Source: Trichormus sp. M33_DOE_039 (GTDB lineage: Bacteria; Cyanobacteriota; Cyanobacteriia; Cyanobacteriales; Nostocaceae). From it: 64,000 bases of DNA. Position 1 is the stretch's first letter, and every line of letters begins with the position of its first letter. The notes under the pieces were generated by a model. The model was not told the origin of the DNA, ran no database searches, and saw nothing but the letters and a program-made list of their open reading frames with translations. Below are positions 1-64,000 of this stretch, one piece after another. Where the stretch lies: the NCBI GenBank assembly GCA_015296085.1, contig DVDT01000031.1, positions 124,001-188,000 on the forward strand, read 5' to 3'. The position numbers were made by a program, and so were the translations under genes.

Positions 1-3000
1 GAGTAGTTGATTTTGATATGGTGCTGATGGTGCTGCTACCATCGCCGTCAAAGCGTTGATATAGTAATTAGCGATCGCCTCTACTTGTTCTCGACACAGT
101 TCACGCGTCTGATAATTCAGGGCTAAATTGACCTGAGAGGAAACCAGATCCAAACTAAAGTGAGCCACCAAAGTAAAGTTAGTTTGCTCATAGGTCTTGT
201 AATCTAAAACTTCAGAATCCTCTAAACCCAAAACCCCTTGATAAACGTGGAAGTGGACAAAATTAAAAGCCGTTTCAAATAAAGGCTGTCCACCACATAA
301 ACGTTGTATCTCAGCCAAAGGATAGCGACGATGAGGTAAAGCTGTTTGTTCAGCTTGGAAAGCTTGCTGGATGAGTTCTAACCAAGTACCACCAACGAGA
401 TGTGCATGCAATGGTAAAGTATTCAAAAATAGACCCAGAATCCTTTCCCCATCAGCATTTTCCGGTCTACCGTTAGCCACCAAACCCGTCAACACATCTG
501 TTTGATTACTCAGTAAATTTAATACCCGTAAATGAGCAGCCAACAGTACACTTTTCACAGGAACACCAGCCTGAGCAGCTAGTTGTTTCAATCCACCCGA
601 CAACTCAGAACTAATTGCGACTTCCTGAATACCTATTTCTGCTTGGGTCTTTTCCCGATAGGATTCTGGCCAGCGTGGTAACTCAGTAATTGAGACATCA
701 GCAAGTTGTTCTAGCCAATATTGGCGTGTCGTTTCTGATTGTAAAGCAGCACGTTCCAACGCCACAAAATCGCGGAAGGAGGGACTGGGGATTGGGGATT
801 GGGGATTGGGGACTGGGGACTGGGGACTGGGGACTGGGGATTTTTGGAGTAGATTTAAGTATGTTTGCCATAGTTCGGTGAGTAAAGATGCAACACTCCA
901 ACCGTCGAGAATGGCGTGATGGAAACTGAAACTCAAATTAAACGTTTCAGCACTACGAATATGAACACAAAAGCGGAGCAGAGGCGGTTTTGTCCAGTCG
1001 AAATTATGATACTTCTCCGTTTCCATCCAAGCATCGACAGCGACTTTTTGTTCAGCAGTTGTGAAATAACTGATATCATCCACCTGTAAAGGCACATCGA
1101 CAACTTGATGCACCAGCTGTAACGGCTCAGAAAAACCAGTTAAGTCAAAGCTGGTACGCAAGATAGCATGACGAGAAATTACTTGGGCGATCGCAGTTTC
1201 TAACGCCGATAAATCCAGCTTCGCCCGCAGATGGAAAGAGAAGACATCATGATAAACAGCTGTATCTGCATTCAATTCACTGTGAAACACCATCCCCGCT
1301 TGCAGTGCTGTCAGAGGATAAGCATCATCCAATCCTACTGGTAGCTTCTGCTTGTCTGTTTCTGCAATCAAACTAAAAGGTGACGTTTGTGGTGTGAGTG
1401 TAAAACTCACTTCTTTACTCACCAACTCCGCTAATTCGGCAATAGTTTGGTGTTGAAATAACTGCTGGAGAGAAAAATCTAACCCAACTTGATTAGCCTT
1501 CGCCAAAATTTGGATACTACGAATCGAGTCACCACCCAATTCAAAGAAGTTATCGTAAATTCCGACTTGAGACAATCCCAAAACTTCAGTCCAAATATTT
1601 GCTAATAACTCTTGTTCCTGAGTTTGGGGTGCAACAAAACCAGCAGCTAAGTCTGTGCTAACTTCCGGGATAGGTAACATTCGCCGATCCAGCTTACCAT
1701 TAGCCGTCAACGGGAAAGCCTCCAACGCCACAAACACAGATGGAATCATGTAATCAGGTAACTGCTGTTTGAGATAATCCCGCAACTCAGCACTACTAGG
1801 AGATTCCCCAGATGGAACAAAATAAGCCACCAACCGTTTATTCCCCGGTGTATCTTCTTGTACCAAGACCACAGTCTGCTGCACTTGGGGATGAGTTGCT
1901 AATTTCGCCTCAATTTCACCCAACTCGATCCGAAAACCGCGAATCTTTACCTGATCATCTATGCGACCGAGGTATTCAATGCTGCGATCGGATAAGTATC
2001 GGGCTAAGTCGCCAGTTTTGTAGAGGAGGTGTGGGGGTTTGGGGGTGTGGGGGTGTAGGGGTGTAGGGGGAGTAATTAACTTTGGACTTCTAGATTCCCA
2101 GTCCTCAGTCCTGAATTGGATAAATCTTTGTTGGGTTAATTCTGGACGGTTGAGATAACCGCGTGTTACTCCTGCACCGCCAACATACATTTCACCGCGC
2201 ACACCAATGGGTACAGGCTGTAAATGTTCATCTAGAATATAAAGCTGTAAATCAGGAATCGGGACACCAATGACACTGCTGCGACTTTCTGTATCAGTCA
2301 TAGTTAGAGGACGGAAAGTTACATGAACAGTGGTTTCCGTAATTCCGTACATATTCACCAATTGCGGAGTAGCATCACCGTGTCTTTCAACCCAAGGTAA
2401 TAAACTAGTCGGGTCGAGAGCTTCGCCACCAAAAATCACCGATCGCAAACTTAACTGATTATCTTTTAGTTTTTCTTGCTGCTCCACCCAAATCAACTGT
2501 CGAAAAGCCGAAGGAGTCTGATTGAGAACCGTCACCCTTTCCCGCACCAGTAACTCATAAAACGCCTCCGGGTCACGACTCACCCAAAAAGGTACAACCA
2601 CCAAGCGACCACCATAAAGCAACGCCCCCCACATTTCCCACACGGAGAAATCAAAAGCATAGGAGTGGAATAGCGTCCACACATCGCTGGCGTTGAAATT
2701 AAACCAATTTTGAGTTGCTGCAAACAACCGCATGACATTGCAGTGATTCACCAATACACCTTTCGGTTTACCCGTAGAGCCAGAAGTATAAATTACATAA
2801 GCTAAATGCTCAGGTAAAACCCCACTCTGAGGATTTTCTACATTATGAATATTAATATCATCCGAGTCTCTATCTAAACAGATAGTCTTAGCCGTCGTCA
2901 CAGGTAAAGTTTCTAACCACTTAGACTGAGTCAACAACACCGACACCTGGGAATCATCCAACATAAAAGCCAAACGCTCAGGCGGATAATCTGGGTCAAG

Positions 3001-4839
3001 GGGTACATAAGCACCGCCAGCCTTGAGAATCCCCAATAACCCGACCATCATATCCAGCGATCGCTCAACGCAGATCCCTACTAAAACATCAGGTGCAACC
3101 CCCAAAGTTCGTAAGTAATGCGCCAATTGATTCGCTCGTGCATTTAACTGAGCATAGGTCAAATGTTGGTCAGCAAAATTTACAGCTATAGCGTCCGGTG
3201 TTTTTTCTACCTGCTCCTCAAATCGTTGATGCAGACATTGATTCACAACATACTCAGTAGTCGGATGCCAATCTAATAGCAATTGCCGTTCAGCATCACT
3301 AAGTAATGGCAATTCCTGGACTGTTTGCTGGGGATTAGCCACAATTGCAGTCAATAAATTTTGGAAATGAGCCGCCATGCGGGTAATCGTTTCTGCATCA
3401 AACAAGTCAGTATTATATTCCCAATTACCGACAAGCCCTTGGGGTGTTTCCGTCATCGACAGAGTTAAATCAAACTTTGAGGTAATCGCCTCCATTGGTA
3501 ACTGTGACAACTGCAACCCTGGTAACTCCAAATTACCCATAGGCGCGTTTTGCAAGGCAAACATTACCTGAAATAAAGGTATGTGGCTGAGATTCCGCTT
3601 GAGTTGCAGTGCATCTACCACTTGCTCAAAGGGAATATCTTGATGCGCGTAGGCATCCAATGCTACTTGTTTGACTTGTTGTAGTAGATCTGAGAATGAA
3701 GGATTACCTTCCAAACGCGATCGCAATACCAATGTATTGACAAAAAACCCGATTAATGTGTTTATCTCCGAGCGATCGCGGTTAGCTACAGGGCTACCAA
3801 CTAAAATATCTGTCTGACCACTGTAACGATGCAGCAAGGTGACAAAGGCTGCTTCTAAGGTCATGAACAGCGTCACGCCAAATTTTTGGCTAAGGCGTTT
3901 GAGTTGTTCGGTTAATTCCAGAGGTAGGGGAAAATCTCGACTACTACCCCGAAATGTCTGAATAGCTGGGCGTGGTCTGTCGGTAGGAAGTTCTAATAAT
4001 GGTGGTGCATCAGCTAATTGCTTTTGCCAATAATTAAGTTTTTTATGAAATACTTCCCCTTGCAAGCATTGTCTTTGCCAGACAGCATAGTCTGCATATT
4101 GAATCAGTAAGGCTGGGAGGGGAGAAGGCTTACCCTGTAAAAATGCTGTATATAAAGTAGATATTTCTTGAATTAATACGCCAATTGACCACCCATCAGC
4201 GACAATGTGGTGCATATTCATCAGCAACACATGGGATTGTTCACCCAGCTTTACGAGTGTTACCCGCATCAGGGGTGCTTGGGTGAGGTCAAAAGGTTTC
4301 TCGGCATCGAGGATGGCTAATTGTTTGACTTCATCTGTGGACAATCCCTGTAAATCAATTACTGAGAGTGTGAGAGTAGCATCGGGGTGAATTACCTGGA
4401 CAGCATGACCATCAAGGTTTTGAAAACTGGTGCGTAGAACTTCATGACGGCGGATGACTTCTTGTAAAGCCTGTTCCAAGGCTGGGATATTGAGCATCCC
4501 AGTCATTTGCACCGCCGCCGGCATATTGTAAGTTGCGCTTGCGCCTTCCATTTGGTATAGAAACCAAAGGCGTTGCTGTGACCAAGATAGAGTTAAGTTT
4601 CCCTGGTCTCGCGCTACCGAGGGAATTGCTTCTAGCTCCAAGCTGGAGTTTACTTGTTGGAGAAAGCTGATAATTTCGACCTTGCGATCGCTCAGATTAG
4701 CACGAATTTCTGGTGTTAGTCTGCCACTGGGAGCATTACAGCGCAGTTTAACCTCTGAGGAGGAATTGGGGTTGGCTTCCACCCAGAGTCTAATGTCCAA
4801 GTTTCCTAATTCGGACAAAAATTCTTCAATGGGTTTCAT
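1..4839 (-). CDS. NRPS, C-A(Thr)-PCP-C..., partial at left edge
   Basis: This nonribosomal peptide synthetase follows the Val module of the upstream gene. The ATG at 4839 overlaps the stop of that gene as ATGA, which suggests translational coupling. The frame is open for 1613 codons and leaves the window, so the C-terminus is missing. Domains seen: a condensation domain with HHIVADG near residue 211, an adenylation domain (about 500-1010) with YTSGSTGKPKG near 684, a carrier domain with GGDS near 1104, and a second condensation domain from about 1150 with HHAILDG near 1308. Hand alignment of the A-domain pocket reads DFWNIGMVHK, the published threonine code. The second C domain opens with a YPLTALQAGMVFHS-type N-terminus, and puwainaphycin-type peptides carry dehydrobutyrine here, so a dehydrating role is possible but inferred. 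A heptamer repeat adds Pro/Gln/Ser residues within this C domain. Confidence 0.93.
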   Translation of the reverse strand, partial: MKPIEEFLSELGNLDIRLWVEANPNSSSEVKLRCNAPSGRLTPEIRANLSDRKVEIISFLQQVNSSLELEAIPSVARDQGNLTLSWSQQRLWFLYQMEGASATYNMPAAVQMTGMLNIPALEQALQEVIRRHEVLRTSFQNLDGHAVQVIHPDATLTLSVIDLQGLSTDEVKQLAILDAEKPFDLTQAPLMRVTLVKLGEQSHVLLMNMHHIVADGWSIGVLIQEISTLYTAFLQGKPSPLPALLIQYADYAVWQRQCLQGEVFHKKLNYWQKQLADAPPLLELPTDRPRPAIQTFRGSSRDFPLPLELTEQLKRLSQKFGVTLFMTLEAAFVTLLHRYSGQTDILVGSPVANRDRSEINTLIGFFVNTLVLRSRLEGNPSFSDLLQQVKQVALDAYAHQDIPFEQVVDALQLKRNLSHIPLFQVMFALQNAPMGNLELPGLQLSQLPMEAITSKFDLTLSMTETPQGLVGNWEYNTDLFDAETITRMAAHFQNLLTAIVANPQQTVQELPLLSDAERQLLLDWHPTTEYVVNQCLHQRFEEQVEKTPDAIAVNFADQHLTYAQLNARANQLAHYLRTLGVAPDVLVGICVERSLDMMVGLLGILKAGGAYVPLDPDYPPERLAFMLDDSQVSVLLTQSKWLETLPVTTAKTICLDRDSDDINIHNVENPQSGVLPEHLAYVIYTSGSTGKPKGVLVNHCNVMRLFAATQNWFNFNASDVWTLFHSYAFDFSVWEMWGALLYGGRLVVVPFWVSRDPEAFYELLVRERVTVLNQTPSAFRQLIWVEQQEKLKDNQLSLRSVIFGGEALDPTSLLPWVERHGDATPQLVNMYGITETTVHVTFRPLTMTDTESRSSVIGVPIPDLQLYILDEHLQPVPIGVRGEMYVGGAGVTRGYLNRPELTQQRFIQFRTEDWESRSPKLITPPTPLHPHTPKPPHLLYKTGDLARYLSDRSIEYLGRIDDQVKIRGFRIELGEIEAKLATHPQVQQTVVLVQEDTPGNKRLVAYFVPSGESPSSAELRDYLKQQLPDYMIPSVFVALEAFPLTANGKLDRRMLPIPEVSTDLAAGFVAPQTQEQELLANIWTEVLGLSQVGIYDNFFELGGDSIRSIQILAKANQVGLDFSLQQLFQHQTIAELAELVSKEVSFTLTPQTSPFSLIAETDKQKLPVGLDDAYPLTALQAGMVFHSELNADTAVYHDVFSFHLRAKLDLSALETAIAQVISRHAILRTSFDLTGFSEPLQLVHQVVDVPLQVDDISYFTTAEQKVAVDAWMETEKYHNFDWTKPPLLRFCVHIRSAETFNLSFSFHHAILDGWSVASLLTELWQTYLNLLQKSPVPSPQSPVPNPQSPIPSPSFRDFVALERAALQSETTRQYWLEQLADVSITELPRWPESYREKTQAEIGIQEVAISSELSGGLKQLAAQAGVPVKSVLLAAHLRVLNLLSNQTDVLTGLVANGRPENADGERILGLFLNTLPLHAHLVGGTWLELIQQAFQAEQTALPHRRYPLAEIQRLCGGQPLFETAFNFVHFHVYQGVLGLEDSEVLDYKTYEQTNFTLVAHFSLDLVSSQVNLALNYQTRELCREQVEAIANYYINALTAMVAAPSAPYQNQLL
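781..843. repeat. Heptanucleotide tandem repeat inside NRPS coding sequence
   Basis: Nine 7-bp units of GGGATTG or GGGACTG run without a break. Three units equal 21 bp, so the repeat encodes a 7-residue Pro-Gln-Ser-Pro-type period on the minus strand without breaking the frame. It lies inside the second condensation domain, between the HHAILDG motif and later core motifs. Confidence 0.95.
2028..2070. repeat. GGGGGTGT-type short repeat inside adenylation domain
   Basis: A purine-rich run of degenerate 8-bp units (GGGGGTGT, AGGGGTGT) lies in the coding sequence of the Thr adenylation domain. It encodes an unusual Pro/His/Thr-rich loop just before the YKTGDLARY motif. The frame stays open. Confidence 0.8.
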
Positions 4840-7800
4840 AATTCAATTTCCTCCCGGTCTTCTGATAACTCCACAGGTGTAGACTGTAACTTTTGGATGG
4901 TTGCAAGAATTTGCTCGATGTTGGCGGCTAGTTCCATGACTGTGGGTAATTCCAACAGTCGCCGCAATGGTAATTCCACACCGAAAGTTTGCCGCAGACG
5001 AGAAATCACCTGCATAGCATTGAGGGAATTACCGCCGATTTCAAAGAAATTATCCTCAATCCCGACTTGTTCTAAGTTGAGGACTGCGGAAATTATTGTG
5101 GCGATCGCTTGCTCTTTTTCTGTACGTGGAGCAATATATTTAACAGAGCGATCAGCATTTAAATCAGCTTTTGGTAAAGCATTCCGGTCTACTTTGCCGT
5201 TTGGTGTCAGAGGAAATGTATCCAAACAGACATAGCCTGCTGGCAGCATATAGTCTGGTAGTTGCTGCTTGAGGTAATGGCGTAATTCGCTACTACTGGG
5301 TGCTTCTGCTTCGGGGATGAAGTAAGCAATTAAGGTATTGGATTGAGTGGTAACAATTGTCTGTTTGATTTGGGGATGGCTTGCTAGTTTGGCTTCAATT
5401 TCACCCAGTTCAATGCGGAAGCCGCGAATTTTGATTTGTTGGTCTAAGCGTCCGCGAAATTCAATTGTTCTGTCTGGGCGATAGCGTGCTAAATCACCTG
5501 TTTTGTAGAGGGTGAGGGAGTGATTATAGATGACGGTATTATCCCCAGTCCCCAATTGAATGAATTTTTCTTGGGTTAAGTCGGGGCGTTTCCAGTAGCC
5601 TTGGGCTAAACCTGCACCGCCAGTATAAAGTTCACCCCAAACGCCGATAGGGGCTGGTTGTAAGTTGGGGTCGAGGATATAAACTTGGGTGTTGGCAATG
5701 GGGCGACCTATGGGGACTGATGAGTCTAAGTTGGTGTCGCTGGTTATGGGGTAGCAGCAGGTGAAGGTTGTATTCTCGGTAGGGCCGTAACCGTTGACTA
5801 GGCGGATTTGAGGCAGATGTTGTAAGACTTTCTGGACATGGGGAACTGATAATACATCCCCACCTGCTATTAGTTGTCGGACTGATTTTAAATCTTCTAG
5901 CCGTTCATCTACCATGAGATGAAACAGGCTAGCCGTTAGCCACAAGGTTGTGATTTGCTGTTGCTGAATTATTTGCCCTATCTCCTCTAAAGTGGGTTTG
6001 GGGATGGGCATGATCACTAATTTACCGCCGTTGAGTAAACTACCCCAAATTTCCAAGGTTGCAGCATCAAAGCAGATGGGTGCTAACTGTAGCCAAACTT
6101 CTTCTGAGGTGAAGTTAATATAATCTGTGGCTTTAACTAATCTCACAACTCCCCGGTGAGGAATGCTGACACCTTTGGGTTTACCAGTCGAGCCGGAGGT
6201 GTACATGATGTAAGCTAAGTTCTCAGATGTCACCTCTGCAATGAGATTTGCTGTTGATTCCTCTGGAATGGCTGCCGCATCTACAGACAAGATGTTTGTC
6301 AATGTAGGTAGTTTGTCAATTAAATCCGCCTGAGTTAATACAACTTGTGGTTGCACATCCTCCAACATCCCAGCCAATCTTTCTTGAGGATAGTCTGGGT
6401 CAAGGGGTACATAAACACCGCCAGCTTTGAGAATTCCCAATACTCCCACAATGAAATCCAGGGAACGCTGCATACAAATACCCACGGGGATACCCGACTC
6501 TACACCCTGCTTTTTCAAATAATGCGCCACTTGATTGGCACGTTTGTTTAATTCAGCATAAGTGAGTTGTTCTGAGTCTTCAATCACAGCTACAGCGTTT
6601 GGTGTTTGTCCTACTTGCTCCTCAAATATTTGGTGGATGCACTTATCAGCAGAATAGTCTGTTTGGGTAGCGTTCCAATCTACTAACAATTGTTGTAATT
6701 CCGTGGTTGTTAGCAGTGGTAATTTCCCTAGAGGTTGGCTGGGGTCGGCAATAATTGCTGTCAGTAAAGTTTGGAAGTGTCCTAACCATCGCTCAATGGT
6801 AGTCCCATCAAATAAATCAGTGTTGTAATGGCAATCTAACAACAGTTCATCATCTATCTGGGTAATATTCCAGTGAATATCATAGTCGGTGGCATTGATG
6901 GGTTGACTTAACCAACTGGTTTTGAGGTCGCCTAAGTTGGGTAAGGTGATTGACCTATCCAAATTGAATGTAACAGTAACTAGAGGTGATCTACTCGCAT
7001 CGGGGCTGAGGTTTAATTTTTGAATTAATTCAGCAAAGGGATAGTCTTGGTGTTGGTAAGCTTCTAATAAGACATTTCTGATAGTTAATAGATATTCAGA
7101 GAATGGAGTTTTACTCTGGAATTCGCTGCTGATTGGTAAAACGTGAGCGCAGTAACCGACTAAACTATCACTACCCGCAAGCGATCGCCCGGCTGTAGGA
7201 ATACCTACAATAATCTTGTCTTGCCCTGTCAATCTATGCAGTAATGTAGTGTACACCGCTAACAAGGTCATAAATAAGGTACAACCTTGCTCTAGACTGA
7301 CTTTTTTAATGGCGCGTCCTATGTCGCTATCGAGGAGTAAACTTTGCTTACTACCACGATAGGTTTTGATGGGGGAACGTGTTCTGTCGGTGGGTAAATC
7401 TAATGCAGGGGTTGTCTCGGCAAATTTTTGCACCCAGTATTGTTCATGGGTTGCCATTTCCTCTGTTTGGCTATGTTGAATTTGCCAGTTAATGTATTCC
7501 CGGTATTGCATCGGGGTGGGAAGTTGGCATTTTTCACCCCGACAAATGGCTGTATATAAGGTGCTGAGTTCTTGCAGGATTACCCCAACTGACCAGCCAT
7601 CAACAATAATGTGATGTCCGGTGAGGGTCAGGATATGTTCTTCCGGGGCTACTTGGATGAGGTTAACTCGGAATAGGGGTGCTTTGGTGAGGTCGAAAGC
7701 TTCTTGTAATTCGTTATGTGGAAAAGCTAACGTGAAACCTAACCCCCTAACCCCCTTCCCTACTAGGGAAGGGGGAAAAATCAAAGCCTCTCTCCTTGTA

Positions 7801-10800
7801 GGGGAGAGGTTTAGAGAGGGGTTTTCCAGATCCTCTGAAAAGTCAGTGCCTCCTGCCTCCTGCCCGATACTTATTTCTAAGCTGGGGAATATTTGCTGCA
7901 CATCACCTTCGGGACTGATGCTAGTTCTGAGTGCTTCGTGGCGGTTGACTACCTGCTGCATAGCTTGTTGTAAGGCTGGCAGGTTGAGTGTACCTTGTAG
8001 TTTCAGGCTGACTGATTCGTTGTAGGCCGTGGAAGCTTCATGACCCAGTTGTGACAGTACCCATAGTTGTTTTTGGGCAGTGGTTAGGGGGGCGGTGGTG
8101 AAAAATGGTCGGGTTTGATAGAGTTCTCTGAGGGCGTTTAACTCTGGGAAACTCTCGACAACTTCTTTGGGATTTACACCAAAGTCTATCAAACAGGCGA
8201 TTTCATCAACACCAATAGCTTGCAGTTGGGCGACAACTTGGGCGCAAGTTTCGGGTGTGCCGATTAAGGCACTAGATTGAATATAGCGATCGCAGGCTGA
8301 AAATAAAATATAATCTTTGTCGTCTTCGCTGAGGCTATCAAAATCTATCCCTAAATCTTGGCTTTTCACCAAATTTTGAAATAAAGCTACGGAAGATTTG
8401 AAATAGTTACACAGCGGTTGTCTGGCTTGTTGGCGAGTCTGTTCTAAATCTTGACCGACAAAAGTATGTAGTAATACTGTCACCCTACCTACTGCGGGAT
8501 CATAACCGTGTTGTGTTAATGATTGGCGGTACAGAGCAATATTTTCTGCCAAGTCCTCAATACTCTGTCCCATCAGGTTGGTTAAGACTCCCGCGCCTAT
8601 TTCTCCAGCTTTGATGTAGGTGTCTGGATTATTGACGATGGTAATCCAGTCTTGCAGTTCGGTTTGCATGGGTTTGGGAAATACTTCTACGCTGACGGTT
8701 TGACCGACACCGTTCTGCACTGGAACTGATTCCCCCCGCCACAATTTCCGCACGGTTTCAATCTGTTGAAACATCAATTCTCGGTGCTGACCGAAAGATT
8801 GAGGAGCAAATACAAAGTCATTGGGATTCCAGCCGGAGGCGAAGGAAATACCGACGCGTCCTTGGGAAAGGTTATCGACTACTGACCATTCTTCGACTAC
8901 TCGGATGGGATGGTGTATGGGGAGGACGACACTACCAGAGCGAATTTGAATGTTTTGGGTTTCTCTGGCGAGGGCAGCTGCAATTACTGAGGGGTTGGGA
9001 GAAAATCCGCCAAAGGCATGGAAATGTCTTTCAGGAATCCAAACAGCACTAAACCCATTTTGATCAGCAAATTTAGCCCCAGTAAATAACAGGTCATATT
9101 TATTTTGACTAAATTCTGCCTCATAGTTGCCGAAATAGTACAAGCTAAATTGCACCTTTGAGCTAGGAGTGTAGTGAGTTTTCTCTCTGGTGGCAGTTTT
9201 ATGTTTGCGTCGCTCCCAAAAGCCAGTCGGATTGGTTGACTGATTTAAGCTAACTGTTGGTAGCGACGCTGGTAACTTTTTTACGGTGATATTCTCCTGT
9301 TGCTGCTGGTTTGGGAAAAAACCACCAGCACGCATTTCACTAATACTTTCTTGTACTGCCCGAATAATCCAATCGATATCCGCGTCGGTGTGGGCTGTGG
9401 ATAAGAAACAGGTGCGTCCTTCCCAAATGTATACGCCTTTCTCTAGAAGGTGATAGAAAAACACATCCATGTTAGCTGTGAAGACAAACCGGAACAGTGA
9501 ACCGAAGTGTACTACTTGGATGTCAATTTGTTCCTCTGTGAAAATGTGATTAAGTTGTTCAACTAGATAGGCTGTCCGGGCATTTAAATTAGTTTGTAAT
9601 TGCACACCCTGTTCTTTTAAATATCTCAATGTGGCTCGGCAAGTCGCCATTGACAGAGGATGCTTATTAAATGTGCCTGCAAAAAATGTTCTTTCTGCTT
9701 GGGGATAGGATTGGTCGCCAAATTGCCAATATCCGCCGTCTATCCCATCCATGAACTTGGCTTTACCTGCGACTGCGGCTAGGGGTAAACCCCCACTAAA
9801 TATTTTGCTGTAGGTGGCTAAATCTGCCTGTACGCCAAAATGGGCTTGCGCTCCCCCTGGATGGATGCGAAAACCTGTCATAATTTCGTCAAAAATTAAA
9901 GCCGTTCCTGCTGCGGTGGTCAGGTGACGCAATTGCTGTAAGAATTCTCGCGGTTGTAAGTCAGGAAAACGACTCTGCACAGGTTCAACCATCACGGCGG
10001 CGAGGGTGTGCATCTCGGCTTGGAGAATTTCTAAGGCCTTGGGGTCGCCGTAGTTTAAGACTAAAACATCTTTGACGGTATTAGCAGCAATACCATTGGC
10101 AATGGGAACGCTGGACATCCCTTCAGGTTGAGCTAATACCCCATCAAAATGTCCGTGGTAAGAACCTGTAAAGATGGCAATGCGATCGCGTTTGGTCGCA
10201 GTCCGCGCTAATCTTAAAGCTACCATCACCGATTCTGAACCGGATTGACAAAATGTAGCTCGTTCCGCACCCGTCAATTCACACAATAATTCGGCAGTTT
10301 CTAAGGCTAATTCTGGTTGAGGGCCAACAGCTACACCTTTTTGCAGTTGTTCGTTAATCGCTGCAATGAGGAATGGCGCACCGTGTCCAAACAAATGTGT
10401 ACCGAAACCCATCGCCAAATCAACATATTCGTTACCATCTAAATCCCAAAAATGTGCGCCTTGGTAACGTGTCCCGACGATGGGATACAACATTTCCTTA
10501 ATTGCCATACGGAACCCGGCCACAGCGCGGTTATCAGCTAAGTGATGGCGGGAAGCTTGCGCCCTTTGCTGAGATTTCTGGGTGCGTTGGGTATAACGTT
10601 GGATGAGGGCTTCTAGGTGTTTTTGGGATTTGGGATTGGTGAGTAGGGACTGGGGAGTGGGGTCCGGAGAGTGAGGATTTTGGCGTGGAGGGGTGATATA
10701 TCGCGTTTCTACAGAATTTGAGGCGTGGTGTCCGTTTCCATTCCCGTTCCCGTTACCATTGCCGTTGGTAGTTTTGCCGTTACCGTTGCCGTTGGTGGGT

Positions 10801-13800
10801 GTAAAGTTTGCTGGAGTTGATGCGGGAGTAGTGCGTAACACCTGCAACTGCTCTGACATGATTTGCGTCATCATTTGCAGCTGTTGCGCCATAATCTTTT
10901 CTATGGCTGTGCCTGAGTGAGAAACAGCACCATTACCGTTACTGGGTGCGGCTAAGACAATGTTCGCAACAGATTGAGCCGATGTTTCTTCAAAGGTTGG
11001 CAATAAACTATCTTCTGTCTTCAACTCAGAAGCATAATTATCCACCATATTAGGCATTGGTAACTCTTTCCCCATGCCCACACTAACGGGGAGATGCTGT
11101 CCAATATAGGTAGCTAAAGCTTTGATAGTGGATAATTCTTCAAAAAATTGGCGGATGGCAATTTTAATGCCAAAGGAGTTTTCAATGGTGCGTACTCCTT
11201 CCATCAAAAAAATAGAGTCTGCACCCATTTCTAAGAATGGTGTATTGACATCTACTTTATCTGGCGAAACTTGCAGCACTTGACCAACTAAAGAGCGCAG
11301 TTGTGCCAGAATTTCTTCCTGGCGTTGGGTATTGACAGATGCACTGTGTGGCTGTGTGGGATTCATGGGGATGTTGTTGTGTTCAATCCAGTAACGTTGT
11401 CGCTGAAAGGGGTAGGTGGGAAGTGAGAGGTTCTGATGTGGATAGTCTGGTTCTAATTCTGGCCAGTTAATTGCTACACCTTGAAGGTATAAATTAGATA
11501 AGCTCTTAAGTATTACTTGCCAATCATCCTTTTCTGGCATCAAGGAAGCTAGCCAAACTGCACTGTTTTCTGTTCGGCACTGTTTACCCAAATTATTCAA
11601 AACTGGTTTCGGCCCCAGTTCTAAAAAGATTTCGCAGCCTAATTCCAATAAAGTATTCACCCCGTCCATAAATCTGACTGGGGCGCGGGTGTGGCGTAGC
11701 CAGTAGGCGATATCGGGAATTTCTCCTGGTGAGAATACTTTCCCTGTGACGTTAGAAACTAAAGGAATTTGCGGCACATTGAAAGTAATTTGCTGGAGTG
11801 TAGCCGCAAATTCTGCCAACATGGGTTCTACCAAGGGAGAATGGAAGGCATGGGAAACAGTCAGGGCGCGGGTTTTGATGCCTTCTTGTTCCAATATGCT
11901 CACTACAGCCTGTACAGCCGCTTGTTTACCAGAAATGACGATACTCTCAGGCGCATTAATTGCGGCGATGCCTACGGCGGGCTTTGCCAATGCCACATCT
12001 TCGCTAGATGCTTTGATAGCTGCCAAAACTCTAGCTTCATCTGCCAAGACTGCAACCATACTGCCATCTGGGGGTAAAGCCTGCATCAACTTGGCACGCT
12101 GGGCGATGAGTTTTAACCCATCTTCCAAACTAAGCACACCAGCCACACAAGCCGCGACATATTCTCCCACACTATGACCAATCACTGCCGTCGGTTTAAT
12201 ACCCCAAGATTGCCACAATTTATATAAGGAGTACTCCAGCGCGAATAAAGCAGGCTGAGTGTAAGCAGTTTCATTGATTGGGGATTGGGGATTAGGGATT
12301 AGGGATTGGGGATTAGGGACTAGGGATTGGGGATAGAGTATTTCTAATAAGGGTTTTTCTAGATATTGGTGTAAAATTTCGTCGCAATAGTCTAGGGTTT
12401 CACGGAATACTGGTTGGGTGTTGTAGAGATGTTTACCCATACCGAGGTATTGTGAACCTTGACCAGTGAAGAGAAAAGCTATTTTAGAAATTTTTCTTTG
12501 TGTAAGATGATGCTGTAACAGTCCCTCTGCTGGGTCATTTTCTGCAAAAGCACTTAGTTGTGCTTGCAACTGTGTCACAGAATCACTCACCACCGCTAAA
12601 CGATGCTCAAAGTGGCTACGCCCTGTGTTGGCTGTAAAACACAAGTCAGCCAAGGAGATTTCTGGGTTATTCTGTAAATAATTTGTATATTTTATTGCTA
12701 ATTCCTTTAGTGCTTCCCCAGTTCTTGCCGACAAAGTTAATAAATGGGGTTTGTTGACTGTTGAGTGTGAAGCAGAGAGAGTTTTGGCGGTTTGCGTCGA
12801 ATCTGAACTGTCATTCTCGGAAGGTTGACCGTTGACTGTTAACTGTTGACTCTCTAAAACAATATGCACATTCGTTCCACTCATCCCAAAGGAACTTACC
12901 CCGGCGATGCGTGATTTGTCTTGGGGTTGCCAAGGTGTGGGCTGAGTGGGAACAACAACAGGCAAGTTTTCCCAAGGTATATGAGGACTGGGTTGATGGA
13001 AGTGTAGGTGAGGCGGAATCTCTCCGTAATGCAGTGCTAGGACTGTTTTGATTAATCCAGCAATACCTGCGGCGGCTTCTAAGTGACCGAGGTTGGTTTT
13101 GACTGAACCAATCACTAATGGTGTTTCTGGTGAACGTTGACGACAAAATACTGAGGCTAATGCACCAACTTCGATGGGGTCGCCGAGAGTAGTTCCTGTC
13201 CCGTGGGCTTCGATGTAGGAGACTTCTTCTGGTGTGACTTTGGCATTTTGGAGGGCTTGCTGGATGAGTTTTTCTTGGGCGAGTTGGTTGGGTACGGTTA
13301 AGCCGCTACTTGGCCCGTCGTGGTTGACAGCCGAACCGCGAATTGTGGCCCAAATGCGATCGCCATCCGCCACAGCATCAGATAATCTTTTGAGGATAAT
13401 TACCCCACAGCCTTCACTCCTACTAAAGCCATCAGCCCCCGCATCAAAGGTTTTACAGCGTCCATCAGGAGATAAGGCGCGGGTTCTAGCCAGGAAGAGG
13501 GTAGTTTCAGGGAATAAGTTTAAGTTAACACCACCTGCGATCGCTAGGTTACATTCTCCAGTCCGCAAACTCTGACTAGCTAAATGCACCGCTACCAGTG
13601 AAGATGAGCAGGAGGTGTCCATTGCTAAATTTGGCCCCTGCAACCCCAACACATAAGACAAGCGACCAGAAGCAAAGCATAAGCCGTTACCTGTACCATC
13701 GTGAGCGGTAATACTTTCGGCTTTCTCGGCGTTCATCCGCAGTTTGGCATAGTCATTCGGGCCGACACCCAAAAACACCCCAGTCAAACTATTAACTAGT

Positions 13801-14237
13801 TGTTTGGGATTAATTCCAGCTTCTTCTAAAGCTTCCCAAGCTACTTCTAATAACAGGCGTTGCTGGGGAGATATACTCGCAGCTTCCCTAGGAGAAATGC
13901 CGAAAAACTGGGGGTCGAACTGGTCTATGTTTTCTAAAAATCCCCCATAGCGAGTGTAAATTTTCCCTGGTGTCTCTGGGTTGGGGTCGTAGTATTCATC
14001 AATATTCCAACGATTTTTAGGTATTTCTGTAATCGCATCAACACCATGACGCAATAATTGCCAAAATGTCTCCGGGTTGTTTGCGCCTCCCGGAAATCTA
14101 CAACCTATGCCGATAATGGCGATGGGTTCAGTTTTAGCACGGTCGAAGGCTTCTAATTTAGCACGGGCTTCTTTGAGTGCCATTAGCACCCGCTGGGATG
14201 AAGATATCTGTTCGGTAGATTCAGAGACATTAGCCAT
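4836..14237 (-). CDS. Hybrid PKS/NRPS: KS-AT-ACP-AMT-MO-C-A(Val)-PCP
   Basis: This 3133-residue megasynthase performs the last chain extension of the fatty acyl part and adds the first amino acid. Domains by approximate residue: KS 39-465 (DTSCSSS, Cys near 210), AT 585-905 (GHSVGEY near 688; HAFH motif, so malonyl-CoA), ACP with GADS near 1005, an Asn-Gly-rich linker near 1150-1170, class III PLP aminotransferase 1240-1660 (Lys in GTFNKHP), luciferase-like flavin monooxygenase about 1700-2030, condensation 2045-2490 (HHIIVDG), adenylation 2530-3000, PCP with GGNS near 3062. The KS-AT-ACP-AMT order is that of mycosubtilin/iturin and microcystin synthases, which install a beta-amino group. The monooxygenase would hydroxylate the alpha carbon, giving a 3-amino-2-hydroxy acid. 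The A pocket reads DALWIGGTFK, one change from a published valine code. Architecture matches PuwB of puwainaphycin synthesis as I recall it. Two repeat elements sit in frame inside the AT and C domains. Confidence 0.95.
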   Translation of the reverse strand: MANVSESTEQISSSQRVLMALKEARAKLEAFDRAKTEPIAIIGIGCRFPGGANNPETFWQLLRHGVDAITEIPKNRWNIDEYYDPNPETPGKIYTRYGGFLENIDQFDPQFFGISPREAASISPQQRLLLEVAWEALEEAGINPKQLVNSLTGVFLGVGPNDYAKLRMNAEKAESITAHDGTGNGLCFASGRLSYVLGLQGPNLAMDTSCSSSLVAVHLASQSLRTGECNLAIAGGVNLNLFPETTLFLARTRALSPDGRCKTFDAGADGFSRSEGCGVIILKRLSDAVADGDRIWATIRGSAVNHDGPSSGLTVPNQLAQEKLIQQALQNAKVTPEEVSYIEAHGTGTTLGDPIEVGALASVFCRQRSPETPLVIGSVKTNLGHLEAAAGIAGLIKTVLALHYGEIPPHLHFHQPSPHIPWENLPVVVPTQPTPWQPQDKSRIAGVSSFGMSGTNVHIVLESQQLTVNGQPSENDSSDSTQTAKTLSASHSTVNKPHLLTLSARTGEALKELAIKYTNYLQNNPEISLADLCFTANTGRSHFEHRLAVVSDSVTQLQAQLSAFAENDPAEGLLQHHLTQRKISKIAFLFTGQGSQYLGMGKHLYNTQPVFRETLDYCDEILHQYLEKPLLEILYPQSLVPNPQSLIPNPQSPINETAYTQPALFALEYSLYKLWQSWGIKPTAVIGHSVGEYVAACVAGVLSLEDGLKLIAQRAKLMQALPPDGSMVAVLADEARVLAAIKASSEDVALAKPAVGIAAINAPESIVISGKQAAVQAVVSILEQEGIKTRALTVSHAFHSPLVEPMLAEFAATLQQITFNVPQIPLVSNVTGKVFSPGEIPDIAYWLRHTRAPVRFMDGVNTLLELGCEIFLELGPKPVLNNLGKQCRTENSAVWLASLMPEKDDWQVILKSLSNLYLQGVAINWPELEPDYPHQNLSLPTYPFQRQRYWIEHNNIPMNPTQPHSASVNTQRQEEILAQLRSLVGQVLQVSPDKVDVNTPFLEMGADSIFLMEGVRTIENSFGIKIAIRQFFEELSTIKALATYIGQHLPVSVGMGKELPMPNMVDNYASELKTEDSLLPTFEETSAQSVANIVLAAPSNGNGAVSHSGTAIEKIMAQQLQMMTQIMSEQLQVLRTTPASTPANFTPTNGNGNGKTTNGNGNGNGNGNGHHASNSVETRYITPPRQNPHSPDPTPQSLLTNPKSQKHLEALIQRYTQRTQKSQQRAQASRHHLADNRAVAGFRMAIKEMLYPIVGTRYQGAHFWDLDGNEYVDLAMGFGTHLFGHGAPFLIAAINEQLQKGVAVGPQPELALETAELLCELTGAERATFCQSGSESVMVALRLARTATKRDRIAIFTGSYHGHFDGVLAQPEGMSSVPIANGIAANTVKDVLVLNYGDPKALEILQAEMHTLAAVMVEPVQSRFPDLQPREFLQQLRHLTTAAGTALIFDEIMTGFRIHPGGAQAHFGVQADLATYSKIFSGGLPLAAVAGKAKFMDGIDGGYWQFGDQSYPQAERTFFAGTFNKHPLSMATCRATLRYLKEQGVQLQTNLNARTAYLVEQLNHIFTEEQIDIQVVHFGSLFRFVFTANMDVFFYHLLEKGVYIWEGRTCFLSTAHTDADIDWIIRAVQESISEMRAGGFFPNQQQQENITVKKLPASLPTVSLNQSTNPTGFWERRKHKTATREKTHYTPSSKVQFSLYYFGNYEAEFSQNKYDLLFTGAKFADQNGFSAVWIPERHFHAFGGFSPNPSVIAAALARETQNIQIRSGSVVLPIHHPIRVVEEWSVVDNLSQGRVGISFASGWNPNDFVFAPQSFGQHRELMFQQIETVRKLWRGESVPVQNGVGQTVSVEVFPKPMQTELQDWITIVNNPDTYIKAGEIGAGVLTNLMGQSIEDLAENIALYRQSLTQHGYDPAVGRVTVLLHTFVGQDLEQTRQQARQPLCNYFKSSVALFQNLVKSQDLGIDFDSLSEDDKDYILFSACDRYIQSSALIGTPETCAQVVAQLQAIGVDEIACLIDFGVNPKEVVESFPELNALRELYQTRPFFTTAPLTTAQKQLWVLSQLGHEASTAYNESVSLKLQGTLNLPALQQAMQQVVNRHEALRTSISPEGDVQQIFPSLEISIGQEAGGTDFSEDLENPSLNLSPTRREALIFPPSLVGKGVRGLGFTLAFPHNELQEAFDLTKAPLFRVNLIQVAPEEHILTLTGHHIIVDGWSVGVILQELSTLYTAICRGEKCQLPTPMQYREYINWQIQHSQTEEMATHEQYWVQKFAETTPALDLPTDRTRSPIKTYRGSKQSLLLDSDIGRAIKKVSLEQGCTLFMTLLAVYTTLLHRLTGQDKIIVGIPTAGRSLAGSDSLVGYCAHVLPISSEFQSKTPFSEYLLTIRNVLLEAYQHQDYPFAELIQKLNLSPDASRSPLVTVTFNLDRSITLPNLGDLKTSWLSQPINATDYDIHWNITQIDDELLLDCHYNTDLFDGTTIERWLGHFQTLLTAIIADPSQPLGKLPLLTTTELQQLLVDWNATQTDYSADKCIHQIFEEQVGQTPNAVAVIEDSEQLTYAELNKRANQVAHYLKKQGVESGIPVGICMQRSLDFIVGVLGILKAGGVYVPLDPDYPQERLAGMLEDVQPQVVLTQADLIDKLPTLTNILSVDAAAIPEESTANLIAEVTSENLAYIMYTSGSTGKPKGVSIPHRGVVRLVKATDYINFTSEEVWLQLAPICFDAATLEIWGSLLNGGKLVIMPIPKPTLEEIGQIIQQQQITTLWLTASLFHLMVDERLEDLKSVRQLIAGGDVLSVPHVQKVLQHLPQIRLVNGYGPTENTTFTCCYPITSDTNLDSSVPIGRPIANTQVYILDPNLQPAPIGVWGELYTGGAGLAQGYWKRPDLTQEKFIQLGTGDNTVIYNHSLTLYKTGDLARYRPDRTIEFRGRLDQQIKIRGFRIELGEIEAKLASHPQIKQTIVTTQSNTLIAYFIPEAEAPSSSELRHYLKQQLPDYMLPAGYVCLDTFPLTPNGKVDRNALPKADLNADRSVKYIAPRTEKEQAIATIISAVLNLEQVGIEDNFFEIGGNSLNAMQVISRLRQTFGVELPLRRLLELPTVMELAANIEQILATIQKLQSTPVELSEDREEIEL
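7736..7870. repeat. Dispersed palindromic element in frame inside condensation domain
   Basis: The stretch holds the inverted repeats CCCTTCCCTACTAGGGAAGGG and CTCTCC...GGAGAG plus a CCTCCTG heptamer tail. The translated product (minus strand) includes PSLVGKGVRGLGF, which replaces the normal loop between the early C-domain segment and the EAFDLTKAPLFR motif. That segment is about 30 residues longer than in the other C domains of this window. I recognise this kind of element as a common intergenic repeat of Nostoc-type genomes; here it is translated. Confidence 0.8.
10729..10800. repeat. Asn-Gly repeat linker between ACP and aminotransferase
   Basis: A 6-bp periodic stretch (units like CCGTTA or CCATTC on the plus strand) encodes a run of Asn-Gly dipeptides with two Lys-Thr interruptions. 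It marks the flexible linker between the ACP and aminotransferase domains of the hybrid PKS/NRPS. A second degenerate heptamer run lies just downstream near 10628-10668. Confidence 0.85.
12281..12336. repeat. Heptanucleotide tandem repeat in AT domain
   Basis: Eight 7-bp units (GGGATTG, GGGATTA, GGGACTA) lie in frame within the acyltransferase domain, just before the INETAYTQPALFALEY segment and the GHSVGEY active site. The encoded insert is Pro-Gln-Ser-rich. A sister repeat sits at the same place in the AT of the other PKS gene (23933-23988). Confidence 0.95.
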
Positions 14238-14422
14238 TTAATTAATACCCTTATTATCAAGTCGTCAGCCTCATAGCCTAGTCAATAGTGAGATAGTGCG
14301 TTCCTATCGCCTTGGGTCGGAAAGCAAGTATCGTTAGCGTAGCGGTAGCGACGTTAGGAGCGTCACCCGTAAGGGTCAATAATCATTGGGGAACAGACTC
14401 TTTTCTTTTTTACTTTTACTCT
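14238..14422. other. Intergenic spacer with dispersed repeat
   Basis: This 185-bp gap between the halogenase-like gene and the hybrid PKS/NRPS start is the longest gap inside the biosynthetic operon. It holds a GCGTAGCGGTAGCGACG / AGGAGCGTCACCCGTAAGGG-type motif, a known style of dispersed Nostocales repeat. No clear terminator with a T-run was seen, so read-through transcription is likely. Confidence 0.5.
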
Positions 14423-15802
14423 TTAAGCAGCAATAGATGCAGAAAACTGTTGCAATGCGTTCTGATTTTTTTGGATAGCGTTACTAATAGAAGCCCCCGA
14501 TGCCATAATTTTCAATTCCCGGTTAATCAGCCATAGATACTCAAGGTTGCTAGTGAATCGACACAAATCTGTGTGTAGACGGTGATGATATTTAAGATTG
14601 ACATGAAAGCCTTCATGCTCACCACACAAACATTTTTCCATCCAATGCAGTGCATCTTGATGAGACATTTCAAAAATGCGCGATCGCAGTATTTTGTAAT
14701 ACAATGCCATAAAAGTTGCATCCCCCCGAAATCCAGACATCATCCCACCTGATAGTTCTCCTAAAAATCCCCTTTGCATCATATAAGTAATGGCATTAGC
14801 ACTTACTTGTTCATAAACTGTTGGTTTAGGGAAATCTTTATACATATCCCGACCAATTAATTGAGAAGTTGTTGTATGTAAAGATTCATCTAATAAATGA
14901 TAGTGAGAAATCGCAGTAGGTGCAGGAATAAAAGCTTCTTTTCTTTCTAAATCTCGAAAATATTTGGAATATCGATATTCATAGCTTTTTAATGCCAAAT
15001 TTCCTGTAAACCGATAGGTGTAATGTTGGCAGGCTAAAAATGGTGAACTACCCCAATTAAAGGTGAGGAATTTTTGTAACTGTAAAGGAATTGCTACACC
15101 AATATATCCTCTAGTCATCGGAGGAATAACATTCCCTTTAGTTTCTATATCTTGTAAATATTCAGAATAACAATAGCTTGAGTTTTGCATCATCATTTTA
15201 TTGATAAAACGCAAAGCCCGATACTCAATATCTGATGGGGATGTTCTCCTATTCTTAGTGGTTAAAAATTTTTGGAGAGAATCTGGTAGTAGTTTTTTGC
15301 TTAAGTTGGTATTACTAGATTTTAGAGGATTACTACCTAGTAAACCTTTCCCAAACAAAGCAGTTTTAATTTTATGAGATATTTTCTGAAATGCGTGAAT
15401 ATGACTGTATTCTTGATCAGTTTCACGGTCTAAAGTTAAGCAGAGCGTTTCATATTCTCCAAAATGACTAAATACACCAGATGTGACTTGATTGTAGTGA
15501 ATAGCACTGGCTTCGCTAGCTGCAATATAATCATATTGGGAAGTCCAATATAAGTGATTGAGAACTAATTTTTGTGCTGGAGAAGCTTCTGCATATAGGG
15601 GAGTTCCGTAGAGAATTGAAAGTTCTGGCTCACTCCAGAAATGATTACTATTAATAGCATAATCAAAACTTTTCTCTAATGACTCCATTTTCTCTGTATA
15701 GTCAGAGTCAAGGTTATTTTTATAATTAATTTCGCAGACTTTCAGATGTCTTTTATCTTTGGAATTAGTATCAGTATTTAACTTTTTTTCTACGTTCAGC
15801 AT
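14423..15802 (-). CDS. CylC-like dimetal-carboxylate halogenase (putative)
   Basis: This 459-residue protein is probably a ferritin-like di-metal enzyme acting on an ACP-bound fatty acyl chain. Metal-ligand-like motifs seen are EYSHIHAF near residue 132, DESLH near 307 and EHEGFH near 398, with more Glu residues between them. The layout recalls AurF-type N-oxygenases and the cyanobacterial CylC halogenases, which have similar length. The gene order FAAL, free ACP, then this gene copies cylA-cylB-cylC of cylindrocyclophane synthesis, where CylC chlorinates an unactivated carbon of the acyl-ACP. A minutissamide cluster with a halogenase is also known. Alternatives are a desaturase, hydroxylase or N-oxygenase of the same fold. 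The function is inferred from motifs and neighbours. It is 87 nt downstream of the ACP gene. Confidence 0.75.
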   Translation of the reverse strand: MLNVEKKLNTDTNSKDKRHLKVCEINYKNNLDSDYTEKMESLEKSFDYAINSNHFWSEPELSILYGTPLYAEASPAQKLVLNHLYWTSQYDYIAASEASAIHYNQVTSGVFSHFGEYETLCLTLDRETDQEYSHIHAFQKISHKIKTALFGKGLLGSNPLKSSNTNLSKKLLPDSLQKFLTTKNRRTSPSDIEYRALRFINKMMMQNSSYCYSEYLQDIETKGNVIPPMTRGYIGVAIPLQLQKFLTFNWGSSPFLACQHYTYRFTGNLALKSYEYRYSKYFRDLERKEAFIPAPTAISHYHLLDESLHTTTSQLIGRDMYKDFPKPTVYEQVSANAITYMMQRGFLGELSGGMMSGFRGDATFMALYYKILRSRIFEMSHQDALHWMEKCLCGEHEGFHVNLKYHHRLHTDLCRFTSNLEYLWLINRELKIMASGASISNAIQKNQNALQQFSASIAA

Positions 15803-15889
15803 GATTTATACTTCATTATTAGAACAGCACGGTAAAAAGAAACTATATGAAGAGGGATGAAAGAGTTTTAATTCTGATGATTTTATGGT

Positions 15890-16177
15890 TTATGTCCCTT
15901 CCTTCAAAACAGAACCTAGATGTTGAGATAAATCTTCAATAGTTGAGTAATCATAAACTAATGTTGGGTCTAAATCACGCCCCAGCCAAATTTCTAAATC
16001 ACCTATCATACCTATAACCATAGAAGAATCTAGACCATATTCATCGAAAAGCATTTTGATATCAACTTCATTTGGTGCAACTTCTATGATGTTCGCCATA
16101 TAAGAAACTAACCAATCTTGAACTTGTTCGATAGAGGGAATATTGTTAGTGCTGGTTTTAATTAGTTCCTGTGTCAT
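15890..16177 (-). CDS. Free-standing acyl carrier protein
   Basis: This 95-residue protein is a single carrier domain. The phosphopantetheine serine lies in YGLDSSM near residue 50, followed by an amphipathic helix pattern typical of ACPs. It follows the free-standing FAAL by about 50 nt and precedes the halogenase-like gene, so it most likely receives the adenylated fatty acid and presents it for modification and for transfer to a KS. An AGGGAAGG-type ribosome binding site lies a few bases before the ATG at 16177. The sequence differs clearly from the ACP fused to the other FAAL. Confidence 0.92.
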   Translation of the reverse strand: MTQELIKTSTNNIPSIEQVQDWLVSYMANIIEVAPNEVDIKMLFDEYGLDSSMVIGMIGDLEIWLGRDLDPTLVYDYSTIEDLSQHLGSVLKEGT

Positions 16178-16228
16178 GTTTGCCTTCCCTAAAAATTAAA
16201 TCTAATAGAACCAAATGCCCAAAAAATA

Positions 16229-18028
16229 CTAAAAAATCTCGACATTATTATTATCTGAAGCTAATACATCTAATTCACCTCTAAGTAATTTATCTCGACA
16301 CAATCGACGCTGAATTTTGCCACTGGATGTTTTGGTAATCGTGTTAGTTTTAATTAAAAACGTGGCATAAACTTGTAATTCATGTTGCTGAGTAACTGCT
16401 TTCCGAATAGCAATAATTACTGCTTCTCCATCTAGCTTTCTTAACCAATTCCTTTCTACTTCTTGAACAACAATTAGCTTTTCTTGTCCGTTAATTGTTA
16501 AAGTAAATGCTGCACCAAAACTTGGTCTTAAAGCTGGGTGGCTTTGTTCTACTGTGAGTTCAATATCTTGGGGGTAATGATTCCGTCCCCGAATGATCAT
16601 CACATCTTTGATGCGTCCGGTGACGAATAATTCGCCATCACGCACAAATCCTAAGTCGCCTGTTCGCAGAAATGGCCCCGCACCTGTATCTGCTAGATAG
16701 GCGTGAAAAGTTTGCTGTGTCTCTTGTAGACGCTGCCAATATCCTCCGGCTACCGTTGCCCCAGATACCCAGATTTCACCAATTTCATCAGGTTGACATT
16801 GAATCAAAGTTTCTGGATGGGCGATCGCAATTTGAGTATCTAGCCACGCATGTCCACAACTCACTAATTGCTTAACTTTCTGCTGTTCTCCTTGACTGAT
16901 AACTACACTATTATTTTCTAGGGCTTCAGTTTCCACAGCACAATACACAGGTTTATCTTGCAAGAATCCCCCAGACACCATCAATGTAGCTTCCGCTAAC
17001 CCATAACAGGGATAAAAAGCACTACTACGGAAGCCGCACGCTTGGAAAATAGCAGTAAATTTCTCCAGGGTTTCCTGACTCACTGGTTCAGCACCACTAT
17101 AAGCACTAGTCCAACTACTCAAATCAAGTTGCTGTAATTGTTCGGAAGTAATCTTTCTCATGCAGAGGTCGTAACCAAAATTAGGGCCGCCGCAATGGGT
17201 GGCGCGATAGCGAGAAATCGCTTTGAGCCAGCGTATTGGTTGCTGTACAAAGGATGTAGGCGGGATCAATACCCCCAGAAAACCTGTATATAAGGGTTGT
17301 AGAATGCCGTCAATTAACCCCATATCATGAAAACTCGGCAACCAAGTTACAGAAATGCTCTCAGGTGTGAGTTCAAAAGCTTCCTTGATGCACTCAGAAT
17401 TCTGTAGTAAGTTACCATGACTCACCATTACACCCTTTGGTGTACCTGTAGAACCAGAGGTGTATTGTAGAAAAGCTAAAGTGTCTTTGCTCAGTTGTGG
17501 TGGTTGCCAGTTTGCAGCCAAGTTACTATCTACATCATCCGTGGCAGAGAGTTGGATAGCAGCTAATTCTGCACTTTGACTAAACCATTCCTGAAGTTGA
17601 GGTAATAGGGATTTCGTAGTCAAAATCACCGTGGCTTGAGCATCAGCAACGATCGCTAAAAGTCGTGATAAATTCTGATTGCGTCGGGGAGGATACGCTG
17701 GTACAGCTACGACTCCCGCAAACAAACAGCCAAAAAAGGCCGCAATGAATTCCAATCCTGGGGGATATAGTAACAGAGCGCGATCGCCTACGGTGGGCGG
17801 AACGCCATCGCCAGTTTTCTGTGTCAACTGAAGTTGGTAAGCGATCGCTTTGGCCTGTTGGTCTAAACTGTGATAAGTAAAGCTACCTGCTTCTCTTTCC
17901 CCATTTTCTAGGAAGGTAAAAGCAATTTTCTCTGGTTGTTTCTCGGCTCGATATTGCAGTAGTTCTACAAAGGTGGAGAACTGATTTTCTACCTGTGGTA
18001 ATTGCCTAATGTCTGTAGAAATCATCAT
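16229..18028 (-). CDS. Fatty acyl-AMP ligase (FAAL), second starter
   Basis: This 599-residue ANL-superfamily enzyme would activate a free fatty acid as acyl-AMP and load it on the neighbouring free ACP. Motifs: YTSGSTGTPKG near residue 193, WLPSFHDMGLI, LRTGDLGF, GRIKDVMIIRGRNHYPQDIE and the C-terminal SSGKIQRR. HDMGLI and NHYPQDIE are typical of FAALs rather than acyl-CoA ligases. It starts 1 nt after the PKS stop, with an AAGGGGA ribosome binding site inside the PKS end, so it is translated from the same message. Compared with the other FAAL it carries an extra loop near residue 75 created by a small hairpin repeat (17780-17812). It lacks the fused ACP of the first FAAL. Two adjacent ATG codons exist; the first is used here. 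Confidence 0.95.
   Translation of the reverse strand: MMISTDIRQLPQVENQFSTFVELLQYRAEKQPEKIAFTFLENGEREAGSFTYHSLDQQAKAIAYQLQLTQKTGDGVPPTVGDRALLLYPPGLEFIAAFFGCLFAGVVAVPAYPPRRNQNLSRLLAIVADAQATVILTTKSLLPQLQEWFSQSAELAAIQLSATDDVDSNLAANWQPPQLSKDTLAFLQYTSGSTGTPKGVMVSHGNLLQNSECIKEAFELTPESISVTWLPSFHDMGLIDGILQPLYTGFLGVLIPPTSFVQQPIRWLKAISRYRATHCGGPNFGYDLCMRKITSEQLQQLDLSSWTSAYSGAEPVSQETLEKFTAIFQACGFRSSAFYPCYGLAEATLMVSGGFLQDKPVYCAVETEALENNSVVISQGEQQKVKQLVSCGHAWLDTQIAIAHPETLIQCQPDEIGEIWVSGATVAGGYWQRLQETQQTFHAYLADTGAGPFLRTGDLGFVRDGELFVTGRIKDVMIIRGRNHYPQDIELTVEQSHPALRPSFGAAFTLTINGQEKLIVVQEVERNWLRKLDGEAVIIAIRKAVTQQHELQVYATFLIKTNTITKTSSGKIQRRLCRDKLLRGELDVLASDNNNVEIF
17780..17812. repeat. HIP1-containing hairpin repeat in FAAL coding sequence
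   Basis: GCGATCGCC, a short GTGGGCGG core and GCCATCGCC form an imperfect hairpin of the kind dispersed in Nostocales genomes. It encodes about ten extra residues (GDGVPPTVGD) before RALLLYPPG, where the other FAAL in this window has only KGE. A similar motif lies in the AT domain near 11955-11990. Confidence 0.65.
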
Positions 18029-18029
18029 T

Positions 18030-21000
18030 TCAGTTCCCCTTGAGTAATGCTTCTAGTTCGGCAATTTCTTTAGCAATGGAAGCATCAATTTCATCGTCAG
18101 AAAGTTGTTTAATTGCTTCCCAATCTTGATGTTTTACCTTCGTCTCTGGTGGCGCAGTTAAATTCAGCACTTCCACTGCTAGATAATCCACCAGTGCGGC
18201 TACTGTGGAATATTTAAAGGTGAGAGTGGAAGGTAAACTACAACCTAAACTTGTCTGCAAGCGGTTTCTCAACTCTACAGAGGTGAGGGAATCCATCCCT
18301 AAATCAAAGAAGCCTTGTTGAATATCAATAGGTGTAGTTAGATTCCAGCCTAAAACAGTGGCGACTTGAGTGCAGACATGATTCATTAAGTAAGTACAAC
18401 GTTCATCGGCGGGGATGGTGTCTAATTGTTGACGGAATTCAGCATCTTGAATGGATAGTTCTGTAGACTTGGCTTGGGGTTGCAACTCTTGGAAGAATGG
18501 CGAAATGTTCGGCTGGGAGGTAAACTTTGACCAATCTAGGGGTATGACTCCCACTTGTGGAGTGCTGGCAGCTAGCATTTGCTGTTCCAAGACGGCTAAT
18601 ACTTGGTGCGGCGCAATCGTACCCATACCTTTAGTTTTTACCCAAGATTCTGCTTGGCGTTTGGCGGCTGCACCGATATCAGTCACCACACCCCAGTTAA
18701 TACTCAAAGTTGGGAGTCCTTGCTGTTGTCGATAGTAAGCAAAGGAGTCAAGAAAGGCGTTGGCGGCGGCGTGGTTGGCTTGTCCTGGTGAGCCAAATAG
18801 GGAGGCGGCAGAGGAGAATAACACAAAGAAGTCTAGGGGTAGGTGTTGGGTAAGTTGATGTAAATTCCAAGCCCCTTCTACTTTGGGAGACATAACTTTA
18901 GTGAAGCGTTCCCAAGTTTGTTGTTGGAGTACGCCATCATCCAACACTCCAACAGCGTGAATAATACCGCGCAATGGAGGCAGCGATCGCTCTATATCTA
19001 CCATGACTTTAGTCATCTGCTCTAGGTTGACGACATCAGCTTGTGTCACCATAACCTGCGCGCCCATTTGTTGTAGTGTTTTAAGCAAATTTTTCACTTC
19101 GGAATTGGCACCGCTACGCCCCAGTAAGACTAAATTTCGCGCCCCTTTCTCTACCATCCACTGCGCCACCAGTAAGCCTAAACCCCCCATCCCACCTGTA
19201 ATTAAATAGGTGCTATCGGCTCGGAAAGTCAGTTCTGTTTGAGTGACGACGATTTTACCGATATGCTTGGCTTGCTGCATATAACGGAAAGCATCAATGA
19301 CATTGATGATGGGGAATTGAGTTTGGGGTAAGGGGTTGAGTTGTCCTGTGGCAAATTGTGGCATTAAGTGCGCCAACATCGATTGAATTAGGGCGGGTTG
19401 CTGCTGACAAACTTCCACTAAATCGACTAAAAAGTAGGCGATATCTGAACGCACCTTTAACGCCTCGTCAGCCTCTAATACTCCCCGCTTGGAGATTTCC
19501 ACAAACCGTCCTTGGGGCTGCAACACCGATAAACTTTTGCTGATAAATTCGTCTGATGTGAGGGAGTTGAGGACAATATTTACACCTTTACTGTATGTAA
19601 TTTCTTGTATTTGAGCAGCAAAATCTAAGGTGCGGGAGTTCATGATGTGTTTGACTCCTAAAGATTGCAAAAACTCCCATTTTCCAGCACTAGCAGTGGC
19701 GAAGACTTCCGCCCCTACCTGTTGCGCCAACTGAATGGCAGCTTGTCCCACACCACCAGCCGCGGCGTGAATTAAGACGCGATCGCCTGGGGATATCTTC
19801 CCTAGGTAATGTAGTGAATAATACGCAGTGAGGAAGGCAATGGGAATGGTGGCAGCTTCCGCATAGCTGAGATTGGCAGGCTTTGGTGCTACCAGTTGGG
19901 CATTTACTGTCACATACTGACTAAAACTTGCAGGTGCGATCGCAATAACCCCATCACCCACAGCCAAACCTGATACTCCCGCACCTACGGCGACAATTTC
20001 ACCAGCACACTCACCACCCAAAGCCCCCGGATCACCAGGATACAAGTTTAAAGCGTTGAGCAAATCACGGAAGTTTAACCCCGTCGCCCTCACCCGAATT
20101 TCTACTTCTCCCGCTTCAGGCGATCGTCGTAAAGTCTGTTCTAAGCGGAGATTTTCTAAAGTTCCCCGTTGAGAAATAGTCAACGTAAAAGGCTGGTTTT
20201 GAGGAACTTCTAGCTGAGATTCATCCACAGCATCAACAGTCCGAGTTAACCGCGCCACATAACGCTGCTGATGACGCAAAGCCACTTGGTCTTCCTCATC
20301 ACTGCCCAAGATTTCTGTTAACAATGCTTTCGCTTGAAAATGGAGAGAGTAGGGGTGTGGGGGGAAGACATTTTCTCGTGATTGACTAAGTTGAAAATCA
20401 AGCATTGGTAGATCTTCCCCATGCCCAATTGGTTGTGGATCTAAATCCACCCGCACACATTTCAGTTCTGGATGTTCGAGTGCAATTACTTTACCCATAC
20501 CCCAAAGTGCAGATTGTGCTAAACCTGCAACTCTACCTTCTACAGACTGCGCTCCTCTGGTGACTAACCATAACCGAGGCGGTGACGTGAACTCTGTTTT
20601 ATTCAATGCTTGCAATAGATGTAAGGTGCTGCCACAACTTTGTCTAGATGCAACTTTTAAATCTTGAATTGTGAGTGCGTCAGATGTATCCAAACTCCAG
20701 CAATGTACTACGCCAAATAAAGCTGTTTCACTATGACTAATTCTTGTGCATAGTTGCTGAAAATGCTCTGGTTGCATGGGATTGAGCATCAAAGTTTGCC
20801 CATCCAATAATTTATATTCTTCACCAGAGAACGCCAGAGTGCAGATATCACCCTTTGCTCGCAACTGCGTAGCCAGTTTTTCCCCTAATCCTTGCGCGTC
20901 AGCTAAGACAAGCCAATGCTTGGACTTAGATGCAGCAACAGTTTCGGGAATTGGGGTTGCTTGTGCCACTATCACAGATTGCTGGTGAAAACTGCCTTGA

Positions 21001-24000
21001 GTGGCTTGTGTTAAGGGTAAGGTAACGGCTGTTTGATACCCCTGCTTGAGTAAAACTTGCTGCCATTGCTCACTCGTCAACAGAGGATAATGAGGACGTA
21101 AATCAATATCGTTAAATCGCCACCAACCTTCAGTTAAACCAAAGGTCAAGTCTAGCCAAGCTTGGGGAATAGTTCCTTCTAACAGGATGAGTAATCCTTG
21201 CGGTGCTAACAACTGTCGGATATTTTGCAAAGTTTGTCCTAAATCTTGGGTGGCGTGAAGGACGTTAGCTGCTACCACCAAATCGTATTGATGAGACTCA
21301 AACCCCTGTGGCTTTAATTCTTGTTCAATGTCTAAGACTTGATAGCGCACAAAAGGATAGTCGCGGAATTTCTTTTGGGCTTGGGTAGTGAAGCGGGGTG
21401 ATAAATCTGTAAAGACGTATTCTGTTTGCTGGGCTGGTAGATTTGGCAGAATATAAGCGGTAGTTCCTCCCGTACCCGCACCGATTTCTAGAATTCGCAC
21501 ACCACGATTTTGAGGTAACTGTGCTAAAGCTGATGAAATAGCCTGCTGCACTAGGCTATTAAGTACCTGTGAGCCTGGAGAATCCTGATAAACCTGGGTG
21601 GCGGTGGTCATATCACCGTCAGGAAAGAGCAATTGCAGAGGGTCACAGTTCCCTTGCAGGACTGATGCAAGTTTAGTTGCACAACGTCCTAATAGTGTTA
21701 ACTCGGCTCTAGCGTGGGAATATTTCGCCAGCAGCAGACTAAGTTGGGTATCTGGGTTAGACTCTGGCGGTATGTGTACTACCTGCCATTGAAAGTCATG
21801 GTGTTGCAAATAACCTGCTTGCGCCAAAATCTCTAATAGGCGATGTACCAATCTATGGTGACGATTGACTACTCCCAATTGAGTGATGATATCTACTGTA
21901 GTGAAGTGTTGCCCAAGTTGAAATTTCCGCCCCATCTCTGCAAAAGCATGAATGATATAGGCAACGCTTAAGGCTTCCATCTGGGTGAAGACTTGCTGAT
22001 ATTCAGACCAGTCAACACGGGTCAGTATTTCAGGTAAATAGGAATCTATTTTAACACTGATTTCCTCTGGAGATAACAAGTAATTTGGGGTGAATTGTGA
22101 ACTGCTAAAGTGGAATTTTCGCCGCCATGCCACTTGATAGAGCCACTTCTGCCAGGAGTCGGGGACTGTATTGAGCAGGCGCGATCGCTTCAATTGGAGT
22201 CCCTGCACATCGACTATGCTTAGTCCATCATCAGTATAAAGTCTGACATTGCCACTAATCAATTCTTGATTTTTATCTGAGTTAATTTCTGCTTGACTCC
22301 AAACCAGATTTCCCGGATGACGATGAATCTGCAAACGCTCGATGGCTACTGGTAAGTAAGTATTTTGTTGATTCTGAAGTAGTAAGGCTGCACCTAAAAC
22401 TTGAAAGCCTGCATCTAAAATAATCGGATGCAGTTGGTAATGTTGATCCGCCAAAGTTTCAGCTAACTGTATCTGACCCATAGCTAAACCAGGCGCATAC
22501 CAGAGTTCTTGGATAGCCTGAAAACTAGAGCCATAGTCAATTCCTCTATCTCGACACTGTTGATAGTAGACGAGAGGTGCAATATTTTCGTGACATTGAG
22601 ATTGCAATCTTGTTAAGTCAATTGGGAGAGGTTCAGTAAAATTCTCACTCCGTAGTAGTTTACCTGTAGCGTGGAGTGTCCATACTGACTCATCATTTGT
22701 AATATTTTCACTGCTGAAAATTTGAAAAGAGTAACCAGTATCACCTTGAATTAGGCTGATTTGTAGTGTTACGGCTGTTTCCAGCAAAGTCAGTGGTTGC
22801 AAAATACTGACATCTTCCAATACCAAGTTTGGAGATTTATACAGTTGATAACCGGCAGCCAAAGCCATTTCTAAGTAAGCTGTAGCAGGTACAATCACCT
22901 CATCAAAAACGCGATGATCTGCCAGATACGCAGGTTGATTTTTGCTAATCTGTGACTGGAAGCAGATTTCCTTGAGACCCGCTAAATTCAACCTTTGACC
23001 AAGGAGGGGGTGCTGTTGACCCTGAATTAACTTTAGTTGATGCAGCGGCGAGACTGTCTCTATCCAATAGCGTTGTCTTTGGAAAGGATAAGTAGGTAAA
23101 GAAACTCGTTCACAGTCGGGGTAGCGATAAAATTCACCCCAATTAATAGCTATTCCTCGGACATACAACGCCGCCAAACTGTCTATAATTTGTTGCCAGT
23201 CGCCTTTTTTGGGATGCAAACTAGGCAACCAAACTCCTACTCCATCCGGTAAGCACTGGCGACCCATCCCGATTAAGGTAGGTTTCGCACCAATTTCGAC
23301 AAACACCTCATACCCTTGCTGATGCAGTAACTTCATGCTGGCAGCAAATTGTACAGGTTGGCGGATATGATGCACCCAATACTTAGGTGTAGCGATATCT
23401 GCTGTCGCAATTTGTCCCGTCAGATTGGAAATTAGGGGAGTTTTAGGAGACGAATATTGTACTGTCTTTGCTATCTGCTCAAAATCCTCTAACATTGCTT
23501 CCATCAAGGGAGAATGGAAGGCGTGGGAAACCTGTAAAGGCTTAATTTGTATGCCTTGATTTGTCAGTTCTTGACAAACAGTCTCGACCGCTTGACGTTT
23601 ACCTGAGATCACAAGACTTTCTGCACCGTTATAAGCTGCGATCGCAATTTGTTCACCATAGGGTTGAATAGCTGATAACACTGTCGGCTCATCTGCTAGC
23701 ACAGCCGCCATTGCACCATCCGACGGTAACGCCTGCATTAATCTACCCCGTGCAGCGATGAGTTTTAAACCATCTTCTAAGCTGAACACTCCCGCAATAC
23801 AAGCGGCGACATATTCACCAACACTGTGACCCATAACCGCTGAGGGTTCTATCCCCCACGATTGCCAGAGTTTAGCTAGGGCGTATTCTAATGCGAATAG
23901 AGCGGGTTGGGTGTAAGCAGTTTCGTTGATTGGGGATTGGGGACTGGGGATTGGGGATTGGGGATTGGGGATTGGGGATTGGGGATAAAGAATTTCTAAT

Positions 24001-25727
24001 AAGGGTGTTTCTAGGTAGGGTTGGAGGATTTGGTTGCAGTGGTCTAGGATGCGGCGAAATGTGGGCTGAGTTTCGTAGAGATGCCGTCCCATGTCCACGT
24101 ACTGCGAACCTTGTCCTGTAAATAGAAAGGCTACTTTGGGACGTTTCCGAGTAGTGATTTTTCCCTGAAAGACTCCAGGCGCGTCTTGTTTTGCTAAAAA
24201 TGCGACTAATTGCTCTTGTAGTTGGATTGTAGAGTCAGAAGTAATTGCTAACCGATAATCAAAATGGCTACGTCCAACACCAGTAGTAAAGCAAATATCT
24301 GTTAATGATAATTGTGGATGATTTTGCAGATATTCTTGGTAACTCTGCACCAGTTCTTGCAGTGCCTTTTCACTCTTAGCGGATAAAGTCAGCAGTTGTA
24401 GCGAATGCTCGTTGATTTCTTTCTTTTGCTTTTTGCCTTTTAAATTTTGCCCTTCCAAGACAACGTGAGCATTAGTCCCACCAAAGCCGAAGGAACTCAC
24501 ACCTGCTATGAGACTTTCACCTCCAGACCAAGACTCTAGTTTTTGCTGGACTCTTAGAGGTAATTTATCGAAGGGAATGTAAGGGTTGGCTTCTTGGAAA
24601 TGCAGACTTGGCGGGATTTCCCCATGTTTTAGAGAGAGGGCAACTTTAATTAATCCCGCAATCCCGGCGGCGGCTTCGGTATGACCAATATTGGTTTTGA
24701 CTGAACCTAAAGCACAGTATTCTCCTGGGGGGCGGCCTTCACTTAAGACCTTACCTAAAGCTTTAACTTCGATGGGATCGCCTAATTTTGTGCCTGTACC
24801 GTGAGCTTCTATATACTGTACTTGACCAGGGGCAACTCCGGCTTGACGGTAGGCTTCTCTGAGTACGGCTTCTTGTGCTAGAGAATTAGGTGCGGTAATG
24901 CCATTACTGCGACCATCTTGATTCACGGCACTACCGCGAATAGTGGCATAAATGCGATCGCCATCTGCTATGGCTTGAGATAGTAGTTTCAACACCACAA
25001 CTCCAGCCCCTTCACTCCGTACATAGCCATTAGCCCGACTATCAAAGGCTTTACACCTGCCATCGGCAGCCATAAAGCCACCTTTGGAGAAGGTGACTGT
25101 CACCCAAGGAGAAGCCATGATATTGACACCCCCAGCTACAGCCAAGGTAGATTCACCATTCCGCAAACTTTGACAAGCTAGGTGAACTGCAACCAGAGAG
25201 GAGGAACAAGCGGTGTCAATGGCAATACTTGGGCCTGTGAGGTTCAAGGTATAGGAAATCCGGTTAGCAGCTAAAGAACAAGCTGTTCCTGTACCTGCGT
25301 AACCATTTAAGTTCACAGGGTTTTGGAATCTTAGTTTATCGTAGTCAAATGTCGAAATCCCCACAAACACACCCGTAGGTGTGCCTGTCAGTCCTTCGGG
25401 GTTTTGTCCCGCATCTTCTAAGGCTTCCCAAGTGGTTTCTAGTAACAACCGATGTTGAGGGTCTACACTTGCGGCTTCTCTGGGGGCAATACTAAAAAAA
25501 TGTGGGTCAAATTGATCTATTTGCTCTAAAAAACCGCCCCATCGCGTGGACATTTTGTCTGGTGTTGCTGGGTCTGAATCATAAAACGCATCTATATCCC
25601 AGCGTGTCTTCGGCACTTCGGTAATGGCATCAATCCCATGACGCAGTAAATGCCAGAAGGCCTCTGAATTTTTCGCCCCAGGAAAACGACATCCTATTCC
25701 AATAATCGCGATGGGTTCTCTATCCAT
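18030..25727 (-). CDS. Highly reducing type I PKS: KS-AT-DH-cMT-ER-KR-ACP
   Basis: This 2565-residue module adds one malonyl unit to a fatty acyl starter, C-methylates it and reduces it fully. Domains by approximate residue: KS from 4 (DTACSSS, Cys near 172), AT (GHSVGEY near 635; HAFH motif means malonyl-CoA), DH (LADHRVFDEVIVP near 936, second motif LDAGFQ), SAM-dependent C-methyltransferase (LEIGAGTGG near 1413), ER (LNFRDLLNAL near 1888; AAAGGVG NADPH site), KR (ITGGMGGLGLL near 2180) and ACP (GMDS near 2476). All reductive motifs look intact. An alpha-methyl set here becomes the 4-methyl after one more extension by the hybrid PKS/NRPS, which fits 3-amino-2-hydroxy-4-methyl fatty acids of puwainaphycins. 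It lies 59 nt after the P450 gene and 1 nt before the second FAAL. Confidence 0.96.
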   Translation of the reverse strand: MDREPIAIIGIGCRFPGAKNSEAFWHLLRHGIDAITEVPKTRWDIDAFYDSDPATPDKMSTRWGGFLEQIDQFDPHFFSIAPREAASVDPQHRLLLETTWEALEDAGQNPEGLTGTPTGVFVGISTFDYDKLRFQNPVNLNGYAGTGTACSLAANRISYTLNLTGPSIAIDTACSSSLVAVHLACQSLRNGESTLAVAGGVNIMASPWVTVTFSKGGFMAADGRCKAFDSRANGYVRSEGAGVVVLKLLSQAIADGDRIYATIRGSAVNQDGRSNGITAPNSLAQEAVLREAYRQAGVAPGQVQYIEAHGTGTKLGDPIEVKALGKVLSEGRPPGEYCALGSVKTNIGHTEAAAGIAGLIKVALSLKHGEIPPSLHFQEANPYIPFDKLPLRVQQKLESWSGGESLIAGVSSFGFGGTNAHVVLEGQNLKGKKQKKEINEHSLQLLTLSAKSEKALQELVQSYQEYLQNHPQLSLTDICFTTGVGRSHFDYRLAITSDSTIQLQEQLVAFLAKQDAPGVFQGKITTRKRPKVAFLFTGQGSQYVDMGRHLYETQPTFRRILDHCNQILQPYLETPLLEILYPQSPIPNPQSPIPSPQSPINETAYTQPALFALEYALAKLWQSWGIEPSAVMGHSVGEYVAACIAGVFSLEDGLKLIAARGRLMQALPSDGAMAAVLADEPTVLSAIQPYGEQIAIAAYNGAESLVISGKRQAVETVCQELTNQGIQIKPLQVSHAFHSPLMEAMLEDFEQIAKTVQYSSPKTPLISNLTGQIATADIATPKYWVHHIRQPVQFAASMKLLHQQGYEVFVEIGAKPTLIGMGRQCLPDGVGVWLPSLHPKKGDWQQIIDSLAALYVRGIAINWGEFYRYPDCERVSLPTYPFQRQRYWIETVSPLHQLKLIQGQQHPLLGQRLNLAGLKEICFQSQISKNQPAYLADHRVFDEVIVPATAYLEMALAAGYQLYKSPNLVLEDVSILQPLTLLETAVTLQISLIQGDTGYSFQIFSSENITNDESVWTLHATGKLLRSENFTEPLPIDLTRLQSQCHENIAPLVYYQQCRDRGIDYGSSFQAIQELWYAPGLAMGQIQLAETLADQHYQLHPIILDAGFQVLGAALLLQNQQNTYLPVAIERLQIHRHPGNLVWSQAEINSDKNQELISGNVRLYTDDGLSIVDVQGLQLKRSRLLNTVPDSWQKWLYQVAWRRKFHFSSSQFTPNYLLSPEEISVKIDSYLPEILTRVDWSEYQQVFTQMEALSVAYIIHAFAEMGRKFQLGQHFTTVDIITQLGVVNRHHRLVHRLLEILAQAGYLQHHDFQWQVVHIPPESNPDTQLSLLLAKYSHARAELTLLGRCATKLASVLQGNCDPLQLLFPDGDMTTATQVYQDSPGSQVLNSLVQQAISSALAQLPQNRGVRILEIGAGTGGTTAYILPNLPAQQTEYVFTDLSPRFTTQAQKKFRDYPFVRYQVLDIEQELKPQGFESHQYDLVVAANVLHATQDLGQTLQNIRQLLAPQGLLILLEGTIPQAWLDLTFGLTEGWWRFNDIDLRPHYPLLTSEQWQQVLLKQGYQTAVTLPLTQATQGSFHQQSVIVAQATPIPETVAASKSKHWLVLADAQGLGEKLATQLRAKGDICTLAFSGEEYKLLDGQTLMLNPMQPEHFQQLCTRISHSETALFGVVHCWSLDTSDALTIQDLKVASRQSCGSTLHLLQALNKTEFTSPPRLWLVTRGAQSVEGRVAGLAQSALWGMGKVIALEHPELKCVRVDLDPQPIGHGEDLPMLDFQLSQSRENVFPPHPYSLHFQAKALLTEILGSDEEDQVALRHQQRYVARLTRTVDAVDESQLEVPQNQPFTLTISQRGTLENLRLEQTLRRSPEAGEVEIRVRATGLNFRDLLNALNLYPGDPGALGGECAGEIVAVGAGVSGLAVGDGVIAIAPASFSQYVTVNAQLVAPKPANLSYAEAATIPIAFLTAYYSLHYLGKISPGDRVLIHAAAGGVGQAAIQLAQQVGAEVFATASAGKWEFLQSLGVKHIMNSRTLDFAAQIQEITYSKGVNIVLNSLTSDEFISKSLSVLQPQGRFVEISKRGVLEADEALKVRSDIAYFLVDLVEVCQQQPALIQSMLAHLMPQFATGQLNPLPQTQFPIINVIDAFRYMQQAKHIGKIVVTQTELTFRADSTYLITGGMGGLGLLVAQWMVEKGARNLVLLGRSGANSEVKNLLKTLQQMGAQVMVTQADVVNLEQMTKVMVDIERSLPPLRGIIHAVGVLDDGVLQQQTWERFTKVMSPKVEGAWNLHQLTQHLPLDFFVLFSSAASLFGSPGQANHAAANAFLDSFAYYRQQQGLPTLSINWGVVTDIGAAAKRQAESWVKTKGMGTIAPHQVLAVLEQQMLAASTPQVGVIPLDWSKFTSQPNISPFFQELQPQAKSTELSIQDAEFRQQLDTIPADERCTYLMNHVCTQVATVLGWNLTTPIDIQQGFFDLGMDSLTSVELRNRLQTSLGCSLPSTLTFKYSTVAALVDYLAVEVLNLTAPPETKVKHQDWEAIKQLSDDEIDASIAKEIAELEALLKGN
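23933..23988. repeat. Heptanucleotide tandem repeat in AT domain
   Basis: Eight 7-bp units (GGGATTG, GGGACTG, GGGATAA) lie in frame within the AT domain of the reducing PKS, directly before INETAYTQPALFALEY. The position matches the repeat at 12281-12336 in the hybrid PKS/NRPS. Confidence 0.95.
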
Positions 25728-25786
25728 TTTACTTCTCTCTAACTGGGATGTTGCTAGCTAAAATTTTGAATAATTGCTCGTTTTAT

Positions 25787-27052
25787 TTATATGGGGGTAA
25801 AGCTCACTGGGAGGGATTTCAGTCCCCGAAGAATAATTTTTTTATGCCACTCTAGTTGGTCTGTAGCCAGTTGGAGATCAGGGAATCTTTGTATCAGTGT
25901 ATTAATAGCAATCTGGGTTTGAACTCTTGCTAAGACGTTGCCTAAACAGGCATGAATACCATAACTAAAAGCCAGGTGACGATTATTCTGGCGGGTAATA
26001 TCGAGTTGATCAGGATAGGGAAATTGCACCGGATCTCGGTGGGCAGATCCCATACAGACAAAGACCTGTTGACCTTTGCGAATGGTTTTACCACCGATTT
26101 CTACATCTTCAATTGCTGTTCTGACTGTTAATTGCACTGGGCTATCATAGCGTAGTAGTTCTTCTACTGCACTTTCTATTAGTATTGGTGCTTGTTGGAG
26201 TTTTGCCATTTGTTCAGGGTGACGCAGCAAAGCCAAAACACCGTTACTAATGAGTTTGACTGTGGTTTCGTGACCAGCAGCAAATAATAATATACAAGTC
26301 CCTAATAGTTCTTCTTCCGTTAATTTATCTTGGTCATCTCTAGCTGCGATTAAGGCACTGAGAAGATCGTTTTGACGCTGCTGACGACGCTGGCTAATCA
26401 AGTTGTGGAAATACTCGGCCAAATCAACCACTACTCGATTGAGATGTTCAAAGACATCTATCGACATCATCGGGTCTAAGCAAAGCACCACATCATCAGA
26501 CCACTTTTGCAACTGGTCGCGGTCTTCTGGGGGGATACCTAGCATTTGGGCAATGACTACAACCGGTAAAGGGTGAGCTAAGTCTGCCACAACATCAAAT
26601 TTACCAACACTTGCTACTTGATCCAGCTTTGCATTCACTACTTCTTGAATGTAAGGACGCAAATTTTCTACTATCTGCGGTGTGAAGGCTTTACTTGCTA
26701 GTCTTTGTAACCGAGTATGGTCTGGCGGATCCATGAATAGCATCCATTTGCTGGTAATACGTCCTAGGGGGCCAAGTTCTCCCTGTGTTTCTCGGAATCG
26801 AATGTCTTGGTAATTTCCCCATCGGCGCATATCCACGCTAAAACGAGGATCGCGCAAAATCGCTATAGCATCCGCATAACGGGTAATTACCCAAACACCC
26901 ATGAAACTGAAATGGATGGGATCTTGCGATCGCAATCTTTCATAGTATTGATAGGGGTTATTCCTAAACTCAGCGAGAAAAGGATTGAATAACGGTTTTT
27001 GGCTGTTACCGTTACTAATGGCTGCTACGGAAGAGTGAGCGACTGACTCCAT
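25787..27052 (-). CDS. Cytochrome P450
   Basis: This 421-residue soluble bacterial P450 probably oxidises the fatty acyl chain of the lipopeptide. Seen: the I-helix AGHETT motif, the K-helix EELLRYDSP (ExxR), and the heme loop FSYGIHACLG with the Cys ligand near residue 369. No N-terminal membrane anchor is present. It starts 1 nt after the stop of the FAAL-ACP gene and ends 59 nt before the reducing PKS, so it is part of the operon. The family resembles the CYP107-like secondary-metabolism P450s that hydroxylate carrier-bound or free polyketide chains. The site of oxidation cannot be read from sequence; puwainaphycin variants with hydroxy or oxo fatty acids are known, which fits. Confidence 0.95.
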   Translation of the reverse strand: MESVAHSSVAAISNGNSQKPLFNPFLAEFRNNPYQYYERLRSQDPIHFSFMGVWVITRYADAIAILRDPRFSVDMRRWGNYQDIRFRETQGELGPLGRITSKWMLFMDPPDHTRLQRLASKAFTPQIVENLRPYIQEVVNAKLDQVASVGKFDVVADLAHPLPVVVIAQMLGIPPEDRDQLQKWSDDVVLCLDPMMSIDVFEHLNRVVVDLAEYFHNLISQRRQQRQNDLLSALIAARDDQDKLTEEELLGTCILLFAAGHETTVKLISNGVLALLRHPEQMAKLQQAPILIESAVEELLRYDSPVQLTVRTAIEDVEIGGKTIRKGQQVFVCMGSAHRDPVQFPYPDQLDITRQNNRHLAFSYGIHACLGNVLARVQTQIAINTLIQRFPDLQLATDQLEWHKKIILRGLKSLPVSFTPI

Positions 27053-27053
27053 T

Positions 27054-29186
27054 TCAAGTATCCTTAGCTGTGCTAACTTTCTCCAGTGTTGGGGAAAAAC
27101 TTATTTGTTGTGTTAGGTGTTCAGCAAGTGCCTCAATGCTGGGATAGTCCCAAAATATGGTGGGTTCTAGTTCACAGCCTAACCATGCGGATAATTCATC
27201 TGTCATACTGACTGCGACTGATGAATCTAAACCATAGTGAGCAAAGGGTTCTTGTGTGTCTATTTCATCTGGTGGCATTTTTAAGGATATGGCTAGATGT
27301 GTGACTAACCAGGTTTTAATTTTTTCAGAGGTAAAAATAGAGTTAGCGGTGGCTTGTTCTCCTTGAGCAGTATTGTGTGCGGCTTGTTGGACGTATTGCC
27401 AAAGGGCTTCTAAAGAGGCTTGCAGTTCTGCTAATTCCAGTTGTTGGAGATTGGCTTGCCACTCTCCGATAATATCTAGAGTTTTAGCTAAAAACCCATT
27501 CCTACAGGCTTGACGTTGAATCTTCCCACTGGAGGTTTTAGGAATGCTGGCTGTTTTGAGTAATACGACTGCATAAACTTGGAGTTCATGTTGTTGTGAG
27601 ACTGCTTGCCGGATTGCTCCCACTATTTCATCTACATTTAGCTGACGGATGTAACTCCGTTCAACTTCTTGAGCAATGACTAACCTTTCTTCACCTGCGA
27701 CGGTGATGGAAAAGGCTGCACCACATCCAGAACGTAAGGCTGGATGACTGTTTTGGATAGTTAATTCGATGTCTTGGGGATAGTGGTTTTGTCCCCGAAT
27801 AATGATTAAATCTTTGATCCGACCAGTGACAAATAATTCGCCATTGTAGATAAATCCTAAGTCTCCAGTGCGGAGAAATGTCCCTTCTTTGGTATCCGCT
27901 AGATAAGCTTGAAATGTCTCTTGAGTAGCCTCTGGACGTTGCCAGTAACCAGCAGCGACGTTTGCACCTGATACCCAGATTTCACCGACTTCTTGGGGGC
28001 TACATTGGGTCAGGGTTTCTGGGTGTGCGATCGCAATTTTCTGTTCTAACCAAGTCTTTCCACAGCTAACTATTTGTCTAGTTTCTGGTTGTTGTTCATT
28101 AGTAACTACAACTTGATGTTGTTCAATAGCTGACTTGTCAATATTCAAAACCAAGGGTGCAGTTGTTTTCTCGCCCCCAGAGACTAACAAGGTAGTCTCA
28201 GCCATCCCATAGCAAGGATAAAAAGCCTCCTTCCTAAAACCACAAGGCTTAAATTTGGCTGCAAATTTCTCTAGGGTTTCTGCTTGCACTGGTTCTGCAC
28301 CGTTGAAGGCTAATTCCCAACTACTCAAATCCAAGCTAGCTATCTGTTCGGGGGTGACTTTACTCACACATAATTCGTAGGCGAAGTTGGGGCCGCCACT
28401 GGTAGTAGCTTGATAATGTGAAATAGCTTGCAGCCAACGAATAGGTTTCTGGAGAAAAGCTACTGGTGACATAAAATAGCAGGATGTTCCGAGATATAGA
28501 GGCTGAAGAATATTCCCAATTAGCCCCATGTCGTGATACAAGGGCAACCACCCCACCACAATGGTTTTATCGGTATGTTGATAAGCCTGCTGAATCATAC
28601 GCTGGTTGTACAGCACGTTGCCATGAGTGATCATGACTCCTTTTGGCTTACCTGTAGAACCGGATGTGTATTGGAGAAAGGCTAGGGTATCACTGTTGAT
28701 TTGGGGTAGTTGCCAATCTGAAACAAGGCTAACGTCAATATTGTCAGTTGCTAGCCATTGCATTGCAGCTAATTCTGGGGCTTGCTGCAACCATTCCTGC
28801 TGATTTTGTAGTAAAGCCTTGGTGGTGAGAACTACTGTTGCCTGCGTATCTGCCACGATCGCCTGGAGTCTTGTGAGTTTCTGGTTACGTCGCGGCGGAT
28901 AGGCTGGAACAGCTACTAATTGGGCATATAAGCAGCCAAAAAATGCACTGATGAATTCTAATCCTGGTGGATATAGTAAAAGAGCGCGTTCACCTTTGGC
29001 TGCGAGAGTTTGTAACTTAGTGGCGATTGAGCGAGCCTCTTGTGCTAACGCTTGATAGGTCAAGCTTTGGGCTTCTGTTTCGCCATCCTGCAAAAACGTA
29101 AAAGCTGTTCTGCACGGATGCTGAAAGGCTCTAGATTGCAGGAGGTCTACTAAAGTCGTAGTTTCTTGCAAAATTATTGAGTTCAA
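27054..29186 (-). CDS. FAAL-ACP fusion, first starter of the operon
   Basis: This 710-residue protein joins a fatty acyl-AMP ligase (about 1-585) to a C-terminal ACP (about 625-700). Motifs: YTSGSTGKPKG near residue 180, WLPLYHDMGLIG, LRTGDLGF, GRIKDLIIIRGQNHYPQDIE, SSGKIQRQ, and YGLDSSV near 652 as the phosphopantetheine site. It would load a fatty acid directly onto its own ACP and feed the reducing PKS. The start used is a TTG at 29186: an in-frame TAA lies 30 nt upstream and no ATG occurs in the first 190 codons, so the true start must be TTG or a nearby rare codon. No clear Shine-Dalgarno is visible. It is the first gene of the minus-strand operon, behind a 408-bp spacer. Confidence 0.95.
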   Translation of the reverse strand: MNSIILQETTTLVDLLQSRAFQHPCRTAFTFLQDGETEAQSLTYQALAQEARSIATKLQTLAAKGERALLLYPPGLEFISAFFGCLYAQLVAVPAYPPRRNQKLTRLQAIVADTQATVVLTTKALLQNQQEWLQQAPELAAMQWLATDNIDVSLVSDWQLPQINSDTLAFLQYTSGSTGKPKGVMITHGNVLYNQRMIQQAYQHTDKTIVVGWLPLYHDMGLIGNILQPLYLGTSCYFMSPVAFLQKPIRWLQAISHYQATTSGGPNFAYELCVSKVTPEQIASLDLSSWELAFNGAEPVQAETLEKFAAKFKPCGFRKEAFYPCYGMAETTLLVSGGEKTTAPLVLNIDKSAIEQHQVVVTNEQQPETRQIVSCGKTWLEQKIAIAHPETLTQCSPQEVGEIWVSGANVAAGYWQRPEATQETFQAYLADTKEGTFLRTGDLGFIYNGELFVTGRIKDLIIIRGQNHYPQDIELTIQNSHPALRSGCGAAFSITVAGEERLVIAQEVERSYIRQLNVDEIVGAIRQAVSQQHELQVYAVVLLKTASIPKTSSGKIQRQACRNGFLAKTLDIIGEWQANLQQLELAELQASLEALWQYVQQAAHNTAQGEQATANSIFTSEKIKTWLVTHLAISLKMPPDEIDTQEPFAHYGLDSSVAVSMTDELSAWLGCELEPTIFWDYPSIEALAEHLTQQISFSPTLEKVSTAKDT

Positions 29187-29249
29187 GTTTTTACACGCAA
29201 AAACGAAAAATTAAGTTTCTTAAAAGCTGTTTAAACGCACATAGTATCT

Positions 29250-29277
29250 TTAATACCACAAATTTGATCCAGATCAA
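29250..29277 (-). promoter_or_regulatory. Candidate promoter with FNR/CRP-type palindrome
   Basis: On the minus strand TTGATC (29277-29272) and TATTAA (29255-29250) are spaced 16 bp, a plausible sigma-70 pair about 65 nt before the first biosynthetic gene. The -35 element is part of TTGAT-N4-ATCAA (29264-29277), a perfect match to the FNR-family consensus. A second inverted repeat, GTCAT-AA-ATGAC, lies at 29320-29331. The promoter call is by eye. Confidence 0.4.
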
Positions 29278-29594
29278 GCTATTAGGCGTTTTAATTTTGC
29301 CAAGTTAATTTTTTTTATAGTCATAAATGACACAGATATATTGGCATAGAACCCTGGTACGAATTATTAAAGAAGCATTAAAGTTTTTTTAAAATCAAGA
29401 GATTTAGGAAAATCCCATAACTGAATAGCACAGCAACAAATGTAGTAAACAACACTTTTGTATACTGGGTTAAACTGTAATTTTATACATCGGATGCTTG
29501 TGGTAAGTTTTGTTTCAAAAAATACTAGTATGTAACCACTGAGGAGTAGTAACAAAGCTATTTGCCTGTTACTTGCTGCCTACTACACTAATGA
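29278..29594. other. Intergenic region upstream of the biosynthetic operon
   Basis: AT-rich spacer between the end of the dynamin-like gene and the operon promoter. Apart from the GTCAT/ATGAC inverted repeat, only a weak GTAACA...TGTTAC pair near 29550-29575 is seen after the dynamin-like stop. No convincing gene; a 62-codon open frame here has no ribosome binding site. Confidence 0.5.
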
Positions 29595-31673
29595 CTAACC
29601 TTTGTCGGTTATAACAACCCTATAAATTTTGTCAACTTGCTCTAGCTGTTGGTAAATTTCTGCGGCTACGGTTTGGAGACGCTGGGATTCTGTATTCAGG
29701 TTGATTTCATGGACTGTTTTTTGCTGAAGTAAGTTATCTAACTCAGCTCTTCTTTGGGCAATATCTTTGTTGATTTGCTCAATTACTTCCCGTTCGTAGG
29801 TATTGAAGCATTCTTCCACGCCTATACGGATTTGGGGAATATATTCTTCAGCCGCCTGTGGGAGATATTTCATTAATTCCTTTTGCGCCGTTTGGACTAA
29901 TTTTTGTCGGGCTTGATCTGCTTGAAGAAAGCCAATACCCATGCCCAAAAATGCTAATCCCACAGGCCCTAAAAATACACCTGTGATGGTGCTGGTAATG
30001 CTGTTCACACCGATCGCGGCTATATAGTTCAGTAAGATATTTCTCCAATCAAAGCCTGCTTGCGCCATAGCCACGCCTGCAATATTACCTCTGGACAAGG
30101 ATAATAATCCCATTGCCCATTTTGTCCAAGTCGGTGAATCTTCTTCAGTAGTAGCTTGGGGTTTAAATTTTACTTCTTGTCCCGATAATTTATCGCTGAT
30201 TTGTTCGATCACTTGGCTGTAAGAAGCACCGTATTTTGCCGCACTGGTGGAAAGTTTGGCAAAGGCTGTATTCATGTCTTGTTCTACCGTCAAAGTCCAA
30301 GCGGAGATTTTGTCGGCGGTGTATTGTTCAAATGCTTCTTTGAGGGCTGCGTTAAAGGTTTCGCGTTTGTCTTTATTGAGAAAATCCAATAATTCTAAGT
30401 CTGGTTGGTAAGGTAAAAAGTCGGTTTCAAAAGTAGTACCCAAATTCAGAATGTAAGCACGCAACGACTCAGTAATAGCTTTGGCTTGGTTGTCTCTGGT
30501 AGTGCGAATTTCTCCTTGAAATTGATCGCGAATCACACCCAATTGTTGAAATTCTGGTTCTACAGAACTAATGCGCTGCTTCATTTCACTCACATCTTCA
30601 TTGAGTAAAGAAAGGCGGCGTTGAATTGCCGCTTGGATGTTAGTGTAGGTTTGGCGCGCTAGAATAATAGCCGATTGTAGTTGGGCTACCGCTTTGTCTT
30701 GGGTTAAGAAGATATTGAGCGATCGCAATAATTCTGGAAATCCTGTACCCTCTAAAGATGCTGACTGATCCTTAATTCTTCGTCTGAGGGCATTAATTGC
30801 AGAAATTTCAAAGACGCGCTCAGAATAAATATTTGGTCCATGAATTTGACAATATTGTGCCAAATTCGTTTGAAATACCTGTCTTAGTTGCGTTTCGGCT
30901 GCTTGTAATTCTTCTTCATCATCTGGATCTAAAATTCCTTCTTGAATTTGATCCCAACCATTAATAATAAAAAATACTGTCAAACCGCGACCTTTCACAT
31001 AATTTTCTAGGTAGCGGCGTTCTGCTAGTGTGTAAGGTTGAGATGCCCGCATCACAAACAAAATTGCATGACAATTATTGATATACCCCAGTGATAATTC
31101 ATTTCTCGCTTCTGTATCATTCAGCCCTGGACTATCGATAATTTCTAAACCTTTGGATAAAAGTGGTAATGGGTACTCTACAACGGCATGACTAACTTCA
31201 GCAAATGCCGTTTTTTTCTCTTTTTCTAGTTGTTTAGCTTCTTTGGGATCAATCGTATATCTCTGCTTAAATTCTTTAAATTCAAGCTGTTCAGGTTGGC
31301 GATGATCATTAAAATAAATCGTTACCTGTTTGTTTTCGCCATAACGTAAAATTGTCAAAATAGCAGTACAGGGAGTCGCTGCATTAGGGAGAATATTTTC
31401 CCCAATCAAGGCATTAATAAAGGTACTTTTGCCGCGCTTCATGTCGCCTAAAACAAGTAAGCGGAATACACCTTGCTTGAGATTTTGGCTAGCTAAATTG
31501 ACGTTTTCAATATCTGAAGCTAAACCTAATGCACCAGAAGTATTTTGCGCTCCTAATTCGGCTTGGCTGAGAATCTCGCCCATCTGCGCTAAACAAGCAG
31601 ATATCTCTTGACGAACTCCGGCGATTTTATCTAAATCATTAATAAAACTGTCAGCTTCAACTTTGTATTGCAT
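29595..31673 (-). CDS. Bacterial dynamin-like protein (BDLP) GTPase
   Basis: This 692-residue large GTPase remodels or fuses membranes. The GTPase domain has the P-loop GDMKRGKST near residue 78, switch motif DSPGLNDTEARN, and NGWDQ at the G4 position. Long helical segments follow, then a hydrophobic stretch (about 525-585) that corresponds to the membrane-inserting paddle, then a final helical stretch back to the GTPase side. Length and sequence resemble the structurally known Nostoc punctiforme BDLP (693 residues), as I recall it. It lies directly upstream of the lipopeptide operon on the same strand and is separated by 408 bp. Bacterial dynamins can protect membranes against pore-forming agents, so a link to lipopeptide self-protection is possible but unproven. 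Confidence 0.95.
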   Translation of the reverse strand: MQYKVEADSFINDLDKIAGVRQEISACLAQMGEILSQAELGAQNTSGALGLASDIENVNLASQNLKQGVFRLLVLGDMKRGKSTFINALIGENILPNAATPCTAILTILRYGENKQVTIYFNDHRQPEQLEFKEFKQRYTIDPKEAKQLEKEKKTAFAEVSHAVVEYPLPLLSKGLEIIDSPGLNDTEARNELSLGYINNCHAILFVMRASQPYTLAERRYLENYVKGRGLTVFFIINGWDQIQEGILDPDDEEELQAAETQLRQVFQTNLAQYCQIHGPNIYSERVFEISAINALRRRIKDQSASLEGTGFPELLRSLNIFLTQDKAVAQLQSAIILARQTYTNIQAAIQRRLSLLNEDVSEMKQRISSVEPEFQQLGVIRDQFQGEIRTTRDNQAKAITESLRAYILNLGTTFETDFLPYQPDLELLDFLNKDKRETFNAALKEAFEQYTADKISAWTLTVEQDMNTAFAKLSTSAAKYGASYSQVIEQISDKLSGQEVKFKPQATTEEDSPTWTKWAMGLLSLSRGNIAGVAMAQAGFDWRNILLNYIAAIGVNSITSTITGVFLGPVGLAFLGMGIGFLQADQARQKLVQTAQKELMKYLPQAAEEYIPQIRIGVEECFNTYEREVIEQINKDIAQRRAELDNLLQQKTVHEINLNTESQRLQTVAAEIYQQLEQVDKIYRVVITDKG

Positions 31674-32063
31674 AAAAATTTCAAATTAGTCAATAGTCAA
31701 TAGTTTTTCTCTCCTACACCCCAATCCCTGTATTTATAAGGAGATCACGTGTTTAATTCTACTACAGGGGGTAATGTACAAAAGTTGTAAATGATTGTAA
31801 AGAAGTATATTTAGGAATGACACAGTGGCTTTAACATCAAACCAAGTATACTAGTATTGCGGCAATCACCTAGTTGATCAAGCCTAAAGTAGCTAGGGCA
31901 TTAGCCTTGCATTAAGAATTCTTGAAGTTACAATCTATCTCAGTAGACTTGGGGTTAACCTGCAAATGACTGGTTTTATGCTTAACCAAGTGCGATCGCA
32001 GGTTTGGTAAAAAAACAGAATCAAGCGTAACGAGTCCTTTAATTCAATCTTTAGGTGATTTAT
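31674..32063. other. Divergent intergenic region
   Basis: This spacer must carry the promoters of the dynamin-like gene (minus) and the small membrane-protein gene (plus). It includes a HIP1-like GCGATCGC at about 31992 and the palindrome ATACTAGTAT near 31849. No gene or clear operator was recognised. Confidence 0.45.
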
Positions 32064-32459
32064 ATGTTGGATGAAGTGGTGAAAAAGCTTGCATCACTGG
32101 GTCTACCTGGTGTAACGCTGGTAATCATAATAGCTACAACTGGACTAGAAGGTAATGTTGTTGTTCCCATTGTGTTGGCTACTCTAGGTGGGCCATTTGG
32201 TATGATAGGCGGTTTAGCAGTTTTGGGAGTAGTGTCTTGGGTTGGTGAATACTTAGCAGAGTACGGTACTGAGGCTTTATTGACTGCGGTTTATACAGAA
32301 CGCAGAAAAAATGAAGCTATTGGCGGTATTTTAAGAGAAATTAACAGTTTGGCTATATCTGACGAACTGAAAACTAAACTCAAAAACAACGTCTCCAACA
32401 GCCCTAAAAAAGACACAGACTTAGCAGCTATCGTTCCTCAAGTTAGGGAAATTGAATAA
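32064..32459 (+). CDS. Small membrane protein of unknown function
   Basis: I do not recognise the family. The ATG at 32064 is chosen over an in-frame GTG at 32055 because an AGGTGA ribosome binding site sits just before it; the product is 131 residues. It has two hydrophobic, Gly/Val-rich segments (about residues 10-37 and 40-62; GVTLVIIIATTGLEG and GMIGGLAVLGVV), then a charged soluble tail of about 60 residues. The bias toward small residues in the helices suggests packing in or insertion into membranes. It stands alone between the dynamin-like and patatin-like genes, both of which act on membranes, and no signal peptide is evident. Confidence 0.7.
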   Translation: MLDEVVKKLASLGLPGVTLVIIIATTGLEGNVVVPIVLATLGGPFGMIGGLAVLGVVSWVGEYLAEYGTEALLTAVYTERRKNEAIGGILREINSLAISDELKTKLKNNVSNSPKKDTDLAAIVPQVREIE

Positions 32460-33033
32460 GCTCTATCTGAAGTGATGTCTGTGGAAAATGATCACATTTG
32501 ATAGTGGGGGCTTCTGCCTTGTTCTTTCTATTAGCAAAAATATCTAAGAGCTAGATGAGATGCACCCACTGATTGATAGAGGTTAGATGCTAGTAGAAGA
32601 AAGAATGCTTAGTTGCTAGGCTTTGTGAGTATTGATGAGGGTGTTTTTACTGTCGCATTTACTCTACTAACGGCTAGATCTGAGAAGCTCCTTGGAATGA
32701 TTAATATCATGATTTCAAGATTGATATTCATGGGAAAAATTCACAAAAATGTGAAGATTTCTTTCTCTAGTCTCTAGCCTCTATTCGCCAAATCAGCATA
32801 GATATCTCGATTTTAGCCATTTTAAAATCACGTGCTGTAATCCAGTCACAACGATGATTCTATCAGTTCCAAAGTTTTAAAAACCCTGATTCGGCTTGAT
32901 AATCTCTCTAATTAATTTTTTGAGATAAACTGAGGAATAACCCCAAGAAATGGCTAAAATCGAAGATAAAAAACTCGTGAATTATGGTGGCTGAAATTTA
33001 TAGTTGCCATATATTGCCTATGCAAAAAAAATT
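32460..33033. other. Intergenic region before the patatin gene
   Basis: About 570 bp without a convincing gene. A 14-codon frame starting at ATG 32950 has a GAGG 14 nt upstream and is too short to call. The region is AT-rich and would hold the promoter of the patatin gene; no known operator was recognised. Confidence 0.45.
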
Positions 33034-33077
33034 ATGGCAGTTTCAGAGAAATAACTATGGCAGTTTCAGAGATAACT
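33034..33077 (+). repeat. Tandem duplication of the patatin start region
   Basis: ATGGCAGTTTCAGAGA occurs twice, at 33034 and 33057, 23 bp apart, followed in both by ATAACT. The first copy is a six-codon frame that stops (MAVSEK). The second opens the long coding frame. Confidence 0.9.
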
Positions 33078-36000
33078 AATGCAGTAGCGTGGGAACTCGG
33101 CCAAGAATACGATACAGGTTCATTCACGAGTGTTGCCCTGGATAATCAAGGCAATTGTGTAGAAACTCATGTAGGAAGCGATCGCTTATTTTATCGCATA
33201 GGCAAACTCAATGCTGAGAATCAGACTATTCGATGGGGAGATTCTCAAGAATACGATACAGGTTCATGCACGAGTGTTGCCCTGGATAATCAAGGCAATT
33301 GTGTAGAGACTCATGTAGGAAGCTATCGCTTATTCTATCGCATAGGCAAACTCAATGCTGAGAATCAGACTATTCAATGGGGAGACTCTCAAGAATACGA
33401 TACAGGTTCATTCACGAGTGTGGCACTGGATAATCAAGGCAATTGTGTAGAGACTCATGTAGGAAGCGATCGCTTATTTTATCGCATAGGCAAACTCAAT
33501 GCTGAGAATCAGACTATTCAATGGGGAGACTCTCAAGAGTATGGTTCTGGTGCAACAAGTAGCATTACTTTAGATGATCAAGGAAATTATATAAGGACAT
33601 ATCGAGAAGGCGATCGTCTACATTACAGATTCGCTAATTTAGCAAATATTTTTGAACCTAGACAAGAAATTGTCACCCCTCCAGTCAAAGTTGATCCTTT
33701 ATCCAATTTACAACCCGTTTTAGCTTTTGATGGAGAGGATGACTATATAGAAATTCCTCATACTGAAGCTTTTAACTTTGCCAAAGACCAAGATTTTGCG
33801 ATCGAACTTTGGCTCAAACCAGATATAGAACAACAAGGTCAAAGCAAAGCCGCCTTCGATACGAATATTATTGAAAAGTGGGCAGGAAAACCTTTTCCTT
33901 ACACTATTCGTTACAGTAGTAAAAATGGCCGCATTTATGTATCTCGCTATGACAGCAGACAAAATCCGGCACTGACTTCTGCTGAATCAATTAGCGATCA
34001 AAAATTTCATCACATAGCATTTGTTAAAGAAACTTCCCGACTGTCTTTATATATAGATGGTGTAGAAGTCACTAATAAATATGACACCACCACAGGTAAA
34101 ACTCAAAACGACTCACCACTTTATTTGAGTAGAGGCGCAGGGGGGCGGAATTTCTTTAAAGGACAAATCAGCGAATTAAGAATTTGGGACACAGCCCGTT
34201 CTTCAGAAGAAATTCGCACATACATGACTGCGCGTCTAACAGGTAATGAAGCTGGTTTAGTCGGTTATTGGCCGTTAAATGATGGCGTGGGGAACACAGT
34301 ACAAGACTACACCAGTAACTCCAACCACGGCACTATTTATGGTAGTCCTACTTGGGTACAGACTGAATTGCTCATTACCCCAATTCACCCAATAGAAAAT
34401 ATTTCTACTGAGAAAAAAACTGTCAAATCCTCTGTCTACCCAACTAATAAAAAAGTTAAGCAAGAGTCAAATCCCGACATGATGATTATAGATAATGAAC
34501 CACACCAAACACCAGAGCTAAAACAACTCAACCAACAGAAATTAGTATTTGATGGTAAAGATATTTATATAAATTTGGGTAAAAAATCCGAATTTAAAAT
34601 TGCCCAGCAAATTAGTTTAGAAGCTTGGATTAATTGCCAAGTGCAAAGAAGACGCACCGGAATTATTACTAACGTCTTTGATACTAATCAAATTGAAAGT
34701 GGATATGGTCTACTTCTAGATGGAAAGAGCGGAATATTTTTCGCTTTAAAAACTCCATCTAAAAGTATTCAATATCTCAGCAGTAAAGAAAATTCTATCA
34801 AACTCAATCATTGGCATCACATTGCAGGAACGTATGATGGTAAGCGCATGAAAGTCTACGTTGATGGTGTAGAAAAAGCTTCTAAATCCCTCGTAGATGA
34901 AAGCATTGATTACGAACCAGAAAATGATTTAGTCATCGGCATTTACCAAGACAATAATGAAATTTATCCGTTTAAAGGTCAAATTAAAGAAGTACGGCTC
35001 TGGAACAAAGTGCGTTCTCCAGAAGAAATTCAAGCTGATATGGCAAAATCTCTTGTAGGTAATGAAACGGGATTAGTAGGATACTGGCCTTTAAATGATG
35101 GACTCGGAACAATAGTAGAAGATAAAACAATTCATGCCAATCATGGCAATATCATTGGTAACACTGCTTGGGTACAAACTGAAATCCCCATTGAAACCCA
35201 ACAGTTACCAGAAACTCAACTCGAAGTTATAGAAACTATTCAACAAAAAACTCAAACACCTATGTCAGAAACCACACCAGTTATAACTCCAGAAAAGTCT
35301 ACATCAACCAAAACTAAACAGCAGAAAGCAAAAAATACAGTCAACAAATATCCATACAAAATTTTGTCAATTGATGGCGGTGGTATTCGAGGCATTATCC
35401 CAGCGATGATTCTCGCAGAAATTGAAAGACGCACCGAAAAACCAATTTCCAGTTTATTTGACTTGATAGCTGGAACTTCCACAGGAGGAATGTTAGCTTT
35501 AGGTTTGGTTAAACCACATTTAAAGGATGCCCAAGCCCCCGCATACACTGCTCAACAATTAGTGAGTATTTTTTATGAGCATGGTAACGTAATATTTTAC
35601 GAACCACTGTATGCAGAACTCTTAGGAGACTTGGACGAAATTATCAAACCCAAATACAGTTCTGAAGGGAAAAACGATATCCTGACAGATTACTTTGGTA
35701 ATGCAACAATTAAGGATGCAATTACAGAAGTGTTAATCACTAGCTATGATATTGAGCAGCGAATGCCAGTATTATTTACTAGCAACGTTAATCAAGAAAA
35801 CGTTACTTCTAGAAAATTGCGGAAGATATGTACAGGCTTCACCATGAAGGAGGCAGCAATGGCAACTAGTGCTGCTCCTACATATTTTCCTCCATATCGG
35901 ATTGCTACATCACATAACGAAAATGGTTTCTATACATTAGTAGATGGGGGAGTAGTTGCGAATAATCCTACCGCTTTAGCGTTAGTAGAATCTATCACTA

Positions 36001-36389
36001 GTGCAAAAGCAGCAACCAAGCGAGGAGAAGATACTTGGACTCTTGATAATACTTTAGTAGTTTCTTTAGGGACTGGCTCGCTTACTAAAAAATATCCTTA
36101 TCAAGAAGCCAAAAACTGGGGATTAGTCGGTTGGGCTAGACCAATGTTGAACATTGTTTTAGATGGTGCAAGTGAAGCTATTTCTTGTCAAATAGAACAA
36201 CTGTTACCAGTCGGAGAAGACTTATCACAGCAACAATATTATCGCTTCCAAACTTATATTGATGAAATGTTAGAAGCAATGGATAATGCCAAGTTTCATA
36301 ATATTAGTATGCTGGTACAAGTAGGCAAACAAATGATTGAAGAAAGAACAGAAGAAATAGACTCATTATGTGATAAGTTAGCGAACTAA
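33057..36389 (+). CDS. Patatin-like phospholipase with LamG domains and N-terminal repeats
   Basis: This 1110-residue protein likely binds a surface and cleaves lipids. Residues 16-207 hold three near-identical 48-residue repeats (QEYDTGSFTSVALDNQ...) and a diverged fourth. Two LamG/concanavalin-like domains follow (about 220-430 and 495-708; each has LVGYWPLNDG near its end). A Thr/Gln-rich linker leads to a patatin domain with oxyanion motif GGGIRG near 775, nucleophile GTSTG near 806 and DGG near 963, so the Ser-Asp dyad is intact. No signal peptide is visible. Patatins release fatty acids from membrane lipids; here the gene sits between the two arms of a fatty-acid-primed lipopeptide cluster, so it could supply acyl starters, repair membranes or be a defence-type effector. 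These roles are inference. Confidence 0.92.
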   Translation: MAVSEITNAVAWELGQEYDTGSFTSVALDNQGNCVETHVGSDRLFYRIGKLNAENQTIRWGDSQEYDTGSCTSVALDNQGNCVETHVGSYRLFYRIGKLNAENQTIQWGDSQEYDTGSFTSVALDNQGNCVETHVGSDRLFYRIGKLNAENQTIQWGDSQEYGSGATSSITLDDQGNYIRTYREGDRLHYRFANLANIFEPRQEIVTPPVKVDPLSNLQPVLAFDGEDDYIEIPHTEAFNFAKDQDFAIELWLKPDIEQQGQSKAAFDTNIIEKWAGKPFPYTIRYSSKNGRIYVSRYDSRQNPALTSAESISDQKFHHIAFVKETSRLSLYIDGVEVTNKYDTTTGKTQNDSPLYLSRGAGGRNFFKGQISELRIWDTARSSEEIRTYMTARLTGNEAGLVGYWPLNDGVGNTVQDYTSNSNHGTIYGSPTWVQTELLITPIHPIENISTEKKTVKSSVYPTNKKVKQESNPDMMIIDNEPHQTPELKQLNQQKLVFDGKDIYINLGKKSEFKIAQQISLEAWINCQVQRRRTGIITNVFDTNQIESGYGLLLDGKSGIFFALKTPSKSIQYLSSKENSIKLNHWHHIAGTYDGKRMKVYVDGVEKASKSLVDESIDYEPENDLVIGIYQDNNEIYPFKGQIKEVRLWNKVRSPEEIQADMAKSLVGNETGLVGYWPLNDGLGTIVEDKTIHANHGNIIGNTAWVQTEIPIETQQLPETQLEVIETIQQKTQTPMSETTPVITPEKSTSTKTKQQKAKNTVNKYPYKILSIDGGGIRGIIPAMILAEIERRTEKPISSLFDLIAGTSTGGMLALGLVKPHLKDAQAPAYTAQQLVSIFYEHGNVIFYEPLYAELLGDLDEIIKPKYSSEGKNDILTDYFGNATIKDAITEVLITSYDIEQRMPVLFTSNVNQENVTSRKLRKICTGFTMKEAAMATSAAPTYFPPYRIATSHNENGFYTLVDGGVVANNPTALALVESITSAKAATKRGEDTWTLDNTLVVSLGTGSLTKKYPYQEAKNWGLVGWARPMLNIVLDGASEAISCQIEQLLPVGEDLSQQQYYRFQTYIDEMLEAMDNAKFHNISMLVQVGKQMIEERTEEIDSLCDKLAN
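33102..33533 (+). repeat. Three tandem 144-bp coding repeats
   Basis: Units start at 33102, 33246 and 33390. They differ at only a few bases (for example TTC/TGC at codon 8 and GAT/TAT near codon 27). A fourth unit from 33534 is diverged. The near-identity suggests recent duplication or gene conversion. Confidence 0.93.
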
Positions 36390-36754
36390 AAACTCATCAT
36401 ATAGTTTAGAGATGATTTATAAAGTAAAGCTTAAATTGTAGGGTGCGTTACGCGTTGCTTTAACGCACGGCATGATCATGGTGCATTACGGCAATTTATA
36501 CTGTTGCTCATACTCAAATCCTGAAAATGCCGTAACACAACGGCAATAAAACGGGAGGAAAATCCACACCGCTTTTTGCCTCCCCTACTTAATATTTACT
36601 TTATAAATAGGCTCTTATAGTGGGGGCTACCTAACATTAACGCTTCACTAACAGCCCTTTCTTTTCTCAGTATAACTTTGTGTTTCCCTTGCGCCCTCAG
36701 ACTTATAGAGAATAGTCCTAAACTCTTTCTTATTAAAAACAACTTTAAAAATTT
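36390..36754. other. Intergenic region with inverted repeat before terminal NRPS
   Basis: Holds the inverted repeat GTGCGTTA (36443-36450) / TAACGCAC (36461-36468), part of a GTAGGGTGCGTTA-type element that is frequent between cyanobacterial genes, and a second related copy around 36480-36550. The NRPS promoter must lie in the AT-rich last 150 bp, but no confident -35/-10 pair was found. Confidence 0.6.
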
Positions 36755-39700
36755 ATGAGTGATTTATTAAAACGTCTTGATTATTTATCGCCAGAACAGC
36801 GTGAATTGGTTTTAAAAAAATTACAAATGCAGAAGATAAATTCTGCAACGGATAGTTATAAATCTCAAACTATACCCATTACGCCTGTATCTAGAGACCA
36901 AGCAATTCCTTTATCCTTTGCACAACAAAGATTATGGTTTTTAGATCAATTAGTTGGCCCTAGTGCTACATACAATACACCAACTGCTTTAAAAATTACT
37001 GGTAAGCTGAATATCCCAGCGTTAGAACAAGCCATTATTGAAATTGTGCGTCGGCACGAAGTTTTAAGAACTAGCTTTCAAAAAATTCATGAGACTCCTG
37101 TGCAAGTTATTCATCCTAGTGTGACAATAACTTTACCAGTAGTAGACTTACAAGATTTATCAGATCAGGAACAAGCCTTTAGAGTTCAACAATTAGTCCA
37201 ACAAGAAGCCCACACACCGTTTGATTTGCAACAACCGCCTTTAATTCGCGGTCAAATTCTGTGCTTGGGTGAGACTTCCCATGTTTTATTACTAACTGTG
37301 CATCACATTGTGGTTGATGGTTGGTCAATGGGAGTCTTTATTCAAGAATTATCTAGCCTCTACCCAGCTTTTGTAATAGGTCAACCATCCCCCCTAACAG
37401 AATTATCTATTCAATATGCTGATTTTGCTGTGTGGCAAAGACAATGGTTGAGTGGAGAAGTCCTAAATACTAAACTCAACTACTGGCGACAAAAGTTAGC
37501 GGGTGCGCCACCTTTGTTAGAACTACCAACAGATAGACCGCGCCCACCTGTAGAGACTTTTCGTGGTGGTAGCTATACATTTACACTTAGCAGTCAACTA
37601 ACACAGCAACTTGTCAACTTGAGTCAAAAGTCAGGGGTAACTCTGTTTATGACTCTACAGGCGGCATTTGTCACATTACTACATCGTTATACTAGTCAGG
37701 ATGATATTCTCGTCGGTACGCCCATCGCTAACCGTAACCGTCAAGAAATGGAACCATTAATTGGCTTTTTTGTCAACAGTTTGGTGTTGCGAACCAAGCT
37801 CAATGGTAATCCCAAATTTAGCGAATTACTCAAACAAGTACAGCAAGTCGCTCTAGAAGCTTACGAAAATCAAGATGTTCCCTTTGAGCAGGTAGTTGAA
37901 GCCTTACAACCAGAACGCAACTTAGACCATAATCCACTATTTCAGGTGATGTTGGTGTTGCAGAATGCACCCAAAGGGACACCAAAACTATTGGATTTAG
38001 AGTTGACATCGATAGAGATTGATTTCGCTACAGCCAAGCGGGATTTAACCCTCACCTGCGTAGAGACAGAGGAGGGTCTGGGGGGTGTTTGGGAATATAA
38101 CAGCGACTTATTTGATGAGTCTACAATCATCAGAATGGCGGAGCATTTGCAGACTTTGTTAACCGCAGTTGTGGTTAATCCTCATCAGCAGATTGCTGAT
38201 TTACCGATATTGACTGAACGAGAAAAACAGCAGTTGCTGGTTGAATGGAATGATACTCAAAAAGAGTATCCGAGTGAGTTATGTTTGCATCAGTTGTTTG
38301 AGGCGCAAGTGCAACGAACACCGAATGCAATAGCAGTGGTGTTTGCTGATCAATATTTCACATATAGTCAGTTAAATGCTCGTGCGAATCAGGTGGCGCA
38401 TTATTTGCAAAGCTTGGGAGTGGGGACTGAGGTCTTAGTGGGGATTTGTGCAGAACGTTCCTTGGATATGGTGGTGGGTTTGTTAGGGATTTTGAAAGCT
38501 GGGGGAGCTTATGTACCACTTGACCCTGCGTATCCACGCGATCGCCTAGAATATTTACTCGCAGATTCCCAAGTTCCTGTATTGCTTACCCAGTCGCACT
38601 TACTAGAAATTCTACCAGAGCATGAGCAGGCTATTTGTCTGGATACAGATTGGCAGGCAATTTCTCAACATAGTCAAGCCAATCCTGTTTCTCAAGTAAA
38701 ATCTACTAACTTAGCTTATGTAATTTATACCTCTGGCTCGACTGGTAAACCCAAAGGGACAATGATTCTACACCAAGGGGTGGTGAATTATCTCAGTTGG
38801 TGTACTGAAGCTTATGCTGTCGCAGAGGGATACGGCGCACCTGTACAATCTTCTTTTGCCTTTGATGCGACTATTACTAGTCTGTTCTCGCCGTTAATTG
38901 TCGGTGGACAAGTAGTCCTGTTACCAGAAAAGCAAGAAATTGAGGCTTTGTGTAGCGTTTTACGCTCCAAACATCACTTTAGCTTAGTTAAACTTACCCC
39001 TGCTCACTTGGAATTGCTCAATCAAATTATCCCCCCAGCAGAAGCAGCCGGACAAACTAACGCTTTTGTGATTGGTGGTGAAGCCCTCTTGGGTAAGACT
39101 CTGCAATTTTGGCGGCAAAATGCACCAGCCACCCGACTAATCAATGAATATGGCCCGACAGAAACCGTTGTGGGTTGTTGTATTTATGAAGTGCCAGATG
39201 ATACTTCCTTGACAGATGGTGTTTTAATTGGTCGCCCCATTGCCAACACCCAGCTTTATATTTTAGATGAATATCTGCAACCAGTCCCCATTGGTGTCAG
39301 GGGTGAACTCTACATTGGCGGGGCTGGAGTAGGGCGTGGCTATTTAAATCGTCCTGAGTTGACGCAAGAGAAATTCATTCCCAACCCCTTTGACAATTCA
39401 CAATGGCATCGTTTATATAAAACCGGGGATTTGGCACGTTATCGACCAGATGGCAATATTGAATACCTTGGTCGGATGGATAACCAAGTTAAAGTACGGG
39501 GTTTTCGGATTGAGTTGGGAGAGATTGAAGCAGCCTTGACACAACACCCAGAAGTGCGGGAAACAGTTGTGATTACTAGAGAAGATATTCCTGGTGATAA
39601 GCGTTTAGTTGCTTATGTTGTCCCTAATTCCCAGGATAGCGATCGCACTGACTCAACCCTAGTTAACGAATTCGAGTCAGAACAGCTTTCACAATGGCAG

Positions 39701-42700
39701 CAAGTATTTAATGATAGTTACAGCCAATCGGCAACGGATGCAGATCCCACCTTCAATATTATTGGCTGGAACGATAGCCGCACTGGGTTACTCATTCCTA
39801 AAGAGGAAATGCGGGAATGGGTAGAGTCTACAGTATATCGGATTCTTGAGGGGCAACCAAAACGGGTGTTAGAGATTGGTTGTGGTACGGGGATGCTGTT
39901 ATTTAGGATTGCGCCCCAGTGTGATTGTTACTACGGTACGGATATTTCGCCCCAGGCTTTGCGGTATGTACAGCAGCAAATTACCCAAATGGGGGGAAAT
40001 TGGTCACAAGTTAAATTAGCACAACGTTCCGCCGAAAACTTTCACGGAGTTGAAACTGGGGGTTTTGATGCGGTTGTGCTTAACTCCGTGGTGCAGTATT
40101 TTCCTAGCATTGATTATCTCATGCAGGTCATAGAAAACGCAGTGCAGGCGATCGCATCGAAAGGTTTCATCTTTATCGGCGATATCCGCAGTTTACCTTT
40201 ACTGGAAGCCTTTCACGCCTCGGTGCAGTTGGCGCAATCTCCCCCATCCCTCTCTACAGGAGATTTAAAACAACGCATCCAACGTCATCTAACCCAAGAT
40301 TCAGAACTGGTAATTGACCCTGCTTTCTTCACTGCACTACAGCAACGCTTCCCCCAAATTAGTCATGTGCAGATTCAAGTCAAACGCGGTCAATATCATA
40401 ATGAACTGACTCAGTTTCGTTATGATGTCACCTTGCATATCGGTAATACAGTTACGCCAACAGTTGTCCCACAATGGTTAGATTGGCAGCAAGATCAGCT
40501 AACATTACCCTTACTGCAAGAGTTACTCACCAAATCAGCATCAGCAATTTTAGGGATTAGAAATATCCCGAATCGGCGGTTACAAACGGAGATGAAATTG
40601 CTGGATTTATTAGCAAGTCTTCCCGAAAACGCGACCGTGGGAGAACTACAGAAGGAACTGGGGACGGCGAACTCGTCTATTGACCCGGAAGAATTTTGGC
40701 AATGGGAAACAGAATTATCCTATCAAGTACACATCAATTGGTCAGAAACAGACAAGGGTAACTATGATGTGGTGTTTGTCAGAGATCATCAGAATATTCT
40801 GCCAATTTTTGACCATTCACAGACCATTAAACCTTGGAGTAATTACGGTAATAACTTACTACAAGGACAATTAACACGTAAACTAGTGCCTCAATTGCGG
40901 AGTTTTCTCAAAGATAAACTCCCTGGTTACATGATGCCTAACGCATTCATGTTATTGCCTGCATTACCTTTAACGCCTAATGGTAAAGTTGATCGGGTAG
41001 CGTTACCTGTACCCAATCTCGAACTGAGTCGGACAGTAAGTTTTGTCCCTCCCCGCACAGCAGAGGAAGAAATCATTGCTGCAATTATGGCTGAGGTGTT
41101 GGGACTAGAAGAAATCGGCGTTTATGATAACTTCTTTGATTTGGGGGGACATTCCCTGTTAGCAACTCAGGTAATTTCTCGCCTACAGGAAGCATTCCCA
41201 GTAGAGTTACCCCTGCGGTGTTTGTTTGAAGCACCTAGCGTTGTGGAACTCGATCAATTTATTGCTAATCTGCGTCAAGTTGGGACAGGATTAACTGCAA
41301 CAGCGATCGCACCCGTACCCAGAACCGGCGAACCCCTACCCATGTCATGGGCGCAGCAGCGATTGTGGTTTCTCTACCAATTGGAAGGGGCGAATTCTAC
41401 TTACAATATGCCCAACGCTTTGCAAATTAACGGGGAACTGCACGTTGAAGCATTAAAACAAACTCTTTCGGCAATTGTCCAGCGTCACGAAATTTTAAGA
41501 ACCAGTTTTGATTTAATCGATGGTAGTCCAGTCCAGGTCATTAACCCTGATGCTAGGTTGAGTTGGGAAGTTATCGACCTGCGGGAATTAACAACCGATC
41601 AACAGCAAGCAGCCGTTGAAAAATTTAGCAACGAAGAAGCACAAAAGCCCTTTAACCTCAACCAAGCACCTTTAGTTAGAGCTACACTCTTACAATTAGA
41701 TGCACATTCCCATGTGTTGTTGTTCAACCTGCATCACATTGTCGCTGATGGTTGGTCAATGGGGGTAATTATTCAAGAATTATCGACAATTTATCCCGCC
41801 TTAGCTGCGGGTCAATCTTTCCCCTTAAAAGATTTGACCATTCAATATGCTGACTTTGCTGTGTGGCAAAGACAATGGTTAACGGGGGAAGTCTTAGAAA
41901 CCAAGCTGAATTATTGGCAGCAACAACTAAAAGACGCACCACCTGTATTAGAACTACCCACCGATAAACCCCGTCCGGTTGTGCAGACTTTTAGAGGCGA
42001 TCGCATCACTTTCCAACTCAGAAAAGACTTAAGTGAACAACTCAACCTCCTCAGTCAACAAGCTGGTGCTACCTTATTTATGATTTTGCAAGCGGCGTTT
42101 GTGACGTTGCTGCATCGCTACACTGGTCAGGATGATATTCTCGTTGGTACTCCCATCGCTAACCGCAACCGTAAAGAATTAGAACCATTAATTGGCTTCT
42201 TTGTCAATACTTTAGTTCTGAGAAATAAAGTCGCAGATAATCCCAAATTCTCAGAATTGTTGACTCAGGTGAAACAAGTAGCCCTGGATGCTTATGCTCA
42301 TCAGGATGTACCCTTTGAGCAAATAGTAGAAGCTTTGCAACCAGAACGCAAACTCAGTCATGCGCCTCTGTTCCAAGTGATGTTTATCTTACAGAATGCG
42401 CCGATGGGTAATTTAGAATTACCTGGGTTGAGTTTTGTCCCGTTGGCGAGTGAAAATGTTACCGCCAAGTTTGATTTAACCTTGTCTATTTGGGAGACAA
42501 AACAAGGGCTTGCAGGTTGGTGGGAATACAATAGCGACTTGTTTGAGTCAGAGACAATCAGCCGGATGATTGCACATTTCCAAACCCTACTAGCGGGGAT
42601 TGTCGCTAATCCAGAAGCACGGGTGGCGCAGTTACCGTTGCTGACTGTTGAAGAACAGCAAAAGTTATTTGGTGATGTAGAGGAAGTCTACACCATACAG

Positions 42701-45322
42701 GAATCTATCCCAGAATTATTTACAGCCCAAGTACAACAGACTCCTGATCATGTGGCTGTGGTGTTTGGAGAAACACAACTCACCTACGCTGAGTTAGATA
42801 CTCGTGCAAATCAGTTGGCGCGCTACTTACAAACATTGGGAGTCAAGCCAGAAGTCGCCGTGGGTATCTGTATCGAACGTTCCTTAGATTTAGTCGTGGG
42901 TTTGTTGGCGATTCTCAAAGCTGGTGGTGCGTATGTCCCCCTAGATGCTACATATCCCCGCGATCGCTTGGCTTATATGTTACAAGATTCCCAAGCGGCG
43001 GTATTACTGACAACATCTGAATTAGTAGAAATATTGCCAGCACACAAGGCGCAGGTAGTTTGTTTAGATTCTCTCTCCTACCAACATTTACCCTCAGATT
43101 CTCCTGAAAATGGACTACAACCGGATAACTTGGCATATGTAATTTATACATCTGGCTCTACTGGTATGCCGAAGGGTGTAGCCATGCCCCATCGTGCTTT
43201 AGTTAACCTCATTCAGTGGCAAATTACTCACACGTCCATCGCCGCCAACGCCAAAACTCTACAATTTGCGCCGGTTAGTTTTGATGTGTCCTTCCAAGAA
43301 ATCTTTTCAACTTGGTGTGCTGGCGGAACATTGGTTTTATTACCAGAAGACACACGTAAAGATACCACTGCATTATTCAATTTACTCACTCAGCAAGGTG
43401 TAGAAAGATTATTCTTACCCTTCGTAGCTTTGCAACAGTTAGCGGAAGTCTCCGCTAATGTGGAATCTTTGCCACCTTTACGAGAAATTATCACGGCTGG
43501 AGAACAGTTACAAGTCACACCCGCTTTGAAAAATTTCCTGCAACGGTTGGGAAATTGTACGCTACATAACCAGTATGGCCCTACGGAAACTCATGTGGTG
43601 ACGGCATTTACCTTGGAGGGTGATGTAAACGAGTGGCCGATTTTACCACCAATTGGTCAGGCGATCGCTAATACTCAAACCTACATCCTAGATAAATATC
43701 TGCAACCAGTCCCAATGGGAGTTAGGGGTGAGTTATATATCGGTGGTGCTAACCTAGCTAGAGGTTATCTCAATCGCCCTGATTTAACGGCTGAGAAATT
43801 CACTACTCATAATGGAGCTAGATTATACAAAACCGGTGATTTAGCCCGATATTTACCCGATGGCAATATTGAATATCTGGGACGGATTGACAATCAAGTC
43901 AAAGTGCGAGGCTTCAGAATTGAATTAGGTGAAATCGAAGCGACGTTAAATAATCATCCCCAAGTGAAACAGGCGATCGCCATTGTGCAAGGGGAAACTT
44001 CTACTGACAAACGCTTAGTAGCATATGTAGCTTTCAACTCTGAACAACAAGCCACACCTTCAGAATTGCGTCAATTCCTCCAGCAGCAGTTACCTGAGTA
44101 CATGATTCCATCAGTGTTTGTGGCGTTGGATGCTTTACCTTTGACTCCTAGTGGTAAAGTTGATAGGCGATCGCTACCTTCACCCTCTGGAATCAATCAA
44201 TCACAGTTAGCTATAGCCCCTCGTGATTCTCTAGAATTACAGCTGACACAAATTTGGTCTGAGGTTTTAGGCGTTGACTGGGTAGGAATTCACGATAATT
44301 TCTTTGAAATTGGTGGACATTCGTTGTTAGCTGTGCGGTTGATGGCACAAATTCAACAAAAACTACGTAAACAATTACCCCTCGCTTCCCTCTTCCAAAA
44401 CCCCACTGTGGAAGCATTAGCCAATCTACTACGTCAGTCAACAGATGCTTCCCTGTGGTCAAGTTTAGTTCCAATTCAAACCAACGGTATTAATCCGCCT
44501 TTCTTCTGCATCCCCGGTGCAGGCGGAAATGTGCTGTATTTCTATGATTTAGCCCGTTATCTAGGTGCAGAACAACCATTCTACGGTTTGCAAGCCCAAG
44601 GTTTAGACGGGGAATCAGAACCACTACAACGCATTGAAGAGATTGCATCTGAGTACATCAAGGCTATTCAAACCGTCCAACCCCAAGGGCCTTATTTGTT
44701 GGGGGGTCATTCCTTTGGCGGTTTAGTCGCGTTTGAGATGGCGCAACAGTTACAGCAGCAAGGACATGAAATTGGGCTATTAGCTATTCTTGATACTGTC
44801 GCGCCAGTTCAATCACAGCCATCAGTGGCGATGGAATTAGATGATGCAATGTGGTTGATGCAAGTCGCCAAAGTTATGGAACGGTTATTTAGTACAACTC
44901 TGCAAATTGATTACGAAACTTTACAACCATTGAATGCAGAAGCACAGTTAGATTACTTATTAGAGCAGTTGAAAATTACTCAGATTCTACCGACGGATGC
45001 TAGTAAAACTCAACTGCGGGGCTTTGTGCAGGTTTACAAAACCCATACCCAAGCCTTTAGTAACTACTTCCCGTCATTGGTAAATAACCTGCCTATGACT
45101 TTATTCCGTGCTAGTGAAGTGAGTCAAGAAGAACAAGCGATCGCAGAATATGTCAATCGTCTGCAAGATGAAACCCTGGGTTGGCATAAATTTTCTGATG
45201 AACAAGTTGATATCCACGTTGTCCCCGGTACACATCTAACCATGATGCAACCACCTCATGTTCAGGTGCTAGCCGAACATTTACAAGCTTGCATTCGCGG
45301 TGCTATTTTCGATTGCAAGTAA
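36755..45322 (+). CDS. Terminal NRPS: C-A(N-Me-Asn)-PCP-C-A(Pro)-PCP-TE
   Basis: This 2855-residue synthetase adds the last two amino acids and releases the peptide. Domains by approximate residue: C 50-490 (HHIVVDG near 183), A 500-1400 interrupted between motifs A8 and A9 by a SAM-dependent methyltransferase (LEIGCGTGM near 1040), PCP (GGHS near 1463), C 1520-1960 (HHIVADG), A 2000-2480, PCP (GGHS near 2519), thioesterase 2590-2850 (GGHSFGG near 2651, catalytic-type GTHLTMM near the end). Pocket residues read DATKVGEVGK for the first A domain, close to the Asn code DLTKLGEVGK, and DVQFIAQVVK for the second, close to the Pro code. N-Me-Asn-Pro-TE is the expected end of a puwainaphycin/minutissamide assembly line. 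It is on the opposite strand from the starter operon. Confidence 0.95.
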   Translation: MSDLLKRLDYLSPEQRELVLKKLQMQKINSATDSYKSQTIPITPVSRDQAIPLSFAQQRLWFLDQLVGPSATYNTPTALKITGKLNIPALEQAIIEIVRRHEVLRTSFQKIHETPVQVIHPSVTITLPVVDLQDLSDQEQAFRVQQLVQQEAHTPFDLQQPPLIRGQILCLGETSHVLLLTVHHIVVDGWSMGVFIQELSSLYPAFVIGQPSPLTELSIQYADFAVWQRQWLSGEVLNTKLNYWRQKLAGAPPLLELPTDRPRPPVETFRGGSYTFTLSSQLTQQLVNLSQKSGVTLFMTLQAAFVTLLHRYTSQDDILVGTPIANRNRQEMEPLIGFFVNSLVLRTKLNGNPKFSELLKQVQQVALEAYENQDVPFEQVVEALQPERNLDHNPLFQVMLVLQNAPKGTPKLLDLELTSIEIDFATAKRDLTLTCVETEEGLGGVWEYNSDLFDESTIIRMAEHLQTLLTAVVVNPHQQIADLPILTEREKQQLLVEWNDTQKEYPSELCLHQLFEAQVQRTPNAIAVVFADQYFTYSQLNARANQVAHYLQSLGVGTEVLVGICAERSLDMVVGLLGILKAGGAYVPLDPAYPRDRLEYLLADSQVPVLLTQSHLLEILPEHEQAICLDTDWQAISQHSQANPVSQVKSTNLAYVIYTSGSTGKPKGTMILHQGVVNYLSWCTEAYAVAEGYGAPVQSSFAFDATITSLFSPLIVGGQVVLLPEKQEIEALCSVLRSKHHFSLVKLTPAHLELLNQIIPPAEAAGQTNAFVIGGEALLGKTLQFWRQNAPATRLINEYGPTETVVGCCIYEVPDDTSLTDGVLIGRPIANTQLYILDEYLQPVPIGVRGELYIGGAGVGRGYLNRPELTQEKFIPNPFDNSQWHRLYKTGDLARYRPDGNIEYLGRMDNQVKVRGFRIELGEIEAALTQHPEVRETVVITREDIPGDKRLVAYVVPNSQDSDRTDSTLVNEFESEQLSQWQQVFNDSYSQSATDADPTFNIIGWNDSRTGLLIPKEEMREWVESTVYRILEGQPKRVLEIGCGTGMLLFRIAPQCDCYYGTDISPQALRYVQQQITQMGGNWSQVKLAQRSAENFHGVETGGFDAVVLNSVVQYFPSIDYLMQVIENAVQAIASKGFIFIGDIRSLPLLEAFHASVQLAQSPPSLSTGDLKQRIQRHLTQDSELVIDPAFFTALQQRFPQISHVQIQVKRGQYHNELTQFRYDVTLHIGNTVTPTVVPQWLDWQQDQLTLPLLQELLTKSASAILGIRNIPNRRLQTEMKLLDLLASLPENATVGELQKELGTANSSIDPEEFWQWETELSYQVHINWSETDKGNYDVVFVRDHQNILPIFDHSQTIKPWSNYGNNLLQGQLTRKLVPQLRSFLKDKLPGYMMPNAFMLLPALPLTPNGKVDRVALPVPNLELSRTVSFVPPRTAEEEIIAAIMAEVLGLEEIGVYDNFFDLGGHSLLATQVISRLQEAFPVELPLRCLFEAPSVVELDQFIANLRQVGTGLTATAIAPVPRTGEPLPMSWAQQRLWFLYQLEGANSTYNMPNALQINGELHVEALKQTLSAIVQRHEILRTSFDLIDGSPVQVINPDARLSWEVIDLRELTTDQQQAAVEKFSNEEAQKPFNLNQAPLVRATLLQLDAHSHVLLFNLHHIVADGWSMGVIIQELSTIYPALAAGQSFPLKDLTIQYADFAVWQRQWLTGEVLETKLNYWQQQLKDAPPVLELPTDKPRPVVQTFRGDRITFQLRKDLSEQLNLLSQQAGATLFMILQAAFVTLLHRYTGQDDILVGTPIANRNRKELEPLIGFFVNTLVLRNKVADNPKFSELLTQVKQVALDAYAHQDVPFEQIVEALQPERKLSHAPLFQVMFILQNAPMGNLELPGLSFVPLASENVTAKFDLTLSIWETKQGLAGWWEYNSDLFESETISRMIAHFQTLLAGIVANPEARVAQLPLLTVEEQQKLFGDVEEVYTIQESIPELFTAQVQQTPDHVAVVFGETQLTYAELDTRANQLARYLQTLGVKPEVAVGICIERSLDLVVGLLAILKAGGAYVPLDATYPRDRLAYMLQDSQAAVLLTTSELVEILPAHKAQVVCLDSLSYQHLPSDSPENGLQPDNLAYVIYTSGSTGMPKGVAMPHRALVNLIQWQITHTSIAANAKTLQFAPVSFDVSFQEIFSTWCAGGTLVLLPEDTRKDTTALFNLLTQQGVERLFLPFVALQQLAEVSANVESLPPLREIITAGEQLQVTPALKNFLQRLGNCTLHNQYGPTETHVVTAFTLEGDVNEWPILPPIGQAIANTQTYILDKYLQPVPMGVRGELYIGGANLARGYLNRPDLTAEKFTTHNGARLYKTGDLARYLPDGNIEYLGRIDNQVKVRGFRIELGEIEATLNNHPQVKQAIAIVQGETSTDKRLVAYVAFNSEQQATPSELRQFLQQQLPEYMIPSVFVALDALPLTPSGKVDRRSLPSPSGINQSQLAIAPRDSLELQLTQIWSEVLGVDWVGIHDNFFEIGGHSLLAVRLMAQIQQKLRKQLPLASLFQNPTVEALANLLRQSTDASLWSSLVPIQTNGINPPFFCIPGAGGNVLYFYDLARYLGAEQPFYGLQAQGLDGESEPLQRIEEIASEYIKAIQTVQPQGPYLLGGHSFGGLVAFEMAQQLQQQGHEIGLLAILDTVAPVQSQPSVAMELDDAMWLMQVAKVMERLFSTTLQIDYETLQPLNAEAQLDYLLEQLKITQILPTDASKTQLRGFVQVYKTHTQAFSNYFPSLVNNLPMTLFRASEVSQEEQAIAEYVNRLQDETLGWHKFSDEQVDIHVVPGTHLTMMQPPHVQVLAEHLQACIRGAIFDCK

Positions 45323-45337
45323 TTTCAACTTCACTCA

Positions 45338-45387
45338 AGGATTATCATGAGTAAGTTGGTATAAATCACCCCAACTTACTCAATCCT
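45338..45387 (+). terminator. Stem-loop after the terminal NRPS
   Basis: Perfect 11-bp stem GAGTAAGTTGG (45349-45359) / CCAACTTACTC (45371-45381) with an 11-nt loop, extended by AGGATT/AATCCT across a 5-nt bulge. No T-run follows, so it may be a processing or stabilising hairpin rather than a classical terminator. Confidence 0.6.
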
Positions 45388-45400
45388 CAATTGATAATTC

Positions 45401-45862
45401 ATGGCCAAAGAAATTGAACGAAAATTTTTAGTCACAGACGATACTTGGCGACAACTTGCTGAAGGTAGTTTATATCGTCAAGGATATATTGCCAGTCAAG
45501 GTGCAACTGTCCGTGTTCGCATTGCCGGAAATCAAGGCTATCTCACAATTAAAGGCCCTACTGTCAATTATTCTCGCTCTGAATTTGAGTATCCCATTCC
45601 TTTAGCAGATGCTCAAGAAATGTTGGATACATTATGTGTTCGTCCTTTAATTGAAAAAACTAGATACAAAATTAATCTCAATGGTTTAGTTTGGGAAGTA
45701 GACGAATTTGCTGGAGCAAATCAAGGATTGATATTAGCAGAAGTTGAACTGACAGATGAATCACAGCAAATAGAATTGCCAAATTGGATTGGTGAAGAAG
45801 TTTCTGGCGATCCCAAATATTACAACAGCTATTTAGTCAAACATCCCTTTTCTGAATGGTAA
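45401..45862 (+). CDS. CYTH-domain phosphohydrolase (triphosphate tunnel enzyme)
   Basis: This 153-residue protein is a small CYTH-superfamily enzyme. It begins with the signature EIERKFLV (ExExK), and the tunnel-lining charged residues follow: RIRV-type strand VRVRIAG, TIKGP, KTRYKI, WEVDEFAG and AEVELTD. Family members hydrolyse inorganic triphosphate or thiamine triphosphate, and a few are class IV adenylate cyclases; the short bacterial form like this one most often acts on triphosphate. The ATG follows the NRPS stem-loop by 13 nt, with no strong ribosome binding site. Nothing ties it to lipopeptide synthesis. Confidence 0.9.
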   Translation: MAKEIERKFLVTDDTWRQLAEGSLYRQGYIASQGATVRVRIAGNQGYLTIKGPTVNYSRSEFEYPIPLADAQEMLDTLCVRPLIEKTRYKINLNGLVWEVDEFAGANQGLILAEVELTDESQQIELPNWIGEEVSGDPKYYNSYLVKHPFSEW

Positions 45863-45893
45863 TTAAAAAGCACGAGATCAAAATTTTAGATTC

Positions 45894-45948
45894 AGGAAAT
45901 AGGAAATAGGAAATAGGAAAAACTGTTTCCTGTTCCCTATTCCCTGTT
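45894..45948. repeat. GGAAATA heptamer repeat with inverted partner
   Basis: Four GGAAATA-type units are followed by a TTCCTGTTCCCTATTCCCTG arm, so the convergent gap between the CYTH and membrane-hydroxylase genes can fold into an imperfect hairpin. This is a typical Nostocales tandem repeat. Confidence 0.8.
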
Positions 45949-45958
45949 ACCTTTTTTG

Positions 45959-46459
45959 TTAAATACGTGAATAACGCAGACGTACTCTCAGCAGTCTCAG
46001 CCAACGTAACCAAATTTGGGCAGGTTGTTCAAAAAAGGTAAAGATATCGCCAAAACCTAGATTTGTTTTTTGGTGATGTAACCAATGTCTTTCAGGAGTG
46101 GTGATAAATAAAATTTGGCACAAAAGATAAATGGGCTTAGGAGTTTGCCAACCTAAGACACTAATATGTCTCCACCAAACATGAAATTGACCCAACAATA
46201 AACCGACAATCACGCCTATGGGAGAAAAAGACCACAAAACTACAGCTACCAATAAATATGGTAAAGCTCCCAAAATGCCATCTAAAAGCACTTGAATATT
46301 CAATGTCAAAATTGCGTAATGACGAAAATCCTTCTTCCATGAATGGTGGGTTTTCAAGTGGAGGCTACCAAAAACGTGTTCAGGTACATGATAGACAAAC
46401 GTAGATAACAAATCACCAAAAAACAATAACAACCAGGCAATAGCGACAGCCTCAAGCAT
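45959..46459 (-). CDS. Membrane fatty-acid-hydroxylase-like protein
   Basis: This 166-residue protein has three to four hydrophobic segments and His clusters in the order of the sterol desaturase/fatty acid hydroxylase family: HVPEH near residue 25-29, HHSW...RH near 38-47, FHVWWRH near 92-98 and HWLHH near 124-128. Such clusters bind a di-iron centre in membrane enzymes that hydroxylate or desaturate lipids. It is shorter than most characterised members (usually 200-300 residues), so the substrate is unknown. A GAGGAG ribosome binding site lies 6 nt before the ATG. It is convergent with the CYTH gene. A role in modifying the lipopeptide acyl chain is possible only by proximity. Confidence 0.7.
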   Translation of the reverse strand: MLEAVAIAWLLLFFGDLLSTFVYHVPEHVFGSLHLKTHHSWKKDFRHYAILTLNIQVLLDGILGALPYLLVAVVLWSFSPIGVIVGLLLGQFHVWWRHISVLGWQTPKPIYLLCQILFITTPERHWLHHQKTNLGFGDIFTFFEQPAQIWLRWLRLLRVRLRYSRI

Positions 46460-47088
46460 TTGTACTCCTCAATTTCAGTAAGAAAACACCACAAAAACAA
46501 TTAGCATTGCATATGTGCGTGATGATTTTAAAAGTCTTGTAGGATGGAGATTTTGCCCGTCTATGACATTGCTAAGACACGCACCATCATCATCTTTTAT
46601 TCAGCAAAATCAAAAAATTCTATGTCTTGCTAAATATCAACACTTGGTTTCACGAATTTATTCACGTTTCAACTTTTTGAGTTCAACGTAGAAGTAACTA
46701 AGAAAGTTGTAATTTCATGAATCTACACTCCTCTCCATGTGGGGCATAGCATCTTTTATGAACCTCTAATTTTGCTATTAGCTTTGCTGTGATGAACTCG
46801 ATATACCTAATAATCGATAGATTTACAGTAATATATCATAGTTACTCCCCAATCTTCCGATGAAGCGATACACCATAAGCAAAGAATGAGTTAAAAATAG
46901 TACAAATTTAGGTTAAGATTTTTTGTGATCTTCTTGATAAGATATTGCGTATCTAGCTTGTAAATCTTTTCGGGTTGACTGTTGACTGTTAACAATCAAC
47001 GCATCTCATGAATGATCGTATAATTTAAAAGCTTAAATTTGGTTAATTAACTGGATTTACAACCATAACATTTAACATATTCAGACTT
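46460..47088. other. Intergenic region
   Basis: About 630 bp of AT-rich DNA between divergent genes. It contains a short GACTGTT repeat near 46975-46995 and no recognised gene, RNA or operator. Confidence 0.45.
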
Positions 47089-47793
47089 ATGATTGACTTT
47101 AATCAGTACAAAGCTATAACTTTTGATTGCTATGGCACACTCATTGATTGGGAAACGGGAATATTAACCGCAATTAAACCACTTTTAATTAATCACAATA
47201 TCAATTTAGATGACAATGAAATTCTGGAATACTTTGCCGAATTTGAATCAGAGTTAGAGCAGGGAGAATATATTCAATATCGAGAAGTTTTAAATAGAGT
47301 AGTGCAGAAATTTGGTGAAAAGTTTGCTTTTACGCCAACAGACATAGAAATAAACTCTCTCGCCGACTCCATTCAGTATTGGCAACCTTTCGCAGATACA
47401 GTTGCAGCCTTAAAGTTACTCCAGCAAAGGTCGCAGTTAGTCATTATTTCTAATGTAGATGATGATTTATTTGCTTTTTCAGCTAAGAAATTAGAGGTTG
47501 AATTTAATCAAATTATCACAGCACAACAGGTAAAAAGCTATAAACCATCATTAAATAACTTCAGACAAGCAATTGCAAGCATCAACTTACCAACAGAGCA
47601 AATATTACATGTTGCGGCTAGTGTGTATCATGATATTATTCCAGCCAAATCACTAGGATTATCAACAGTTTGGGTAAATCGCAGATATGGTCAACAAGGT
47701 TCTGGTGCTACTATTCCATCTAGAGGCGAGCCTGATTTAGAAGTCCCAGATTTAAAGACTTTGGCTAGTGGTTTGTCAAACTCATTTTCATGA
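47089..47793 (+). CDS. HAD-family hydrolase, haloacid dehalogenase type II-like
   Basis: This 234-residue protein has the HAD fold motifs: nucleophile Asp in FDCYGTLIDWE near residue 14, motif II in VIISNVDDD near 120, the motif III Lys in SYKPSLNNF near 150, and the C-terminal acidic-type segment ASVYHDIIPAKSLGLSTVWVNR. DCYGTLIDWE resembles 2-haloacid dehalogenases, but phosphatases of the family share it, so the substrate is open. It is a single gene ended by a strong hairpin. The presence of a halogenase-like gene in the window is not evidence of a functional link. Confidence 0.88.
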   Translation: MIDFNQYKAITFDCYGTLIDWETGILTAIKPLLINHNINLDDNEILEYFAEFESELEQGEYIQYREVLNRVVQKFGEKFAFTPTDIEINSLADSIQYWQPFADTVAALKLLQQRSQLVIISNVDDDLFAFSAKKLEVEFNQIITAQQVKSYKPSLNNFRQAIASINLPTEQILHVAASVYHDIIPAKSLGLSTVWVNRRYGQQGSGATIPSRGEPDLEVPDLKTLASGLSNSFS

Positions 47794-47839
47794 TTAAAAA
47801 GACGCTATAGTTCGCTCTTTCTACAATAATCTATTTATA

Positions 47840-47888
47840 AAAAACACAGATAAACACAGATTGTATATCTGTGTTTATCTGTGTTTTT
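47840..47888. terminator. Bidirectional hairpin terminator
   Basis: A perfect 22-bp stem (47840-47861 with 47867-47888) with a 5-nt TGTAT loop, flanked by an A-run and a T-run. It lies between the convergent HAD gene and the 50-residue protein gene. Each arm itself carries a CACAGAT direct repeat. Confidence 0.88.
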
Positions 47889-47926
47889 GTTGGATAAACA
47901 TACAGGATGACGGGTTGTAATACTAT

Positions 47927-48079
47927 TTACCAAATTTCAGCAGAACCCTTTTTATAAGGCTCACCAGTGAAAGGTTGTACGCCAATATTAGGATAAGCAT
48001 CATCATTAGGGCCAAAGATTCGCATTGCGGCTTCAGAAATATACTGAGTGATGCTAGCAATGATTCTGGAGATAGCCAT
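47927..48079 (-). CDS. 50-residue conserved-looking small protein
   Basis: I do not recognise a named family. The frame encodes 50 residues beginning MAISRIIASITQYISEA and ending in GSAEIW. The first 22 residues form an amphipathic helix; the rest contains an acidic FGPNDDAYP turn and a GVQPFTGEPYKKG segment, a composition that looks like a real folded small protein. An AGGAG ribosome binding site lies 9 nt before the ATG, which strongly supports translation. The hairpin at 47840-47888 would end its message. The opposite-strand frame overlapping its start has no such support. Confidence 0.75.
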   Translation of the reverse strand: MAISRIIASITQYISEAAMRIFGPNDDAYPNIGVQPFTGEPYKKGSAEIW

Positions 48080-48470
48080 AATATTCGACTCCTTTTTGAG
48101 TCATATTTATCTTGGTTTATCTACTCTAATTCTGATTGTTTTAGCTAGCTTGCTTTCTCAATATATTGACAATATATGCAATAGTTTTTTAGCTAGCTTT
48201 GCAATACTTAACTTGATTCAAAATTTATTACTTTCTATGTCTATTCTAACAGAAAATTTCCAGCCAATAGCAATGGTGTAAAGAAGGTTAGCCCCCAATT
48301 TATCTGAAAAATTGAGGATCTTTGCTGTCAGTTTTATTTATATTTATTCACATCAATAGCAATTTTTGATAAAAACAACCATTAAGAAAAGTTAATTAAT
48401 AGTTTAAGATAGTATTGCAAGCTGTGTAAATACCGCATTTTCGTTCTTGAAAACTTCACAATTTTTGTGC
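48080..48470. other. Intergenic region between small protein and pncB
   Basis: AT-rich spacer holding the divergent promoters. A 77-codon plus-strand frame (48048-48281) is hydrophobic but lacks a ribosome binding site and overlaps the 50-residue gene, so it is not called. No other structure seen. Confidence 0.45.
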
Positions 48471-48501
48471 TTGACATTATTTATGGTAAATCCTACCATA
48501 A
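48471..48501 (+). promoter_or_regulatory. pncB promoter with palindromic operator
   Basis: TTGACA (48471-48476), a 17-bp spacer and TACCAT (48494-48499) form a sigma-70-type promoter. The perfect inverted repeat TTATGGTA-N5-TACCATAA (48481-48501) covers the spacer and the -10, the place expected for a repressor. The NrtR-like gene two genes downstream is the obvious candidate regulator. Confidence 0.65.
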
Positions 48502-48534
48502 TACAAAGAAACATTCTTGTAAGGACACTCTGGT

Positions 48535-49917
48535 ATGACACCTTTCCCAGTCTGGGATAGCCACCAGAAACCAAAATTAGACATCTCTGCGGCAGATTAC
48601 AGCTTGCTGACTGACCTTTATCAACTAACAATGACGGCTTGTTATGTGGGTGAAGGTTTAGAACAAAAGCGGGCTAGCTTTGAGTTATTCGTCAGGCGAT
48701 CGCCGGAGGGTTTTGGCTATTTAATTGCGATGGGTTTAGCGCAAGCATTGGAATATTTAGAAAATCTGCGCTTTAGTTCCGAACAAATAGCCGCATTACA
48801 AGCCACAGGAATTTTTGCTCAAGCTGGCGATCGCTTTTGGTCACTGCTAGCAGACGGACGGTTTACTGGGGATGTGTGGGCAGTACCAGAAGGAACGGCT
48901 GTATTTACTAACGAGCCATTGCTGCGCGTTGAAGCCCCTTTGTGGCAAGCACAATTGGTTGAAACCTATCTATTAAATACACTTAACTACCAAACCCTGA
49001 TAGCTACCAAAGCAGCCCGTCTGCGGGATATTGCAGGTGATCAAGCCAGACTTTTAGAATTCGGCACAAGAAGGGCATTTAGTCCCCAAGCTTCATTATG
49101 GGCAGCACGGGCAGCTTTAGCCGGGGGTTTAGATGCTACATCCAATGTGTTAGCCGCGCTACAACTGGGCGAACAGCCTAGTGGTACGATGGCTCACGCT
49201 TTGGTTATGGCATTGTCGGCGATGGAAGGTAGTGAAGAACAAGCATTCACAGCATTTCATCGCTATTTTCCTGGTGCGCCATTGCTGATTGATACCTACG
49301 ATACGGTAGCGGCAGCGCAACATCTAGCAGCAAAAGTCAATGCTGGAGAGATGGAATTAACAGGGGTGAGATTAGATTCTGGCGACTTGGTAAATTTATC
49401 ACAACAAGTGCGATCGCTCCTCCCTGGTGTAACCATTTTTGCTAGCGGTGACTTAGACGAGTGGGAAATTGCCAGACTTAAAGCCGCCAATGCAGAAATA
49501 GACGGCTACGGACTAGGAACGAAATTAGTCACAGGTACGCCAGTCAACGGAGTTTATAAACTTGTAGAAATTGACGGTATCCCCGTCATGAAAAAGTCCA
49601 GTGGTAAAGCCACTTATCCAGGACGCAAACAAATTTTTCGGTCATTTGCGAAAAATCAAATCAAAACCGACAGATTGGGATTAATCACCGAAAATCCACT
49701 TGCAACAGAAACATCCTTATTGCAATTAGTAGTCAAAGAAGGTCAACGACTGCAAGCACCGGAAACATTAGCAGCAATTCGTCAACGTACAGCTGCTTCG
49801 GTTGCAAGTTTACCTGAAAAAACCAGACATCTAGATCATCCTATTCCTTTAACAGTGGAAATTTCCCCCACCTTGGCAAAGTTGACAGAGAAAACAACAG
49901 AGGGTTTGGGGGTTTAG
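48535..49917 (+). CDS. pncB: Nicotinate phosphoribosyltransferase
   Basis: This 460-residue enzyme makes nicotinate mononucleotide from nicotinate and PRPP in the NAD salvage pathway. Signature stretches are LLTDLYQLTMTACY near the N-terminus, FELFVRRSPEGFGYLIAMGL, the EFGTRRAF segment near 180, GTMAHALVMA, and GVRLDSGDL with VFASGDLDE-like IFASGDLDEW downstream, all typical of the bacterial type. Length fits the family. The ATG at 48535 has AAGGA about 10 nt upstream. Its promoter carries a palindromic operator. nadD follows after 57 nt, then the NrtR-like gene and nadE, forming an NAD synthesis group. Confidence 0.96.
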   Translation: MTPFPVWDSHQKPKLDISAADYSLLTDLYQLTMTACYVGEGLEQKRASFELFVRRSPEGFGYLIAMGLAQALEYLENLRFSSEQIAALQATGIFAQAGDRFWSLLADGRFTGDVWAVPEGTAVFTNEPLLRVEAPLWQAQLVETYLLNTLNYQTLIATKAARLRDIAGDQARLLEFGTRRAFSPQASLWAARAALAGGLDATSNVLAALQLGEQPSGTMAHALVMALSAMEGSEEQAFTAFHRYFPGAPLLIDTYDTVAAAQHLAAKVNAGEMELTGVRLDSGDLVNLSQQVRSLLPGVTIFASGDLDEWEIARLKAANAEIDGYGLGTKLVTGTPVNGVYKLVEIDGIPVMKKSSGKATYPGRKQIFRSFAKNQIKTDRLGLITENPLATETSLLQLVVKEGQRLQAPETLAAIRQRTAASVASLPEKTRHLDHPIPLTVEISPTLAKLTEKTTEGLGV

Positions 49918-49974
49918 GGGGACAATCCAATTCAAAATTCAATGCCCAATGCCCAATGAGTAATCACTAAAACA

Positions 49975-50577
49975 ATGAAAAAAATCGCTTTATTTGGTAC
50001 TAGTGCCGATCCGCCAACCGCAGGACATCAAAAGATTCTGCGGTGGTTGTCTGAACATTATGATTGGGTGGCAGTTTGGGCAGCAGATAATCCTTTTAAA
50101 TCTCATCAAACACTGTTGATACATCGGGCAGCGATGCTGCGGTTGTTGATTGCGGATATAGAAGCACCCCGAAATAATATTGCTTTGGAACAAGAGTTAA
50201 GTAGTTTTAGAACATTGGAAACATTAGAGAAAGCGAAATCGCGTTGGGGTGAAGATACAGAATTCACTTTAGTCATTGGTTCAGATTTATTGCATCAGCT
50301 ACCACGCTGGTATCGAATTGAAGAATTATTACAGCAAGTGCAACTGTTAATTGTGCCGCGACCGGGATATGAGATAGATGAATCTAGCTTAGAAACCGTG
50401 CAAGCATTGGGAGGAAGAATTGCGATCGCCAGTTTAACTGGTTTAGATATCTCCTCTACAGCCTATCGTGAACACGGAAACACCGAAGCCCTTATTCCCC
50501 CTATCGCTGCTTATATTAATCAACAGCATTTGTACAAATGCCCGGACGCAACAACAAAAAAATTTCAACTCCGTTAA
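49975..50577 (+). CDS. nadD: Nicotinate-nucleotide adenylyltransferase
   Basis: This 200-residue nucleotidyltransferase converts nicotinate mononucleotide to deamido-NAD. The N-terminus carries the family pattern GTSADPPTAGHQKIL (GxFxPxHxGH type), and the C-terminal ISSTAYRE matches the ISST(x)R motif near residue 160. Length is typical. It lies between pncB and the NrtR-like gene and overlaps the latter by 40 bp in another frame, so expression is probably coupled. The 57-bp gap to pncB holds a TGCCCAA tandem repeat. Confidence 0.93.
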   Translation: MKKIALFGTSADPPTAGHQKILRWLSEHYDWVAVWAADNPFKSHQTLLIHRAAMLRLLIADIEAPRNNIALEQELSSFRTLETLEKAKSRWGEDTEFTLVIGSDLLHQLPRWYRIEELLQQVQLLIVPRPGYEIDESSLETVQALGGRIAIASLTGLDISSTAYREHGNTEALIPPIAAYINQQHLYKCPDATTKKFQLR

Positions 50578-51284
50578 GTCAACAACCTTTGGCCGATTTC
50601 AAAGTTGGTGTTGATAATGTAATTTTTTCTGTAGATACTGTACAGAATCGCCTCTTAGTTCTCTTAGTCATGCGACAGCAAGAACCATTTTTAAATCAAT
50701 GGAGTCTTCCTGGTACTTTAGTCCGTCAAGGAGAGTCTCTAGAAGATGCTGCTTATCGGATTATGGCGGAGAAAATTAGAGTCAATAATCTTTATTTGGA
50801 ACAGTTGTACACCTTTGGCGGGCCAGAACGTGACCCCAGAGAAGCAACTGGTAGTTATGGTGTGCGTTATCTATCAGTTAGTTATTTTGCTTTGGTGAGA
50901 TTTGAAGAAGCCGAACTAATTGCTGATGGTGTAACTGGTATTGCTTGGTATCCAGTCAAGCAAGTCCCAAAATTAGCCTTTGACCATAATGAAATTTTGG
51001 CTTATGGTCATAGAAGATTACGCAATAAATTGGAATATAGCCCAGTAGCTTTTGAAGTATTACCAGAAACATTTACTCTGAATGATTTATATCAGTTATA
51101 CACCACAGTTTTAGGGGAAAACTTCTCTGATTATTCTAATTTTCGAGCGCGTCTACTCAAACTAGGATTCTTATCTGACACAGGTATCAAAGTATCACGC
51201 GGCGCAGGTCGTCCCGCTAGCTTATATAAATTTGATGCTGATGCTTTTGCACCATTTAAAGATAAGCCATTGGTGTTTATTTAA
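50538..51284 (+). CDS. nrtR: NrtR-like Nudix-related transcriptional regulator
   Basis: This 248-residue protein has an N-terminal Nudix fold (about 20-150) and a C-terminal winged-helix domain (about 165-235; FTLNDLYQLYTTVLGENFS...NFRARLLKLGFL), the layout of NrtR repressors of NAD genes that sense ADP-ribose. The Nudix box is degenerate: GESLEDAAYRIMAEK replaces the catalytic REUXEE core, so hydrolysis is probably lost and the domain likely senses a ligand. The gene sits in the NAD group, and a perfect palindrome covers the pncB promoter. It overlaps nadD by 40 bp. An enzymatic Nudix hydrolase is the alternative but less likely. Confidence 0.85.
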   Translation: MPGRNNKKISTPLSQQPLADFKVGVDNVIFSVDTVQNRLLVLLVMRQQEPFLNQWSLPGTLVRQGESLEDAAYRIMAEKIRVNNLYLEQLYTFGGPERDPREATGSYGVRYLSVSYFALVRFEEAELIADGVTGIAWYPVKQVPKLAFDHNEILAYGHRRLRNKLEYSPVAFEVLPETFTLNDLYQLYTTVLGENFSDYSNFRARLLKLGFLSDTGIKVSRGAGRPASLYKFDADAFAPFKDKPLVFI

Positions 51285-51327
51285 GTAGGGGTGTAAGGGT
51301 GTAGGGGTATAGGGGTGTAGGGGTATA
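51285..51327. repeat. GTAGGGGT-type tandem repeat
   Basis: Degenerate 8-bp units GTAGGGGT or GTATAGGG fill most of the gap between the NrtR-like gene and nadE. No promoter or terminator is obvious, so nadE may be read from upstream. Confidence 0.85.
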
Positions 51328-51380
51328 AATCCTAATAAATAATGACTAATAACTATCGACTATTGGCTAAATAACTAACT

Positions 51381-53093
51381 ATGAAAATTGCGATCGCTCA
51401 ACTTAATCCTATAATTGGTGATTTGTCTGGTAATGCTCAGAAAATTCTAGAAGTAGCACAGCAAGCAGCAGCAAATGGGGTGAGGCTGTTGTTGACACCA
51501 GAACTTTCTTTATGTGGTTATCCACCCAGGGATTTATTATTAAATCCTAGCTTTGTGGAAGCTATGAGTATGAATTTGCAGCAATTAGCTCAAGATTTAC
51601 CGGCTAATTTAGCTGTATTAGTGGGGACAGTAGAAAAAAATGCTCAAGCCCACATTACAGGCGGTAAAAATTTATTTAACAGCATTGCTCTATTAGAAAA
51701 TGGCAAAGTTAAGCAATTTTTTCATAAACGACTATTGCCAACTTATGATGTATTTGATGAAAATCGTTACTTTGAAGCCGGACTGCAAGCTAATTATTTC
51801 ACCATAGATAATATCGATATCGGTGTGACTATTTGCGAAGACTTATGGAATGATGAAGAATTCTGGGGTAAACGTAATTATGCCGCTAATCCCATAGCTG
51901 ATTTATCAATTTTAGGTGTGGATTTGATTGTGAATTTATCAGCCTCACCTTACACAGTGGGTAAGCAACGCAGTCGAGAAGAGATGTTGCAGCATAGTGC
52001 TGTGCGTTTCCAACAACCGATAATTTATACTAACCAAGTTGGCGGGAATGATGATTTAATTTTTGATGGTTTTAGCTTTGCCGTAAATGCCAAAGGTGAA
52101 GTGATGTGTCGCGCTCAAGGTTTTACTACCGATGTAGTCATCATAGAATTTGATGCAGCACAGCGGGATTTACAATTAAGTTCTGTCACCCCAGCATCAA
52201 CATCAGCAGATGAAGAAATTTGGCACGCTTTAGTTTTAGGAGTACGAGACTATGCTCAAAAGTGCCGTTTTTCTAAAGTGGTATTGGGTTTAAGTGGCGG
52301 GATAGATTCTTCATTAGTAGCTGCGATCGCTACTGCTGCACTTGGTAAAGAAAATGTCTTGGGTGTACTGATGCCCTCACCCTATAGTTCCGAACATTCC
52401 ATCAGTGATGCTTTAGCATTAGCGAAAAATTTGGGTATCCAAACCCAAACCATCCCTATAGGCGAACTAATGCAAGGTTTTGACCACAGCTTGGTAGATT
52501 TGTTTGCGGGGACAGAATTTGGGATCGCCGAGGAAAATATTCAATCCCGAATTCGGGGTAACTTATTAATGGCGATCGCTAATAAATTCGGCTATCTATT
52601 ATTATCTACCGGTAACAAATCCGAAATGGCTGTTGGTTACTGCACTCTCTACGGCGACATGAATGGTGGGTTAGCAGTCATTGCAGACGTTCCCAAAACC
52701 CGTGTTTATTCGATATGTAACTGGCTAAACTCTCATCAGTCAACAGTTATTCCCCCACATGTCATCACCAAAGCACCAAGTGCAGAACTCAAACCCGGTC
52801 AAGTTGACCAAGACTCCTTACCGCCCTACGAAATCTTAGACGACATTTTGCAACGTCTAATTCATGAACACCAATCAGTAGGAGAAATTGTCGCCGCAGG
52901 TCATGAGTCTCTAGTGGTAGACAGAATCATCCAAATGCTCGCGCGAGCAGAATTTAAACGCCGACAAGCACCCCCAGGATTAAAAATCACCGATCGCGCC
53001 TTTGGTACAGGCTGGCGAATGCCAATTGCAAGTAATTGGAGTGCAATTAAAAATACTTACAAAATTAATTCTGGCTTAGGTATCTATATATAG
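51381..53093 (+). CDS. nadE: Glutamine-dependent NAD+ synthetase
   Basis: This 570-residue two-domain enzyme makes NAD from deamido-NAD. The N-terminal nitrilase-type glutaminase has the triad Glu in TPELSLCGYPPRD near residue 41, Lys in HKRLLP near 116 and Cys in TICEDLWND near 150. The C-terminal synthetase has the PP-loop LGLSGGIDSSLVAA near 306 and the later GNKSEMAVGY segment. Length is typical for the fused form. It ends the NAD group, 96 nt after the NrtR-like gene. All key residues appear intact. Confidence 0.97.
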   Translation: MKIAIAQLNPIIGDLSGNAQKILEVAQQAAANGVRLLLTPELSLCGYPPRDLLLNPSFVEAMSMNLQQLAQDLPANLAVLVGTVEKNAQAHITGGKNLFNSIALLENGKVKQFFHKRLLPTYDVFDENRYFEAGLQANYFTIDNIDIGVTICEDLWNDEEFWGKRNYAANPIADLSILGVDLIVNLSASPYTVGKQRSREEMLQHSAVRFQQPIIYTNQVGGNDDLIFDGFSFAVNAKGEVMCRAQGFTTDVVIIEFDAAQRDLQLSSVTPASTSADEEIWHALVLGVRDYAQKCRFSKVVLGLSGGIDSSLVAAIATAALGKENVLGVLMPSPYSSEHSISDALALAKNLGIQTQTIPIGELMQGFDHSLVDLFAGTEFGIAEENIQSRIRGNLLMAIANKFGYLLLSTGNKSEMAVGYCTLYGDMNGGLAVIADVPKTRVYSICNWLNSHQSTVIPPHVITKAPSAELKPGQVDQDSLPPYEILDDILQRLIHEHQSVGEIVAAGHESLVVDRIIQMLARAEFKRRQAPPGLKITDRAFGTGWRMPIASNWSAIKNTYKINSGLGIYI

Positions 53094-53099
53094 TCATCT

Positions 53100-53225
53100 T
53101 CAATGAGTTGGGAAAATTTGCAATATTCCCATATCAGCGACTTCTTCAAGAATTCGCTGATCTAACTTCTCATGATGATGTAAAGCTCTTATATCTCCGA
53201 TGATGATATTAAATTTAAGTATCAC
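53100..53225 (-). CDS. Possible 41-residue peptide or gene remnant
   Basis: A GTG-initiated frame on the minus strand encodes a peptide with GDIRALHHHEKLDQRILEE, which reads like a real coding segment with a helical pattern. No ribosome binding site precedes the GTG, and the frame ends only 7 bp from the nadE stop. It may be a remnant of a larger lost gene. Confidence 0.25.
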   Translation of the reverse strand: MILKFNIIIGDIRALHHHEKLDQRILEEVADMGILQIFPTH

Positions 53226-53522
53226 CTGTCGTTAGTAAGATGGTACAAACGGGCGACTTAGTTAATATAAGGTAAGAATTAATGAGAATTTTGTGCATTG
53301 ATAGACTCGACCTGCAATACATTGACAACAATTGATTTTTTGTAAAAGTTGGTATTTTCTGTTGAATAACTGGTAAGGGAGTAGTGCGGGTCTTAGGTTA
53401 TCAGATTCAGTATTGTCGGGATGTGACAGCAAATTAAGGTTTTATTCCACAGTGATATCAATTCTTTAATGTGGAGTGTACCGAGATATTTAACCTAATT
53501 TTTATTTTCTGCCTTTTTGAAA
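53226..53522. other. Intergenic region
   Basis: About 300 bp of AT-rich DNA before the HMA-like gene. No RNA, operator or hairpin with a T-run was recognised. Confidence 0.4.
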
Positions 53523-54161
53523 ATGAAACATGAAAACATGACTTCCGAAAAATTGTCTCTATCTGAGAATAATACTACTAACAATCTGCATAGACAAGAA
53601 CCTAAAAAGAATACTGAAAACTCAATTCATAAAAAAGTAACATCGCCCAAGATAGCTTATAGTATTGTCCATGCAATTTCAGGACGTGTCCGCTTTCGTA
53701 TTCCTCGATTGGGCAGAGATTCCGATTACGCTAATAAACTTCAGCAGTTAATAGAATCAGATTCTAGAATTACAAATGTCCGCATTAACCCTTTAGCTGC
53801 ATCTATTGTGATCAGTTATCAAACAGGGATGATTTCTGATGAAAAAATGCGATCGCATTTTGTCTATCTCATTCAGAATGCGCCAAATATAGCCTTACCA
53901 GCTAAAAAAACAACGAAAACATTCATAGGAGCTATCTTTGATGCTCTGATCAATCTGATTGATAGTACACGTAACATTAACCAAGCCCGTCACGCTAATA
54001 CCTATGAAAATCCTAGAACAGACGTTTGGGAAAGGGTACTCAAGAGTGCAAAAACCTGCATGAAGGGTATAAAATCAGCTACGATGTTTTTCATACCTAA
54101 TAAACGATATCCATCACAAACTAGCGATCGCAAAGTAAGTTTACAGCCATCGCCACTGTAA
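53523..54161 (+). CDS. HMA-like domain protein, function unknown
   Basis: The ATG at 53523 is preferred to a TTG two codons earlier; a further ATG at 53538 is also possible because no ribosome binding site decides. The 212-residue product has a polar N-terminus, then a ferredoxin-like HMA_2-type domain (about 45-120): YSIVHAISGRVRFRIPRL...ITNVRINPLAASIVISYQ. The GRVRFRIP and VRINPLAASIVI strands are typical of cyanobacterial heavy-metal-associated-like domains, but the CxxC metal site is absent. The C-terminal 90 residues are basic and unstructured-looking. Such proteins sometimes accompany P-type ATPases; none is near. Confidence 0.65.
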   Translation: MKHENMTSEKLSLSENNTTNNLHRQEPKKNTENSIHKKVTSPKIAYSIVHAISGRVRFRIPRLGRDSDYANKLQQLIESDSRITNVRINPLAASIVISYQTGMISDEKMRSHFVYLIQNAPNIALPAKKTTKTFIGAIFDALINLIDSTRNINQARHANTYENPRTDVWERVLKSAKTCMKGIKSATMFFIPNKRYPSQTSDRKVSLQPSPL

Positions 54162-54315
54162 ATTAATATGTTTATGTTAAGGGTAAATTATGTAGATAAT
54201 TGGTCTTTGAGACGCGAGAAATCGCATCTCTAAAATTAAAATTAATGTGATTAGAGTAATAGCCCTAGATAATCAATGGATAACTAAAGATAACTAAAAA
54301 ATTTATTTTAAAATC

Positions 54316-54927
54316 CTATGTTTCCTGTTTTTCTGTTGTTTGGGCTTCATTATTAGTCGATTCTTTAGGCAGCAGACGAACAAAACTCTCCTGTTTCTCT
54401 CCTTCTGTTTTCTTTTCCTGCACAACCTGAGTAGAATAAATTTCTACATCTCGCTGAATAATATCTTCTACCTGACCAGCAAACACATTAAAAGCCTCAT
54501 CGTGATTAGTATAACTACGATAAGCCCCAGTTAATTGGGAAAACTGCCAAGCTTGGGTTTTGAGAGATTCACAAGTTCGTCGATAGTGTCGCCAACGTTC
54601 TCCATAATGGAAAAATTCTTCAATTGCAGCACTCATTGCTACTACTTGACTAATCCCAAAAGTTGACCAGAAAATAACTTGTTTAGCTTTTTCATTAGTA
54701 GTATTGAAACTAATTAAAGCTGGCAGAATTACGCCACCAATAATAGTTGTCAACCGCAGAAAATAGTAGCGATCGCGGGCTTGATTGGCTTTACCTTCCA
54801 TCCAGAGTAATTGATCTAACCAGCGCGCTCTCCAAAAATGTTTCTGTACTTCTCCTAGTTTGAGATGATCAAATAATTGATTAAACTCTTGTTTTAATTC
54901 ATCCTGATAACTATCTTTTTTTGCCAT
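54316..54927 (-). CDS. SLATT/DUF4231 two-TM membrane protein
   Basis: This 203-residue protein has a helical N-terminus (HFWRARWLDQLLWMEGKANQ), two adjacent membrane helices (about residues 65-83 and 90-108; TTIIGGVILPALISF and VIFWSTFGISQVVAMSAA) and a helical C-terminus with HYGERWRHYRRTCESLK. This is the pattern of the DUF4231/SLATT family, predicted pore-forming or membrane-damaging effectors of nucleotide-triggered conflict systems. It starts 9 nt after the SLOG-domain gene, with an AGGAG ribosome binding site, so the two form an operon. Membrane disruption on a nucleotide signal is the literature prediction, not something shown here. Confidence 0.8.
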   Translation of the reverse strand: MAKKDSYQDELKQEFNQLFDHLKLGEVQKHFWRARWLDQLLWMEGKANQARDRYYFLRLTTIIGGVILPALISFNTTNEKAKQVIFWSTFGISQVVAMSAAIEEFFHYGERWRHYRRTCESLKTQAWQFSQLTGAYRSYTNHDEAFNVFAGQVEDIIQRDVEIYSTQVVQEKKTEGEKQESFVRLLPKESTNNEAQTTEKQET

Positions 54928-54936
54928 TATTTACTC

Positions 54937-55683
54937 CTAGGCGGAAAGCAAACCTTTGATCATCTGAGCTAGTTGTTCAAAGCTTTCCTGAAAACTAGAT
55001 AATTCAATGTAGTGTACTATACCAGATTTAGCTAATTCTATAGCTCGCTGATCAGAACTTTCTCCATGTAAGGCATTTGCCAGTATATCTGCGGTTCTAC
55101 CACTACCAGCCAATACAATCACTAGCCTTTCTGCATTCACATTCTGTAAAGCATCCTGAAAAGTAATCTCACCACCATTAATCAATATAGTTAACGAAGG
55201 CGCGCCATTAGCCAAGACAGTTGCTAATGCAGCTAACCAGGGAGATTCATCACCCCAATTGCTACCAGGAACTAACACAAAATAATTATGGTTTGGTTCT
55301 AGAGGAGTGGAATCAGCAGGTGGTTCTAAACAATTAGGTAGAGCAACTTTACTTGCAGGTGCGACACCAATCAAAGCAAATTTAGCTCCTATTTCGGTAC
55401 GCGCCTCACCCATCAAGCGCATCACTCCCGCATCAGTACCCCCATCCACAACATAAGCACCCAAATTTTCAGCTATGGGTGCTAAAACTTCCATAAACAA
55501 GCGTTGAATTTGCAGAAAATCTGCTGCACACATCTTACTCGCACCCCCTACGATTACTAAAGTAGGACGCGCCATCTGCAAACCCATTGTTGCTACAGCC
55601 TGGGGTAATTCTGTTATTTGTTGCACCTGAATAGCAGATGCTATTTGTCCTGTATTAAAGCTAAGTTGCAAAAGTTTTTCCAT
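54937..55683 (-). CDS. SLOG-domain (TRPM-like LSDAT) nucleotide-sensor protein
   Basis: This 248-residue Rossmann-like protein resembles the SLOG/LSDAT domain also found at the N-terminus of TRPM channels. Seen are the phosphate-binding-type LVIVGGASKM near residue 41, VVDGGTDAGVM near 82-92, LVPGSNWGDESPWL near 140, ILINGGEITFQDAL and VIVLAGSGRTADILA near 190. Such domains bind nucleotide-derived ligands such as ADP-ribose or related molecules. The paired downstream gene encodes a SLATT membrane protein, so this is the likely sensor of a two-gene system. Upstream lies a small hairpin repeat. The specific ligand is unknown. Confidence 0.78.
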   Translation of the reverse strand: MEKLLQLSFNTGQIASAIQVQQITELPQAVATMGLQMARPTLVIVGGASKMCAADFLQIQRLFMEVLAPIAENLGAYVVDGGTDAGVMRLMGEARTEIGAKFALIGVAPASKVALPNCLEPPADSTPLEPNHNYFVLVPGSNWGDESPWLAALATVLANGAPSLTILINGGEITFQDALQNVNAERLVIVLAGSGRTADILANALHGESSDQRAIELAKSGIVHYIELSSFQESFEQLAQMIKGLLSA

Positions 55684-55710
55684 AACGGTATTTTTGACGG
55701 TTGGTCGTCA

Positions 55711-55760
55711 GCACTTTAGTGCCTAGAAACATTAGGACTAAAGTCCTTACTACGAACTTT
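55711..55760. repeat. Dispersed hairpin repeat (GCACTTTAGTGC / AGGACTAAAGTCCT)
   Basis: Two short palindromes, at 55711-55722 and 55734-55747, followed by TACTACGAACTTT. This is a familiar Nostocales intergenic element; a partial relative occurs after sufB at about 63318-63352. Confidence 0.75.
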
Positions 55761-55825
55761 AACCCCAGTTCCCACCCCCAAATGAATGGTAGTGTATGTA
55801 ATGAAACTGTGTAACTAATGTATTC

Positions 55826-56728
55826 ATGACTGCTGCTGTTCTGCTAGAAAACGTCTACAAGTTTTACAATCAAATTCCTGTAGTTAATGATTTATCTTTT
55901 ACCATCGAAACGGGAGAAATCTTTGCGCTCCTCGGCCCTAACGGCGCGGGAAAATCAACCACAATTCGGATGTTGACTACATTAACAAAACCATCCCAAG
56001 GGCGGGTAGAGGTAGCTGGGTGTGATGTGATGCGTCATCCCATGCAAGCTAAACAGAATATTGGTGTGGTATTGCAGTCAATCAGCGTCGATGGACAGTT
56101 AACTGTCTGGGAAAATATGGAACTGTACGGTAGATTACGCCATATTGCTAACCCTCAAAGACAGCTATTAATTAATCAATGGCTGGAGTATGTAGAACTA
56201 GCAAATAGACGCGACAGTTTGGTAAAAACTTTGTCTGGGGGAATGAAACGACGGTTGCAAATAGCTAGAGCTTTGTTACATCAGCCACAAATTTTGTTTT
56301 TAGATGAACCCACAGTTGGTCTAGACCCCCAGACTAGACGGCGACTGTGGGAGATGATTCGAGATTTAAATAAACAAGGGATGACTATACTGCTGACAAC
56401 TCATTATATGGATGAGGTGGAATTTTTATGTGATGCTTTTGGCTCGACTCAGCCTGGACGTATCGGCATTATGGATAGTGGAAAACTGATTTCTTTAGGT
56501 ACTTTACAACAGTTGCGTTCGGTTCACGGTGAAGGTTTGGTGATGAAGCAATTGGATGTTAGCGCATCTGGAGAAGATAGTGCGCGGCGTTGGGAATATT
56601 TATTTTTCCCTTCTCTTGCAGAAGCAAACAGTTATTTGAATCAACAGACAGATAAAACTGGTATGATGGTGCGTCCTTCTAATTTAGAAGATATTTTTGT
56701 CGAACTCACAGGACGACAATTAGAGTGA
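55826..56728 (+). CDS. ABC transporter ATP-binding protein (DrrA-type)
   Basis: This 300-residue ATPase belongs to the ABC-2 exporter class. Motifs: Walker A LGPNGAGKSTTIRML near residue 40, Q-loop VLQS, signature LSGGMKRRLQIARAL near 140, Walker B ILFLDEPTVGLDP, and the H-loop His in LLTTHYMDE. The C-terminal extension after residue 230 is that of DrrA/CcmA-type subunits. No permease gene is adjacent: the next gene is convergent and only 3 bp away. Its substrate is unknown, and it is about 10 kb from the lipopeptide cluster, so there is no basis to assign it to lipopeptide export. Confidence 0.92.
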   Translation: MTAAVLLENVYKFYNQIPVVNDLSFTIETGEIFALLGPNGAGKSTTIRMLTTLTKPSQGRVEVAGCDVMRHPMQAKQNIGVVLQSISVDGQLTVWENMELYGRLRHIANPQRQLLINQWLEYVELANRRDSLVKTLSGGMKRRLQIARALLHQPQILFLDEPTVGLDPQTRRRLWEMIRDLNKQGMTILLTTHYMDEVEFLCDAFGSTQPGRIGIMDSGKLISLGTLQQLRSVHGEGLVMKQLDVSASGEDSARRWEYLFFPSLAEANSYLNQQTDKTGMMVRPSNLEDIFVELTGRQLE

Positions 56729-56731
56729 TGT

Positions 56732-57454
56732 TTAACCTCCTAATTCCTGCAACATAGCTTCTACTCTAGCTACACCATCAGAATCATTGCGTCGCCTATA
56801 TAAGTCACGCGCTTTTTGGAGTAAGTTGCTGGCTTGTTTGGTTTGTCGGCGTTGTTTGTACATAACAGCCATAAATTCATAGGTTTGAGCATAGTTTCTA
56901 TCTATGTTAATTGCTTGCTCAAAAGCCCAGTTAGCTGCTGTGTAATCTCCCATGCGTGATTGGGTCACACCTAAACCGATATAAGCGTTAATATTGTTTC
57001 TGTTGAGTTGTATGGCGCGGCGATAAGCTTCCTTTGCGCCGGGAGTATCACCCATATTACCTTTGATGTAACCGACAGCGTAGTAAAAATCACTGTTGTT
57101 GGAGTCGATCGCGATCGCTCGACGGTATGATGCTAGTGCTGCTTGCAAATTTCCTTGTTGAGCATAGAGGTAGCCGATCCCCGAATGGATTTTAGCATTG
57201 CGTTTGTCTATGGCTGCCGCTCGTTGATAAACCGCGATCGCCCCATTGTAATCACCCGCATCTACTAGCCGTTTTCCTTCTTCTAAAAGCTGCTTTAATT
57301 CTGCTCTATTAGCCTGCGCTACAAAAGTTTGCGCCTGTGCTACCGAGGGAATACTAACAGTACCACACCCCAACAACAAGATTCCAACTATAAGTGATAT
57401 GCGTTTGTACACAGTAAAATCCCCCAAATTATAGTGAACTTTTTTCTTGTTCAT
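56732..57454 (-). CDS. Secreted TPR-repeat protein
   Basis: This 240-residue protein has a hydrophobic leader and about five tetratricopeptide repeats (units such as GDYNGAIAVYQRAAAIDKRN, GNLQAALASYRRAIAIDSNN and DTPGAKEAYRRAIQLN). The leader ISLIVGILLLGCGTVSIPSVAQA could be cut by signal peptidase I after AQA; a LLGC lipobox lies in it too, so a lipoprotein is an alternative. An in-frame GTG 14 codons in would give a more usual short signal-peptide N-region than the ATG at 57454. TPR proteins bind partners, so no function is assigned. The gene is convergent with the ABC ATPase gene, 3 bp apart. Confidence 0.85.
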   Translation of the reverse strand: MNKKKVHYNLGDFTVYKRISLIVGILLLGCGTVSIPSVAQAQTFVAQANRAELKQLLEEGKRLVDAGDYNGAIAVYQRAAAIDKRNAKIHSGIGYLYAQQGNLQAALASYRRAIAIDSNNSDFYYAVGYIKGNMGDTPGAKEAYRRAIQLNRNNINAYIGLGVTQSRMGDYTAANWAFEQAINIDRNYAQTYEFMAVMYKQRRQTKQASNLLQKARDLYRRRNDSDGVARVEAMLQELGG

Positions 57455-57923
57455 TAAAACAAAAAATTTACTTTTTGAAAACTGTATTTGTCTGCCTTCA
57501 CAAAATATTAATAATCAGTATATTACCTAGCAAGGATAAATGTCAAAAATCCAGAGATTTTACTTAGTTAAAATATTAAAATACATCCATTCAATATACT
57601 GTATAAATAAATTCAAATATACTAATTAATTCAGCTTTGCTAATCCGTATTTTATCTGCTAAAAAAGAGATATAAATCATCTGTAAGCTTTACCAAGACA
57701 GTGTTAATGATTAATTAAATGATATGCTACCACTTACTCATCATTCCATGATAGGTCGAATTTATATTTTGATTGTTCCCAAATTTCTCATACTTTTGTA
57801 GATATTTTTTAGCTAAAATTCGCCTAAATAGTTAGAAGTGACTAAAGTTACAGTGTGTTAATCTAAAAGCACTGTTAGTAATAATACATAAGCACGAGTC
57901 AATATGCCATATATGAGGATTCA
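57455..57923. other. AT-rich divergent intergenic region
   Basis: About 470 bp of very AT-rich DNA with promoters for the TPR gene (minus) and the YbjQ gene (plus). No gene, RNA or known operator recognised. Confidence 0.45.
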
Positions 57924-58253
57924 ATGATGATTTTGACTACCACTGATGTGATCCAAGGCGGAGTAATCGAAGCATATTTAGGTATTGTGACGGCAGAGGT
58001 TGTTTATGGAAGTAATTTCCTCCGGGATTTTTTAGCTAGCATTAGGGATGTCATTGGCGGACGTACCGGTAGCTATGAACGTCTATTTGAGCAAGGTCAA
58101 AAAAAAGCTATAGAAGAGTTGGAACAACGAGCTTTGCGTTTAGGTGCTAACGCTGTCATTGGCATTGAAATTGACACTGGTACGATTAATGTTGACCAGT
58201 CTGGAGTGTTATTACTTATCACTGCCACAGGTACGGCGGTAAAATTACGCTAG
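57924..58253 (+). CDS. YbjQ/UPF0145-family protein
   Basis: This 109-residue protein has the full YbjQ pattern: an N-terminal TTTDVIQGGVIEAYLGIVTAE, a Gly-rich loop DVIGGRTGSYERLF, a helix of charged residues and the C-terminal ANAVIGIEIDT with a final strand region. Family members form pentamers and are of uncertain role, sometimes linked to metal binding. Length is typical. A GAGGA ribosome binding site precedes the first ATG. It is a single gene. Confidence 0.9.
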   Translation: MMILTTTDVIQGGVIEAYLGIVTAEVVYGSNFLRDFLASIRDVIGGRTGSYERLFEQGQKKAIEELEQRALRLGANAVIGIEIDTGTINVDQSGVLLLITATGTAVKLR

Positions 58254-58946
58254 CCAATAGACTTCTTACACGATTCATGATTTTTGTGTTCTCCTTTGAC
58301 CGAGATAAAAAACATTTAGGCAAGAAGTCTAATAAACAATAGGAGCGTATGGGACGTAAAAAGGTAAAAAGCAAAATCCTTCAATCTTGTACCTTTTTAC
58401 TTCATTTATGCTCACTATCTTATTGCTTAAACAAACTATTAAAAATCAAAGCAGGCTTTGAAGTAACTTCTATTTGATTTTTGAAAAAATTCAGTAAACT
58501 TCTACTTTTCTGTTTCCTATTTCCTAACCATGCAATTAATTACTCCAAATTAAATCGAATTACTATATGTATTTCTGAGGTTATAGTTTGTGAATTATTT
58601 GATAAGTATAAAAACACTAGTTAGTATTATCTATTACCAATCATAAAATATCGTATTTTAAATTAATGATATATTCTTAATAAGTCTGTGATGTTTACAG
58701 TATTATCAAAGATAATTAATTATAAAAACAACTTATAATCACTGTATAGACTTAAATTTAGCAATAATAAAACTTATCCACAGCAATATAGATACTTGTT
58801 TCTTAATACTAGCGGTAGAGTTAATAACTCTTTCTGATGATAGATATTAAAATTGAAAATTAACCATTTAATATTTAAACGTAAGCATAAAAATAACTAA
58901 CTTGAAAATACTTTGCTCAATCAAATAGCAAGGGAGAATGTAAATT
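58254..58946. other. Intergenic region with inverted repeat
   Basis: About 690 bp of AT-rich DNA. The inverted repeat GTAAAAAGGTA (58356-58366) / TACCTTTTTAC (58390-58400) has a 23-nt loop and may end the YbjQ message. The rest shows no gene or recognised RNA; the next gene's ribosome binding site AGGGAG is at its right end. Confidence 0.55.
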
Positions 58947-59588
58947 ATGTCATACATAAATCGAGTAGGTGACGACGTTGTTCAGCCTGATCCTGGGGTA
59001 ATTGCTAGTAGAGTTGGTGATTACCATGACCGTGTACGTTGGGGGCCGATCATTTCCGGTGTGTTAGTTGCTTTAGCTACACAGTTAATTTTAAGTTCCT
59101 TATTTGCAGCCATAGGGGCCGGTACAATTGCAGGTTCAGGTGCGCCTAGAAGTATCACACCCGGAGTTGCCAGTAACATAGGTATTTGGTCAACTATTGC
59201 TTTATTAATTTCTCTATTTGTTGGGGGTTGGGTGACAAGTCGCGCTTGTGGCCCCATGAACCGTAATACAGCCCTTCTCAATGGAGCAATTCTCTGGGCG
59301 ACTACTTTAGCATTGAGTTCTTGGCTATTAGCAAGCGGTGTATCTGGTGCTTTTGGTATTGCTGCTAGTAATGCTGGGGAAGTTATCAATCAAGTTCAAC
59401 AACCAGGAGCAGCTGTTCCACAAAACGTCCCTCAATTGACTCCTGAACAAACTCGTGATATTGCTGCTGCTACTTCTAGAGGCTTGTGGTGGTTTGTCTT
59501 CGGTTCTTTGTTAGGTTTAGCAGCAGCCTTAATGGGCGCAGCTGTAGGAGTCCGCAGCCCTCGAACCAATGGCTATCATAATACTTAA
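58947..59588 (+). CDS. Integral membrane protein, unknown function
   Basis: This 213-residue protein has four likely transmembrane helices (about residues 32-56, 75-96, 105-130 and 178-200) rich in Ala, Gly, Leu and Ser. A polar N-terminus ends in DYHDRVRWGPIISGVL, a common opening of a cyanobacterial membrane family that I cannot name further. A loop of about 35 residues (QVQQPGAAVPQNVPQ...) separates the last two helices. An AGGGAG ribosome binding site fixes the start. No partner gene is adjacent. Confidence 0.8.
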   Translation: MSYINRVGDDVVQPDPGVIASRVGDYHDRVRWGPIISGVLVALATQLILSSLFAAIGAGTIAGSGAPRSITPGVASNIGIWSTIALLISLFVGGWVTSRACGPMNRNTALLNGAILWATTLALSSWLLASGVSGAFGIAASNAGEVINQVQQPGAAVPQNVPQLTPEQTRDIAAATSRGLWWFVFGSLLGLAAALMGAAVGVRSPRTNGYHNT

Positions 59589-59720
59589 CAACTACAAACA
59601 AATAAAATAACCAAAATTTTTACTCGTTACTAGGTACTAAGTAGTAACGAGCTTTTACTATCTCTAATTACACCGACGGTAGTATTGTTGATTGTCTGGA
59701 AAAATATATCTCTAAATTAT

Positions 59721-60176
59721 TTAATTTCGTTGAAATTTTCCCATTAATTCTGCTGTCGCTAATATGTGGTTTTCCATCGCTGCTAAAAGTTGTTTTTTAC
59801 TGCAACCTGGAGCTAAAGCTAATTGTCGATCCAAAGCATAAAGTTTAAAAAAGTAGCGATGAGTGCCTTTAGGTGGACAAGGGCCACCATAACCTAAATT
59901 GCCAAAGTCATTTTTACCCTGCACTCCTCCATTGGGAAGAGTTTTTGCAGATGCAATTTGTTCTGGTAATTGTTTTAAGTTGGCGGGAATATTGTAAATA
60001 ACCCAATGCACAAACGTACCTATTGGAGCATCAGGATCATCAACAATCAAGGCTAGGCTAATTGCTTGACTTGGGACTTCATCCCAATTTAAGGGGGGAG
60101 AAATATCTAGACCATCACAAGTATATTGAACAGGAATGAAGCTGTTCGCATCAAAGGCACTACTCTGCAATTTCAT
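59721..60176 (-). CDS. YbhB/YbcL-family PEBP-like protein
   Basis: This 151-residue protein is of the Raf-kinase-inhibitor-like (PEBP) family. Markers are FIPVQYTCDGLDISPPLNW, IVDDPDAP near residue 45, FVHWVIYNIP and the C-terminal GPCPPKGTHRYFFKLYALD, which together line the small anion-binding pocket. The ATG at 60176 is chosen because GGAGGTGA lies just before it; a TTG at 60191 would put this ribosome binding site inside the gene. Physiological role in bacteria is unclear. Single gene. Confidence 0.92.
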   Translation of the reverse strand: MKLQSSAFDANSFIPVQYTCDGLDISPPLNWDEVPSQAISLALIVDDPDAPIGTFVHWVIYNIPANLKQLPEQIASAKTLPNGGVQGKNDFGNLGYGGPCPPKGTHRYFFKLYALDRQLALAPGCSKKQLLAAMENHILATAELMGKFQRN

Positions 60177-60584
60177 GCTGCTCACCTCCAAAGTTCATAG
60201 ACTCTTTTTAGTAAGTCCGAGGTTGTTTTGATTCTCAATCTTACTGCAACTACATAGAAATAATCCTGCTAAAAAGAGGTATTTAATGGCAATATTGAGA
60301 AATAAATTTCTCCTCAAGATGCCTTATGCCAAAAGAGTTATTGAGGTTATTGATGGGCAAATTTGATATAGTTCAAGTTAGAAATTGAGAGATTGAGTTA
60401 TTTAAATTTTCAATCAAAAGTATTGATAGACACACATAGATTTTACGTTTTCAGATTTACGTAAAATCACGAAAATTTATTAATTCTAATTATAACCAGC
60501 AAAAATTTTAAAATTATAGGTAATGTGATTTGGTTTACCCACAGTATTTTATTGATTATTTGTCCCTAGCGATCGCTCAAAATT
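60177..60584. other. Intergenic region
   Basis: About 400 bp of AT-rich DNA with a HIP1 octamer near 60570. No gene, RNA or terminator hairpin recognised. Confidence 0.45.
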
Positions 60585-60845
60585 TTACCACTTCAAATAA
60601 GCAGCTTCTATTCCTTCTTCTCTTCTGACTTTCCCATCTTGTTCAAACCAAGCAACTACCTGCTGTGCTGTTAAATCTTCAATCGCTACACCATATTCTT
60701 GAGCGATGTGTTTTAAAAGTTTCAGAGAAGAAATTGTTAATCTTGTTAAAAATTTTTCTGGAGAAGATAACAGAGCTGCATCTACTTTAGCTGACTCTTC
60801 TAAGGTGAGAAATTGAGTTGATGGTTGTTGTGATGGTAAATCCAT
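60585..60845 (-). CDS. Small hypothetical protein
   Basis: No family recognised. The ATG at 60845 gives 86 residues; a TTG at 60863 would add six. Neither has a clear ribosome binding site. The sequence is mainly helical, with a central LTRLTISSLKLLKHIAQEYGVAIEDLTAQQVVAWF that looks like a small helix-turn-helix-like or coiled fold, and it ends in AYLKW. It is downstream of nothing on its strand except sufR, about 130 bp away, so it could share sufR's message. Confidence 0.6.
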   Translation of the reverse strand: MDLPSQQPSTQFLTLEESAKVDAALLSSPEKFLTRLTISSLKLLKHIAQEYGVAIEDLTAQQVVAWFEQDGKVRREEGIEAAYLKW

Positions 60846-60977
60846 AAACAATTCAAAATTCAAAAAGCGTACTAGTTAGCTTGGTGTAATATTAGCGAGA
60901 ATTGGTAAAGGGTTTTACCAATTGGCTATGATTGATGACCTAAACTGAATATGACAAGCAATTTACATATTTTATTA

Positions 60978-61646
60978 TTATTTGCGAGCTTGCACTAGAT
61001 AGCCGCAACGATGTTCGCCGTTGATTAGCCAATGAGTACGCTCAACTGTACAGTCTGGCAGAACAGCCGCAAACATTTCTAGTTCATGTCCGCAAATACT
61101 GGGGAATGACTCCGCCACATTAGAAATTGCACAGTTATGTTCCATGAAAATAAACCGTTCCTCCTCTGTTGAGTCAGGGGAATCTACAGGGTGATATTCC
61201 GCCATGAAACCTTCAGCTTTTCGCAGTGCGACTAAATTCGCTACCCGTTCTTCCAACGCACCGTTACCGACGCGATCGCGATATTCTTGGGCTTTGCGTT
61301 CCCACTGTTTTTGTAAAATCGACTTGAATTGGTCTTGCCCTACCGTTGCGGCTAAAGTATCAAGCAGCGAAACGGCAAAATCACCGTGGCGATCGCTGGC
61401 TGTTTTATGGAGGCGATCGCGTCCTTGGCGACTCAATTCATAGACGTGTTGCGGTCGCCCCATCCCCGCTTGCACCGTGGTGGAATAGACAATTAGCTCC
61501 TCCATCTCCAAATCTTTGAGATGACGACGAATCGCTTGGGGACTAACATCTAAAATTTCCGCCAAGTCAAGGGCTGTTGCTTGGGAATGCTTGAGGAGAT
61601 ACTCTAGGATCTCTTGCTTTGTTGAGGACTGTTGAGTAGTCGCCAT
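60978..61646 (-). CDS. sufR: SufR, iron-sulfur-cluster-binding repressor of suf
   Basis: This 222-residue regulator has an N-terminal winged helix (about 8-70: TALDLAEILDVSPQAIRRHLKDLE) and a C-terminal Cys set spaced C-X12-C-X13-C-X14-C (first Cys near 172, last near 214). This spacing is that of cyanobacterial SufR, where the Cys residues bind an iron-sulfur cluster. It is divergent from sufB, with two CAAC-N6-GTTG operators in the 227-bp gap, so it most likely represses sufBCDS when clusters are abundant and its own gene too. All motifs look intact. Confidence 0.96.
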   Translation of the reverse strand: MATTQQSSTKQEILEYLLKHSQATALDLAEILDVSPQAIRRHLKDLEMEELIVYSTTVQAGMGRPQHVYELSRQGRDRLHKTASDRHGDFAVSLLDTLAATVGQDQFKSILQKQWERKAQEYRDRVGNGALEERVANLVALRKAEGFMAEYHPVDSPDSTEEERFIFMEHNCAISNVAESFPSICGHELEMFAAVLPDCTVERTHWLINGEHRCGYLVQARK

Positions 61647-61684
61647 CTTAGTCCAAAAAATTTTTTGAGAAAATTTGACTTTGA

Positions 61685-61698
61685 CAACATTGTTGTTG
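61685..61698. promoter_or_regulatory. SufR operator 1
   Basis: Perfect CAAC-ATTGTT-GTTG inverted repeat, matching the known cyanobacterial SufR site CAAC-N6-GTTG, in the sufR/sufB gap. Confidence 0.85.
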
Positions 61699-61729
61699 TT
61701 AATCTAGCGTAAAATGAAATTACATTAAA

Positions 61730-61743
61730 CAACATGATTGTTG
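61730..61743. promoter_or_regulatory. SufR operator 2
   Basis: Perfect CAAC-ATGATT-GTTG inverted repeat, centred 45 bp from operator 1. Confidence 0.85.
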
Positions 61744-61873
61744 TTTTAGTCTATATCCTTATTGTAACAGTCGTCTAACTACTAGGTTAGACAAAGTGGG
61801 AGCAAAGCAACTCTAACCCGTCTCCCATCCTTAAAGAGAACCACTACTTCCTGAACACAAGAGACCACTAGCG

Positions 61874-63313
61874 ATGAGTGCTACTGTCAAAACCTTAGTC
61901 AACCAGCCCTACAAGTACGGTTTCGTCACTGACATTGAAACCGACACGATTCCGCGTGGACTAAACGAGGACGTGATTCGCTTGATCTCCGCGAAAAAAA
62001 ATGAACCGGAGTTCATGTTGGAATTTCGTCTCAGAGCTTACCGCCAGTGGCTAAAAATGACTGAGCCAACTTGGCCGAGCGTCACCTATCCACCTATTGA
62101 TTATCAGGATATCATCTATTATTCTGCGCCTAAGCAAAAGAAAGAAAAACTCAACAGCTTAGAAGAGGTAGATCCCACTCTCCTAGAAACTTTCGAGAAG
62201 CTAGGTATTCCCCTATCTGAGCAGAAGCGATTGGCAAACGTCGCTGTAGATGCGATTTTCGATAGCGTTTCTGTCGCCACCACCTTCAAAGAAAAACTCG
62301 CCAAAGACGGCGTAATCTTCTGCTCCATTTCCGAAGCTCTGCAAGAACACCCAGAACTGATCAAAAAATATCTGGGTAGCGTTGTTCCCATTGCTGACAA
62401 CTACTTCGCCGCCCTCAATGCAGCAGTATTTAGCGATGGTTCTTTTGTCTATATTCCCAAAGGCGTAAAATGCCCGATGGAACTGTCTACCTACTTCCGC
62501 ATCAACTCCGGTGATACGGGACAATTTGAGCGGACTTTGATTGTCGCTGAAGAAGGTAGCTACGTTTCCTACTTAGAAGGCTGCACTGCGCCGATGTATG
62601 ATAGCAACCAACTACATGCGGCGGTAGTTGAACTCGTCGCCCTTGATAACGCTGAGATTAAATACTCCACCGTACAGAACTGGTACGCCGGTGATGCTAA
62701 CGGTAAAGGTGGGATTTACAATTTCGTTACCAAGCGCGGTTTGTGTCAAGGCGTAAACTCCAAAATTTCCTGGACACAAGTCGAAACCGGTTCAGCAATT
62801 ACTTGGAAGTATCCTAGCTGTGTGTTAGTCGGTGATAACTCCGTCGGTGAATTCTACTCGGTGGCGTTAACTAATAATATGCAGCAAGCCGACACTGGAA
62901 CGAAAATGATCCACATCGGTAAGAATACCCGCAGCACAATTATTTCTAAAGGGATTTCCGCAGGTAAATCTAGTAATAGTTACCGGGGTTTAGTGAAAAT
63001 TCATCCCAAGGCTGAAGGCGCACGCAACTATTCCCAGTGTGACTCGATGCTAATTGGGGATAATGCTCACGCTAACACCTTCCCCTATATTCAAGTGCAG
63101 AATCACACCGGGAAAGTAGAACACGAAGCATCTACTTCCAAGATTGGGGAAGATCAGTTATTTTACTTTGCTCAACGAGGCATTTCAGCGGAAGACGCGA
63201 TTTCAATGATGATTAGTGGCTTCTGTAAGGATGTCTTTAATCAGCTGCCAATGGAATTTGCGGTGGAAGCTGATAAGTTATTGAGCCTGAAACTAGAAAA
63301 TAGCGTGGGTTAA
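61874..63313 (+). CDS. sufB: SufB, Fe-S cluster scaffold protein
   Basis: This 479-residue protein is the SufB subunit of the SufBCD scaffold that assembles iron-sulfur clusters, the main such pathway in cyanobacteria and plastids. It shows the SufB core: [11 protein letters not shown]-like [20 protein letters not shown] near residue 195, [20 protein letters not shown] near 238, VQNWYAGD, and the C-terminal [15 protein letters not shown]. Length is typical of the cyanobacterial form and no intein is present. It is expressed under SufR control and followed by sufC after 60 nt. Confidence 0.97.
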
Positions 63314-63317
63314 GGCT

Positions 63318-63352
63318 TGTAGTAAGCACTTTACCGAAATTACTACGAACCA
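63318..63352. repeat. Partial dispersed repeat between sufB and sufC
   Basis: GTAGTAAGCACTTTACCGA and TACTACGAAC match in part the repeat near 55711. The remainder of the 60-nt gap holds the sufC ribosome binding site AGAGAGAG. Confidence 0.5.
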
Positions 63353-63373
63353 AAGAATTAAAAGAGAGAGAAC

Positions 63374-64000
63374 ATGATTATCGAAAATAGTGAAATTGTG
63401 CTGTCGGTAAAAGATTTGACGGCAGAAGTTGATGGTACGCCGATTCTTAAGGGTGTGAATTTAGAAATTCGTGCCGGTGAAATTCATGCCATTATGGGGC
63501 CAAATGGTTCTGGGAAGAGTACTTTCTCTAAAGTTTTGTCAGGACATCCAGCTTATACCGTGACTGGCGGTGAGGTGATTTTTCAAGGACAGAATCTTCT
63601 GGAATTAGAACCGGAAGAACGGGCGAGGGCTGGTGTATTTTTGGCTTTCCAATATCCTTTGGAAATTCCCGGTGTAAGCAATTTGGATTTCTTGCGAGTA
63701 GCTTATAATTCTCGCCGCAAAGCTCAAGGTTTAGAAGAATTAGACGCTTTCGATTTTGATGATTTGATCGAGGAAAAGTTGGAAGTGGTAAAAATGAATC
63801 CTGCTTTCCTCGATCGCAGCGTCAATGAAGGGTTTTCTGGTGGGGAGAAAAAGCGCAACGAGATTTTGCAAATGGCGTTGCTAGAACCGAAGTTGGCAAT
63901 TTTGGATGAAACAGATTCAGGTTTAGATATTGACGCGCTGAAAATTGTGGCACATGGGGTAAATCAACTCACCAGCCCGGAAAATGCCACGATTATGATT
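63374..64000 (+). CDS. sufC: SufC, ATPase of the SufBCD complex, partial
   Basis: The frame from ATG 63374 runs off the right edge after 209 codons. It is the ABC-type ATPase that powers cluster assembly with SufB and SufD. Seen: Walker [16 protein letters not shown] near residue 44, Q-loop [12 protein letters not shown], signature [16 protein letters not shown] near 148-163 and Walker [14 protein letters not shown]. The DETDSGLD form is typical of SufC. Only the end is missing. Confidence 0.96.

Follow-up and report, generated by a model that had tools for sequence, protein, structure and literature searches.

The 64,000-nucleotide stretch of DNA analyzed here (the window; C102:124001-188000 of a 7.0-Mb genome) begins inside an NRPS gene and holds polyketide synthase genes on one strand and peptide synthase genes on both, raising the questions of where the cluster starts and which product it would make. 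The original prediction proposed a two-armed lipopeptide cluster of the puwainaphycin/minutissamide type and left the choice of family member to the modules lying to the left of position 1. The contig was examined from 84001 to 208000.

Extent and layout of the gene cluster

A cluster start at window position 1 was ruled out, as the contig carries further modules as far as C102:106345, or window position -17655. ORF calling and Pfam scans delimit a cluster of ~63 kb, from window -17655 to 45322. To the left of the window are the rest of a three-module NRPS, a two-module NRPS with a terminal E domain, and a C-A-FkbM methyltransferase-PCP protein (PuwH). Because an EAD4/STAND protein and a WD40 protein lie outward of PuwH, the cluster was taken as complete at ~63 kb. 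The patatin gene (orf2) and puwA occupy the strand opposite puwB-H, giving a two-arm layout. The features are as follows, in window coordinates, with residue assignments predicted:

Ending at -17655 (C102:106345): PuwH-like NRPS, C-A-FkbM methyltransferase-PCP, 1396 aa
Left of the window: PuwG-like NRPS, two modules and a terminal E domain, 2659 aa
-5342..4839 (in-window part 1..4839), (-): PuwF-like NRPS, TubC docking domain and three C-A-PCP modules (Thr, Thr, Val), 3393 aa (Pfam)
4836..14237, (-): PuwE-like hybrid, KS-AT-ACP-aminotransferase-monooxygenase-C-A(Val)-PCP, 3133 aa (Pfam)
14423..15802, (-): candidate CylC-type dimetal-carboxylate halogenase, 459 aa
15890..16177, (-): PuwD-like free ACP, 95 aa, motif GLDSS
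16229..18028, (-): PuwC-like stand-alone FAAL, starter 1 (FAAL-type matches in Pfam/NCBIfam)
18030..25727, (-): PuwB-like PKS, KS-AT-DH-cMT-ER-KR-ACP, predicted source of the 4-methyl group (Pfam)
25787..27052, (-): cytochrome P450 adjoining starter 2, haem motif FSYGIHACLG (Pfam)
27054..29186, (-): FAAL-ACP, starter 2, the alternative starter (Pfam/NCBIfam)
29595..31673, (-): bacterial dynamin-like protein between the arms (Pfam)
32055..32459, (+): small ORF, 134 aa, found at the same place in Nostoc linckia (76% aa identity)
33057..36389, (+): LamG-patatin phospholipase-like protein, orf2 of the puw cluster (Pfam)
36755..45322, (+): PuwA-like NRPS, C-A(Asn)-NMT-PCP-C-A(Pro)-PCP-TE, TE motif GHSFG (Pfam)
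31811..45376: right-arm block of ~13.6 kb, missing from the same site in the sister genome G395 (a present/absent difference)

All of the domain orders first noted for the two arms were recovered by ORF calling and Pfam scans, with every gene in one open frame, and the motifs of the KS, AT, carrier, AMT, P450, C and TE domains are present. The two FAALs, free ACP, P450, halogenase candidate, dynamin, patatin protein and synteny with N. linckia are additions to the list of the original prediction.

Adenylation codes and the predicted ring

Adenylation codes were extracted by aligning the domains with that of PheA (1AMU), which was checked against the PDB copy. The code of PuwE is DALWIGGTFK. 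In module order, PuwF has DFWNIGMVHK, DFWNVGMVHK and DAFWLGGTFK, PuwG has DAWQFGLIDK and DIVQFVAVWK, and PuwA has DATKVGEVGK and DVQFIAQVVK; the single code of PuwH, whose A domain contains an inserted FkbM methyltransferase, is DFWNIGMVHK. By the canonical codes, these would specify Val (PuwE), Thr, Thr and Val (PuwF), Gln and a Gly-like residue (PuwG), Thr (PuwH), and Asn and Pro (PuwA). The extracted codes match the earlier readings by eye of Val, Thr, Asn with an inserted N-methyltransferase, and Pro. At PuwH, the combination of a Thr code and an inserted FkbM methyltransferase would yield O-methyl-Thr.

When the ten C-type domains were compared, six formed one group with 58-70% mutual identity; PuwF C2, PuwH C, PuwE C and the PuwG E domain fell outside it. 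The PDB chain nearest to PuwH C is McyB (542 bits). In microcystin synthesis, McyB follows an epimerising module (D-Ala), and this nearness is consistent with the E domain that ends PuwG. For PuwF C2, the nearest chains are McyA (544 bits), AmbE (253) and McyB (170), with other listed chains at ≤125; for PuwF C1 and C3, which served as controls, Txo chains come first (411 and 393 bits) and McyA reaches 111 and 90 bits. As described in the available part of a paper on laxaphycins (PMC7524897), C domains of the modified-amino-acid clade follow Thr modules and have a proposed role in dehydration, for which microcystin and nodularin are cited. Dhb was placed at the first Thr on the basis of this description and of the McyA and AmbE relatives of PuwF C2.

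The assembly line as read is predicted to be of the A-E type with Val at position 5: Val-Dhb-Thr-Val-Gln-Gly-OMeThr-NMeAsn-Pro. The defining residues at positions 4 and 5 are predicted from PuwF A2 (Thr) and A3 (Val), both read with the canonical codes. Puwainaphycins A-E, in the available text of PMC4219810, have Val, Dhb, N-Me-Asn and Pro in common with F/G; unlike F/G, they carry Thr at position 4, Thr or Val at position 5, Gly for Ala and O-methyl-Thr for Thr. That account of the ring cites Gregson 1992. From its genes, the cluster would supply Val, Dhb, Thr, Thr/Val, O-methyl-Thr, N-Me-Asn and Pro as in these compounds, and probably Gly. The numbering that this text gives to the last two of the A-E differences is off by one relative to a ten-membered ring.

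The assignment to the puwainaphycin family was borne out, as a sequence-only prediction, by the occurrence of Val, Thr, N-Me-Asn and Pro at puwainaphycin positions. The left-hand modules had been set beforehand as a test; with them, nine amino-acid modules follow the fatty-acid part, which predicts a ten-membered ring. As had been anticipated, these modules also bear on the family member, favouring the ring type of A-E (Thr, Val, Gly, OMe-Thr) over that of F/G. We give a probability of roughly 80% to a complete puwainaphycin/minutissamide-type cluster with the predicted A-E type product FA-Val-Dhb-Thr-Val-Gln-Gly-OMeThr-NMeAsn-Pro.

A separate observation concerns the number of dehydro residues. 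The available part of a 2025 review describes two as common to all reported variants; the single C domain of the dehydrating type predicts one Dhb, contrary to the review and in agreement with the 2014 account of A-E (PMC4219810, available text).

Gly or D-Ala at position 7

The residue at position 7 is probably Gly. The code DIVQFVAVWK agrees with the canonical Gly code at 5/10 positions. The corresponding code in N. linckia FACHB-104, DILQFVAIWK, agrees at 7/10; it differs from the window's by two letters, and the codes of the two clusters are identical at the other 8/9 domains. A PDB search with the position-7 A domain gave linear gramicidin synthase subunit A as best match. The Gly reading is weakened by the E domain behind the module, which would be idle on Gly.

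That E domain fits better with a puwainaphycin-family cluster that incorporates D-Ala at position 7, in which case the ring would differ from A-E at that residue. The similarity of PuwH C to McyB, which acts after an epimerising D-Ala module in microcystin synthesis, points the same way, and the published PuwG likewise ends in Ala-E (PMC4219810, available text). The code argues against D-Ala through Q278 and W331 and through its share with the Gly code (5/10 in the window, 7/10 in N. linckia). Gly is also the residue that puwainaphycins A-E carry there, according to the same text of PMC4219810. On balance D-Ala appears unlikely, while keeping appreciable weight. With Gly retained as the preferred residue, the PuwG E domain may be a relic of the Ala-E module of the F/G cluster.

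Comparison with the published puw cluster

The puw cluster of Cylindrospermum alatosporum CCALA 988, associated with puwainaphycins F/G, was compared using the available text of its description (PMC4219810), not its sequence. Both clusters consist of two arms, patatin orf2 and puwA lying opposite puwB-H, and the domain orders of PuwB, PuwC, PuwD, PuwE and PuwA are the same. They also have in common the Val-Thr start, the N-Me-Asn-Pro-TE end, nine amino-acid modules, and the terminal E domain of PuwG. They differ in the middle residues (predicted as Thr-Val-Gln-Gly here) and in the division of the modules, which is 3+2 here and 2+3 in CCALA 988. Present only in the cluster studied here are the second FAAL-ACP with its P450, the CylC-type halogenase candidate, the dynamin between the arms, and the FkbM methyltransferase in PuwH.

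The orf1 ABC transporter, an accessory and non-defining gene of the 2014 cluster, is absent from its place beside puwA, where the next gene encodes a CYTH protein; the closest ABC protein found within the window is a solitary ATPase (55826-56728). A literature search whose reach excluded most subscription papers returned no gene cluster for puwainaphycins A-E.

Starters, tail modification and the proposed pathway

The domain content for a FAAL and ACP starter acting with a methylating PKS that has DH, ER and KR domains (PuwC, PuwD and PuwB) is present, and two alternative starters are cited for puw/min clusters in the available part of PMC7524897. In PuwB, the AT motif HAFH was read as malonyl, and the KS triad and the cofactor motifs of the ER and KR are present. 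In both the window and N. linckia, the KR site reads GQANHAAANA, with His in place of the expected catalytic Tyr. The DH motif is HRVFDEVIVP in the window, with Asp replacing Gly, and HRVFGEVIVP in N. linckia. Full reduction by PuwB is uncertain because of the KR His and the DH Asp; if the KR were idle, an oxo group would be kept at tail C5. Since the two clusters have the KR His in common, this domain may be a working variant rather than a product of decay. The P450 was set aside as a cluster-specific marker: its homologues occur in 55/388 genomes at E ≤ 1e-60 (best non-self 56%), so it carries little information alone.

The 459-aa gene at 14423-15802 (-) matches no Pfam family, and its being a false ORF was ruled out. 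The protein has a dimetal-carboxylate (AurF-like) fold with conserved Glu and His ligands by the AurF numbering. A Foldseek search with the halogenase model gave no match at E ≤ 0.001. Sites for published cylC primers were located in the gene, spaced at 706 bp for BF/BR and 971 bp for AF/AR; the published ranges are 673-715 and 788-986 bp, respectively (PMC8406957, available part). Each of BF, BR, AF and AR has 1-2 mismatches, with chance expectations in the window of 0.05, 0.08, 0.73 and 0.23. Five of the ten published primers were tried, and the fifth, CF, had no match. The available part of PMC8406957 also describes the gene order FAAL-ACP-CylC-type I PKS for puwainaphycin-like clusters, and the same order is found here. 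The likeness to the group of CylC-type dimetal-carboxylate halogenases in that source is one of gene order, primer sites and AurF-like fold. The protein is probably a CylC-type halogenase, treated here as a candidate, that would chlorinate the tail; chlorination is cited for puwainaphycins in the available text of PMC4219810.

In the pathway that we infer, which covers the reactions, the extent of PuwB reduction, the pairing of starters with decorations and the production of a compound, a fatty acid would be activated either by the FAAL and free ACP (PuwC/D) or by the FAAL-ACP with its adjoining P450. The chain loaded by PuwC/D would probably be chlorinated by the halogenase candidate. PuwF would then add Thr, converted to Dhb via the modified-amino-acid C domain that follows, and after it Thr and Val; PuwG would add Gln and then probably Gly, and PuwH O-methyl-Thr. 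PuwA would add N-methyl-Asn and Pro, and its TE would cyclise the product.

A syntenic cluster in Nostoc linckia

A syntenic cluster was found in Nostoc linckia FACHB-104 (G388:C105:81171-143563); its gene content and arrangement are the same, and both starters, the halogenase candidate, the dynamin and the small ORF are all present. The six large synthases are 80-88% identical between the two strains (PuwE, 84%). Values for the other proteins are 84% for the FAAL, 83% for the P450, 81% for the dynamin, 80% for the FAAL-ACP, 75% for the free ACP (compared with the ORF at the same place), 73% for the halogenase candidate, and 73% over 635 aligned residues for the patatin protein. The flanks differ, in that an ABC transporter follows PuwH in N. 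linckia. This transporter was ruled out as a cluster component, since the window's genome has an 88% homologue on another contig, C86.

A pattern scan for PuwE across 84,980 species returned 56 loci, of which the closest was N. linckia FACHB-104 (84%) and the next 63%; as the scan depends on exact matches to short peptides, some relatives may escape it. The aminotransferase-monooxygenase region of PuwE has matches in 58 of the 388 genomes of the order, the window's own included, at E ≤ 1e-150. Among these 388 genomes, the best non-self identity is 64% over the whole length of the region (G216) and 71% over a 335-residue part (G279). Loci in G216, G120 and G126 were examined, and their gene contents differ from the window's, so orthologous clusters in other genomes of the order were set aside. 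A further orthologous cluster may nevertheless exist in the order, because these three were the loci examined and two of them (G216 and G126) lie on contigs that end near the match.

The dynamin between the arms

The window's genome encodes two dynamins of this family (E ≤ 1e-100). The cluster copy is 86% identical to those of G318 and G395, two genomes of the same genus, and 81% identical to the copy in the N. linckia cluster; the remaining matches listed from the 388 genomes are at ≤65%. The CYTH gene that follows puwA occurs in 13/13 genomes of the genus searched. The dynamin occurs in three of the 13 (the window's genome, G318 and G395), each time on the side towards CYTH; of the other ten genomes, the six examined around CYTH have different genes there. 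The G395 sequence aligns to window positions 29623-31810, and the alignment picks up again at 45377 after 68 intervening bases, from which it follows that the 134-aa ORF, the patatin gene and puwA are missing there. To the left of its dynamin, the similarity of G395 to window 25001-50000 is limited to matches of 28-30 bases, and a protein comparison with the window's region gave none.

In a seven-row tree, the window dynamin groups with those of G318 and G395 (86/88 support), with N. linckia outside. As the N. linckia dynamin belongs to a complete cluster, the most parsimonious history has the gene already in the cluster and the arms later lost in G318 and G395; alternatively, the arms may have been gained around a resident dynamin. 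The 2014 cluster has no dynamin among its ten ORFs, as given in the available text of PMC4219810, and the literature search, most subscription papers again outside its reach, found no dynamin paired with such a cluster. The protein could conceivably be a dedicated self-protection component that repairs or protects the membrane against the strain's own permeabilising product and persists as a resistance remnant in the arm-less G318 and G395. We regard this role as doubtful and offer it as a hypothesis.

Alternative readings of function and product

G318 and G395, by keeping only the dynamin at the site, indicate that the arms are dispensable, and the cluster might be a silent or decaying copy made non-functional by insertions, altered KR and DH sites or lost partners. 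Relative to N. linckia, PuwB, PuwE, PuwF, PuwG and PuwH contain nine in-frame insertions of 12-48 residues (two insertions of 11-14 residues run in the opposite direction, present in N. linckia relative to the window strain), and PuwB has the altered KR and DH residues described above. The integrity of the genes argues otherwise: no core gene is interrupted, the KS, AT, carrier, AMT, P450, C and TE motifs are in place, and the six large synthases retain 80-88% identity to a cluster with the same KR His. A non-functional cluster is thus improbable. A calophycin-type product, which would have the same type of fatty acid and the same Pro link as this family, is highly improbable, as the nine modules fit the puwainaphycin order and the listed calophycin mass of 1249.48 differs from every mass calculated for tails of C10-C18, whether plain, chlorinated, hydroxy or oxo; the mass arithmetic reproduces the printed formulas of puwainaphycin F. 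With 3-amino-2-hydroxy-4-methyl acids of C10, C12, C14, C16 and C18, the predicted ring would have MH+ values of 1107.64, 1135.67, 1163.70, 1191.73 and 1219.77 with plain tails, 1141.60, 1169.63, 1197.66, 1225.70 and 1253.73 with chlorinated tails, and 1121.62, 1149.65, 1177.68, 1205.71 and 1233.75 with oxo tails; D-Ala at position 7 would add 14.016 to each.

Implications for the puwainaphycin family

The cluster is a member of a known family, for which alternative starters and CylC halogenases have been described before. It provides a complete cluster whose module order predicts the ring of puwainaphycins A-E, compounds cited to 1992. The halogenase candidate and the P450 beside the two starters could explain the chlorine and oxygen that tails in this family are reported to carry. 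The occurrence of one site with the arms in some sister genomes and without them in others makes both the gain or loss of the arms and the role of the dynamin testable.

Insertions and active-site changes in the synthases

Alignment of the puwainaphycin-type synthases with those of the syntenic cluster in Nostoc linckia FACHB-104 revealed nine in-frame insertions of 12-48 residues that are present in the window strain and missing from N. linckia. The N. linckia synthases carry two insertions of their own, of 11-14 residues. Positions in the window strain are as follows:

PuwE (hybrid synthase), aa 472-490 and 2154-2177
PuwF (NRPS), aa 914-933, 2013-2024 and 3098-3145
PuwG (NRPS), aa 1185-1206 and 1214-1228
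PuwH (NRPS), aa 854-866
PuwB (PKS), aa 1770-1797

Some of the nine contain repeat-like text (SLVGKGVRGLGF). A further repeat-like stretch, PSPQSPVPNPQSPIPSPS, at PuwF aa about 1323-1370 (contig C102:124785-124877 and around), directly follows the HHxxxDG motif of the second condensation domain (C2) of PuwF. Short matches to this stretch were found on several further contigs of the same genome; therefore, a dispersed repeat may be translated within the condensation domain.

The reducing domains of PuwB also depart from expectation. At the ketoreductase site (GQANHAAANA; aa 2315-2324, window 18756-18785), His occupies the position expected for the catalytic Tyr, as it does in N. linckia. In the dehydratase motif (aa 938-947), Asp replaces Gly in the window protein only. 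Additional NRPS-like matches in the window's genome are located on contigs C97, C98, C103, and C6.

Genes within and around the cluster

The patatin protein (window 33057-36389) contains LamG domains and is 1110 aa long, versus 813 aa in N. linckia; it scored 183 bits against the CBASS lipase model, slightly under the cut-off of 200 bits. Conflict- or defence-like genes also lie nearby:

window -24345 to -19256 (C102:99655-104744), EAD4-STAND ATPase gene, then WD40 repeat gene
window 54316-55683, a DUF4231/SLATT gene with a SLOG (LSDAT_prok) gene beside it

The first two adjoin the PuwH end and both look like conflict-system types, and the second pair resembles a small defence module.

The dynamin gene between the two arms was compared with two sister genomes of the same genus, G318 and G395:

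window 29595-31673 (minus strand) and 45323-45400, dynamin site
G318:C1:4141635-4144621, corresponding site
G395:C101:11207-13967, corresponding site

In both sister genomes, a puw-type dynamin paralogue adjoins the CYTH gene and the synthetase arms are missing at that site. Across these three genomes, the arms form a present/absent block surrounding the dynamin.
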